Assembly (NCBI GenBank): GCA_026214975.1
Contig: CM047805.1
Coordinates: 185,505,333-185,569,332 of the forward strand
DNA: 64,000 bases
From: Gentiana macrophylla
Taxonomy: Eukaryota > Streptophyta > Magnoliopsida > Gentianales > Gentianaceae
Direction: 5' to 3'
Shown here: piece after piece, positions 1-64,000 of the stretch
Numbering within the stretch: the stretch's first letter is position 1
How the letters are laid out: each line of letters starts with the position of its first letter
Notes under the pieces: generated by a model
What the model was told of the DNA's origin: nothing
The model's database searches: none
The model's input: only the letters and a program-made list of their open reading frames with translations
Program-made: the position numbers and the translations under genes

Positions 1-2
1 GA

Positions 3-2699
3 AATAACAGGGGAGGTCAAGAGAATGAGCGATACCAGGAAGGAGATGACAAGGAAGAGGAATTGGAAGCACAAAAAAACAATGAAGGAATACAAACAAC
101 AACACTGTCCTCAACAACACCAACACAATCTGAGATAAGTTTGGAAGCACTCCTTCATTCAGTTGATTACACCAACACCATCACCACCACCACATGTACA
201 ACTACTCATTCTATTTTTTTATGCACACATGATCCATGATATTATAAATGAATATCAGAATTTGAAACTACGAACAACTTGTGCAGGATGTAGATGATCC
301 AATTGGAGAAATGAAGGAGCAAAACAAATTCTTGTCAAAAGAATTACAAGATGCGAAGAGCAAAATTGAAGAACTAGAGCAACACATGGTAATAAGTACT
401 ACAAACTACTGTCATTCTCACAGCATCAACAGATGTCACTGCATCAACAGATGTCACTGCATCAAATGATGTCACTCCAAATAAACAAAAACCATCATAC
501 TAACATGCAACTTCATTCAGTAAATAATCTATATCTTAAATATATTTACAGGCAAAATGGAAGACTGATGAAGCAAATGCTGAGTTGATGAAGAAGAGAA
601 TTCAAGAGCTAGAGCATGACAATGTAAGCTTAAGTTCAAAAGTGGAAAGCATGAAGAAGGTAGAAGCTGAAATCTTGAACAAAACAATCGACTTGAAGCA
701 CAATCTAGGCAATTTGAATGAGACACTAGATGTGATTAGTCTTGAGAGAAACAGAAATGCAATTGCAAGTCTCCGAATTGAATGATAAGATGAAGATTGC
801 ATTTATCTACAATTAATAAGCAAAAGACAATGAAAAAAAAAGATGAGTACATAAAAACATTGTTAGACAGCTACAATGACCAGGGAGAACAACAGAAAAA
901 CATGGCTGGTATGTTACAAGAGCAAGAGAAAAAACAAAGATTAATTGACGGACTTAGAGAAGTAGTGAAAAACCTGCAGGAAAATTGTTCGACAGGGAAA
1001 CAACAATCGGGGATTTGAAAACTGATCTTCAAGATAAGAAAGAAAGCAATGAAGGATTGAAAGGGAAGATGCAGAGACAGGAAGCTAAAATTCAAGAAAT
1101 GGAAAACAAAATCCAACAACTCCAGGATGAATATGATTCTCTTGCTACTCATCAAGTGACACAAAATCTACATGAAGAAGATGCTGATACTGAACAAGTC
1201 ACCCCTGGTAAACAACAAGAACATGGGGATAGGCATTAAGTCACCCCAGATTTCACAATTGAAAGGGGAGTGAAGAAAAATGCAAGAAAGAGAACAAAGA
1301 ATGAGGATCCTGATTTTCAGTACCCAAAACAGAAAAAGAAAGCAAAAGAAGGAAAAAAGCAAGAATACTTCATACCTGACGGAAATCCGGAGTTTCAGGG
1401 AAAAATCATAATCAAAGGCAACAAAGATGAATACTATTGTGGACCACACATTGTTCAGGAAGTATTCAAAAGAATTCAGGAAGTAAACGATAAGGAAGGG
1501 AAAAAGTAAGCACAACTTACTAAACAACATTATTAAACATAAAGATTCTTGATATATAGAATACTAACAACATACTATTATTGCAGGGGTATACTCAGGC
1601 AAAGACACTAGGTGATTACCCATATGTCACCGTCAACTCAATAATGGAAGTGCTAAATGACTTGTACATAGATTTAATCGGTAAAATCTAATCTGCATCC
1701 TTTGCATCTTACTCTCACTCCATAGTATTGTCACTGCATGATACTGTCACTGCATATTACTGTCAATGCATCTTGGTGTCACTGCATTAGTTGACATAAA
1801 TATCTTGCATGACAACAACTGGTAAATACATATACAGGGAAAAAACATTGATTTTGATGTTCACCAACGGCAAATAAATAAACTAACTTACTATAATGAA
1901 ATTTGAAACAGGTGGTTGAAGGGTTCGCGGAGCTCTTAAAAAGTGCACATGTAGTTAAACCTAACTACCAAATATTCTCTACAGCGACATGGGTTCGCAT
2001 ACAAATTAATTTGAATAAATAAATTTAAGATTACATTCATAATCTGATCAATATGGAACATTCAGGCTATACTAGAAGAGCTTGAGCGTGACAGAAAGTT
2101 ATCAAATGAACAATTGGAAAGAATGGTGGAAAGCATATATGAAGGACATAAAGTTTTCATCCCCTTATGCTGTATGGGAGAAGAGTCAAGGCCATTCCAC
2201 TGGGTACTACTAACATACAAATTAGGAGAACCAACCTGGAAAATGTTTCATTCTGCACCAGTGGGGAAGGGCAAGACAGACTGTTTCATCAAAGAATGCA
2301 AGGATAAAGTAAGTTATCAATGACATTACTACAAAAACAGTACTGTCACTGCACTTTCTTGTCAATATGTTTCCAAAAAAAAAATCTACACAAACTTCAC
2401 TTATTCGCAGATAGAGATTATTTTGAAATCCACTCCACCAACAAGACTTGCAAGAACCAGGCAACAAAGCATCCCAACAAAAGTGGAAAAGGTTCAAAAG
2501 CTACCTTTACAGGATAATCAAACGTAAGTATGAATGCAATTATGTAACATAATGACCATAACAAATCATACACAATAATAACAGAATCATTGAAATATAA
2601 TGCAGGAACTGTGCCCTTTACTTGCTATATTACATGTACAGACTAGCACAAGATCTCACAATTCAACCACATCTAGATGATCAACAAGTGCAAAGCTGA
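3..2699 (+). pseudogene. ULP1-like (C48) cysteine protease relic carried by the MULE
   Basis: The family removes SUMO or related ubiquitin-like tags; KI-MULEs carry captured copies. The 5' exons (about 3-195, 286-388, 552-1506) encode a Glu/Lys/Gln-rich coiled coil with a basic stretch near 1270-1365. Later exons sit between clear GT-AG introns: 1587-1680, about 1912-1992, 2066-2308, 2411-2523 and 2606-2699; the last three join in frame. The protease core shows FHW (catalytic His), LPLQDNQ (oxyanion Gln) and TNCALYLLYYM (nucleophile Cys). The strand after the His reads WKMFHSAP where the family normally has Asp-Ser, and the usual Asp-Cys-Gly is Asn-Cys-Ala, so the triad looks incomplete. An in-frame stop near 1237 and frame changes near 780-1020 indicate a pseudogene. 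The true 5' end may lie outside the window. Confidence 0.7.
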
Positions 2700-3753
2700 A
2701 TTCAAGGAATGGTTGTCAATTCATTAGTGCTTAACAGAATTTACACAGAGCACTAAAATGGTTGTAACTAGAATTTTAAATATTCTGACTAGTCTACTAC
2801 TTTTTGAATATTCATGGTCAATCCTTTATGTAAAGTATTTGAATGATACAATGACAAAATGCAATGACAGTGTGGACTGATGGTCCATAACTGATTCTCA
2901 GTTTTATGTTGGGGTTTGATGGTTCAGTTTGGAAGCTTCATGGCAATTTGACAAATTGGAAATATTTGATCGTTCATGTTTTTTGTGAATTTGTCTTATT
3001 TTTTTTTGCATTCATTGTTAACAATTTATGTACATAATAATGTAATTCCATTAAACACATTACCAGATTAATGAAATAAAAATAGAATACATCTCCATAC
3101 ATGTCACTGCATAAATTACACAATCATCTCAATATATTCACAAAATAAATACAAAGATACACATATCAATAAAATATAGGGGATAAAAACCAATACAAAT
3201 TTGAAGTCATTAAGTACATAATCATATTATTCCATTGAATACAACAACAACAACTGAACGGATTGCCATTAATTTGCAGTGACACTCATGTCACCGAAAC
3301 TGAATACACGATCATTTCAATGTATGCACAAAACAAATACAAAACTACCGATGTCGATAACATATGGATGACAAAAACAAATACAAATATGATAACATTA
3401 AGTAAATAATCAACTCAATCCATTAAATACAACAGCCGGTCAATAAAGTAATCAAATCTGCATAAACATCACTATGCAGTGACACTCATGTCACTGCAAA
3501 TAAGTTCATCGTCGTTTCAGTAGAAATAAAAACATACCAATAACAAAAATATATAGGGAATAGAAAGGATTACAAACAACAAAGATTTAACAAAAAAACT
3601 TAATATCATCATTTTGCATTCTGATGAATCTAAATGAACATAATGATGTAGTGACACCAATGTCACTGCATTTGGGAAATATGAAAATAAAATGTCTGAA
3701 ACCATGAGTAACAAACTCCAATCTCAATGTTTAAAAAAGAAAACATCCATTAA
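2700..3753. other. Spacer between the two convergent MULE genes
   Basis: AT-rich DNA between the ULP-like and transposase stop codons. I see no gene. Short near-repeats of the form CAGTGACACTCATGTCACTG occur at about 3278, 3478 and 3650. Each is a small dyad built on the TGTCACTGCA word. The dyads are roughly 200 bp apart, so this could be a diverged 200-bp tandem unit, or could act as transcript 3' ends for the two genes. Confidence 0.5.
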
Positions 3754-6192
3754 CTATAAAGCAACAGGAGCATGGCAGGTCTTCTTATTATGATGCCCAA
3801 ACTGATGACATTTACCACATTGGATAACACGTTTGGACGACTCACCACGAGATCGAATACGCTTCGTCCGAGGCCTACCAGGCTGCTTCTTTGCAACAGG
3901 ACAAAGCACAACAACATCTTCAGAATTATTCTTCAAAAAGGGACTAGGAATTGGATTTATTGAAAACTCATATGAACCAACATAAGACCTTGTCAAAAAA
4001 CAAGGATCAACGTAGTCAGCCAACAGAAAACCAGTAGTCCTAATGACAGCCAATCCATAAACACACGGATAGCCATTCCGCTGCCACTCAGTGCACGAGC
4101 AAGCACGACGATCCAAATCAACACTTGCTGGAGGAGATGAAAAAAACTTCATACTTATAATAAGTAGAACTAGCAACCCTAAAGCCTCTCCCCGAATCCA
4201 TCAACTTATATAAAATAGCATCAACCTTTGGACATATCAAAGACTTGAATGACGCCACATCAACACGTCTATCTGATAATCTTGTCATTAGCTTGATACG
4301 AATGCCATCAACCATATTCAATACAGGAAGGTGCCTCTCCTTAAATACCCATGAATTAAAAGATTCAGCCAAAGAAGACGCCATATGACCGTATCGACAA
4401 CCTTTAAAATAAGCATTAGCCCAATTCTCAGGATGTAAATTCTCCAAGAACCTTCTTGCTTGAGCTCCACCTTCAAGTAAGAAATCATCCATGTACTTCT
4501 GATACTCTTCAACACTCGGAGCATAAGCACAATTGTAAAGCAAATTAACCATTCTGTCACGCAAAGCTTTACTTGTAGATTTACCACTAAAACAAGTCTT
4601 CAGATTCAACTTCAAATGGTAAATGCAATAAGAATGGAATGCATCAGGAAACACTTCCCGTATAGCATCCAATAATCCAGTATTCCTATCTGTCATGAAC
4701 GTAATTTGACGAATTGGTATAAGTAAATCCTTCAAATGCAACAAGAACCATTTCCAATTATGATAATCCTCAGAATCAACAACAGCATAACACAGAGGAT
4801 ATATCCCTGCAAGAATTTCAAAACAATATCACTTCAAATTAACAGAAAATGAGTCACTGCAAAAGAATCAAAACTACGAAAGGTAGAGTGTACAAAAACA
4901 CAATCATCATAAAAAAGAACAAAATAAATGGAAGGACAGTTAACACAGGGAGTTGAAAAAACAAGGGGTCACAGAATTCCCAATCTCACTTCAAAAAAAA
5001 AGAAAAAGGAAAAAACAAAACAAAACTGCATAAAAAGCAAATGTCACTTTGCACTAAAGTCGGATGTCATCTGCGGGAAAATAAAGCATCCTTTGCGGGA
5101 AAATCAATCATCCTTGCATAAAAATAAATTGTAACTGTAAATAAAACATACCATTCTCACCATCCTTCCCAGTTGCAGCCAACAAATGACCATTCATATC
5201 AAATTTCAAATGTGCCCCATCAAGAAACAGCATTGGTCGACAATACTTGAACCTACGAATACAAGCATCAAACGCAATAAACATCCGATGAAAACGCCGA
5301 GATTCAGTTGCACTTCAAAAATACAACAGAGAACCAGGATTCGTTTCACGAACACTAAGAACATAACCTGGTATTCTTTTGAATGAGTTTTCAACATCAC
5401 CATATAAGGAATCCCTAGCCTTTTAACAAAGAGACCAAGCAACATCATGTAAGAAATTTGGATTCCTATAATCGATGGTATGCGCGCGAAGTCGCAAATC
5501 ATTGCGAGAATAACTTGGATCATCACAAACCTTAAAACAATCAACTTGGAAAGAAGATCGAAGTCATCCGACGATCTCGACCAAAGGATCTGGAAGATGT
5601 ACCACACGTATGAACATTGCACAATAAATTTACATAAAAGAATCCATTTGATTTCCGTTTTGAAGTACGAACATTCCAAAGAATGAGTTTACTTCATCCT
5701 TCTTACGCATACACACATAAATCCTCTTATTATCATTCTTTGTGTACACGTACTTAAAACCAGTTTCTATAGACAATTTCTGCAAGCAATCCCTAAATTC
5801 ACAAGCACCACCAACAAAACGTTGACCTTCCTTAATTAATATTTTATCCCAACCAAGAGTCAACTGATTACTATCACTCGAAGATGTACAAGACGACAAA
5901 AGACAAACTTCATCATCAACATTATCCTCCACTCCAACACAACTACCACCATTGTAAGGCGATGCGAGAACCAACCAAACCGATTACTACAACCTCCACA
6001 TTAACACGCTTTAGCACTATAAGAATCAAGCAACACAAATCATGGCCTCGAACATCATCATCACGACTTAAGAGACACTTGGATTATCGGGCAAAAGTAA
6101 TAAAGACTAATACATAAGTCCTTCAAATCAATCCAATGATTTGAAATTCTATCAACGATAGACTTGAAGGTAGTAGTAGGTGTCATTTGTCA
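3754..6192 (-). pseudogene. MULE transposase (mudrA-like), broken
   Basis: Read on -, the N-terminal region (about 6192-5960) is a decayed PB1-like/MuDR head. Next come a MuDR-type segment (5974-5640; W-x(n)-EGQRFVG...FRDCLQKLS), the MULE DDE region (FLDGAHLKFDMNGHLLAATG near 5235-5170, then YPLCYAVVDSEDYHNWKWF and ITFMTDRN), a SWIM-type finger CSCTEWQRNGYPCVYGLA near 4095, and a zinc knuckle CGKCHQFGHHNKKTC near 3800. A phase-1 GT-AG intron at 4807-5151 interrupts the catalytic region at the conserved GENG/IYPL point. Damage seen: frame changes near 5640-5560 and in the A-run near 4140, plus in-frame stops near 5424 and 5316. The SWIM finger has Tyr where the final His is expected. Product would bind element ends and transpose them; this copy cannot. 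Confidence 0.85.
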
Positions 6193-7650
6193 TGACACAT
6201 GTCTCTTCTTTGTAGGAGCACATAAGAATCAACATTGCAATCCGGAAGCAATTAAAACCAAACAAAATATGAATGCATGTAAGAAAAAGAACACGATCAA
6301 CTGCATTACTAATTACATGTCACAAAGATAACTACACATCATTTGCATAGCTACATGTCAACTGCTTAACTAATAACAACTCATTGCATTGACCACAACC
6401 AATGAATAATAATTCCAACTCAAATTACACTACAATCACTACAAAATATTATTGAAAACAATTACGATATGTTAATCCGATTACTAAATCAATAACCTAA
6501 TATATCAAGTACAAAAACATTATATCTCTAACTACATAGCGTGAAGTCACGCATAAAATCAAATTTCAATACATTTATTACAAGATTCACCAAAACACAC
6601 GACATATATCACTACATATGCAAAATGGGGAATAAATAACATAAAACATCAATCCATAAAACAACATACATCGACAATACTAACAATATATGTCAATAAA
6701 TGAAACATGTCAACCGCATTAAAAGCAACAAATAAACAATCAACGACACCCTAAATAACCCTGGTTAGAATTCAATCACGATTAATGTACAAGAAATTCA
6801 CGAACTACAATCACTTAACATAAAACTAACAGATGTACTAATTCCAAATCAAAGTACACTTCAAATATGACAATATCAATTCAACATAATGATCATATAT
6901 TCAAAACAATGATCATACTAATCGAATCAAAATAGAACATCAATAATATATCACTACAGGAATAATTAATGTAAGACAAACTATTCAGATCAACTGCATA
7001 AACACATGAAAAACACAACGGTGTCAAAAATTAAAATAAATATCTCGGATATTCAAAGCAATGATCATATATTCGAAGAAGAATTATTTGAACAAATATA
7101 AAAACATCAAAATACAAGTAATGCACACATGTAATCGATAAATTAGAATCGGAAAAACATCAAATTAAGATCCAATTTGCACAATGATGCATAATAAATG
7201 TAAAGTAAATAGCAAATGGTGAAAATTACCAACAAAATGAAGGAATCAGATTATCCAACACGAAAACGATCCAAACGCCGATTTACAAAGCTCAATTCAA
7301 CGAAACCAACACAACCAAGCGGCGAGAATTGAATCACGAAGCATCGAAAATGACAATGAAGACGATAGCACAACAAAAATCGAGACAAAATCCGAGCCGT
7401 AATGAATTGATGGATAAAATACGGTGGATTATACGAAAAGCGAGCCAAAAAGAAGGTAAATTCGTTAGTAAGATTCTCCTAAGAAATTAAAGCAGATCCG
7501 ATATATTCTCATTATGAAAAGTGTGTTAAATGATCTAAAGGTAATAGTGGAAAAGTAAATGAAATGTGTCTTATAAACAAATAAGATTTTAGGGTGTCAT
7601 AAATGCCCATTAAGTGTCAAACTAGTCATTATAAACAAATATATCCATAA
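6193..7650. other. Transposase upstream region and right terminal region of the MULE
   Basis: About 1.45 kb, very AT-rich, without a credible reading frame. It should hold the transposase promoter (reading leftwards) and the right TIR. The last 120 bp resemble the termini of the MULEs at 20473-22176 and 32745-35860. No clear TATA box could be assigned. Confidence 0.4.
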
Positions 7651-8032
7651 AAGCTTTTACTGTTTCTTACATCATCACTTTATAAACTTTTTATTCATTA
7701 TACATAAACATTTTACAACTTTATTATAACATTGACACACTACATAAAAATTTAATTATTTCATACCATATAATTAAAAAATAATTTTTTTATTAAAACT
7801 TTATATAATATTATTAAACATAAAAAATAAAACGAAATGAAATATAATGTGGATTAGATAATATATTCACTTCTTTTATATATATATTCAATTTCATACC
7901 ATAAATGTACACGATCTCCCTTTATAAACTTAAATGTTAAATCAGGTTCATTTTTATGAAATTACACATAATCCAGCAAATTAATTAAGCTAATTGAAAC
8001 CATGCAAAAAAGGCTAAGCGATATAAAATATT

Positions 8033-8302
8033 AACTCCGTCCCTAATTATAAGTCCGTTTGAATTTTTCACACTGATTAAGAAAGTTTGTTAAATTGGTT
8101 ACGTGTCATTAATTTTAATGAAAAATACTAAAATAACCTTTAATCGTTATTAATGCTAAGTAATAAAAAGTGTGTGAGTGTATAATAAATGAGGAGTAAA
8201 AAGAGAAAATGGTAATGCTTCATTTGATATTTCTAAATAGATTTATATTTTGAGACAAATCCAAAATGCTAAACTGACTTATATTTTGAGACGGATTAGT
8301 AC
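8033..8302. mobile_element. Stowaway-like MITE
   Basis: Left end CTCCGTCCCTAATTATAAG and right end, read on the other strand, AATCCGTCTCAAAATATAAG form imperfect terminal inverted repeats of the CTCCGTCC type used by Tc1/mariner Stowaway MITEs. TA-containing flanks occur on both sides. The interior is AT-rich and non-coding. Confidence 0.6.
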
Positions 8303-8559
8303 TCAACTATGTGAGAATGTGTTGGAGTATACGTGTTGTGTTTCTAAAACAAAATTAACATTTATTACTGAAGAAATAAGAAAAAAAGAAAGAAAGTAAA
8401 CTGTCAGGAAAAAAAAAAGAAAAGAAAATCCACCGTGTCATGTTTAGACCGGTTTAGCTGCACCAAGCTTTTGAGTAAAGCTTTGCTGAGTCAATAGTGC
8501 TCCAACAGGTAAAAAGCTTTTGCAAAAGCTTTACAAAAATTTTAGAGTCACCATTGGAG

Positions 8560-8995
8560 GTGCTCTTAGTTATGTTTGATAATCGGCTATGATGCCAATT
8601 GTAACGTCCTCGGACCCCGTGTATTATATATCACATTCGTTGCTTATAAGCAGCTGACACCGACTTGTCTCTACCAGATGATTCTAGAGGTGCTCGGCAT
8701 TTAATTCCGTTTGGTAGTCGGCGGCTGATACCAATTATAACGTTCCTAGACCCTGAGTCTAGTATAGACCATTCTTTGCCTATAAGCAACTGACGACGTC
8801 TTCGCCGTAATTTGTCTTAGACTACCCCGGGTCTTGTAGCGCTAAGTAACCATAAATGATCTGGTCAATTGTTTAGACCGTCGTTATCGTGTAAAAGGGA
8901 TAATCCGAGTTGACAAGATTTTTATGTTTCATACTTATAAAGAGATCATACGCTTCTCCTACATCCAATGTGGGATATCACATTACAACATAAAG
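8560..8995. mobile_element. Probable LTR-element fragment
   Basis: Moderate-GC stretch with two imperfect copies of a segment beginning TGTAACGTCCTCGGACCC / TATAACGTTCCTAGACCC about 130 bp apart, ending in CAATGTGGGATATCACATT. A related terminal word (CAATGTGGGATATTATATT) recurs near 17873. I cannot delimit LTRs or assign a superfamily. Confidence 0.3.
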
Positions 8996-8999
8996 AAAA

Positions 9000-10028
9000 A
9001 AAATATAGAGCAACAACAAATAAGAAGGCCATCGGATGATCTGTGACGTATATGAAAAACAATACACATAACAATTATTCAACGACCTGTTCTAATTGAT
9101 AGTCTCTGGATCAGAAATTTTAAAAAACAATGGTGACTGCTGACCTAACTAGGCCGTCCGATCTATCATTGTTGATTGTTTATACTTTTGGTATTTGGTA
9201 ATCTGCTTTACGGAATTTCTGTTGACATATATTATATTTGTTTATGTTTTTAACAATAACATCCTTGAATTATTGTTGCTTTAGCTGTAAGACGTTGTAT
9301 TATAGCCCTGGTTTATTTCTCTTTGTTTTGGGGGTTTGGGTTTTTATATATCACATCACCAATTATTTTTTACAATTTTCTCACCAATCAATTTTTCAAC
9401 TACAAATAAAAAAATATTAAACCATCTCTCACCATTTAACTTTATATCTATTTTATTATATTTTTAACATTATTTTATTCATTATACTACCATATTTCAA
9501 TATCTCTCACCGCTTATTTATTTATCTACATAAATTTCAAAAAAATATTTTAACTTTCTAATCATTACTTCGATAATTTTTATCATATTTTATTACCCAC
9601 TAGTATATAAAAAACTCAAAAAAACTCCAACCCAAAACAAACGGAACCTTAAAATAGAGAATTTGCATTTGATGCAGTGCATACATGTGGTATAAAGTTT
9701 AGAAATTCTATATTTTACAGATTTAAATTTAGATTTTGCAGGAGCAGGAGATTGATTTTAATGGAATCAAATAATTTTGATCTATATTTTATAGAATTCA
9801 CTTTCAGTTCACTAGTAGTAAATAATATAAAAGAAGTTAGTTTTATAAAATAGAGATGCAAATCATTCATATCCATTAAAAACCATACGTGGTGGAGTCT
9901 GTACCAAAATGATAAGTTTACACCATTTGGTATACATGGCAGATACATATTACATGATCGGCAGACGGGGTTCTTGATTTATTGGTTATTATTTAAAACG
10001 CGTGTGATGATACAAATCATGTCGCCAA
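9000..10028. other. AT-rich intergenic DNA, no gene seen
   Basis: Low-complexity T-rich and A-rich DNA. The reading frames are short and lack recognisable domains. Confidence 0.5.
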
Positions 10029-10511
10029 TGCTTAGTCTCGGAAGCAGCCTGAGGAAGTTTTGCGACTACATCTTAGGCGGCGTCGAATGATCTTAAAGTC
10101 AAGGCCGCCGCCAACGACCCTTCCTAGAGCTTCGTCTGAGCTAGAGGGCCGGTGGACGACCATGGGCACGAGGCTCTCTAAGGGCCGCACAAGACTTGAG
10201 AAGAAAACAGGGGGCGAAGGCCAGACAACGAGGCTGGCGACCTTGGCGACCACAAAGGGTCGCCACCTGGATATTATAACCACTTGCTGTTAGATATTTA
10301 GTATTTGCTTAGCTATTAAGACTAGTGACTAAGCTGCTTCGCACCGCCAGTCTTTTACTTCACCCTTAAGTCTAATCTTCCTATAAAAGGAAGTCTTGTG
10401 TAACCTAATCAGACACATTCTAATACAAAAAACGGTGGCCCAAGCTCTGTAAAAGCAAACTCATCTCACCGTCTTCCTCTCACCGCCGCCTATCTCCGGC
10501 TAATATACTAA
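10029..10511 (+). mobile_element. LTR-retrotransposon 3' fragment with putative LTR 10289-10511
   Basis: A GC-rich block (10029-10288), unlike its AT-rich surroundings, leads into TGTTAGATATTTAG... and ends ...ATATACTAACA, giving TGTTAG/CTAACA termini of an LTR of about 223 bp. A TATA box (CTATAAAAGGA) lies near 10381, with a leader-like pyrimidine-rich run downstream. No second LTR, PBS or pol domain is visible, so this is a truncated element or a solo LTR plus adjacent internal sequence. Confidence 0.4.
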
Positions 10512-10964
10512 CAAACTACTCAAAAACAAGTCAGATATCCACAGCACTAACACCGCAACGCCATCGTGACGATTTCTGCATCGTCAGCGTGGTTCGGATC
10601 ATTTTATGTAGACAAATTGGAATAGACGTAAATGACATTTAATACCGAGCAATAATGATTCATTCTACTTTGAATAGAGATTTTGTAAAATAAAGAAAAT
10701 GACATTTAATACCGTAAAACAAAAAATATGTTGATATATATAAAATGTAAATTATTTACCTTCCTATCAACTTAGTTTTGAAATAGATAGTAATTCAACT
10801 TTGTATTGGAACACGAGGTCCTGAGTTCAAACATCGCTGCAAGCATGATTTTCAAAAAAAAATATAATTACAAGTGCTGGACCTCTCTCAGCCTTATTAT
10901 AAGCCTACATTTGAGGGCTTGTAGGATATACTATTGGAAATTATACGGCTACACATTAGATGAA

Positions 10965-10967
<3 letters not shown>

Positions 10968-11041
<74 letters not shown>
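10968..11041. repeat. (TA)n microsatellite
   Basis: About 37 uninterrupted TA dinucleotides. One of five long TA tracts in the window. Confidence 0.95.
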
Positions 11042-11048
<7 letters not shown>

Positions 11049-11762
11049 AAAACCATCCAATAAAAAATTCATTTCAAACCATCGCATGTCAAAGTGAGCA
11101 GGTTTTGGGAGGAAGGTTTTTTCTTTTTGAAGGGGAACGTTTTCAAATGCAATCTACCTCAAGTTATACAGCTAAAATTTTAGTTAGGGTAGTTTCTTGA
11201 ACATTGACAAATGTCAAATATAACAAGGAGTAGTGTCCAAACTTTGATTGCTTTCGATGCATCTACGGACAAAACACACTATGTCGACAGAAGCCGCAAA
11301 CGTATATATCAAATGAAATGGACCAAATAGTAGTTGAGATAATAATCGATATTAGTTTGTTTGGATATTAATTTGTTATGATGATTTGTTTCTTTCCATA
11401 TATTTCTATTTGAATAAATCTCTATGAATTCTATAAATTGTAATTATTCTTCATTTATCGGTAATAAATAAAAACTATAGCATTAATTAATAATTATTTT
11501 AGACTTTTTCTCTATTAATAATCTCTATGAATTCTATCAACTTTATTTGTATTTTAACACTAAATTTTGCTATTTTACAACAATAGCATTAATTAATAAA
11601 AACTATTTCAGACATTTTCTCTTGAAATTCATTCACTATATTAATTTGTAAAACTATCACCAAAAAAAATGTAAAATATTTGAAAAAAAAACAGATTAAT
11701 ATATTACTACATTTTTCTCAAAATATAAATCATTTTAAATGCTTCCACACAAATTAAGATAG

Positions 11763-11957
11763 AGATTGAGGTCATAAATCTCAAAAGAAATGAATAAAAT
11801 AGCATTTGCAGTCATTAATGTAGTAGTTATAGATAATGAAAGTTGTTAAATTGTTAATAGAGATTGAGGTCATAAATCTCAAAAGAATGAATAAAATAGC
11901 ATTTGCAGTCATTAATGTAGTAGTTATAGATAATGAAAGTTGTTAAATTGTTAATAA
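11763..11957. repeat. 98-bp tandem duplication
   Basis: Two adjacent copies (11763-11860 and 11861-11957) are identical by eye except for one missing A in the second, so the duplication is young. Each starts AGATTGAGGTCATAAATCTC. The surrounding 11.04-12.0 kb is AT-rich with no gene seen. Confidence 0.9.
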
Positions 11958-13099
11958 ATTAAAATTTGCGTAGAGAAAAAAAAGTAATAAATATTTTATT
12001 GATAATTTGAAATAAATTATAGGGGAAACTAGGGAGAAGAACAAAAACATTTCATCAATTAAGAAGAAGACATTTTTTCAAAATTTTTACATAAAGGACA
12101 AAAGTATTTTTCTAAAAAAAGGCGTATGTTTTATAAAAAAAAAAAAAAAAAAAAATACAACTCATTTTCTCTCTTATCCATTATTTTAAAACACTTGTAT
12201 CTTTCAATATACAACTCCAAATTTGAAAAAAAAAAAAATTACCAAATTTTTTATTTTTTTCATTTTCTTTATTTTGAGACCATATTCAACATATTCCAAC
12301 GTGATTTCAGAAAATCCGCTGTCAAAATTCACTATTATTCAAAATTCACTATCGATATTCAATGATTTTTGGGATTCACTGGGATATTCACTAAGTGAAT
12401 TTCGACAGTGAATTTTATGAAAAACGATGTAATGATATCGAACCAAGTCTCAAAACGAAGAGTATGAAAAAATAAAAATTTAACGAAATTTTTATCGCGT
12501 TTGGATCTCTAGATAAAAGATATGAATGTTTGAAAATGGAGGAGGAAGAGAAAAAAAAAAAGTTGCTAGGTACGCTGCTATTAGGCACGTTTTTTTGTTT
12601 ATTTTTTTATTTTATTTTTATTTTTTGTTTTGTCATTTTGTCTATAAAAATTATAGAATTCTTCTCTCAATAAAAAATATGTGGCTATCATGTTAGTCAA
12701 AAATATTCTAACAGCCGTCTTTATCCCTGATTCTCCTTAAATTATATTGTTTCTTATAAAAATTATATTTTGAGAGGAAAAAAAATAGTTTCCTTAAAAG
12801 TTAACCATGTAAAGTTGTCCATTAAAAAAAATGAAAGAATAGTCCAAAAGAGGCCGGCAGATATGATAAATTTTATGAAGAGTTAGAGATAAGAACAGCT
12901 TTTGAAACATTTTTTTTGAGTAAAAACAAGACAGGCATATATTTTTTAGGGTTAATTCGCCCAAAAGTCTGACTTTTTGAGCAATGGCCAGTGGGGCGAA
13001 AATGAATGTGTTGAACATAAGGACACATTTTATTCGAACTGCAATTTTTACCTCTTTTTAGATAAAACATCCAAGACTCCCTTCAGATATTTTGTTGTC

Positions 13100-13925
13100 A
13101 AATTATCCCCGTTTTGCGTCCTGTAAAGCCATATGTAAGATCGCTACACCGCATACATTTTCTCCCCTTCCGATGAAAACACCGGCGGCTAGATTCCTCA
13201 CCCCCATTTCCGGTATTCTTTCCTCCGATTTTCACTTTTTGTTCTATCTATTTTTCTTTAGGATAGGAGGGAGGTTGGCGTGTTTATTTCTTTGAAGAAA
13301 ATCATACTTATTGCTTTTCCCAAATACAGTTTAGCTCTTTGAACGGTGGAAGGAAAGCCATTCATTTTTCTGATAGCATTTTCATATAATCTGGAGAAGA
13401 AAAGAGACGAGGGACAACTATCGTAAAGTTTCTGTTTCAGGTAAATTATTCAGCTTCTTTTTTTTTTTTATCGTTTTCTTCTAACGAGACTTTTTTCTTC
13501 GTATTTTTCGTGAAATTGATGTAGATTTGGTTCTGCTTTTATCTATTTTGAAGAAAAAAAAGTTATTGATTCAGATTATAGATTTTTAATTCTAGTGAAA
13601 TTCAAGAAGAAATCTTGAACAAATGCTCATTAATTTCAGGAATAAAGAGAAAGTGGAGAAGTTAATTGACGATTTAATTATTTCTTGCATTAGAAATTAC
13701 AGTGTTTAGCTTTTCTATCACTGGTGTCTTGATTCTTGTGGAGTTTCTGTTCCTAATCTGCCAAGCGCCCCTGTTTTTTCATGTTAATTTCATGTTTTCA
13801 TGTTTCTGTGAATTCCTGAGCTTATTTTTCGACTTGCAGCAAATGATGAAGCAAGACATTGGGGAACTGATGGGAGTTAGCAGCCGTATGCATTTTCATA
13901 GGGGCCATTTAAAAGTTGTGTAGGT
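13100..13925 (+). pseudogene. Captured 5' gene fragment in M (unknown gene)
   Basis: A GC-richer leader precedes an ATG at 13173 followed by MKTPAARFLTPISGILSSDF. A splice-donor-like TTTCAG/GTAAATT lies near 13440 and an acceptor-like CTTGCAG/CAAATGATGAAG near 13840, leading to QMMKQDIGELMGVSSRM. This looks like the first exons, with UTR and introns, of a host gene picked up by the element. The family is not recognised. It could also be unrelated DNA with chance splice-like words. Confidence 0.35.
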
Positions 13926-13978
13926 TTCTTGCTTGCTTATAATTATGATGAAGATAAAAGAAGGTTATGTAGATTTAT

Positions 13979-14246
13979 GGCTCGTTTGGATTGATGGAAT
14001 GAAATGAAAATGTTGGAATAATGCAATGGAATTGAATGATATCATTCCATTACCTTGTTTGGTAGGCAATGGAACTCATTGTATGATTTATTTTTTCATT
14101 CCATTCTGACTATTCCATTGAATTTTGGATGGAATGAAAATCATATCCATTTTCATTCCGTTGGAATGAAATCATATTCCATTCCTCCGTTGCCAAAATG
14201 AAAAAAAACATTCCATTCCATTCCATTACCGCAATCCAAACACGCC
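13979..14246. mobile_element. MITE rich in ATTCCATTCC, inside M
   Basis: Ends GGCTCGTTTGGATTG and, on the other strand, GGCGTGTTTGGATTG form 15-bp imperfect TIRs. The interior is full of GGAATG / CATTCC words in both orientations, giving a strong foldback. The superfamily is uncertain because no clean TSD is seen. Confidence 0.65.
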
Positions 14247-14289
14247 ATTAGAGTTTCTCCGTTGTCAAACAAGCCAAATTGATATAATT

Positions 14290-15352
14290 AATGAAGTGAC
14301 ATTGATGTCACTGCATACATTAGACAATTAATGAAGTGACATTGATGTCACTGCAGATGTCACTGCATACATTAGACAACTAATGAAGTGACTTGATGTC
14401 ACTGTAGATGTCACTGCATACATTAGACAATTAATTAAGTGACATTGATGTCACTACATAAATCGATACAATAAGACTTCACTGCATACACCGATACAAT
14501 AAGACGTCACTGCATAAATCGACATAAGACGTCACTGTATAAATCGATACAATAAGACGTCACTGCATAAAGTAATACCGTAAGGCGTCACTGCATTAAT
14601 CGCTATAACAATACGTCAATGCATAACTCAATATCATATGATGTCTCTGCATTGCGGTGTCATTTCATCGTGGTGTCTTTGCAATGCGGTGTCTCTGCAT
14701 CGTCAAATGTTATAACATCGCGATGTCTCGCAATCTGGCGTCTGCGTTGTGGTGTCACTTCATCGTGGTGTCTACAATGCGGTGTCACTTCGTCGCGGTG
14801 TCTCGCATCACGATGTCTCTCGTGACGGTGGTGGTCACCGCGTCGCGGTGTCTCTGCGTCTGGGTTGGTCGGTCATCGTGGTGTCTCTGCGACGGAGGTG
14901 GTCATCAGACGAGGTGATCAATGGATCTGGCGTGGTCAATGCATCGTGGTGTCAACCGTTGGGCGTCTTTGCATCGCGGGTGGTCACTTCGTCGGCCAGA
15001 TCACTTCATCGGTGGTGTCTACAATGCGGTGTCTCTACATCGGGGGTGGTCACTGCATCGCGGTGTCTCTGCATCGTGGTGTCACTTCATTGCGGTGTCT
15101 CTGCATCACAGTGTCGCTTCATCGCCGTGTCTCTACATCGCCGTGTCTCTACATCGCCGTGTCACTTCATCGCCGTGTCTCTGCATCGCGATGGTCATCG
15201 CATCGGGCGTCGCGGTGGTCAATGCATCAGGATGGTCATTGCATCGAGGTGGTCAATGCATCAGGGTGGTCAATGCGTCGCGGTGGTCATTGAATCGCGG
15301 TGGTCAATGTATTGGGGGTGGTCATTGTATCGCGATGGTCAATACATCGGTT
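14290..15352. repeat. Composite minisatellite (TGTCACTGCAT type) of M
   Basis: Three zones follow one another. 14296-14460: units with GTGACATTGATGTCACTGCA. 14460-14640: about 28-32-bp units with CGATACAATAAGACGTCACT. 14640-15352: 16-17-bp units, first CCGTGTCTCTACATCG-like, then GGTGGTCAATGCATCG-like. The last zone is CpG-rich in an AT-rich background. Because the unit is short and stop-free, several long overlapping reading frames cross it; these are not genes. The same zones in the same order occur in elements L and R. Confidence 0.9.
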
Positions 15353-16245
15353 AAAAAAAACAAAAAAAAACCTGAACTGCGCCTGAAAAAAAAAAAACCT
15401 GAACAACGCCTGAAAAAAAAAACAAACAAACAAACAAACTGCAACAACGCCTCTTCTCCCTTTTTTTTATTTCTTTTCATTAAGGGTATTTGAGTCTATC
15501 TATCTAATTTGTGTCCCTATAAGTCCAACAGATTCCTTTTTGTTCTTATAAGTCCAATAAGTCCGTTTTGTGTCCTTTTGGGTCTTTGGCCCTATTTTTT
15601 TATTGAAAGAAAGATAAATTCTATAATTTTTATAGCCATAAGGACACTTAAAAAATAAAATTGCGCGGATGTTGCTCCACGGTACTTGGGACCTTTTTTT
15701 GTTTTTTCTCTTTTCTCCCCGATTTTTAAACACGCATATCTTTTGATTTAGATCTCCAAACGTGATGAAAATTTCACTGAATTTTTTACTTTTTGATGTT
15801 CTTTGTTTTGAGACTTGGTTCGATATCATTACACCGTCTCTCGTGAAATTCACTGTCAACATTTACTCAATGAATCTCCCCAGTAAATCTCAAAAATCAA
15901 TGAATATCGATAGTGGATTTCGAACAATAGTGAATTTCGATAGAGAATTTTTTTGAAATCACGTCGGAATATGTTGAATGTTGTCTTAAAATAAAGAGCA
16001 CGAAAAAATAAAAATTTGGTGAAAGAATTTTCAAATTTAGAGTTCTAGATTGAAAGATATGAGTGTTCTTCCAAGTGTTTTAAAATAATGGATAAGAGAG
16101 AAATTGTGTTGAGTTTTTTTTTATAAAAATATATGCTCCAGAAAATATATAAAAAAAATAGTTTTTTCTTTTATGCAAAAGTTTCAAAAAGCCGTCATTC
16201 TCTCTAATTGATGAAATGTTGATGTCTTTCTCTCTCATTCCCCCT

Positions 16246-16551
16246 AAATTTTATTGTGGTCGGTGACCACCAAACTCAATATTGCATAGAAAAATGATTA
16301 TTCCACAACAAATATGCACAACAAAGTGCCACTTTTCCACCATTGATTTTTGGGATCCATTTGAATCAATAGGTTCCACGTCATAATTAATGTTCCAAAA
16401 ATATGTTGTGGAACTTTGTTATGCACATTTGTTGTGGAATTATCACTATTCTATTGGATTCAATGGTTGAGAATTAACACACATCAACACAATCACCTAT
16501 GTGATGACATGTGTCCATTGAATTCAGTGGTTATTAACCACCATAAAATTT
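16246..16551. mobile_element. Foldback MITE
   Basis: Terminal inverted repeats of about 30 bp (AAATTTTATTGTGGTCGGTG versus AAATTTTATGGTGGTTAATA from the other strand). An inner inverted pair includes ATTCCACAACAAATATGCAC. The sequence is non-coding. Confidence 0.6.
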
Positions 16552-16564
16552 CTCGAAAGATATA

Positions 16565-16960
16565 TATACATACCCTGAGAAAATATAAAAATCAGGTCTA
16601 TATATCATTCCGTATTTATTTTTAGGTTGTGTTTGATTAATTTTTTTTATGCAGCACGTACAAAATTTTGAGAGAGCACATACAAATTTGCATAGACTCA
16701 ACACCATCCATATGCATTTCCCACGTTCTTCTCTCTCTTTTGTTTTTTAAATTTTTCTTTTTTTTGGTTAACTTAACTATTACCCCACGACCCATGTTCA
16801 ATTCCCACATGCCTTATGTTGAGTCCGTGTAAATTTACACATGCTCTTCTCAAATTTTACACATGTTCCCATAAAAGAAATGTCGCATCTGACATAACCT
16901 AAAAATAAATACGGAAGACTATATTGACCCGATTTTATATTTTCTTTACATACCATAGCA
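16565..16960. mobile_element. Foldback MITE with about 60-bp TIRs
   Basis: Left GAAAATATAAAAATCAGGTC ... CCGTATTTATTTTTAGGTT pairs with the right end read on the other strand. The inner arms (GAGAGAGCACATACAAATTT / GAGAAGAGCATGTGTAAATT) also pair, so nearly the whole element is one imperfect hairpin. Confidence 0.6.
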
Positions 16961-17104
16961 AAAGCACGCGCCCCACACCTGTTTAGTTAAATTGGTATTA
17001 TTAAAATACAAACAACAATGCCCTCAAAAAATAGAAAAAATAAAAAAACAACACTATGTTTTAACATTACACGCATATTATTAAGTATGTATTCATAATA
17101 TATA

Positions 17105-17412
17105 CTCTCTCCGTTCCGAAATAACTGAGACAGTTGTCAAAAAAATTTGTTTCGAAATAACTAAGGCAATATACATTTCAATGGAATATTTAATATATTA
17201 TTCCCATTTTACCCTTCTTTTTAATTTTTTCTGCCGGTTCATTATTCCCACTATACACTAATTTTGCACCTCTTTGTTTTCTTTTCTTTTTATTTTCCTA
17301 AAGTTAGTTAAGGGGTATTTTAGTTTATATTACATGAAAATCAATACAATAAATTACTTTCTTAATCTGTGTGCTTTTGGCAACTGCCTCAGATATTTCG
17401 GAACGTAGGGAG
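17105..17412. mobile_element. Stowaway MITE
   Basis: TIRs CTCTCTCCGTTCCGAAATAA / CTCCCTACGTTCCGAAATAT with the characteristic GAGACAGTTG / GAGGCAGTTG next to them, and TA on both sides (17103-17104, 17413-17414). This is the commonest MITE type in the window. Confidence 0.85.
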
Positions 17413-17423
17413 TATTTGAAATA

Positions 17424-17685
17424 CCCTTTCCGTTCTAATCCGATGCATTTCTCAAAATCACGCATATTAAAAATATGAGTTAATGCATAATAACTAAAAA
17501 ATACTTGAATATAATTAATGTAACCTTTTTAATTAAAAAAAAACCTATTTTCTTATATCTCCTAATGTAATGAATAAAAGTAAATCAAGTAAAAAGACCA
17601 TAAATGTCGTTTTGGGAATGATATTGCCTCAATAAATAGAACAAAACATTTTGACAACTGGATTAGTTATTTTGAAACGGATGAG
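17424..17685. mobile_element. Second Stowaway-like MITE, adjacent
   Basis: Left end CCCTTTCCGTTCTAATCCGA and right end (other strand) CTCATCCGTTTCAAAATAAC, with TA flanks. It lies about 10 bp from the previous MITE. Confidence 0.6.
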
Positions 17686-17699
17686 TAAAATATGCATTG

Positions 17700-18367
17700 A
17701 ACCACAAGTTTCAAACTTTAACAAATTAGGTCTGGCTGTGCTACTTGACGAATAACGAATTCGGTAAATACTTAGGCTAATCGTAATTGCTTGGCCTAAA
17801 ATGGTTAACTCAGGTTACGAAACACATTATTTCTCAACCTTGTATCTTAATAATCTTTCTCTCAGTCTTTCAATGTGGGATATTATATTCTCTCCCTCTT
17901 TAAAGAACCGGCGTCATCACCATGACCCTACCAAAGGTAGACAGAGGTGGCCTCTGCCATCTGTAATGGTGTGGCAATAAGATCCATCTGGTAGTCGGCT
18001 CTGATCACCCGTACATGTGAACACCATAGCATGATTCTTCTACATGCCCGTATACCAGTTGACAGCCCTAGGAGCTTGCACCATCGATCTCTTTCCATGC
18101 ATATCTCTAAACATTCACTTATGAGTCACCATGAATGTCTAACCCACTGGCTACACCCGAACCTGCATGAAAAGTGGTAGGTCCTGGGGTCCCTCGAACA
18201 AATTCGGAAGAAGACCCTGCTGAAACTGAGATGAATGCCTATTGCCGATAGACAGAGGAACCTAAAGGTGGTGGAGGTGGAGGAACCTGGTATTGTGATA
18301 TTGCTGCTTCAGATCATCATAAACATTATGGCATTTCATTTTAGAGTTTTCCAATCATGTTTCTAAG
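17700..18367. other. Probable LTR-element debris, no gene
   Basis: Contains CAATGTGGGATATTATATT near 17873, related to the fragment at 8560-8995, and a moderate-GC segment without an open frame. Superfamily and limits were not determined. Confidence 0.3.
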
Positions 18368-18693
18368 CAGTGGCGGAACCAGGAAAAATTTCCGGGGTGG
18401 TCTTGGTATATAAACTGCAAAGCTAAAAAAAATCTGGGAAAAAAAATAAAAAATTTTGGTAGTGGGATTTGAACTTACAACCTAGAATTAGGTAGACTTA
18501 AAAGGGTTTGTTCTTAAACCACTAGGATATATGGTCTTTTGTTCAAGAAAAAGATAAATAACATACTAATATTAACACTACTACTACAATAATAAAAATT
18601 TGGGGGGGGCTTGGGTCCATATGGGGGGGGGGGGGCTTGTGACCATTTGGGGGGGCTTGAGACCACCCCGGGCGTAGGGTGGGTCCGCCCCTG
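18368..18693. mobile_element. Non-autonomous hAT element (326 bp)
   Basis: Ends CAGTGGCGGAACC and, on the other strand, CAGGGGCGGACCC. Both sides carry the 8-bp duplication TTTCTAAG (18360-18367 and 18694-18701), diagnostic of hAT. The interior, read on -, holds TAGTGGTTTAAG and GTTCAAATCCCACTACC, resembling A and B boxes of a tRNA-derived SINE. Runs of G follow near 18601-18655. Confidence 0.85.
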
Positions 18694-19112
18694 TTTCTAA
18701 GTAAGTTCGTTTTTCTTTTTTTTCTTTTTGTGACAAAATTTTAAAACCCGTGATAGGTATTTTGTTAATTTTTGGATGTCTTACACGTCGTTTTTTGGTA
18801 TGATTATAATGCAGATCGTGGATTTGAAGTTTATATTGAAGTAGAGAGTGTAAGTGATATAAAGATTGTAATAACCGTGCTCCGGATCGTCATAAGCAGG
18901 ATGTCATCATTTTATTATGTGATTTTGCTTTGTAAGTTCGTATTTTCATGTTAACAAATTACATGTCGAGATATCCTTTTGTTTTTTGCTTAAATCCCAG
19001 TGTGTATCCATAATCCACCGATCCGACTAATCCCGAGTTCGGACCGGGTCCTGACAATATGTTTAAAGAAGTTGAGTCGTCCTGTGCATTATGCACGGGT
19101 TTTTAAAAATAA

Positions 19113-19116
<4 letters not shown>

Positions 19117-19184
<68 letters not shown>
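19117..19184. repeat. (TA)n microsatellite
   Basis: About 34 TA repeats, followed shortly by a C8 run. Confidence 0.95.
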
Positions 19185-19187
<3 letters not shown>

Positions 19188-19202
19188 ACTAACCCCCCCC
19201 AT

Positions 19203-19442
19203 CCAAACAAATTTTTTTTTTTACTATTGACCAAGATCTGAAAGACGTTAGTCGAAAAACTCTGATACTATAATAGAGATTGTATTGTATTGATTCAACT
19301 GAATGAAGAGTACAAATATATAGGGTTCAGTGACTTAGTCAACAAGTCACTACAAGATAAATACGACAATAATAATATTTAAAGAAAATAATAATATTCA
19401 AATTGTATTATCTAAATACTCAATCTTATCATTATCTCTAAC
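19203..19442 (-). mobile_element. Truncated Copia-type LTR with PBS-like site
   Basis: Read on -: TGTTAGAGATAATGATAAG at 19442, a TATA-like CCCTATATATTTG near 19325, then TATTATAGTATCAGAG near 19270. GTATCAGAG matches the core of the initiator-tRNA primer site usual in Copia. The internal part is lost after about 60 bp. Confidence 0.5.
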
Positions 19443-19669
19443 ACTATATATAATGACTCAGAAGGAAAAGAAAGAACACAAAACCTGCAGATATAAAAAT
19501 ATCCATAAAAAGGTAATTATTTTCTTCATCCATGTGGGTAAAATCCTTAAGAACAATTCAAATTATAAATAGATAATTAAGAAATATGACATGTTTTAAA
19601 ATAATTTGTAGAGGCAGAATGACAACTTCTTCAATATTTATAGATTAAAGAACCAAAAAATATTTTTAA

Positions 19670-19992
19670 AAAAATACGCTGTGGTTTTTGTTTTGGGGAG
19701 GAGGGGGGGTGTATTTTAGTTTTTTTTTTTCTTTCCACCTTTATTTTAGTTTCATATATTTTGATCTACATATTCAAACGTGATTGAAATTTCATCGATT
19801 TTTTTTTCATGCTCTTCGTTTTGAGATTCGATATCATTAAATCATTTTTCGTGAGATATACTGTAGAAATTCACCAAAAGAATCTCGTCAGTGAATCCCC
19901 AAAAATAGTGAATTTCGAAAATGGATTTTCGGAAATCACGTCGGAATATGGTGGATATAGTCTTAAAATAAAAAGAATGAAAAAATAAAAAA
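19670..19992. mobile_element. Element-O-like arm, left half (split by CACTA)
   Basis: Matches the right arm of element O (about 15715-16012), including CAAACGTGATTGAAATTTCA, GAGATTCGATATCATTAAAT and AATCACGTCGGAATATG. The match stops exactly at the CACTA terminus at 19993 and resumes after it at 39605 (AATTTGGTAAAAGAATATTC), ending near 39712. This shows the pre-insertion sequence. Confidence 0.8.
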
Positions 19993-20472
19993 CACTACTA
20001 GAATTTTCAATGTTTCCTACGGAAGAATTCGTCAGTAGTTCGTCAGAAAATCGTGTTTCCGACGAAATATTTGCTGTCAGAAAAATAGCCGTAGGAATCG
20101 CATTCTGACGAAATTTCCGACAAATTTAGTGACAAAATTTCCTACGAAAGTTACTGACAAATTTTCGACGAAGGTTGTGACAAAATTCCTACGAAAGTTA
20201 CTGACAAAAGTTCGACGAAAGTAGCGACAAAGTTCCGACGAACATTTCTGACACAGTTCCAACAAATCTTCGGACCAGTATTCCGACAAACTTCCGACGA
20301 TTTTTTATTAATTATTCTGACAAATTTCCGAAAAATGTTGTCACTGATTTGTCGGTAGCTTTCACCATTTCTGCAATTGAAAAATATTTTCCAACAGACT
20401 TCCGACGAAATTCATCACTACTTTGTCACAAATATGATTTTTGAAATAGCTAGTTTTTGTAAATTGTTTTTA

Positions 20473-22176
20473 GGGCCAATTATTTAAAAGGACTGATTTT
20501 CAACTTATTAGGGGTAATAGGACACTCCGAAATCTTATTTAGTTATAAGGACATTCTAATTTCAAGTGGGTAAAGAGGAAGAAGGAAAAAAAAAGAAGCA
20601 AGGGGAAAAAAAAAAAAAGTGCTGAAAGGGGGAAAAAAAAAAAAACTGAACGTTAGGTTGTTGTTTTTTTTTATATTATTTTTATTTATTTGTTTTTTTT
20701 TAATTCACCATATTCTAAATGTCATATATTTTGATCTAAAACTCGGATCATCATAATTTTTTCACTAAAATTCATATTTTTTTCGTCTTCTTTATTCTAA
20801 AATCAAATTTGATATTTTTCCGAATAAATTTCATAAAATCAATTATTTTCTTCATAAAAATCGACGTGACGTATTGATCACGGTCATGCATTGACCACCT
20901 ACCCGGATGCATTGGCCACCGGGATCCATTAACCACCCCGATGCATTCACCGCCGCGATTCATTGGCTACCATGATGTATTGACCGCCGCGATCCATTGG
21001 CAACCTTGATCAGTGACATCTCATTATAGCGATTTATGCAATGACGTCTCATTGTAGCGATTTATGCAGTGACTTCTTATTGTAGCGATCTATGCAGTGA
21101 TGTCTTATTGTATCGAATTATGCACTGACGTATTATTGTAATGATTTATGTAGTGACGTGTTATTGTAGCAATTTATGCATACCTTTGGTTGTAAAAATA
21201 TGCATTTAAACCAAAAAAAACAAAAGAAATACAATTATTTTACAAAGTTATCGAAAATTTAAACCAACACTAATCAAATAAACCAACATCAATCAAATAT
21301 TTAAAGATAACAAAGAAATAAAATTACTTTACAAAGTTATCAAATGTGTGTATCAAGTTGTATATGCGGTGACATCAATATCATTGCATCAGTTATCTAA
21401 TTGTAAATACAGTCATCAATGTCACTGCTTCAGACATCAATGTCACTGCATAAGTCATCAATGTCACTGCTTTAGACATCAATGTCACTGCAAAAGTCGT
21501 CAATGTCCCTGCATCAGACATCAATGTCACCGCGTAAGTCGTCAATGTCACCGCATAAGTCGCCATGTCCACTTGCGATAAAACTAACTGCAATCGCATC
21601 GATCGACTCTGCTCTTGTTTTGCATTTCTCCAAATGTGGAGCTTTTAATATGGATAAAGTACAAGTTTGGTGAAACTACAAAGACTCTTCACTATGACTC
21701 TTGTAATGGCTACACGCGTTGTTTGTGCCCTCACGATAATTGGATTTATTGTGGAATCCTCAATTCTTTAACACGATCTTGAATGTTTAGCTTAATGTCC
21801 TGCATTATTCATCAATGTCATCAGATCGGACATCACATGTCATCGCTTCGAAAATCAATGTCATTGCATAAGTCATCAATGTCACTGCTTCAGACATCAA
21901 TGTCACTGCATCTTAAAATAAAAAATAAAAAACATTAATGTCCACAGCGTTTTTTTTCTTTTTCTTTTTCCAGCGCTTCATTTTTTTTTTATTTTTTTCT
22001 TTTCTTTTCTTCCTTCCTTCCTTCCTTTTTCTTCTTTATCCACTTGAAATTAGAATGTCCTTATAACTGAATAAGTTTCCTTCTTAAAATTAGAATGTCC
22101 TTATAACTAAATAAGATTTCGGAGTGTCCTAAATGATCATTAATTCTCTAACGACGGCCTTATAACTAATTTGCAC
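20473..22176. mobile_element. MULE 'L' (1.7 kb), non-autonomous
   Basis: Ends GGGCCAATTATTT and, on the other strand, GTGCAAATTAGTT. A perfect 9-bp TSD TTGTTTTTA lies at 20464-20472 and 22177-22185. Inside, in reverse order relative to R: 16-17-bp units (about 20880-21000), 28-bp units with TCATTGTAGCGATTTATGCA (21010-21180), then units with CATCAATGTCACTGCA (21360-21560, 21790-21910). A roughly 200-bp non-repeat segment (21590-21800) is shared with R. Near-identical to R over its whole length by eye, but it lacks R's captured 1.5 kb. Confidence 0.85.
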
Positions 22177-22185
22177 TTGTTTTTA

Positions 22186-22644
22186 TACCACCTGTCCAAA
22201 TGAAATAGAATATCACAATGTATTCGTATTGCCAATTACTCCGGCCCTAAAATCTACACATAATATTTAATTGATACACCAACCAAGTCTATAAAACCTC
22301 CATAGAGATTAGAAATAAGATTACAAAAGAAAATGTTGCCATCAAAGAAAGACCCCATAGCTCCACATAAGATTCCCAAAATAAGATAGAGTGTAGATCC
22401 AATATATTTTAAAATCTAAATAATCTAAACAGTTTATATAATGAACAAAAAAATTGAAGTATACAAGCCCTCAATAATTTAAGTAAAATCCACAAAGGCA
22501 GCACACCTAATTTAGGTAGGCATAATTTTTTCCTGGATAATTTAATTTGACAGCATGTCTCCATACCGAATTGGTGAAAACTTATGACCAAGCTTTTCCA
22601 ATAAGTTGATTGATGTAGAAAAATTGATCCACCCATCATGTCTA
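22186..22644. other. CACTA core sequence, possible 3' part of minus-strand gene copy
   Basis: AT-rich. On - it has a short frame next to the solo LTR, but no recognisable domain. It could be the 3' UTR of the gene fragment described at 26131-32652. Confidence 0.3.
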
Positions 22645-24478
22645 TGTTAGTAATATCATCCGCATCGAAAGCGATTTAAGGATCTAGATCTATAAATTAC
22701 ACGTAATAAAATAACTAGATCTACTCTACAAGGGGGTTGTAGAACATACCCCTTGGATCTCAAAATCCAAGTTGAAGAACCGCAATAAGAAAAACAATAG
22801 ATGGTGTGAAGAGCACCACGATCTTCCGCACGTGTGATCCAAGCAACTCCCGATGGAAGGAAATCCTCGTCTCGAATCCTTCCGATATGCTACCCGGAAA
22901 AACCTCCAAGATTTTCCTCCCTTTTCCCCTTGGCCGAAATTTTTCTTCTCCTCTCTAAGAGGTAGAAGTCGAAAATTGTGTTGTGTGGCTTGGGAGAACT
23001 CTCTTTATATAGGAGAGTAATCCTTGTCCTCCAAAGATTTTATTAATTAATACAAAATCAATTATAATAATCCAATTAAATAAAAGATAATCCCATAATA
23101 TTCTAGAACAAATCTAGAATAATATTTATCTTTATTTCTTACCATAAATATTTATCCAATAAATATTTTGTGCACATGTCTTATTAATCACAAGAAAACA
23201 ATTTCTTGTTGACTAAAACACATCCTTGGCCGAAAATTTACTTATTGACCTAGTCAATATTATTTTCCGCCATAACACCAATTTTGCAAGATTATGAAAA
23301 ATGTCTTTTTCACATATTTAATTATTTAAATTTAACTAATTTAATAGTTCACTAAACAATTAATTCACATATCGTTTTAATTAAATTCTAATAAGAACTA
23401 AATTAATATTATTAGGATTCGACGTCCGAGAATAGCTATCTTTATATTGGAGGCACGTCGGGACCATGGACTAATAATCAGTGACTCCGATAAATCAAAT
23501 AAATAATTATCTTACGAGCGAGAATAATTATATTCGATAAATCAATCACGAGAATATGCCACCATAATCCCGTGTTTGCACTCCTCCGATTATGAGATTA
23601 TATTTATCTCCTCACGAGAATGATAATAAGCGTCCATTGATATAATCATTACATATGGATTAATCCTCCATAGACTGTTCATTCTAAATCGGGAAGCTAC
23701 CGTTAACCCTTTTTAGAACCTCTTATCCTTAACCCCCTAGTGATCAATTAATTCATACAACTCACTGGTAGCTAATCAGTGTAATATGAACTCCATGGAT
23801 CGATCGGTTTAGGATTAACAAATAAGGAATCGTATCTATCTACTTCCGAAAAATGGAAGGAATGGATTCCGTATATCTGTGATAACACGTACTACTCACT
23901 CAATCCATCGATACAATGCCAAGATGGGGTAATTCAAATCACGACTCGGTGTAATCCTTAACCGTCAAGTCAAACCTCATCTTGATTCAAGCGATTGGTT
24001 GTGATCACATCAGGATTAAGATATATCCATAAATATGATCATCGATTGATTCGATAAGACTTCTCGATTACGGAATTATATCGTGAACTCTAATCAAATC
24101 GGTCCAGCCCTATATGATATATATCTATCATATATAAATGCCCCACTAGGTTCTCTTAAACGAAAGTCCGGATAAGACAATCACACCTATTGTGTTCTGG
24201 GCGCATTAATAGCACGTTAAAGGAGAGCCCCGATACTCTCGATTAACTTCACTACGGGCTAATTGTATTTTAAGTACATCTTCACCAACTCAATCCTCTC
24301 ATGTATATCCCATACACTGAGTTAAGTGATTACATAAACGATATACTTTAGGGTTTTCTGTAGTGTAAATACTATTGTCACATCGGTGAATATGAGAATA
24401 ATAAATATGAATAATAATATCATTTCATTTATTAAATAAAACAATTACAAAATTGTCTTTCGGGCATTACACCTAACA
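22645..24478 (-). mobile_element. Solo LTR (1834 bp) of an LTR retrotransposon
   Basis: On -, starts TGTTAGGTGTAATGCCCG at 24478 and ends GATATTACTAACA at 22645, giving TGTTAG/CTAACA ends. A TATA box (CTCCTATATAAAGAG) lies near 23010, followed by a transcript-leader-like CT-rich stretch. Flanks GTCTA (22640-22644) and GTCTT (24479-24483) match 4/5, an aged 5-bp TSD. No PBS, PPT or internal domain lies next to it, so it is a solo LTR left by LTR-LTR recombination. The superfamily is probably Copia, judged only from LTR style. Confidence 0.7.
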
Positions 24479-24596
24479 GTCTTCTCTACTCGGACTCTGA
24501 ACCAATTGACAAAAGTAACCGTGGTCACACTGATCGTTTCTGACGAGGAAATGCAAAAAGGTTATCTGACCTTTCCTGGCTCGGCTTTGTAGTTCA

Positions 24597-25424
24597 CAGT
24601 GTTCTAAAAATCGCAAAAAGCGATCGCTTAGGCGTCGCCTAGGCGATAGGCGCACCCTGAGCGTCTCGAACATACCCTAGGCGACCTCTGCTGGGCGATT
24701 GGGTCTTCTGGGCGGTCCTAGGCGGCAACCTAGGCAATTAGGGTTCCATCTGGGCGAACATCCAAGTTTTCCCAAGTGTTTAGACAAGAAAGAGGCATAT
24801 AGAACACTCATACCTTGATAGTTGATACTGTTGGGAAATAATGATGACGTAGTGTATCAATTTCCCACAATGAGCTCCCGGCACAAAAACACAACTGTTA
24901 AAAGCTTTGTAAACTAGAATTCTTCGGACCAAGTCATCCGAAGTAAAGATATTACACTCTAGAGCTTTCCCGGGATATTTTCTGGTTTACCACCACTTTC
25001 TGGAACAAATTGTGAGAATACCACCCAAGGCAAAAAATACCAATTTTGATTCGCGATTTTCTCCCGTTTTTTTCACCTTTGTGCACGATCTTAAGGGACA
25101 CCCTTCCCCTATTGGGTTCCCCCTTCCCAATTAGGGTTTAGTTTGGTTCAAAAAACACCTAAAACGCGAAAATGGGAGTGGTATTTCGACAAGAGAGTGG
25201 TAGTCGCACAAATGGCCCGGCAAAGTAGTGGTAGATCGGCAAAGCTCCCGAGCTTTCCCCCAAATAGATTTAAGCTATTACTCTGAATGTTGGAACTCAA
25301 AAAACTTGTACTAAGACTAGTGTAACCCTAAAACCCCTTAAAACCCTAAAACCGCCTGGGCGCCGCCTAGGCGCTAGGCGCCCCAGTAGCGCACCGACTT
25401 CGCCTAGCGATTTTTAGAACATTG
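24597..25424. mobile_element. Non-autonomous hAT element (828 bp)
   Basis: Ends CAGTGTTCTAAAAATCGC and, on the other strand, CAATGTTCTAAAAATCGC. An exact 8-bp TSD GTAGTTCA lies at 24589-24596 and 25425-25432. Subterminal GC-rich runs of TAGGCG / CGCCTAGGCG occur in both arms (24630-24740, 25350-25410). No transposase domain. Confidence 0.9.
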
Positions 25425-27472
25425 GTAGTTCATGCATTATCTTTCATGCCCAGATGCAATGAGGCTGCTCGAAAAACAAAAACAAAAACAAAAATTTAAT
25501 AATGATTATTCAATTGTATAACAGATTCTCAAATGATACTACGAATACAGAACATTATTTCTGAAAATGTTCTTCCAAACAACAAAATGATGGAAATGTT
25601 CTCAACCACAACACTTCCTGATAGTAGATCTTAAAAGCGTGAGCACACACACATAGAGAGATATCTATCATGATACAAAATATTTTGATTGGAAAGCTCT
25701 ACATTTTGAATTTTTAGACAAAAGGTTGATATTGGGTGCTGGATCAAACCACACTCAAAGGAAGGGCATCCACCCTTTTTTTTCAATAAGAACCTGGATA
25801 CCAAAACTACAGTAAGTATATATATATATATATATGATCAATTAAGTCACTTCATTCGGTTTTTACATTACTGATTCAACAGCATAGAGCCCCGGAACTA
25901 TTAATCTTACACACTGAAAGTCTGTAACTATTGTCTATACGATTATCATCATTCAAGAGAAAGCTGACATAAAACAAAGACACCCCCATGAGACAAGTAA
26001 AAGAGAATTCAATGTAAGAGTTAGTCACCTGCAGCTAATGAATTCATGTCACTTTTCTTGGGTTGTTCTGGCTCTCCGGAAGTCAACCCACACAATCAGA
26101 AATATCACTATGTGAATGTTGTTCAACAGATTACTCGGGAAGCAGAGCAGCAGGTCCCATTGCACTCTCTGCACCCAGCATGTACCAGTTAATGGAGGGA
26201 CTTGGATGCATATCAACTAAAGAATCAGTGCCGTCCGCATCAGAACCGAATAACTGGAAGCCAGGAATGATAACATACAATATTTAAGGAGTGTGCCAAT
26301 GAAAAACAGAGAACCTGTAAGTTTTAGACAACCAAAATTATCAAGAAGAGGGCTCTCAATTTGTTGCAGTCACGTATCACACCTATTATGAAAAAATAGT
26401 AGTAACTAACAACACGCTAGAAAAACGTCACAAGCTATGCATACAGAAATCCAAAGAATAGTGATAACATTTACAACACAATATAAAAATAATAATTACA
26501 AGATTTACACGCTAAAAAACAAACAACAAGGGTCAAAGAAAAGTAATGCTTGTGGTGGAGGTGATGAATGTCTGCAGCAATATAAACATAGTAGATATGA
26601 TGCGAACCACCAATTGTGTTGCTACAAGACAAATTACTTATGAAATTAGAACAATTGCAGCAATATAAACAAAGCCAATATGATTCAAACAACCAGAGTT
26701 GCCACAAGACATATTGCTTATGAAATTAGAGCAATTGCACAGAAAAAAACATTTGACCAATCATTAAAAGCATATGTCCTGGAACAAAATTATTCAACAA
26801 AGTAAAATAATTTCAAAGATTTTGAAGCTGTTAATGGAGTTAAAGCCTCTAAATAGCTGAATTGCTCACTGTATGCCTGATGGGTTTTCTTCAACGTTAT
26901 AATTTGCAACATTCTGTTCTTGTTGAAATAATGGGTTCAATTTGATCGATTAACCGAAAAAGCAACATTAATGACATGTTCTTTTTCTAAAAAAACTTTA
27001 CAAGACAATAAAATGAATGGAACTTAACCTGACAAAGACAAAGACACCATGTATAAATCCTACTTTTTCAAGCTAATGTTCATTAAAAAAAACTTTACGT
27101 TGTAATCTGTAGAGCCAAATATTACTTCATCCCTAATATCTCTTCATCTGCAGCATAACCTCATTTGTTTGGTGAAATGTAATCAAAGCCATAATTACAT
27201 GTGATAACTCATCAACAACAATGTTGCAAATTAACACTTATCACAATAAACAACTCACAACAAAATCAGCTAAATTTAATGAGTAGAATGACCTTTTTGT
27301 TGAACTCATTAATAAAACTCCAAATCAAATCCTGCCCAAGTCTACCCCAACTAGCTCCACTCAGAGCATCTCCAACCCATGGCAAATTCAACACCAAAAC
27401 AGCAAATAGGTGGAAAATCCATCTCCAACCCACATCAAATTCCACCATCAAATTGGTGGGGGAGCATATTTC

Positions 27473-27770
27473 TGTTGGAACTTTTGTTTGTTATTTCAGA
27501 TTATTTTGCTGTAATAAATCAGATAGTATGGATAAGTTCTCTCAAAAGACTTAGTCATACTTTTCTGTTTAGTCTTTCCTGTTTTGTAGGAGTAGTTGAG
27601 GTTTTGTAGGAGTAGTTGAGGTGTCCTCAATTTTAGCTCCACTTATTTCTGTTTCTGTTAATTTTTGGGATCATGCTGTACTTCTAAAACTCTATTTAAG
27701 GAGTGTGATGAATAAATGAGAAACCATCCAGCAAATTCATTGTTTCATATGTTAGCATAAAAGTTTATCA
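27473..27770 (+). repeat. Copia 5' LTR
   Basis: Contains a TATA-like ACTCTATTTAAGGAG near 27690 and two tandem copies of TTTTGTAGGAGTAGTTGAGG near 27590. Ends one base before the primer-binding site. Confidence 0.95.
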
Positions 27771-27815
27771 GTGGTATCGGAGCAAAATTCCACGAAATAA
27801 ACAGAAAACAAATCG

Positions 27816-30800
27816 ATGAATATGGCAACAGAAAACAATTTTATTCAAGCATCCATTCCACGTTTTGATGGTCACTATGATCATTGGAGCATGCTTATGG
27901 AGAATTTTCTGAGATCAAAAGAGTTCTGGTCAGTGATTGAATCAGGGATTCAACCACCAACAGGAGGTGCAATCACTGATGCACAAAAGAGTGAGTTTGA
28001 GGCTAGAAAACTCAAGGATCTAAAGGGGAAGAACTATCTATTCCAAGCTATAGATAGATCAATCTTGGAAACTATCCTATGCAAGGATACTTCCAAAGAT
28101 ATATGGGATTCAATGAAGCAGAAATATCAGGGCTCTTCCAGGGTAAAAAGAGCACAACTGCAGGCATTGAGGAGGGATTTTGAAATCCTACAAATGAAGG
28201 ATGGTGAGTCTGTCACACTTACTTTGGAAGAACTATGGAAATTGCCAACAAAATGAGGTGCTATGGTGATAAAATTCAGGATACAAGCATAGTTGAAAAG
28301 ATTCTGAGGACCATGCCACATGAATTCAACTATGTTGTATGTTCAATTGAGGAATCAAAGGACATAGATACATTATCTATAGATGAATTACAAAGTTCAC
28401 TATTAGTGCGTGAGCAAAAATGCACAGCATCTGCATCTCAAGAGCAAGCTTTGAAAGCAATCACTTTGGCTCCGAAAATGCCAAAGCCTGAGGGAAGAGG
28501 TAGAGCGGAGGCGAGGTAGAGGGATAAAAGCACAGAGAAAGCCAAGGTGGAATGTTTGAGATGCCATAAAATTGGACATTATGCATCAGAATGCTACACA
28601 GACTTTGCATCCATCAAAGAAAAGGGAGACAATGCTCATTTTGCTGAGGAAAGAGAGGAGCATGAAGAAGAATCAGAGACCTTGCTGATGGCAGTACATA
28701 ATGCAACCAAACCAGACCCTTCCATTTGGTATGTTGACTGTGGTTGCAGTAACCACATGACAGGCTGTAAGTCTCATTTCTCATCTCTCAATGAAAATTT
28801 TCAGTCTACTGTCAGTTTTGGAGATTCCTCAAGTGTCATGGTAAAAGGAAAATGAGATATTCAAATTAGAACCAAAAATGGAAACTTGGAAACCATCTCT
28901 AATGTTTTATATGTCCCTGCTTTGAAAAATAATCTTCTAAGTGTTGGTCAACTATTAGAAAAGGGGTATGAGGTCCTGTTTAAAGCAGGGAAATGTGAGA
29001 TAACAGATCCCATTAAGAGTTGTATTATTGCTGTTGTTCCTATAAACTCTAACAGGTTGTTTCCAATAAGGCTGGAAAACCTTCAGACCTGTCTGAAAGT
29101 TGAAATGAAAGACCCCACTTGGCTGTGGCATTTTAGATATGGCCACCTTAATTTTGGGGGGCTAAAAATGCTACAACAGAAGGAAATGGTAATTGGATTA
29201 CCACAAATCACTTGCAGGTCTCAAATCTGTGAAGAATGTGTAACTGGAAAACAGAATAGGGCATCTTTTCCAAAAGGAAAATCTTGGAGGGCAAAAGATG
29301 TGTTGGAATTAATCCACTCTGATATATGTGGTCCAATTAGTCCTATTTCTAATGGAGGTAAAAGATATATCCTTACTTTTACAGATGATTTTTCTAGAAA
29401 AACCTGGATATATTTTTTGCAAGAAAAATCAGAGACTTTCACTTGTTTCAAGAATTTTAAAGCTGCTGTTGAAAAAAGTGCAGGGAAAAGCATAAAAACT
29501 CTTAGAACTGATAGAGGAGGAGAGTTTTGTTCTCATGAGTTTCAGGATTTTTGCATTAAACATGGAATCAGAAGGGAATTGACTGCTGCATATACACCAC
29601 AACAAAATGGTGTCTCAGAAAGGAAAAACAGGACCATTCTTGATATGGTGAGAGCACTGATATCAAGAGGAGGAGTGCCAAGAACCTTTTGGCCAGAGGC
29701 TGTGAATTGGAGTGTTCATATCCTAAATAGGAGTCCTACCTCTGCTGTTCAAAATATGACTCCAGAAGAAGCCTGGAGTGGAAGAAAACCTAATGTTGAT
29801 CATTTCAGGATATTTGGATGCATTGCCTATGCTCACATTCCAGATCCAAAGAGAACTAAGTTGGATGCTAAATCTCAAAAATGCATCTTTCTTGGGGTAA
29901 GTGAAAATTCTAAAGCTTACAAATTATACAATCCTGTGACAAAACAATTGGTTATTAGCAGGGATGTTATTTTTGAAGAGGAGGAAACATGGAACTGGAA
30001 TGATCAATCAGGGTCAGTAATTACTGAGGAAATGGAGAATGGCAAGGCAGTTGGTGTTCAAGAATCTGCACACACAGAAGCATCCTCATCTGGTAATACT
30101 AATGACAGTGTCAGTGACACTGAAACTCAAACAACAGGTAACACTGATAACAGTGGCGGTGAAACTGAAACTCAAACAGCAGGAAGAATCAGAAAAAGGC
30201 CTGTGTGGATGGAAGATTATGAGGTAACTGGCTTAAGCAATTTCACTCATTTTGCTTTATTAACAGACTGTGATCCCACTACTTTTGAGAATGCCTCAAA
30301 AGAAGGAAAATGGAGGAAAGCAATGGATGAAGAGATCAAATCTATTGGAAGAAATAACACTTGGGAGCTGTGTGATCTTCCAGATGGACACAATACCATT
30401 GGTGTCAAATGGATTTTCAAAACCAAGTTAAACAAAGAAGGAGGAATAGACAAACACAAGGCCAGACTTGTGGCCAAGGGGTATAAACAGGAATATGGAG
30501 TTGATTATAGTGAGGTGTTTGCACCTGTGGCCAGACATGATACAATTAGGCTGATAGTTGCTTTGGCTGCTCAGAAATCTTGGCCTATCTATCAGCTTGA
30601 TGTAAAATCTGCTTTTTTACATGGAGAGATTCAGGAGCAAGTGTATGTTGATCAACCTCCTGGCTATGAAAAGAAAGGAAGTTTGGAAAAGGTGTATAGG
30701 CTGAAAAAGGCCTTGTATGGTCTTAAACAAGCTCAAAGAGCTTGATGCAAGCAGATTGAGGCTCATTTTATCAAAGAGGATTTGAAAAATGTCCCTATGA

Positions 30801-31826
30801 ACACACACTTTTCACTAAGATGGATGATGGAGGTAAAATACTTATGGTATGCATTTATGTGGATGATTTGATTTTCACAGGAAACTGTTCTGATATGTTT
30901 ACAAAGTTCAAACAGTCCATGATGGATGAGTTTGAAATGACTGATCTTGGTAAGATGAGTTATTTTCTTGGTATTGAAGTGACACAAAATGCAGATGGAA
31001 TTACTATGTGTCAGAAAAAATACACTCAAGAAATACTCAAAAGGTTTCAGATGGAGGATTGCAATGCTACAAACACACCGGCAGATGTTGGAACAAAGCT
31101 AAAGATTGATGAGGAGAGGAAGAAGGTGGACAATACTCTATTTAAACAAATAGTGGGCAGCCTCATGTATCTAACTGCCACTAGGCCAGATATTATGTAT
31201 GCAATCAGTGTTATTAGTAGATATATGGAAAATCCCACAGAGATTCATCTACTTGCAGCAAAAAGGATTTTCAGATATTTAAAGGGGACTATTGAATATG
31301 GATTATTCTTCAAATGTGGGGAAAAGACAGCTCTGGTTGGATATACAGATAGCAATTATGCAGGTGATCAAGATGACATGAAAAGTACTTCTGGTTATGT
31401 TTTCATGATAGGATCAACTGCAGTTTCATGGAGCTCCAAAAAACAGCCTATTGTCACTCTTTCAACTCTTGAAGGCGAGAATTTTGTAGTCTTTGCTTCT
31501 GTGCTTGTCAGGCTGTGTGGCTGAGGAACCTACTGGGAAGTTTGATTGTCTTACAGGGAGGAGCCACAACTATTTACTGTGATAATAGGTCTACAATCAT
31601 GCTAACTAAAAATCCAGTTTTGCATGGAAGGAGTAAACATATAGATGTTAGATTTCACTTTCTAAGGGATCTAACTAATGATAGAACATTGGAGCTGGTG
31701 CATTGCAGGACAGATGATCAAATTGCTGATATCATGACCAAACCAGTAAAGGTGGCAGCATTTCAGAAGTTGAGAGATTTACTTGGTGTTGTCGATTTGA
31801 ATAAACTGATGCTAGGCTCAGTTTAA
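27816..31826 (+). pseudogene. Copia gag-pol, disrupted
   Basis: The order gag - protease - integrase - RT - RNase H is typical of Copia. Seen: a gag head from 27816; zinc knuckle CLRCHKIGHYASEC near 28552; protease region WYVDCGCSNHM near 28730 (Asp-Cys-Gly where Asp-Ser/Thr-Gly is usual); GAG-pre-integrase His/Cys residues near 29130-29240; integrase D-D-E in HSDICGP, TDRGGEF and NGVSERKNR; RT with YQLDVKSAFLHGE and YVDDLIF; RNase H with YTDSNYAGD and STSGYVF; C-terminal HIDVRFHFLRD. Breaks: frame changes near 28250 and 28520, a stop near 28853, a lesion near 30740 between two RT blocks, and a frame change near 31510. This copy cannot encode its polyprotein; elements of this type move through an RNA intermediate. 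Confidence 0.93.
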
Positions 31827-31835
31827 GGGAGGGAT

Positions 31836-32133
31836 TGTTGGAACTTTTGTTTGTTATTTCAGATTATTTTGCTGTAATAAATCAGATAGTATGGATAAGT
31901 TCTCTCAAAAGACTTAGTCATACTTTTACATTTAGTCTTTCTGTTTTAGGAGAGTAGTTGAGGTTTTGTAGGAGTAGTTGAGGTGTCCTCAATTTTAGCT
32001 CCACTTATTTACATTTACTGTTAATTTTGGGATCATCTTTGTACTTCTAAAACTCTATTTAAGGAGTGTGATGAATAAATGAGAAACCATCCAGCAAATT
32101 CATTGTTTCATATGTTAGCATAAAAGTTTATCA
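31836..32133 (+). repeat. Copia 3' LTR
   Basis: Same length and ends as the 5' LTR. In two separate places the 5' LTR reads TTTCTGTTT where this one reads TTTACATTT, plus a few indels. Confidence 0.95.
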
Positions 32134-32928
32134 ATTTCACCATCAAATTTGCTGGGCAAATGGCGAGCCCGGCAACTACTATTCACCCTTTTTTCTTTTT
32201 TTCTTTTCCTTTGTGGAGATAAGTATTTGCTTTTTTTTAATTGAATTTTAGGAGGAATATTCTAAGAATATTCTTATTTGATGTAGAACCATTGGAGTTG
32301 ACGGATAAAATTTGATGTAAAAGTCCCGACAAATTGATGATTTGGTGTATTTTTTGCCGGAAGCCGTTGGAGATGCTCTCACCTAGCTACTACTAGTCAC
32401 TCACTCACTCACTCACATGTCAACATCAAAAAAATATAGCCCTCGACCCAATTCCAAGAAAATGTATGCTTCAAGTACAGAGAAAAGAAAGCAATCAAAA
32501 ACTCAGAACGAAAGGATTTAGAAATCGTTCCTACCTGGTTGCAGAATGAGAATGAAAAGCTTGCAAACCGCTGATTCACTTGTTGATCGGTGAAGGAGGA
32601 GTAAGGGTCAACGAAATCAGAAGCGGTTGTGGAGGGTGGAAGTCACGGCCATGGAGGGTGGAAGTGGCGGCTGGAGAAGAAGGTGAAATGAGAAAGCCCT
32701 AAGCCGATGTAGATGAAGTGAAGTCGATAAGAGGATTTATTTAAGTGCAAATTAGTTATAAGGCCGTCGTTAGAGAATTAATGATCATTTAGGACACTCC
32801 GAAATCTTATTTGGTTATAAGGACATTCTAATTTTAAGAAGGAAACTTATTTAGTTATAAGGACATTCTAATTTCAAGTGGATAAAGAAGAAGAAGGAAA
32901 GAAAGGAAGGAAGGAAGGAAAAAAAAGA

Positions 32929-33890
32929 GATTGTAGCATGCATTCATGATGAAAAGAACGTGACCGGTATTGTAAATCTGCTCGAAGTATCCAATCCAAC
33001 AATGACCAGCCCTTTTTGTATCTATGCTCTGCAAGTTATCGACATTGTTGCTCGTGCCACGCCTGTGTTTATCGATCATGAGAATGAGGAGGAGATGGAA
33101 TCTGATGAGAACAACTACAGCTCTATTCATAGAGCATTGAAACTCTTTGAAGAAGCAAGAAGTGATTACATTAGTGTCCATCTTTACACCTCAATAACGT
33201 TTAGAGGAAGCATGTACCAAGGCGTTTGTGAGCTTTCCTTGTAAAAAAGCTTCTCTTGTCATCATACCCTATGATGGAGAAAGAATGGTGAACCGGACGG
33301 CAAATGGCGGATGGGGTAATGCGTAAAGAGTTCGATCGATGAATGCTAATGTCTTGAAACACGCTCCTTGCTCGGTTGCTCTTTTGGTTGACATGGATCC
33401 ATCTCAATGAATCTTGTTCATGTTTCAATGAGGACTTCCCGTGTCACGTTCTTGTCCTATTTTGGGTGGGGCGCGATGCTTGGGAGGCACTTTCTTTCAC
33501 GGATAGAATGGTTGGAAATGAAAACTTGTCGCTTACATTAATCGATTTCTTTCACATAATGAAGAGGAGATGATAAGATGGAAAAGAAACTTGATGATGG
33601 AGTAGTTACATGGTTTTGGGTGAAAACGAAGCGAATGAGAGGGTAGTTTACGAGGAGGTAATAGTAGAAAACGGGAAGACACGGTATCTCGCTATCCGAG
33701 CTCTGGCGATGACAGTATAATCTACTCATCATGGGAAGAAAAAGCGGGATAAATCAAGTTATACTACAAGGGTTGTCAAATTGGAGTGAAAAACATGAGC
33801 TAGGGATAATTGGAGATTATATAATCTCCACGGATGTATCTTGATGAGCTTACATGGTAGTGTTTCAAACAAAGTGTTGAGAGGGGTGAA
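32929..33890 (+). pseudogene. Captured CHX (CPA2 cation/H+ antiporter) C-terminal domain
   Basis: Conceptual + frames follow the cytosolic C-terminal part of plant CHX proteins in order: IVACIHDEKNVTGIVNLLE near 32930; a SSIHRALKLFEEARSDYISV block; ELSL...KKASLVIIPYDGERM near 33235-33290; NANVLKHAPCSVALLVDMD near 33345-33400; GRDAWEALSFTDRMVGNENL near 33470; and GLSNWSEKHELGIIGDYIIS near 33765-33840. CHX proteins exchange K+ or Na+ for H+ in plasma or endomembranes. Only the soluble tail is present; no membrane segments were captured. Several frame changes and stops (for example at 33242) make it non-functional. Downstream DNA to about 34440 may be the donor's 3' flank. Confidence 0.8.
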
Positions 33891-34445
33891 AGAAACTTGC
33901 AAGTTTCTCGATCGGTGTAGATTTCGATCAGTACAAGTACACGTCTGATGAAATGTGTTTTAGGATAGAATTTAGAAACAGTTTTATTTTTTTGATGTAA
34001 ATTAGAAAGCTTAGGGGAATTGTGTAGTATGGGGGCAGTTTAGCAAGAAGATGGAGAAAAGTTCATTATTGCATTTCCATATATATGATTGCTACAGAAA
34101 GATAGCTGTGTTTTGGCAAGTGTACAAAGTTAATTTTTGTTGCTTAATTGATACGGACTCATAGTTGACAAACTAGGTGATGTTCATAATAATCATTTGG
34201 GTTTGATGCTTATCGTTTGGTTTACAATGTGGAGTGGTGATTTTTTTGCTATTATTTATATTCATTTCAGTTATTTTCATAAACACATTCTCTTATTATT
34301 ACTACAAAAGTAAAAGAAATTCAAAATAGGAAGTAAAAATTATTGGATTTGCAATTGATTTTTGGACCCGAAGATGGCACTGAGTAATTGTATTTACAGA
34401 ACATGAGAAAATAACGATGAAGATGTTGAAGGATAAGTAAGAGCC
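33891..34445. other. Non-repeat DNA of R after the CHX fragment
   Basis: Absent from sister element L. AT-rich, with no open frame of note. Probably the 3' UTR or flank of the captured CHX gene, but this is inference from position. Confidence 0.35.
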
Positions 34446-35637
34446 ATGAAATGTCTGAAGCAGTGACATTGATGTCTGATGCAGGGACATTGATGACTTA
34501 TGCAGTGACATTGATGTCTGATGCAGGGACATTGATGTCCGATGCAGTGACATTGATGAATGATGCAGGGACATTAAGCTAAACAAGATCGTCAAATGAT
34601 TCAAGATCGTGTTAAAGAATTGAGGGATTCCACAATGAATCCAATTATCAGGAGGACACAAACAACGTGTGGCCATTACAAGAGTCATAGTGAAGAGTCT
34701 TTGTAGTTTCACCAAACTTGTACTTATCCATATTAAAAGCTCCACATTTGGAGAAATGCAAAACAAGAGCGGTAGTGATCGATGCAATTAGGTTTTATGC
34801 GGTGACATTGACGACTTATGCAGCGTGACATTGATTTACATATCACGGTGACATTAATGTCGATCTGAGGACATTGATGACTTATCGCGATGACATTGAT
34901 ATCTCAAGCGATGATATTGATAAGCTGTATTTACAATTAGATAAGCGATGCAATGATATTTGATGTCACCGCATATACAACTTGATACACACATTTGATA
35001 ACTTTGTAAAGTAACTTTATTTCTTTGTTATCTTTAAATATTTGATTGATGTTGGTTTATTTGATTAGTGTTGGTTTAAATTTTCGATAACTTTGTAAAA
35101 TAACTTTAATTCTTTTTTTTTTGGTTTAAATGCATATTTTTACAACCAAATGTATGCATAAATTGTTACAATAACACGTCACTGCATAAATCGTTACAAT
35201 AACACGTCAGTGCATAATTCGATACAATAAGATATCACTGCATAGATCGCTACAATAAGAAGTCACTGCATAAATCGCTACAATGAGACGTCATTGCATA
35301 AATCGCTACAATGATATGTCACTGATCAAAGTTGTCAATGGATCGCGGCGGTCAATACATCATGGTAGCCAATGAATCGCGACGGTGAATGCATCGGGGT
35401 GGTTAATGGATCCCGGTGGCCAATGCATCCGGGTAGGTGGTCAATGCATGACGGTGATCAATACGTCACGTCGATTTTTATGAAGAAAAAAAATTGATTT
35501 TATGAAATTTATTCAGAAAAATATCAAATTTGATTTTAGAATAAAGAAGACGAAAAAATATGAATTTTAGTAAAAAAATTATGATGATCTGAGTTTTAGA
35601 TCAAAATATATGACCTTTAGAAATATGATGAATTTTA

Positions 35638-35680
<43 letters not shown>

Positions 35681-35860
35681 ACGCACACCCTAAGTTTTGT
35701 TTTGTTTTGTTTTTATTTATTTATTTATTACTTTGAGCACTTTTTTTTTCCTTCTTCCTCTTTATCCACTTGAAATTAGAATGTCCTTATAACTAAATAA
35801 GTTTGGAGTGTCCTATTACCCCTAATAAGTTGAAAACCAGTCCTTTTAAATAATTGGCCC

Positions 35861-36270
<410 letters not shown>

Positions 36271-36274
<4 letters not shown>

Positions 36275-37037
36275 GGTCGGGTTTGGGTTTCACACTCGAT
36301 ATATGTCCCGAACTTAATCGGGTCGGGTTTGGGTTTCACACTCGATATATGTCCCAAACTTAATCGGGTCAGGAAAAAAACCACACAATTCGGGCCGGGG
36401 AACAATCCGGACGGGATGCAGAGCAAGTCATGTTTTAAGGAAAATTTTATCAGCCCTAGTTATATTAATTCGGATAACGGTTTAGTTTTTAATTCGGTTC
36501 GGTTACGGTCAATTTACAACAATGACTGTAATCGAACCAATACCGAACTGGGAGTAGTCATTAGCCGAACCAAATGGAATTACTACGGTACGTTCAGTTC
36601 ATTTTTTGGATAATCCGTTTTAAGTACGTCGATAAGCTCGCGAGCTACTTGTAAAAGAAAATTTTAAAATCAAACTCGACTCGACTAAGTAACTGAGTAG
36701 TTCAACTCGAGCTCGAACTTAAAAACCCCGAATCGAGTCAAATCTTTTACCGAATTGCATACGAGTGTACCGTAAGTGATCACTTACAACCCTACCCGAT
36801 CCGATGCAATTGAGAATTGCTATAGGTTGTTACCTTCTTTAATCTCGAGTTTTTCTCAACATGCACGGAGGAGTGAGGAGAGAAGAAAGGCGTAGTAGAA
36901 GCTCGGTCGTTTGTTCCCATTATTTTCTACTTTTATAGCATGTTATTACTATCACTCCCAAAATTTTAACCTAATGACAGATAGATAATTAATAACTTAA
37001 ATAGTTCAACTAACTAAAAGAATATCTTTTACATAAA
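36271..37037. other. Repetitive, GC-mixed CACTA interior, no gene
   Basis: Two direct copies of a 45-bp unit with GGGTTTGGGTTTCACACTCG (36276-36365). Further on are CTCGACTCGA / AACTCGAGCTCGAAC motifs like those inside the hAT at 53988-54786, suggesting remains of a related hAT. Limits not resolved. Confidence 0.35.
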
Positions 37038-38147
37038 TTACAGGGAAGAAATTTCTGAGGACAAAAAAATGATAAATGGATCCGGAATGACGAATTTCAA
37101 AATCGAGAGATTAGTAAGAATAAATTCTTAATATAGTGACAAAAATGCCCTTTATAATTTTAATAATAACAAAAGTAAAACTAAGTAATAATAACCCATA
37201 AAATGTCATAAAATCCAATAAAAATATAATAATGACCTAAAAACAAGTAATGAATGTACAGTAAAAAATGACGTAATGATCAAAACAAATAATAATGACC
37301 ATAAAAATAGCAACGGGCAATAAACAAGTAGTAACATCCCAGAAACAAGTCGTAGCATCCCGTAAACAAGTCGTAACAGTCAAAAAAAAAAGTTGTAACA
37401 TCTCATAAACAAGTCGTAATATCCCATAAACAAGTAGTAACCGTCACAAAAATGTAATAACGTTAAAAAATTAAAAGTAACAACCCTAAAAATTTTCAAA
37501 ATAAAAAATAAAAAAATTACAGACTGCTTCATCGGCAACCATGGCAGCAGCCGGCGGCACAGCCCGTAGGAGATGAAGCAGCAGCCGGATTTTTTGCAGA
37601 TGAAGCAGCAGCCGGCCATCTATGGCAGCCACTCAGCCGGCCATCAATTATCGCCGCCGCCATCTAGGTCAAAAAAAAATCCCAAAATTAGAAACAGATT
37701 CGACGGGTCGCTCCTTCCATTCACGAAAATTAGAAACCACCGCCAATTGCGGCTCCTCCCTTCCCATGGACGATTCCGGTCGCCGGGAATCATCACCACC
37801 AATCGAGGAGACATTTCCGTCGATTCCACCCATCTTCTGATCGGATATCAAGCAGCAACCGCAAATTCCGGTAGGAGTTGCTGCTGTTGATCGGTGTTGC
37901 TGTAACTTTGATCGGTGTTGCTGCAATTTTATCGTCCCGTTTCTCTTGATCGTCCAGCTGGGTTTTGTCTGCAATTCCGGCGGCTACCTCCTGCATTTTT
38001 GAACGATGATGGATGAGGGAAAGATGAATTAGGTTTAATTAGCAAAAGGGTATTTTGGTAATGTTAATTACATTTTGTCCTTTCTAATCATCAATGTACT
38101 TGTAGCCTAATAAATGTATTAATTTGTCCTTTTGGACAAAAACCTAT
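37038..38147. mobile_element. Possible fourth Pack-MULE-like element
   Basis: Weak terminal inverted similarity: left AGGACAAAAAAATGATAAAT...TGACAAAAATGCCCTTT; right, other strand, AGGACAAATTAATACATTTA...CCAAAATACCCTTTT. The flanks share ATAAATT. Inside are a 22-bp tandem repeat (about 37322-37460, AAACAAGTCGTAACATCCC units) and a GC-rich block (37520-38000) with CAGCAGCCGG repeats and short open frames on both strands. The GC-rich block looks like captured genic DNA, but no family is recognised. Confidence 0.35.
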
Positions 38148-39988
38148 AAATTCTAAATTGTTATAACTAGGTAGGGGTACATTGGTATGCATACCAAGAA
38201 AAAACTATGTTTGTTAAGCATTTGTTATATCTACGTACATACCGCAACATAGTATATGTACAACTCGTTACGTATATATGAGTTATAATGATTATATATA
38301 TGATTTTATCACTAAGTAACATTTTGTTCAGTATCGACATTAGATGAATGAATTAATAAACTACACAAATTCTAGCAATCTTCCACCTCAATTTTGATTG
38401 AATTGGCGTGTGCTTCACTTATTAAGAATAAATATCACATTACAAAGGATTTTCCGACAAATTTTCGATGTGATTTCTTACTTCGTCAGAAAATCGTAGG
38501 AACTAAGTAGCGTCTCCGACAAATTTCCGATGAAAAGTAAAAAAATATTTTAATCTTATTTTTGGTTTTCTTTCCCTTTTTTTTTGTAATACATGTTGTA
38601 TAATCCGTAAATAATGGAAAATATCCCCATTAAAAATTCAAATCACAATTTTGTTATTAAAAGTTGTACTATTTCTAATTACGGTCATAATAATGACTCA
38701 TATTTAAATGTTTGTAGTAGTTATACAATAGTAAGATCATATATAATAAGTGAGTCGTACGATTTGCGACATGGTCATGGTACAACATTGAACGACCTTT
38801 CGACGAAAATCTTAATAAACCACTCGAAATCTTATATTTTACTACTCATTTAATAATCAATTGATGTGTGCTTCGTTAGAAATGAGACAACTTGTTTTAA
38901 TTTTTTAAAAGTATTAAATTTCTCTTTTAATTCGTTTAGTACTGGAAATGTATGGAGTACCGACATAATTCCAACGGATAAAGTATTTTTGTCAGACATT
39001 TGTCAGAAATTTTGTGTATTACTTACAGATTTCCAACGAATAATATATATGAGTGATTTTAAAAACAAATTATGTATTAGTTATAATATATATGAGTGAT
39101 TTGAAAAACAAATTACATATTGGTTATATTACTTACAGATTTCCACAGAATAGTATATATATAAGTTGTAGATCTAGACGATTCCTACGAATTACTGACG
39201 AGTTTAGTAGTTCATCGGAAAATCGTCGGTATCACTTTTTGATGCCATTATAAAGGAAAAAATTTAAGATTAAAGGATTTCCGACAAATTTGCTCGACAA
39301 ACGGTTGTTTGTCGGAACTTTGTAGGAAACGCATTCTGATAGTTATTACACAATACGCGGGACATTTAATTACCCAAATACGTTGTATCTAAAAATACGC
39401 GGGATGATTCCGCACGCTTTTGTCCGACAGATTAACTACGAAAGTGTTTCCGACGAATTAAGTGCATCGGAAAGTTGTCGCAATTGTGTTTTTTTTATAT
39501 TCATTTATTTTGTCGCAACCTCATCAATATTTTGTTGGAATGTTCCGACAACCTTATTTCGTTGGAAATCTTCGTCGGAAAGAAAGAAAATTCTAGTAGT
39601 GAAATTTGGTAAAAGAATATTCAAGTTTGGATTTGTATATTGAGAGATATAATCGTTTAAAAATGATGGATGAGAAATAAAGTGTGTTAAATAATTTAGA
39701 AAATATTTTGTCCGACTCCTTAATTTCCCAATTATAAATGCAAACCGTACCGTCTTAAAATTGAATTCAAATCGTGCACCTCTTTGCAGAAATTTGTTTT
39801 ACACAACATAAACACCATCAAGATACATCATGTCATATAAAGTCACCCCTTATCAATTCTTGAAACAACTCAAGAGGCAAATCATAGTTACATTAAAGAA
39901 CCGTATTCTTATATATTCTTGTCATATAAAGTTGACACCTTGTTCAGAAAAAAATACGCTTCAATCTCTCAAATGAGCTCCCACCTTC

Positions 39989-40108
39989 TTAAATTGCAAC
40001 CAGGGCGGCCTTGTGCAACTCCGATCCATAGCCCTCTGCTTCGATCTCTAGATCAAATTCATCGATAGCTTTAGCCAATATTAGCCTAGCTAGCTCATCC
40101 GACTCCGT
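39989..40108 (-). pseudogene. Orphan last exon of an unknown gene
   Basis: On -, an acceptor CTGTGCAG precedes a frame reading TESDELARLILAKAID...EGYGSELHKAALVAI and a TAA at 39989-39991. Codon use and the charged, helix-forming composition look like a real protein C-terminus. I see no upstream exon with confidence between 40108 and 40450. Family not recognised; it may be a relic. Confidence 0.4.
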
Positions 40109-40448
40109 CTGCACAGACTTTCACTCCTATCTTCAACTCATTCACGCGGTATCTGTGTTATCGGATTTACGCGTGGTATCTTGGATAGGGAACTACGGAG
40201 GGAAAGTTGATGGGCTAAATCAAGAAGAGGAAGCATGCATGTGCCCTTGTGCTTGTGCAGGAAAAGGGAAGATCAATATCTGGTGGGTTTTGGATTCCGA
40301 CATATTCTCGGTGGACTGACTGGTGTATGCAAATCAAGTTGTGAATAACGATAGTTGTTAATAATGTTGCTGGAATTATTTTAGTTTTAAACCAACGTAT
40401 AATTATAGATTAAAGAACAAAACCCTATCAAAGTCAAACCCAAACAAA

Positions 40449-41000
40449 AACCCTAAAAAACCACAGGCGTATATATCAACCTTGCTCGGATTGAAAGGAG
40501 AGAAAATCCAAGAGCCTTTGGCCTTATCCAATTCATTTGAGGAACTTGAAGATTCCATACTACCTCACATGAGAAAAATCTGCCCAAATATTTACACCTT
40601 AGGACCACTTCATGCCCACTTGAAGAAGAAACTGGAAGAAAAAACGACATTGCCCCCAGCTTCTTCCTCCAGCCTCTGGGAAGAAGACATGAGATGCTTG
40701 AATTGGTTAAACGAACAACCGTCCAAATCGGTGCTTTATGTAAGTTTTGGTAGTGTTGCCACATTGACGAAGGACAAGCTTGAGTTTTGGCTTGGAATTG
40801 TAGATAGCGGGATCAGATTCTTGTGGGTCATAAGACCGACTCTGTCATCGATGATAATTGGGAGAATGAGATCCCTGAGAAGTTGTTGACATACACTAAA
40901 CAAAGAGGGCATATAGTGAACACTACTAGAAAAAGTATTGGATCATGAATCTGTTGGGGGTTTCTTAACTCATTCTGGATGGAATTCTACGTTGGAGAAA
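40449..41000 (+). pseudogene. UDP-glycosyltransferase (UGT, family GT1) fragment
   Basis: Matches the middle of plant family-1 UGTs, in a style close to UGT85-like enzymes: NSFEELEDSILPHMRKICPN, IYTLGPLHAHLK, CLNWLNEQPSKSVLYVSFGS and RFLWVIRP. The PSPG box then decays: LLTYTKQRGHIV near 40885, VLDHES-like remains near 40945 and GFL-THSGW-like remains near 40965, with small deletions and frame changes. Both the N-terminal acceptor domain and the end of the sugar-donor box are missing. UGTs transfer sugars from UDP-sugars to small molecules; this copy cannot. It is bordered on both sides by short copies of the carboxylesterase gene sequence. Confidence 0.85.
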
Positions 41001-41003
41001 AAG

Positions 41004-41105
41004 TCAACCCTAACAAAAACCCTATTAAAGTCAACCCCATCATCACAGATGGGGTTGACTTTGATAGGGTTTTTGTGTTTGGTGATTACTCACGTGGAGG
41101 AATAA
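41004..41105 (+). other. CXE-derived inverted duplication (hairpin)
   Basis: Arms 41015-41041 and 41048-41074 (27 nt each, 6-nt loop ATCACA) are complementary at 26 positions with one G:U. The right arm continues as a degenerate copy of the CXE active-site region (GVDFDRVFVFGDYSRGG instead of GDSSGG). A 24-nt core equals CXE positions 48407-48430. A further inverted copy lies at about 40422-40447, left of the UGT relic. Confidence 0.8.
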
Positions 41106-41884
41106 TCCAACCCAGTGGATATACATTCTACAATAGAAAGAATAGGAGAGTGTGGGAATTTGATTTATTCAAAACCCGTCCCAGGTAAGATAGTATATAG
41201 ATATTTACTCTTACCCATTATAATACCTACCCACTCATCCCGCTATATATTATATTGTTTATAGTTCTATATTTATATGATACTCACTACAACAAAAAGC
41301 TGCTTTTGCCACGACAAAAAGTCGCGGCCTATAATCAAAAATCGTGGCGAATAACTCTTTAGCCACGACATGCTGTGGCAAATTGGTTGTGGGCAATACC
41401 TCGATTCTAATGCATTATTAGCCACGACATGCGCTGTGGCAAATACTTTCGACCTTTTTAGCCGCGCCTCGTTGTTGCTAATAACGTGATGTTGACCGCT
41501 GACCTGGCACGTCTTATTTGCAACAGCTTGTTGTGGCAAAAACTCGATGACATGGCATGATGACATGGCATATATTATTTGCCACCACATGTTGTGGCTA
41601 TTACTTGCTCACATGAAATACACTTTCCATAGCCGTGTCGTGGCTAAAACATCATTTTTTTCATATATATAAAATATTTATTTAGCTATTTTTCTCCTTA
41701 TAGAGCAACAAAACACCAAAATCAATAAATCATCATGCCTCATATCATACGATACAAAAACACAAAATGTCTCAAGTATCAAAGCCACACCAAAACAACT
41801 CTAAGTCGATGTAAGAGTAACATTACCATACCAACATAACTTGAAATCAATGTAGTTGTAAAAGCACAATACCAACATAATTGA

Positions 41885-43704
41885 CTAGTTATCACGCATG
41901 TCAGCTACATCATCGCTCTGAGACGCAGGACCGCTTGAAGATGATTGAGCACAAGAAGCTGACTGAGTAGGCATTGGAAAATTTGGAAGTCGTGCGTCTG
42001 GATCTTTCTCTTTGATGTACGACATCAACATAGTGAACGCACTCAACAAAGTATCATGCTCCTGTCGGGAGACAAACGATGTATGGGATGGCTGGGTGGA
42101 ACGTGGGGCACTTGGTCCTACTCCAGTGATATGACCTCGACAACTACCTAAAACGCCCCCAATGATGGTGAGTTCATCTGCAGGGGTAAGAGTTGTGTCG
42201 CGGGCCGCAACCCGCTCCTCCATGGCGCACTACATATTCGAGCATTTAATTATTAGCGTATGAAAGATTAGCAAGTTGCGTAATGAATATGCGTTAAAGA
42301 CAAGTACACTTACGTATGCCTCTTTAGCTTCATTATTCACCCACTCATCTCCATGACGATGCAGATCACCCCATACTTGCACAGCAGTTTTTTTTCGAGG
42401 TGGCTCATCTTGGTCGTGTGATGCATCTTGATCTTGGGCCTCATCTGGATCTTGTGGCTGTGAATTGTCCTATCAAATAATGCTAGATTAGAACACATGT
42501 TATATGGTAAAGCTTAAAATTGAAATTATATTATACACTTACAAGCATCTCACGATATTGAGGATACGATCTCCGCCCATGATAGCTCACCCACTTATGC
42601 TTCTTGCGATTGTTACTATTTTGTCTTGATAGTTCCTGTATAAATAAAATTCAATTTAAAGTTCACAAAATGCTAAACCACAAGACCTTAGATCTGTAGA
42701 GGAAACGGCAACAAACAAAGTTTGCTATCCGAGATAGAACTAGTGATCTTACACAAGTCGGCAAGGTACAAAACACGAAAGAGAATAATTCGAATCGATG
42801 CATCATAAATAGCTACAAACTATTGATGAAACAATTATATTGTTGTTAAAACAAATAGACACATCATATGATTTTAGTGTGACCATATTTTCAGTGCATA
42901 ACACAGTTGTCTAAACAAAGACGAGCAACAACAGCTCGGAACCAAAATCCATTCCAATCGCTAAAAGGTTTCCAATCTCTAAAAGGGGTAACCGACAAGA
43001 ATAAAAAATTTGTACCCATGCTTCAAAACTGGTTCCTCTTCAAATGCTACATGCAATTTGATTATGAGAGATGGAACTAAACTGGTTCCTCTTCTATTCA
43101 AATAGGTTCTTCCCCTTCATAAACATTAACAGAAACAATATATGATTAAATGAATCTGACAGAGACCAATAAGCTGAAAAGACTGATTTGCGCATGTACA
43201 ATAGAATTGTTACCAGAGAATTAATCAATGTTTCTTAGTGAATGTACGGTGAATGGGCTAAAAGATAACAGATTTTTCGTCCAACTAGGAATTAGCGATT
43301 GTCACTCGGTATATAAATTGTTGTCTAAGACTTTGGCAAATCGTTATAAATTGGTGATGAATCTTGAGACATCGTAAATATGGGACAAGACTGAGCATAC
43401 AACGAGGCATACTCCTTAACAGACAATGAATAGGTTCATACATGACTAAAATTACCTGAAACTTAGGGGTGAGCATCCGCTCGATACACCGCTCCCAATG
43501 AACAAGATCCCTGATGGAGCTGTGAGGGTTAAGTCGGGCACGATCCGGATCATCCTCTCCCCCATTCTTGTTGAAGTGGTCTTTGAGGTCAGTCTTCCAA
43601 CCCCGGTATGCGTCCCCACAATCTCTCTGAAGTACCCCTGCAAGTACAGGATCTGAAACAGTGAACCAACCCTGAAGAGCCTGCACAAGTAGCCACAGGT
43701 CCAA
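41885..43704 (-). CDS. TNPA-like (Ptta/En/Spm-type) transposon protein, 5' end unresolved
   Basis: Four exons on - join in phase 0 with GT-AG introns: 43704-43456, 42635-42543, 42469-42314 and 42229-41885. The first contains AYRGWKTDLKDHFNKNGG and LTPKFQ; the second continues ELSRQNSNNRKKHKW; the third has a Gln/Asp-rich stretch then WGDLHRHGDEWVNNEAKEAY; the last has ELTIIGGVLGSCRGHITGVG and ends ADMRDN-stop. This pattern is that of plant Ptta/En/Spm proteins, which bind subterminal repeats of CACTA elements. No in-frame ATG precedes 43704 (a TAA sits just upstream), so either a further 5' exon exists or the copy has lost its start. It is the only gene in this CACTA. Confidence 0.7.
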
Positions 43705-43760
43705 CCATTATGTATACCTGTAAAAAGAAAAGGGATTTTAATGCTCAAAGATAATGGCAT

Positions 43761-45824
43761 TTAACATTTCATGCTTCACACAAGCAGATTGCATACTTCA
43801 CATATCATCTCTCAAGTATCATGCTTATACAAAATAGGCTGTTAAGCATGACAGACCACAAGTTCAAGAATACAAGACAACCTGAGACTTGAACTTGGAC
43901 AAACTGAGCATTCAAAGACCTAGAATAGCAGGCATAACAGATTGCATACAACCATTAAAACAGATTCAGGACAGACTTCAGACATAAACAGAATAGGAAT
44001 CTTAACAACTAGACCAGACACATATGAAATATCTTAACAACGAGTTCAAAAAATATTTTGTCAAATGAAAGTCGTACGAATGAGATTCAAATGAAGAAAT
44101 CACATCTATTTGTTCCTTCATTCCATTTTTACAGTGTTAAATGCTTAATGACTTTCTCCAAATCATTAGACTAGGCCACACAAAAAGAATCAGCATTATC
44201 ATTTGACATCGAGTACAAAAACCAGAACAAGAAGAATTTCCTCAAGTCATGAGACCAAAAATAAAAAATTAAAGATTAAAAGAATGATATGTTAAATGGA
44301 AACCAGTATGGCTTTGGACAACGGTTAAAGACACCATATCCGGAAACGGGGCGTTACACAAACTTTATAAAATATCTTTACCAGTCGCATTCATGTACGT
44401 GTAATGTGTTCATTAGTTCAACTTGACTTGTCAATACCTTTTGCTACTGTGAGGGAATATGTTATATATTACTTAATTTAATTCATTGCACTTTTAGCTT
44501 TCTCAGTGAGAATGTTGACGTCTATCATTCAAGGGCAGTGGAATGAAAATAGCTATTCCATGAGTTTAATTAGTTTCGTGAGTCCGTATTTTGTCACATA
44601 ATGTTGTATATGGTTTCACAATATACTAAGGATCTCAGCCGTAAAAAAATTAGCTTACATCCATTGCAGCACGCGTTCTACAACCTTATACCAAGAAAAT
44701 GTTTTCCATGGCTTATCACATGATGAGGGATATCGGTTACAGCATAAGCCCACCAAATTATGTTTGTTTCAGTTTCAGGAAAAAGGGCATGATTCGCCTA
44801 AGAGAAGTAACCATAGTCGCTCAAATACATTTTATCGATACCCCGCAGTAAGAAAGAAATAAATACCTAAGCATGTTTTTAACAATTCCGGTTCAAAAGT
44901 CGGGCAGCCTGCTCAATAAACAAAACTTTAGCCACAGATTGACAAAAAAATCGAACTCTTTAATCAGATTCAGTTTAGGTTCTATTTCCGGAACAAAATC
45001 CTAATACTCAAAGGTCTTGACTATGCACAATGCCAGAACTTACGAACAAACACAACTCCAGATACAATCTCTAGATTACAAGTTCAAATGTGTGACTACT
45101 AGAATAAATTCACAGAATGAATCACGAATCCAACCAACCAACACAAGTTCAGTCACAAAACTCAAATGAAAACTTAAGTAGTCAAACTACTCAAACGGTC
45201 CAACTGAATATATATCAAATAGGCTTAGTCACAGCACTCTTGTTGAGATTTCACAGATACCCAATTAAGCTTTCTAGATGCAAAGGTTCCTAAGTGAAAA
45301 CAACTGGGCAACCGTAACATCTCAGTCGATCATAAAAAGCTGTTGGAATGGTTAATAGTTGAACATATAAACTGTAACAAAAATTGGAAAACATGCTGGA
45401 AAACAGGGGGAAACAAAAATTACTCACAGAGGATTAAAGACCAGAGTTCCAGCACCAGTAGCCAGAGAATCTTCAGGTTCTTCGACCAGAAAACAGTGCT
45501 GCGTCTTCAGGCTTCAGGAGCTGCGTCTTCAGGCTTCTGGAGGCCGCTGCTCACACCTACTCGCCTGCTCCTCGTCCTCGCCGGAGTGCACAGTCTACCA
45601 GTGCGGGGAAATTGAAAAAATCGAGATGATAAACAGAATGCATAAACCCCCAAGTATGGTTTTAATGAAAAATCGAGATGAGAACACTCACTTTCAGCAG
45701 ATCCAACAGCTCTGGAGGAAGAAGACGATGATGTAATTGAAGAAGGAATTGGTGCTGGAAGAAATCGTTTCTTCTTTTTGTTCAGCGATTTATTGTTTTT
45801 TTTAGGGCTAGAGATTTATTGTTG
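43761..45824. other. Interior of the 41-46 kb CACTA, no further gene
   Basis: AT-rich DNA with a few short frames. A Ser-rich, GC-richer frame at 45343-45615 could be 5' leader sequence of the element's transcript. No TNPD domain was recognised on either strand. Confidence 0.4.
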
Positions 45825-46391
45825 AAACATATTATTAGCCACAGCTTTTGTTGAGGCAAATAAGTGACATGTCAGCATTAAATTTGCCACGTGGATTAAA
45901 CATGATGATAAATAAAATGTTTTTTATTTTAATAAATCCGTAAAATGTTTTTGCCACATAATCCATGGCAAATAATTTTGACAAATAGCGCCAACTCCGC
46001 GCGCCAACGAGTTTTCATTAATTTAAAATTTATTTGCCATGACAGCTGTGGCTAATAACTTAGGCGCCAATCGTAGTACAGGCGGGAAATGATTTTAGCA
46101 ACAGCGGTTGTGGCTAATACTAATAGCAATTTTGAAATATCATAGAATTTAGCTTTTGGGACGACAGTCGTGGCTTAAAGTTAATATTAGCCGCGACGAA
46201 TTGTCGTGGCAAAAACTTCTGTGGCAAAAAGGCATTTTTGTTGTAGTGACTACCTCCGTCCTAAAATATAACCCATCCTAGTTTTTTTATTTTCTTCCCA
46301 TAAGATAAGTCATTTCAATACAAAGAAAGTATTAATGAATATTTTTCCTTATCTTAACATTGCATTTAATCAACATTAATGTATAATAGTA

Positions 46392-46833
46392 CTCCCTCCG
46401 TTTCGAAATAACTGAGGCAGTTGCCAAAAGCACGTTTATTAAGAATGTGTTTTAATGCTATGACTTTAAGGTTGCAATGACTAAAAAATCTCTATGATAC
46501 AATTAATGTAATATTCTTTTTAACTTCTTATCTAGTATTATAAATGAGGGTAAAGTAGGAAAATTAGCAATAAACACTACAAAAAAACACTATATTGCTA
46601 TACTAGTTTTTGCCACACAAAAAAATGTGGCTAATAGTACTTGGTACTCTTTGCTACACTCATGTGGCTAAAAACAAGTATATAACAAAACTTTTTCTGT
46701 TGTGTGGCAAACAATGATGTAGCTAAAAAACGTTTTTCTTGTAGTGAAATACTGCTTTGGAAAATGTTCTGCCTCAATTATTTTGAAACAAAACTTTTTG
46801 ACAACTGCCTCAATTATTTTGGAACGGATGGAG
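46392..46833. mobile_element. Stowaway MITE carrying a nested CACTA MITE
   Basis: Ends CTCCCTCCGTTTCGAAATAA and, other strand, CTCCATCCGTTCCAAAATAA, next to GAGGCAGTTG on both sides. TA flanks at 46390-46391 and 46834-46835. Interrupted by the 172-bp element at 46575-46746. A further Stowaway-like fragment starts ACCTCCGTCCTAAAATATAA at 46252, directly next to the CACTA end. Confidence 0.85.
46575..46746. mobile_element. CACTA-type MITE (172 bp)
   Basis: Ends CACTACAAAAAAACAC and, other strand, CACTACAAGAAAAACG, with TSD AAA (46572-46574, 46747-46749). The interior carries TTTGCCACACAAAAAAATGT- and GTGTGGCAAA-type repeats resembling the subterminal repeats of the 41-46 kb CACTA, so it may be mobilised by the same proteins. 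Confidence 0.85.
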
Positions 46834-46997
46834 TATATAAAATCAATCAAATGTATACAATTCTAACCGTTAAACCTAGAAAAATGAAACTTTAATAAAA
46901 TTCAAATGTATACAAGTTTAACTATTACACCTAGAAAGAGGAAACTTTAATAAAATTCAAATTTATTTAGGAAATTCATGTCTAGTTTCTTTATATA

Positions 46998-47490
46998 CTT
47001 AGAAGTTAAACACTTTATTCCTATTACGTACACTCTCCCAACTTCCCCGTCAAATCGTCACATTATTCTTTATATAATTACATTGTACATAGAGGTTAAA
47101 CACTTTATTCTTCTTACGTACTCTTTCTCAACTTCACCATCAATTCGTCACATTATTCTCTATATAATTACATTGTACCTAAAGGTTAAACACTTTCCTC
47201 TTATTACGTACTCTTTCCCAACCTCACCATCAAATCATCACATTATTCATTATATAATTACAATGAACCTAGAGGTTAAACACTTTATTCTTCTTACGTA
47301 CTCTTTCCCAACTACTGTCAATTCGTCACATTATTCTCTATATAATTACATTGAATCTAAAGGTTAAACACTTTCCTCTTATTACGTGCTCTTTCCCCAC
47401 CTCACCGTCAATTCTTCACATTATTCTCTAGTCAATTGAACCTAGAGGTTAAACACCTTCTTCTTATTACGTACTCTTCCGATCTCATCG
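46998..47490. repeat. About 90-bp tandem repeat, 5-6 copies
   Basis: Units start near 47000, 47091, 47182, 47272, 47357 and 47436, each with GGTTAAACACTTTATTCTTC ... TCACATTATTCTCTATATAA. Because the unit is a multiple of 3 in the first copies, a 129-residue frame with 30-residue periodicity (EVKHFILLTYSF) crosses them; this is a by-product. The array lies 0.4-0.9 kb upstream of the CXE start. Confidence 0.9.
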
Positions 47491-47738
47491 TCAATTCAGC
47501 AATGACCAGAGTTAGGACCCATTTGGTAAAACTGAAGTTTGAATTCTGAAATCTGGAATATGAAATAAGTAACTAAAATCTTAATTCTTAAAGCGTTTGA
47601 TAACTAAATCCATCTGAAATCTAAAAAGACTTAAATTTATAACTTTAGCCTTATCACTTCATATATTAGAAGAATGATATAACACTTACAAAAGAAGTAT
47701 ATGTTTTTCTTTTGGACAAAATTTTAGCAAAATTATAT

Positions 47739-47749
47739 GTATATAAAGG
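47739..47749 (+). promoter_or_regulatory. Candidate TATA box of CXE
   Basis: GTATATAAAGG lies about 140 bp before the CXE ATG, a plausible distance with a 5' UTR near 110 nt. No other TATA-like site between the repeat array and the gene is as good. Confidence 0.4.
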
Positions 47750-47888
47750 TATAACGTAGATAATATTATAACAAATTTTAAGGCCCTCACAATAGCAGGT
47801 GCAGTATATAATTTTCATTGCAAGTGGTCATCATCAGCCAGTCAAGTTTGTAAAACAGTTGACTTAGAGCTAGATCGATCGATGAGGA

Positions 47889-50750
47889 ATGGCTCTTCCA
47901 TCATCAAACACAACAACAATGAATCCTTCTTCTCCCTCTTCACAACTTGTAGAAGACAGCTTCGGTTACGTGAAGCTCTACAGCGATGGCTCCATTTTTA
48001 GGGAGCCCAACATAAAGCACCGGAACACTACCATTCATGACGACGGTTCATCCGTCTGGAAAGACCATCTCTTTGACGAAACCCACAATCTTTACCTCCG
48101 CCTTTACAAACCCACCAAATATTCCACCAATAATAATAATCAGAAGCTACCGATCGTATACTATCTTCATACGGGTGGTTTTGTGTTCGGGTCACGTACA
48201 TATCCGAATACACACAACACTTGTCTTAGCCTTTGTTCTGGGCTTCAGGTGGTTGTGATTTCGCCGGATTTTAGATTGGCACCGGAGCATAGGCTTCCGG
48301 CGGCTTTGGAAGATGTATATAAGGGACTTAAGTGGCTGCAAGATCAAGCGGCGTTGTGTGATCAAGGTAGTACTACTGGTGATTGTGAGAAGTGGCTGTG
48401 TGATGGTGGGGTTGACTTTGATAGGGTTTTCGTTTTTGGTGATTCCTCCGGTGGGAATCTGGCTCATCATTTGGCGGTTCGGCTTGGATACGGTTCACCG
48501 GAGCTGAGGCCGGTTAGGGTACGAGGTTATATACTTTTGTCGCCGTTTTTTGGGGGCACTGTTAGAACTAAGACGGAGATTGAGAGGCCATACGAAGAGT
48601 TTTGGAGCCAAGAGATATACGATCAGTGAGTTTCTCTCTCATTTGGGGATTTTTTTCAATATACCACTCATTCTGTGTGTTATTTGTCGATATAACACTT
48701 TAAGCCAATTTTGGTTTATATCCGAAGATTTTTTTTATGAATGTGCACGATCGTAAGGTACACACATTTTGTGTGTGTGTGTGTGTTTTTTTTGTTTTGT
48801 TTTTTTTGTTTTGTTTTTTCTAGTCTTCTTAGAGTTTTCCCAGAAAATGTCATTTTAAACCATTTTTAGCAATGTATTAATGATATTTACATAACGATTG
48901 TGGCACAACAAATGACACAACGGTCATCTGTATCATTGATTATAATAACTCTAAATTAATTATGATGTAAAACTAATATTATTAAGGGTACAGATGGTCG
49001 TTGTGTCACTTGTTGGAACATCGTCGTTGTGCCCGTATAATTACTCGTCAAGAAAATATCATTTTAAATGCAATGTCAACATGCATAATGATTTTCCAAA
49101 AACAAAAAAAACCCTGTATAACGATAGAAATATGTCAACAAAAATCAATATCAAGTCTATAACTTCATAATCTCGCAACATATTGTTTCATTTATAGAAA
49201 AGTGTAAGAAAATATAAACACCTACAGATAGTTTGATGTGTTAGAATCATCATAGTTTCACAAAAAAAATCTTCATAAAACTTTATTTTTATTTTAGAAA
49301 GAAAAGAAAATAGATGCAATTAAAATCGAGATAATTAAACCGTAGATAACGGGTTGCGTAGGGTGGGTGGTAGATGTAAGGTTTGCTATTGTATGGTGGA
49401 TGGGTTGAGATGTATAGTTTGACGGTGGGTGGCTAGCTAGGGTGGATTGTGTAGTGGTGAGGTAGAGTTGGGTAATGTGAGTGGTGAGCTAAGGTGACGG
49501 GTAATGTGTGTGATAGATAGGCAATGAATGATGAGATATGGTCAGTGAGATAGGGTAGGATGGTGCGTTGGGTAAGGAGAGAATGTATGACGGGTGGTGT
49601 GCTAGCTAGTTCTACCTACTTCACCCCACCTAACCCTACCTCAACACTCACTCTACCAAATTGATCTTTATCGTACCTTTACCTTAATTACTCTATCATA
49701 CCATCCACAACACTATACCTTATGCACCATACCCCAACCTACAATGCCCATCTTACCCCACCTCTTCCTACCCGTTCCTACTTTAAAACACACATCACCC
49801 TTCACCATCATTCGATGTATCATCTATTATAAAATATGTATCGTTTTATTGTTTCACGTTTTAAACACAATATATAATTGAATCATAAAGAATATCATAC
49901 GGTATTGTAGTTTGTAGTGTGAAAGAGTCTCGATCCTCAATCTCCGGGTAGTGCCATTTTTATATAGCTAATTAATTATACTACTGTTGTATCAGATTCC
50001 TAGTACATGTTATTAGAGTTGAAAAGCAGCTGAAAATATGAGTTGTTTCTACCTGTTACGTACTTTAATTAATGCCCTTTTTTTATAGCCGAAAATATGA
50101 GTTGTTCATCAAATTTAAAACATTAATGATAAGCCTCTATAAATGTGAACATTAAGCATCATTTGTGCATGGTTATGTGGTGAAATGATCCTTTTAAGTC
50201 CCTATTATCACAAAACATTACTTTGGTATCCAACCTTCGATTTTAATTATTAGGTATATTATGCAATTATTAACCCTTAATTTAATTTAATTAATAGGTC
50301 TATTATACATGTGACAAATAAAAGATCTAATATTTCGCTTGTAACAATGTGAATACGAATACTGGTTGTTAGAATTTTTCTAACATGTTTTAGCTGGATA
50401 GGTTTTGGAGACTAGCGTTACCCGACGGAGCTACAACAGATGATCCAATGGTTAACCCGTTCGGACCGAAGAGCCACGGTCTAAAAGGGTTGAACCTGAA
50501 TCCCATGTTAGTGCTTGTTGGTGGAGATGAAGTTATGAAAGACAGAGTGGAGGATTATGCTAATAGGATGAAAGATTTAAATCATCAAGTTGAGTACGTT
50601 GAGTTTAAAGGAAAACAACATGGTTTTTTCACATCGTTTTCCTACACAGAAGAAGCCAAAAAAGTTATCCAAATTGTTCGGCGCTTCATTGTTTACTCAG
50701 CGGTTCAAGTCGAGTCGAACATTGACCTTATCGAGTCAAATAGACTTTAA
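47889..50750 (+). CDS. Plant carboxylesterase (CXE, alpha/beta hydrolase, HSL/GID1-like family)
   Basis: Two exons, 47889-48625 and 50402-50750, joined by a GT-AG phase-2 intron of 1776 bp, give 361 residues, slightly longer than the usual 310-345. The frame only continues if the acceptor is GCTGGATAG/GTTTTGG. Seen: the family start region (FGYVKLYSDGSIFREP), PIVYYLHTGGFVFGS, PDFRLAPEHRLPAALEDVY, nucleophile elbow GDSSGG, LSPFF, then LVLVGGDEVMKDR (Asp) and KGKQHGFF (His). The Ser-Asp-His triad is complete. The oxyanion-hole motif, normally His-Gly-Gly-Gly, reads HTGG. Members hydrolyse short esters or act as hormone receptors or cyclases; the substrate cannot be told here. The residues diagnostic of GID1 are not evident. 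Short copies of its active-site region lie at 40.4 and 41.0 kb. Confidence 0.9.
48840..49060. repeat. Foldback repeat in CXE intron
   Basis: ATTGTGGCACAACAAATGAC and GTGTCACTTGTTGGAACATC arms pair imperfectly. Direct AGAAAAT(G/A)TCATTTTAAA words border the unit. Probably an old MITE. Confidence 0.4.
49340..49815. other. Abrupt strand-composition switch in CXE intron
   Basis: From about 49350 to 49600 the + strand is G/T/A with very few C (words such as GGGTGGGTGGTAGATG). From about 49625 to 49810 it is C/T/A with almost no G (CACCCCACCTAACCCTACC). The switch falls at GTGCTAGCTAGTTC. The halves look like diverged inverted copies of a G-rich minisatellite. Confidence 0.75.
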
Positions 50751-50772
50751 ATTTCACAAGTTCCAAGTCTGA

Positions 50773-50812
<40 letters not shown>
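50773..50812. repeat. (TA)n microsatellite
   Basis: About 19 TA repeats just 3' of the CXE stop codon, probably within its 3' UTR or immediately beyond. Confidence 0.95.
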
Positions 50813-50815
<3 letters not shown>

Positions 50816-51271
50816 TTGATTATCGAGCTCAAGATCAATCACAAGTACCTTCAAACTTGGGGGTTTTTAGAGTTAAGTAAAATATGTGATTTTATTCAAA
50901 TGCGTATACACAAATGTAAGATAATTTTGATATATTTCATTTTAAGTTAATTAATAGTATGTTTTTATTTTTTTACGAGTAAAGCTAATATGTATAAACT
51001 TTATTCATATAATGAAAAATCTTTTTTTTTCCTTGAAAGCGTCCAGATCCTAAACCCATTCAGTCAAGTAATTCGGAGTTCGGCCGTGTCGTCGCTGCAG
51101 AGTTTGACTTCATCTTTCGAGCGTAAGATGCCTCACAAGAAACTCTTTCAAGCGTTAAAAAATCTATTTTAATCAATATAAAAAAATGATGTAAAACAAA
51201 CTATATGATAAAATTAATCTAAATAATACATAACTTTCACATGCGAGGAGGGATATAATGGCCGGTTGAGG

Positions 51272-52680
51272 CACTACTACACAAAAAACATAAAGATCAT
51301 AGTTTTAAGTGTGATATGTTCACATTAGTCACTGTTTTAAAAGTGTGGTATATTTAAGTGTGGCATAAAGTACTTTAATAAAACCACATTTAAAACTATG
51401 ATCTATTATAGTTGTTATCATACTTAAAAACCGTGATCTATTATAGTTGTTATTAAATTTAAAAATCGAAATCTATTATTTTGGCAACTGCCTCAGATAA
51501 TATGAAACAAATTATTTTGGCAACTGCCTCAGATAAATTGGAATGGAGGGAGTAATTTCAACATAATTAAAAACTGTTATATATTTTAGTTGTTATCACA
51601 CTTAAAAACCGTGATCTATTATAGTTATAATTTAAACACATTTAAAAACTGAGATATATTTTAGTTGTTATCATGCTTAAAAACCGTGATTTATTATAGT
51701 TGTTATCACACTTAAAAGCCGAGATGTGTTATAATTTCAACACATTTAAAAACTGTGATCTATTTAGTTATTATCACACTTAAAAACAGATATCAATTAT
51801 AATTTCAATCAAACATAAAAAAAGTGTGATCATTCTTTTTTTTTCGAAAACGAAATATACGCACACACATAAGGAGCCACGCCAATTACTGCTGGGCCGA
51901 TTCGTTCTTTCTTCTTGTTTTCAACCACACTAAACTGAGATCTCATTATAAAATATTATATTATTTTAATCAGAGTTAAAAACTGTGATTTATTGATATT
52001 TGTGTCCCAATTTTTCTAAAACCCGTGATAATAAAAAGTTAATGTGTTCATTTTACTTCTTTGTCTCGGTTTTTTTAAAATTGAAATCTTTTTCATTTTA
52101 AATTGTGATATTTATCCTTTTGTTATAGTGAAATGAAATCAATCACACCTAAAAACCGAAACCTAAATATAAAATATCTAACAATTTTAATCACAGTTAT
52201 AAACTGAGATTTATTGGTATAATACATCTCGGTTTATTTTAATAACAATGACAAAAAATTTAAGTGTGATATATACATTTTTCTTGTCTCATTTCTTTTA
52301 AAAATGTGATCATTATCATTCTATACGTGTGATCTATGTCTCTTTTTGTATTAGTGGATATAATTTGTCTCACTTTTTCTATAACCTTGACAAAAATATT
52401 ATATGAATTCAGTCACAGTTTAAAAATGAGATTATTTGATATAATTTATCTCGCGTTTTCAATAACATGACAAAAATATCATATCAATTCAGTCACAGTT
52501 TAAAAGTGTGATTGATTGGTTTAATTTATCTCGTTTTTTCAATAACCGTGACAAAAATATCATATCAACTCAGTCACTGTTTAGATGTGAGATGAAATGA
52601 TATAATTTATTTCGCTTTTTAATAACTGTGACAGAAATATCATATCAATTCACTCACAGTTTAAATATAACAACACGATA
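51272..52680. mobile_element. CACTA-like repeat-rich element plus tandem tail
   Basis: Left CACTACTACACAAAAAAC; a matching end TTTTTGTATTAGTG lies at 52343-52356. Between them are many copies of a roughly 36-bp unit with AAAACCGTGATCTATTATAG and TTGTTATCACACTT. From 52360 to 52672 four copies of an approximately 86-bp unit (TAATTTATCTCG...TCAATTCAGTCACAGTTT) follow. The 3-bp flanks (AGG / GAT) do not match, so limits are uncertain. A short Stowaway fragment lies near 51475-51555. Confidence 0.5.
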
Positions 52681-53826
52681 AAAAAAACCACCTGGACGGC
52701 GCTATGTCCACTTTAAAACCTCATTTTAATTTTATCAAATAAATTCATTCCAGATGCATTTCCAAAGCATTTTGATCATTAATTAATCGGTGAGACGTAT
52801 ATCAATCATTAGACTATTGTGTGACAATTTGATTAAAATATTTTGAGTTGAATTTAAAATGAAATTTTAAATAGAATATAATTATATAACACACCCTTCT
52901 CGGATACCGAGTTTTACACTTAATAGGGAGTCTTGGCGCAACATGGGCAATGCCATATAATGTACGTACGTTGTGATTCTCTCTAATATCTAAAAGAGAA
53001 TAATCATCCTCAAAAACAAAACAGATAATAGCATATAAGTTCATATTCATTTTACATGTTTTAAACCTACGTGAACACACCCTTACTTTCAAACCATAAC
53101 TCCAAACTATAATTAATAGAAATAGTTCTCACATTCCTTTCCAAAAAATCATAGATATATCATAAATGGAAAACTATGCTATCGCAGAGTTTTAAATAGA
53201 GAGCCGCTTGCATCTAATGATAACATAACACGTGATATTAAATTCTTTATTGATAAAATCAGAAACAAATTATAAAATCACCAACACTTTCACTGATCAA
53301 AACCGCGATACGGCCTCAATAAGCCTACGGTGGCCGCATTGGGTCTCACGGCCACGAACTGCTCAAAGCTCCGAGTAGAAAAGACCAAACTAATCTATGG
53401 TAAACAATGGTCTATTTATAGGTTTTTATGACAACAATTGCGAAAAAACCTTGTCGTGTAAGAAAATAAAACTCCAAAAAAATAGAGAGAAGGAAAAAAC
53501 AAAAAATCAATTTTGAATTACATTTCCTTTTCTTTCGGAAACAAAAGATTCCACAAACACCTTATTTTTTTTTATCTCAAGCGGGCTCGAGCCATTAGGC
53601 CGATACCTTGTTGGTTTGGAAGACAATTTAAACCTAACAAAAAGTGATAAGAGAATTTACTATAACATTATCCAAAACAACCACTATAAAGTCATGACAA
53701 AACGCCAAACAAAAATTGACCCGGTGATAACTACTCTGTCATTAATCCGGAGGTTTCAGTTAAGGTATTTGTCAAGATGTTTTTTACGGATACGAAATAT
53801 ATGGACGTTCCGGTTAAGGCATTTGT
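52681..53826. other. Intergenic DNA, no gene seen
   Basis: AT-rich with a GC-richer block at 53300-53420 (CTACGGTGGCCGCATTGGG) that could be part of an LTR. No domain-bearing frame. Confidence 0.4.
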
Positions 53827-53962
53827 CATGATTTTTTTTTTTTTTTTAAGAATACAAAATATATGCATCGAGACTTTTTTTTAATCTCCATTGGTACTCA
53901 AACCCATAACGTCTGGATTAACGACAATAGAATTACCACTTGGTCAATATCATGCTTTATTT
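53827..53962 (-). mobile_element. tRNA-derived SINE
   Basis: On - from 53962: GACCAAGTGGTAATTC (A-box-like), about 35 bp later GGGTTTGAGTACC (B-box-like), then a body ending in an A-rich tail (the T16 run at 53837-53852 on +). Spacing fits a Pol III internal promoter. Flanking duplication (TGTCATGA / TATCATGC) is weak. Confidence 0.5.
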
Positions 53963-53987
53963 CTTAAATTTTTTTTAAGGTCGTCCA

Positions 53988-54786
53988 TAGGGGTGTAAAC
54001 GATCCGAGCAGCTCACGAGCCGCTCGTCGCTCGACTCGGCAAATGCTCACTCGAATATGGTTTTAATCGAACTCGAGCCGAACTCGAACAGCTCGTGATT
54101 GTTAACGAGCCGAACTCGAGCAGTTAAATGCTTGACTCGATCTGCTCACGAGCCTAATCGAGCATTACATTATATATATACATACATATATATATACATA
54201 CACACACACACACACACACTTATTACTATTTTTTGAAATTAATTTTTATTAGTACCGTAATACTTAACTTTTTACTTATTGCTTCCAAAAAAAAACGTTT
54301 TACTTTTAAACCCATTGAAAATTACTAGACCAAAGTTATTCAGAAACCCTAAACTTTACCCTTCCGTTCTTCGTTGCTCTACAATCTACATTGCCGTCGT
54401 CGCATTTCTCACGCGAGGGCTGCCATTTTCAATTCAGGCTATGCACTTAATTTATTATAGTTATGGGCTATGTATGTTGATATTTAAGCGTTACCATGTA
54501 ATTTGATTATTGTTGTTATCTTCTTTGAAACGATATTTTATATTCATATCATTGAAATTGAATCACTTTTCCGAGTCTTTCGAGTTCGACTTGAGTTCGA
54601 AAGTGCTCGAATTTTATCGGCATAATCGAGTCGAACTCGAGCATGATTAATGTGTTATCGAACCGATCTCGAGTATTTTTTTCATGCTCGATCGATCTCG
54701 AAGAGTTCGAAGCAAGACTGCTTTTATAAGATTCTTTCGACTCGATAAGTAAACTTTCGATTCAGATCGGATCGTTTACACCCCTA
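53988..54786. mobile_element. Non-autonomous hAT element (799 bp)
   Basis: Ends TAGGGGTGTAAACGATCCG and, on the other strand, the same motif. Exact 8-bp TSD GTCGTCCA at 53980-53987 and 54787-54794. The interior is full of AACTCGAGC / TCGAACTCGAG words in both orientations. A (TA)/(CA) tract lies near 54170-54220. No transposase. Confidence 0.9.
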
Positions 54787-55583
54787 GTCGTCCATGCTTT
54801 ATTACTTTATCTTATTCTTTTTTTTGTTTCTACTTTATCTTATTTTTACCTTTACTTTTACTAAAACAAGTATGGTAGTATAAATTATTATTTTTTTGAG
54901 AAAGGTAGTACTATAAATTATTGATATACTGTATTAAATATATATAAATCACACGTTATACAAATCATGAACAGCCATAAACTACTCCGTTTCTACAAAA
55001 TTTATTTTTCCTTTTTATTTTTTCTCGGGGTGGCCCCACTATCTCTCCTTTTTCGCTCCAAATTGTTTCAATTTTCGTTTCCTGGGTTCCTTTAATTTCC
55101 ACGAACCCCAAAGAGGAACTTGTTTTCCTCTTCGTCTTCCCTTTTATTAACTTGGTTAGCGTGAAAGGAATTTGGAATTCATAGTTTTTTTCCCTGGATT
55201 ATTCTCTTCAGCTTTACGCTTCAGGTCGAGGTAATTATAATCACCCTCATTTTTCTTCATTTTTCCCCCATTGATGATGATTGTAATTTATGTGAGTAAC
55301 CGTTTCAATGAAATTGTCTGGTGTGTAGAATGCTTTGGTGAATTTTTGTCTTTAATTAACGTGTTTTGATTTTATTTAATGGGAGTTATGCAGGAAGGGT
55401 TGTATATAATTCTATTTTTGGTAGAATCGTGGAATTTCTGGAATTCAGGATAGGGGAAGTTGTATATATGGTTGGCGAGGTAGCATGTGCAAAGCATTCG
55501 TAAGCAGAGGACCTTTTTCTATTATATTCTGGATTTTTTTATTATCGGCGTTTGGAGATTCGAAATTGAGTGTGGGTGAGCAG

Positions 55584-58559
55584 ATGGATTCGGATCCGGA
55601 ATCTGAAGAACCTTCGACCAGTTTGGTCAAATGTTGTGATTGCGGATGCGATTGCAAGCCATTCATGAACAGGTCCTTTTCGGGGACTCTGTTACGTTCT
55701 ATTAAGCGTAAATTCAATGAGTATGACGAACGCTTTGTGATACCGGGGTTAAATTTACCTCAGAATGCCCGTGTTGAAATTGGAAATGAATGTGCTGTTC
55801 TACGTGAGATGGTCTCCAACCAACAAATGAGCATTCAGAATCTCTCTGTTGAATTGGATGAGGAGAGGAATGCTGCTTGTTCTGCTGCCAACGAGGCCAT
55901 GTCGATGATATTGAGGTTGCAGAGAGAGAAAGCAGAGGTCATTATGGAGGCACGTCAATTTAAGTTGCTTGCGGAAGAGAAAATGGCGCATGATCAGCAA
56001 GAGTTGGAATTTTATGAGGACATGTTGTACAAGAAGGAAGAGTACATTCAGTCACTTACATGTGAGATAGAAATGTATAAACATAGGATGATGAGTTTCG
56101 GGCTTTTGGAGACAGAGGCTGATGGAGAGGATATTGAGGGTGGCTTGATGGCCTGGAATAATGGAATGGCTCATAACCTTGACGGGCAAATCGAGTTTCC
56201 TTCCTGTGACTACCCCCGTCTGAGATGCAAAGTGGCTGAGAACCAGTCTTATATTGATGTTGATGGTGATGCTGTTGATGTTGAGAAATACGCGTTTGGA
56301 GGAACACCACTTTCACGGGATCAATTGAAGGACTTGGAATATAGGATAAATATGTTAGAGAATACTCCTAGATACAGTCAGCCTGATGGGGATTCTAATG
56401 GTAACAATAATGTGCTTGAAAAAGTAATAGTTGGTAACTCTCCAATGCAGCCTAGGCATCGTAGGAAGTTCTCTACAGACAGCACTAGTTCTCTCTTTTC
56501 AAAGGGTAAAGAAATTTTTCCAGATTTCACCATGGATTCTCCAAAGTTTGGTGGTAGTTCGAGAAAGAAAGACCACTCACATCCAGAGAACTTTTCGAAT
56601 TTGAGGAAGTGTGATAATGCATCAGATGTCGGAGATGATATGAATGACAAAGTTTACACTGTAGATTCTGTTTATACAGGTGTGACACCAGAATATGGAA
56701 TGATACAGCCTGTAGCGTCTGTTGGACCGGGAGATTATGATATGGCAACTCCAAGGTACTCAATGACACACACAAATAATGGTGACCCAGATATTCAGAA
56801 GCTATATACGAGACTCCATGCCCTTGAAGCCGACAGGGAATCAATGAGGCAGGCAATCATTTCAATGAGGACCGACAAAGCACAGTTGATGCTCTTGAAA
56901 GAAATTTCTCAAGAATTGTTGAAAGAGATGTCACCTCAGCAGAGGACGTCTGTGAGGAAATCATCTTTGATTGGTGGCTTTTCCCTTATTTCAGTTTTCA
57001 AGGTACTGTGAAATTCTTTCCAATACTATTTGGATCATGCGTATGCTGCACTTATCCAGCCATATTTCTTGTCTACGTTTATAATGAGTAATGAAGTTCT
57101 TTTTCTATTCTCCTGTTTTTTGTTCCTTTAGTTTCAGTAGTTTCACTTCTAATCTCTATGATTGCCACCTTTGGCTTGAAAAATTAATCATTCCCTGTAT
57201 TCCTCTCTATGAGTTTTCCCACTTTAGGGAAGTTAATCGGATATCTGTACCTCTTGTACCTCTCAGTTTTGACTTTAAAGAAGATCATCAATGTCTCTTA
57301 ATTAGTTATTTCCCCTCCCCTATCATACAGGTTCTTCTTTTTGCCCCCCTATTGATCTTCCGATATTTGTACCTCTTGCTCCTCTCAGTTCTTCTTTTTG
57401 CCCCCTATCAATGCCTATGTTTTTGTGTTTTCTGATTTGTTTGCACTAAGCTTTATTCTTGTTATCAATTATGCTTTGATCCAAATGGACTTTGACAGAC
57501 AGTTTGTCAACTTATATTAAGTGTAGTTGGTATTAATTAGGATGATAGCTGTAATTGGAGTTTATATAAATTTTGTGCTCTTAACAACCATATACTTACT
57601 CAAGAATAAACAATTATACTATCATATACAATTTTAGCTTTCATTTCTACATTGTGCATGTGAAATGCCATGACTGCGTAGAGGTGAGGTATGAGGTATG
57701 TAAACTCAATCAGGATCTGAGTGAGCCTTTTGGTTTATTAAAGCTATTTTATTGTTGAAACTCTGCATTTCAAATTTGTTATATGGTACTTGGACAAGTT
57801 CTTGTTTCAACACACATTTTAATAGGAAGGATTGACTATATATGTATGTTGTGATGTTACTATATGACATGTAAAAAATTTGTCAAATTGGAAAAAGTGC
57901 ACCTTGGCCTGAAGAATCCCATGTGAAGTGGAGGGTTCTTGTGGGTGTGTGAAATCATTTTGGTACTGTATTTGCGTTAATTGTCACATTAAGTGTCCAA
58001 TAAGCCCGTCTTTGTGGTGCTTATTTCTCCTCTAAAATCTCCCAGCTCCGTAGGAAGTCCTAGGCTATCGGAGAACCAACCTATTGTGTGAAGTTGATCA
58101 TATTCTGCCCTCGGTTGTTATAATTTGCTTGAATATTTTGTCAGAATGCACATCAGTTGAAATATTTTTCAGTTGTGTCAATTAATATTCAAATATTTGC
58201 CTCTTGGACATGATAACAATTTTCTGACTTTTTAATCATCTCATTTTCATGCCCAGGGTATTGTTTCCTTTATTTTCTGGAGAAAGAAAGCACGACGATG
58301 CAAGTGAGTTTAGTAATACAGAAATTGCTCTGTTAATCATTTCTAACTTTGAGATATATCTATATTTTCGTGCTGAATATATTTTCTTTAAAGCGTAAAA
58401 TTTATCTGGTTCATGTGTATCGGTTTGTTTATGAAGATATTCATGGTTCTGTTTTTGTGCAGGTATATGTGTGGATTGTCAAATAGCAATGTGGGGTTGC
58501 TAATGCTTTTAGGTAATGGACAAAGAGGGGAGCAATGGAGGAAATACGTCTCCGGCTAA
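55584..58559 (+). CDS. GTD-binding (DUF593) protein, MYOB7-like
   Basis: Exons 55584-57002, 58257-58303 and 58463-58559 join with GT-AG introns into a 520-residue protein. Order: an N-terminal Cys cluster KCCDCGCDCKPF (residues about 16-27), then RSFSGTLLRSIKRKF, then the GTD-binding coiled coil (about 70-175; CAVLREMVSNQQMSIQNL ... KEEYIQSLTCEIEMYKHRM), a Ser-rich middle, and a second coiled coil (about 415-460; LYTRLHALEADRESMRQAI). A hydrophobic/basic tail follows, IVSFIFWRKKARRC and GLSNSNVGLLMLL. Family members bind the globular tail of class XI myosins and link them to vesicles. The ATG at 55584 matches the family start; an in-frame ATG at 55485 would add 33 hydrophobic residues and is treated as 5' UTR. 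Confidence 0.88.
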
Positions 58560-60135
58560 CCTGTGTAATGTAAGCAAAAAAAGAAGGAAAAAAAAGGGTT
58601 AGTTAAGTGTGTTCTTGTGGCTGGCTAGATTGCATTTAGGTAAGGGGGACATAGAGAAAGTAAAAAAGATACATCTCCGGGGAAGTTGTTTGTTAAAAAA
58701 ACTAGTAATATATGTACTGGGCTAGATTGTATTCTTTTACTCATCTGAAGCCATTGTTTGATTCTACTTTTACTGCAAATCTTGAGATATTTTTTTTGGG
58801 GTCTTTTAAGGGCATCCACGCAAATCTACGATTGCCATTAGGGCACCTCATTACATGTTTTAGATTTAGTAAGTGCACTTGAAGGCTTCTATTTTTTTAT
58901 TTTTTTTCCCCTTGTTATATCATGGATTAATGAAAAAAAATTTAAAATGAAAGGGTTATTTACCTTTTGGAAAGTGATCAATCATGGTGGATTTCAAGTA
59001 TAAAATATTAAAAAACTCAAATTACAGCTCTCGTTGTATGAAGACTATATTAAGTAGTGACAAATGTAAAAACTTTTCATTTTTACTCTCTTGCACAATA
59101 AAAATATATTATGTGACACAATAAAAATGAATGACTTTAATATATGCAATTTGGTATAACTTTTATACAATCGTTGCATCATAAAATCTTTCATCGATAC
59201 CATGTAACAAAAATCTCACATCTTATTCTTACTCCGAAATTTACTCATTTATTATTACTCAAAAAAAAAAAAAGAGGGGGTAAAAATAACTCTAAACGCC
59301 CTTAGTATCATCCTAACGTTAATGCGCCACAGTTACAATCAACTTTCTTTCGGATCGATTTTTTCATTGTTAGAATCGACAAGATCTTCGATTCACATCT
59401 GCCTAGTAGTAATCCACTAAAAGCCTAATCCATGAACAAATTGAAGAGCCAGGTTCAAATCCTCGAGGCGTAGTTAAGGATGGGTGCGTGTGTCTTTTTT
59501 GTCTCGAAAAAAAAAAAATCGACTTTATTACAAAAGATCAAGGAAAATTATGCTATTTTAATCAAATAAGCTCAAATAGTTTTTCCATTTTTTTTAAAAG
59601 TAATATAAACAATAGTAAAGAAAAGAAGTGGCAAAAGATGGAAATAAAACTGGACTTAAAAGATTGTCAAGACCCAGGACAAGGTAGTCCGCATGATGCT
59701 TTGCATGTTCAGTTCAACATGCAGGACATGCTGGTAATTATTGCTTAATACAAATCGGATAAATTCACACCATCACGCCGATCATCTCCGATACGATAAT
59801 CTCTGAAACCTTCCGATCCGGTATTATCTTTTGATTCCTCCACTCGACTTGCCCAGTCATCCTCAACGATCTGTATTTCATGCGCTTTTCTTTTTAAGGA
59901 TTACGTTTTATGCACTTTTCGTAGTGAGAATTGTAGATACGGTTGGTTTGGGTTTGTAGTTGCATTTTGGGACGGAGCATTCTGATTTTGATACCAGGTC
60001 CAAAGTATCCCAGGAAATTCTACTGAATTTTGATCTGTTTACACTTTACATTGACATTGATGTTAAATGGGATCAATTAGTCTGTTTTGGAACAAAACAG
60101 AGACTCAAGAGAGGTTAGGGATATATGTGTGACAT
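58560..60135. other. Intergenic region between MYOB-like gene and CDPK
   Basis: Holds the MYOB-like 3' UTR and the CDPK promoter and 5' UTR. Near 59451 GCCAGGTTCAAATCCTCG resembles a tRNA B box followed 45 bp later by an A-run, possibly a SINE 3' part. No protein-coding frame is convincing. The CDPK leader probably starts around 59.75 kb (pyrimidine-rich stretch), but no clear TATA box was found. Confidence 0.4.
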
Positions 60136-63136
<3,001 letters not shown>

Positions 63137-64000
63137 GTAAGTGAAAGTTGCTTATTAAACTTTTTTGCTAGCTTCTTTAGCTTTTTCAAGTCCATGTTTT
63201 CTGCATTTGACTGAAGCTCCCTATGAGAGTGAAATATTACTCTTTGCTTTTTGACTTGATTTGAACCAATGTTGTGGAGACTACGGTCTCTAATTAAGCC
63301 AAAGGACCCCCAAAATATAATGCCCTTTCGGCTGTCAACAATGAAATAAATTAGTTAACACTTGGAATGATATTGTCACTATCTGACCACATGTCACGGG
63401 TTGAAGTAATGAAAGCAACCAAACTAGACCAATGAGTCATAACCCTTGATTTACATCATCCACGAAGCTCTAGGGGTAGGGCAGTGAGGCCCCTTTGGGT
63501 TGGGGCTCAGCCTTTTTTTTGTCTTGAGTAAAGAAAGCAGCATCTTCTTTTTTTTTTTTAATGAAAACTATTCTTTAAGCAAATCTGTAACAAGACTATA
63601 AGGAGTCATTGATGGATTTATAATGTTTTTTTTCCAGCGGGTACACAATGTTTTTAAGTGGTACACAAAGGTTTAAAAAAAAGGTTGACACAATTTTTTT
63701 AAGGTTTAATTTTTTTTTTCCCGAGGGTCCTGGGACACCTCACCTTTACATGTGGCTCCGTCACTATATGGAGTAGGCTTACATGACCAGGTCCTTCCCT
63801 TGACCTCTATAGCCGGAAGCTTCAATGAACCGTGGTGCCCCCCCCCCTCTTTTTTTCCAACACATGGAGTCAAAGGCAGAGACAAGGCCAGGACCAAAGG
63901 GGCTAAGACCACCCGAAATGTGCTTTTATACCAAAAATTCCTATATGATCCAGCCCAATCCACCAAGTCATCTAATTCCTGGTCCAATCCACCAAGTCAT
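63137..64000. other. CDPK intron 5, open at window edge
   Basis: Begins GTAAGTGAAAG and has no acceptor with EF-hand-coding sequence before 64000. From about 63630 it contains repeat-like DNA (GGTCCTGGGACACCTCACC, TGTGGCTCCGTCACTATATG, a C9 run) reminiscent of a transposon end; superfamily not determined. Confidence 0.6.

What the first reader, a model, noticed from the sequence alone, without database searches (positions are those of the whole stretch)
12949..35860. A MULE family with a constant minisatellite cassette and exchangeable gene cargo
Three elements (M 12949-15592, L 20473-22176, R 32745-35860) share GGGCC-type termini and, next to that terminus, the same ordered arrays: GTGACATTGATGTC units, then 28-bp units with the TGTCACTGCAT/ACAATAAGAC words, then 16-17-bp GGTGGTCAATGCATCG units. 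The other half differs: R has a CHX antiporter tail, M has an unknown 5' exon region, L has almost nothing. L and R have 9-bp TSDs (9/9 and 8/9), M 8/9. Pack-MULEs with varied cargo are known; a conserved long satellite cassette linked to the cargo slot is, to my knowledge, not a standard description. The arrays may serve as transposase-binding, replication-slippage or capture-promoting DNA.
Basis: partly seen in the sequence, partly recalled or inferred. Interest (0 to 1): 0.75.

Follow-up and report, generated by a model that had tools for sequence, protein, structure and literature searches.

The report
Plant jumping genes sharing binding-site arrays
Three short plant jumping genes carry arrays built around one 10-letter DNA word that also fills the non-coding parts of a decayed jumping gene beside them encoding a transposase and a SUMO-protease-like protein, so the arrays are probably docking sites for a protein that keeps such elements from being silenced, a system known from Arabidopsis.

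Summary
The anatomy is real. M, L and R are non-autonomous Mutator-like elements with 9-bp target-site duplications; R also has an in-window empty-site copy. L and R are one subfamily (R = L plus about 1.5 kb holding a decayed CHX antiporter gene piece). M is more distant, sharing the array block and, weakly, one terminus. (1) The arrays (periods 16, 17, 21, 28, 51) share one 10-bp core, GTCACTGCAT: 14 exact copies in M+L+R, 0 in the 48.9 kb outside elements. (2) A decayed transposase-bearing MULE ("A", window 1 to ~7651, cut by the window edge, end related to L/R ends) has 8 exact copies, all non-coding by my exon reading: in introns of an Ulp1-like gene and between its two convergent genes. 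In separate word counts the core ranks 3, 2, 2 and 1 in A, M, L, R. This resembles VANC anti-silencing targets of Arabidopsis VANDAL MULEs, including Ulp1-bearing ones. I read the arrays as recognition sites of an element-encoded, VANC-like anti-silencing protein; "cassette with exchangeable cargo" rests on three copies. Binding and demethylation are inferred. The genome search did not complete. Verdict: new member of a known kind, in TIR-bearing pack-type MULEs.

The parts
1..7651 (.). Element A: decayed transposase-bearing MULE, left end beyond the window; right end near 7651
   Evidence: Transposase ORFs, Ulp1-like gene, right end related to L/R ends: scores 32-42 against shuffle maxima 17-21, 0 of 300 each
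3..2699 (+). Ulp1-like gene of A (coiled coil, then C48-peptidase-like domain about 2067-2699), several introns, frameshifts and stops; start beyond the window
   Evidence: Exons by eye from GT/AG signals; PF02902 E 5.4e-4, 20.3 bits against cut-off 20.7; SENP7 E 0.034 with Gln...Cys aligned
418..476 (+). 18-bp array with core GTCACTGCAT in an inferred intron of the Ulp1-like gene
1703..1787 (+). 16-bp array with core GTCACTGCAT in an inferred intron of the Ulp1-like gene
3103..3671 (.). A intergenic region between the two convergent genes: core copies and inverted core pairs (3474-3499, 3646-3671; a looser one at about 3274 by eye)
   Evidence: decayed tandem duplication, 65% over 490 columns
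3757..5983 (-). Mutator-type transposase gene of A (DBD_Tnp_Mut, MULE, SWIM), with internal stops
   Evidence: PF10551 E 1.7e-11, PF04434 E 5.9e-5, PF03108 E 5.4e-5 under cut-off; stops; 40% to a Rhododendron protein, E 5.7e-137
7557..7651 (-). Terminal-repeat relative of L/R ends, element extending to the left
12949..15592 (.). Element M, TSDs 12940-12948 and 15593-15601 (8/9)
   Evidence: its own two ends score 19, 0 of 300 shuffles
12990..13976 (+). M cargo candidate: exon-intron-like stretch (CAG|GTAAAT at about 13440, TTGCAG at about 13839), source gene not identified
   Evidence: one 32-residue piece tried, no Pfam hit
14304..15350 (+). M array block: 51-, 28-, 16-, 17-bp periods, core mostly on the + strand plus inverted pairs
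20473..22176 (-). Element L, TSDs 20464-20472 and 22177-22185 (9/9), no cargo
20886..21911 (.). L array block: 17-, 28-, 21-bp periods, with non-array spacers shared with R
32745..35860 (+). Element R, TSDs 32736-32744 and 35861-35869 (8/9)
32931..34450 (+). R cargo: frameshifted tail of a plant CHX cation/H+ antiporter gene, then presumed 3' flank
34451..35462 (.). R array block: 21-bp (core on - strand), spacers, then 28- and 17-bp (core on + strand)
36078..36173 (+). Paralogous empty site of R, one copy of TTTATTTTA

Best explanation
M, L and R are non-autonomous, pack-type Mutator-like elements (a host-gene piece is identified only in R) that depend on proteins of transposase-bearing relatives such as A. 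The arrays are dense recognition sites for a DNA-binding protein encoded by the autonomous element, most likely a VANC-type anti-silencing protein (candidate: the Ulp1-like gene product of an intact paralogue of A). It would bind GTCACTGCAT, singly or as inverted pairs, across non-coding parts of every family member and strip silencing marks, so that the autonomous copy is transcribed and cargo-bearing copies are kept open for transposition. Array periods change by slippage while the core is kept because the protein reads the core. Shown: the elements, the shared core, its near-restriction to these four elements in this window, its non-coding placement in A, the transposase gene and an Ulp1-like gene. 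Inferred: exon limits, binding, which protein binds, demethylation, effect on mobility.
For: Core exact copies: A 8, M 7, L 3, R 4, other 48,886 bases 0; at up to 1 mismatch 16, 27, 16, 14 against 1; shuffle means there 0.09-0.52 in the elements and 2.3 in the rest. In a count of four-letter 10-mers in each element alone, GTCACTGCAT ranks 3 in A (ranks 1 and 2 are the same word shifted), 2 in M and L, 1 in R. In A 15 of 16 copies (up to 1 mismatch) and 8 of 8 exact ones are non-coding, p 2e-4 against base share. Inverted pair ATGCAGTGACATNNATGTCACTGCAT: 6 matches at up to 3 mismatches (A 2, M 3, L 1), 0 in 100 shuffles; the pattern was written after seeing the pairs. With arrays phased without regard to the core, core positions vary less than spacers in 12 of 13 arrays (all 13: 125/804 against 191/896, p 0.003; the eight without indels 31/427 against 59/475, p 0.010); units and the L/R arrays are not independent. 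The A end is related to L/R ends. A has transposase and Ulp1-like genes in opposite orientation, as in KI-MULEs (PMC2528002, passage). VANC21 binds a 9-bp motif packed in tandem repeats in introns, intergenic and terminal non-coding DNA of its own family (PMC5735166, parts 1-3 of 6); Ulp1-bearing VANDALs behave likewise according to a review (PMC13317346, passages).
Against: No direct evidence of binding. The Ulp1 match is just under the curated cut-off, and no relative of the Ulp1-like protein was found; its N-terminal part, where DUF1985 would lie, is outside the window. No core copy with up to 1 mismatch lies upstream of the A transposase, whereas VANDAL21 has motifs there. M/L/R arrays gave no match to A's arrays at E 1e-5, so the core alone is shared. 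At two mismatches the rest of the window also has a small excess (46 against a shuffle mean of 31.7, largest of 15 shuffles 38), unexplained. No common 10.5-bp phase (mean cosine A -0.57, M -0.32, L 0.50, R 0.27). Core-over-spacer conservation is slight in the 21-bp arrays and in M16 and M17 and reversed in M51. In M the top-ranked word is another one (CATCGCGGTG), in L a variant (AATGTCACCG). One host, one window, four elements.
Confidence: 0.6

Rival explanations
1. The arrays are binding sites of the transposase itself (or an accessory transposition protein), helping synapsis and cutting, as subterminal repeats do in CACTA or hAT elements (own knowledge).
For: Dense repeats inside all three non-autonomous copies; inverted core pairs suit a dimer; in M and R the block lies on the GGGCC side, in L it fills most of the element.
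Against: In A the core is far from the one visible end, inside introns and between genes, and absent (up to 1 mismatch) from the 2.8 kb next to that end, part of which is coding. The block starts 0.25-0.4 kb inside the GGGCC end.
Confidence: 0.2
2. The arrays are passive minisatellites inherited from a common ancestor and reshaped by replication slippage, without function.
For: L and R are close relatives and the M array block is homologous (28-bp consensus 27/28); M differs from L and R in period (51 against 21) and copy number; the 21-bp, M16, M17 and M51 arrays show little or no core constraint.
Against: A carries the same core with different spacers and periods, in non-coding DNA; core varies less than spacer in 12 of 13 arrays; inverted pairs are shared by A, M and L.
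Confidence: 0.15
3. The array cassette promotes capture of host DNA into the neighbouring slot.
For: R and perhaps M carry foreign DNA next to the array block; one R cargo junction abuts the 21-bp array.
Against: Ordinary Pack-MULEs capture genes without such arrays (own knowledge); the core is also in a transposase-bearing element, in introns; two cargo copies at most; the other R cargo junction lies in a purine-rich stretch by the GTGC end.
Confidence: 0.03

Closest known systems
VANDAL MULEs with VANC target arrays (VANDAL21/Hiun, VANDAL6; Arabidopsis)
   Same: Short motif in dense tandem repeats in introns, intergenic and terminal non-coding DNA; repeat units differ between members (PMC5735166); a transposase with clear relatives beside a second gene without detectable ones.
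   Different: VANDALs are non-TIR MULEs (PMC13317346 and PMC6446971, passages), whereas L/R/A have related terminal repeats; the core GTCACTGCAT differs from YAGTATTAY and from AGTTGTCC/AGTTGTAC; here inverted pairs and orientation switches occur, whereas VANC21 motifs are described as same-orientation; a VANC protein is not shown.
KI-MULEs / Ulp1-bearing MULEs (Arabidopsis, melon, rice, grapevine)
   Same: Ulp1-like gene downstream of and in opposite orientation to mudrA; in grapevine also in TIR-MULEs (PMC2528002, passage).
   Different: The Ulp1 match is weak and decayed here; arrays are not part of that paper's text (tandem repeat, minisatellite and subterminal occur 0 times).
Pack-TYPE MULE 'PAC' of Arabidopsis Tsu-0 (PMC12312487, passage)
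   Same: Non-autonomous pack-type element with direct repeats said to be possible VANC6 targets.
   Different: Two direct repeats in one element, against long arrays with one core across three elements and a transposase-bearing neighbour here.
Pack-MULEs in general
   Same: TIRs, 9-bp TSD, captured host-gene fragment (R).
   Different: A long core-array block is not a part of the usual description (own knowledge).

Membership tests
Mutator-like element (MULE) | about 9-bp target-site duplication | tested here: met
   L 9/9, R 8/9 with empty site, M 8/9
Mutator-like element (MULE) | related terminal inverted repeats | tested here: met
   L's two ends score 52 (shuffle maximum 21), R's 44 (19), M's 19 (17)
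Mutator-like element (MULE) | Mutator-type transposase in an autonomous relative | tested here: met
   A: PF10551, PF00872, SWIM; 45 proteins found, the 42 named ones from plants. The link of A to L/R rests on the end sequence and the core; A itself is decayed
Pack-MULE | carries a host-gene fragment between TIRs | tested here: met
   R: CHX17_2nd E 2.5e-4, under cut-off 27 bits; M: not identified; L: none
VANDAL family | non-TIR MULE | tested here: not met
   L and R have related terminal repeats, and A's one visible end is related to them
VANDAL family | VANA-type transposase | not tested
   no tree with known VANA proteins was built
VANC anti-silencing target array | short motif in dense tandem repeats in non-coding DNA of the family, rare elsewhere | tested here: met
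   (this window only)
VANC anti-silencing target array | motif bound by an element-encoded protein that causes hypomethylation | not testable with these tools
   needs binding and methylation data
VANC protein | DUF1985 (with DUF287, or Ulp1 in some) | tested here: inconclusive
   Ulp1-like C-terminal part only, E 5.4e-4; no DUF1985 or DUF287 in the parts scanned; N-terminal part outside the window
KI-MULE (Ulp1-bearing) | Ulp1 domain gene in reverse orientation to mudrA | tested here: met
   Ulp1-like gene on +, transposase on -
KI-MULE (Ulp1-bearing) | non-TIR MULE | tested here: not met
   related terminal repeats; definition from PMC2528002 passage

The most novel reading that the evidence does not exclude
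One element-encoded anti-silencing protein serves MULEs with different termini (A/L/R and M) through a portable array cassette, so any captured gene fragment joined to the cassette gains trans-acting protection from silencing: an anti-silencing licence for gene-carrying transposons.
Probability: 0.2. Interest if true: 0.7.

Novelty: new member of a known kind. Interest (0 to 1): 0.42.

Why it matters
If right, it places VANC-like motif arrays in TIR-bearing, gene-carrying MULEs with a core different from the published VANC21 and VANC6 motifs, and gives a ready candidate motif and protein. It would also explain why gene-carrying copies keep long arrays: not to catch genes but to stay unsilenced.

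Tried and rejected
Own-genome copy count: the genome search was asked 15 times with the same request and never answered, so no genome-wide list exists. Viral contigs hold no exact triple-core array, expected and uninformative. Protein search with the Ulp1-like part gave nothing twice (where the length limits exclude long relatives, with longer allowed lengths). The core or its reverse complement stands in the text of 106 papers; by their titles none of the 20 listed is about MULEs. Common helical phase: not found. The core-versus-spacer test (p 9e-7) is inflated because units were picked by their core; (phase only, seven arrays in its sum, p 0.007) left out M16 and M17 and did not enter L17, R17, M28 and M51; enters all 13 arrays, and its numbers are the ones used. 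One search used 13 arrays that I picked from the TRF list; other arrays in the elements (A 5072-5129 and 6879-6917, M 14642-14802, the 19-bp array of L/R, poly-A/T and TIR-internal ones) were left out, so its result holds for that choice. needs no such choice, but words of fewer than four different letters or with under 5 matches were left out, and only the 150 most frequent of 282 words in A and of 192 in M were ranked (all 88 in L and 94 in R). A VANDAL proper was rejected because of terminal repeats.
Full report
What is there. The window is plant DNA (inferred). M (12949-15592), L (20473-22176) and R (32745-35860) are bounded by 9-bp duplications (L 9/9, R 8/9, M 8/9). For R the window also holds an unfilled duplicate of the target, 36078-36173, matching both flanks at 98% with one copy of the 9-mer, so R is an insertion beyond reasonable doubt. 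L and R are one subfamily: 87% over 1471 columns from the GGGCC end through the arrays, and 95% over 189 columns at the GTGC end. What R has in addition is about 1.5 kb, 32931-34450, whose reading frames give a broken plant CHX antiporter tail (Pfam CHX17_2nd E 2.5e-4, 21.8 bits against a cut-off of 27; the first stretch alone gave no CHX hit). L lacks it. Whether L lost it or R gained it cannot be told from two copies. M shares the array block in the same order, its 28-bp consensus differing from that of L and R at one position, and weakly the GGGCC end (score 21 to L, 1 of 300 shuffles, but only 15 to R, 31 of 300; a 63% match over 83 columns); its other end is unrelated. Its other half holds an exon-intron-like stretch of unknown source and what looks like a nested inverted-repeat element, 13977-14248.

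The shared word. The arrays have periods 16, 17, 21, 28 and 51, so at first they look like several satellites. Searching all 938 10-mers of 13 chosen arrays for the one that fits all best gives GTCACTGCAT (total mismatch 4 over 13 arrays; in a reduced set of nine arrays 3, against 14 to 19 in 12 sets of shuffled arrays). Scanned over the window it has 22 exact copies: 8 in the stretch 1-7650, 7 in M, 3 in L, 4 in R and none in the other 48,886 bases; with up to one mismatch 16, 27, 16, 14 and 1. At two mismatches the rest has 46 against a shuffle mean of 31.7 (largest of 15 shuffles 38), a small excess that I cannot explain, so the contrast holds for close matches. Because the word was first picked from M, L and R, I asked each element separately which four-letter 10-mer is most over-represented against the rest of the window: in A CTGTCACTGC, TGTCACTGCA and GTCACTGCAT are ranks 1 to 3; in M, L and R GTCACTGCAT is rank 2, 2 and 1, rank 1 being CATCGCGGTG in M and AATGTCACCG in L.

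The neighbour that the finding left out. Stretch 1-7651 is a decayed transposase-bearing MULE, cut by the left window edge. On the minus strand, 3757-5983, lie Mutator transposase domains (PF10551 E 1.7e-11, PF00872, SWIM, and PF03108 just under its cut-off) with stops. One search found 45 relatives (only the 7997 candidates sharing most words were scored), 42 with names, all of plants; the best are from Rhododendron at 40% over nearly the whole query, others from Liquidambar, Prunus and Camellia. On the plus strand, to 2699, lies a gene with a coiled coil and a C-terminal part that resembles Ulp1 peptidases (PF02902 E 5.4e-4, 20.3 bits against 20.7; SENP7 E 0.034, aligned over the Gln...Cys motif). 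The right end of A, 7557-7651, is related to both L/R ends (scores 32-42, shuffle maxima 17-21, 0 of 300 each). In A the core (up to 1 mismatch) sits in inferred introns of the Ulp1-like gene (418-476, 1703-1787, 2345), between the two convergent genes (2859-3671) and in an inferred transposase intron (4853): 15 of 16 copies non-coding, the other at 1069 in an exon, all 8 exact ones non-coding (exon limits are my reading of splice sites). Inverted pairs of the core, 16 bp apart, occur in A (2), M (3) and L (1) at up to 3 mismatches and nowhere in 100 shuffles (the pattern was written after one search showed the pairs); R has one with a 17-bp step.

How it probably works. VANC21 of the Arabidopsis VANDAL21 MULE binds YAGTATTAY; the motif is dense in tandem repeats in introns, intergenic and terminal non-coding DNA of its own family, repeat units differ between relatives, and binding goes with loss of DNA methylation; VANC6 has other motifs (AGTTGTCC, AGTTGTAC), and these also occur in an unrelated element that responds to VANC6 (PMC5735166, parts 1-3 of 6 read). 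A 2026 review states that Ulp1-carrying VANDALs (KIU) act in the same way on each other, citing Sasaki 2022 (PMC13317346, passages). Sasaki 2022 itself is not held; from memory it reports gain and loss of DUF1985, DUF287 and Ulp1 domains in eudicots, a role of motif density and helical periodicity, and anti-silencing of non-autonomous copies. Grapevine has TIR-MULEs with Ulp1 genes in both orientations (PMC2528002, passage). The placement and make-up of the arrays here match that system in several points: a transposase with clear relatives, a partner gene whose relatives the search could not find, a short core nearly confined to non-coding DNA, and non-autonomous copies loaded with the core. 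I therefore take the arrays as docking sites of an element-encoded VANC-like protein (0.6). Transposase binding (0.2) and passive descent with slippage (0.15) remain.

What speaks against it. Nothing here shows binding. The Ulp1 match is borderline and the expected N-terminal domain is off the window. No close core copy lies in the roughly 2.8 kb at A's right end, where VANDAL21 has motifs upstream of its transposase. With arrays phased without regard to the core, core positions vary less than spacers in 12 of 13 arrays (all 13: 15.5% against 21.3%, p 0.003; the eight without indels 7.3% against 12.4%, p 0.010), but the difference is slight in the 21-bp arrays, M16 and M17 and reversed in M51, and neither the units nor the L and R arrays are independent. 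Spacings show no common helical phase. VANC21 motifs are described as same-orientation, whereas here there are inverted pairs and orientation switches.

Novelty. The parts are known: MULEs, Pack-MULEs, Ulp1-bearing MULEs, VANC target arrays, and even a pack-type MULE with possible VANC6 repeats (PMC12312487, passage). New, as far as my searches show (in an open-access library only, with at most 20 titles seen of each list), are the core itself, long core arrays in TIR-bearing pack-type MULEs, and the same block in elements with different far ends. I file it as a new member of a known kind; the bolder reading, a portable anti-silencing licence for cargo elements, stays open at 0.2.

Noticed in passing
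36029-36200 and 32641-32744 + 35861-35955: R's target lies in a short local duplication flanked by (TA)n/(TAT)n tracts, which preserves an empty site 0.2-0.3 kb downstream of R.
   Followed up: partly
13977-14248: Nested inverted-repeat (MITE-like) sequence with ends GGCTCGTTTGGAT...ATCCAAACACGCC inside M.
   Followed up: no
27800-31826: Copia-type polyprotein ORFs (by eye) with a 20-bp repeat array of similar unit on each side (27581 and 31943).
   Followed up: no
47000-47497: 90-bp tandem array, 5.6 copies, 84% matches, upstream of a carboxylesterase-like gene at 47886 (Abhydrolase_3).
   Followed up: no
51392-52665: Tandem arrays of 35/68/75/103 bp and of 80/161 bp close to each other.
   Followed up: no
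3027-3729: The A intergenic region is itself a decayed long tandem duplication (65% over 490 columns at a shift of about 180 bp) carrying the core pairs.
   Followed up: partly
55425-57008 and 60133-61044: Host-type genes: Zein-binding domain protein and a protein kinase.
   Followed up: no
window outside A, M, L, R: Two-mismatch matches to the core are slightly more frequent than in shuffles (46 against mean 31.7, largest 38 of 15).
   Followed up: no
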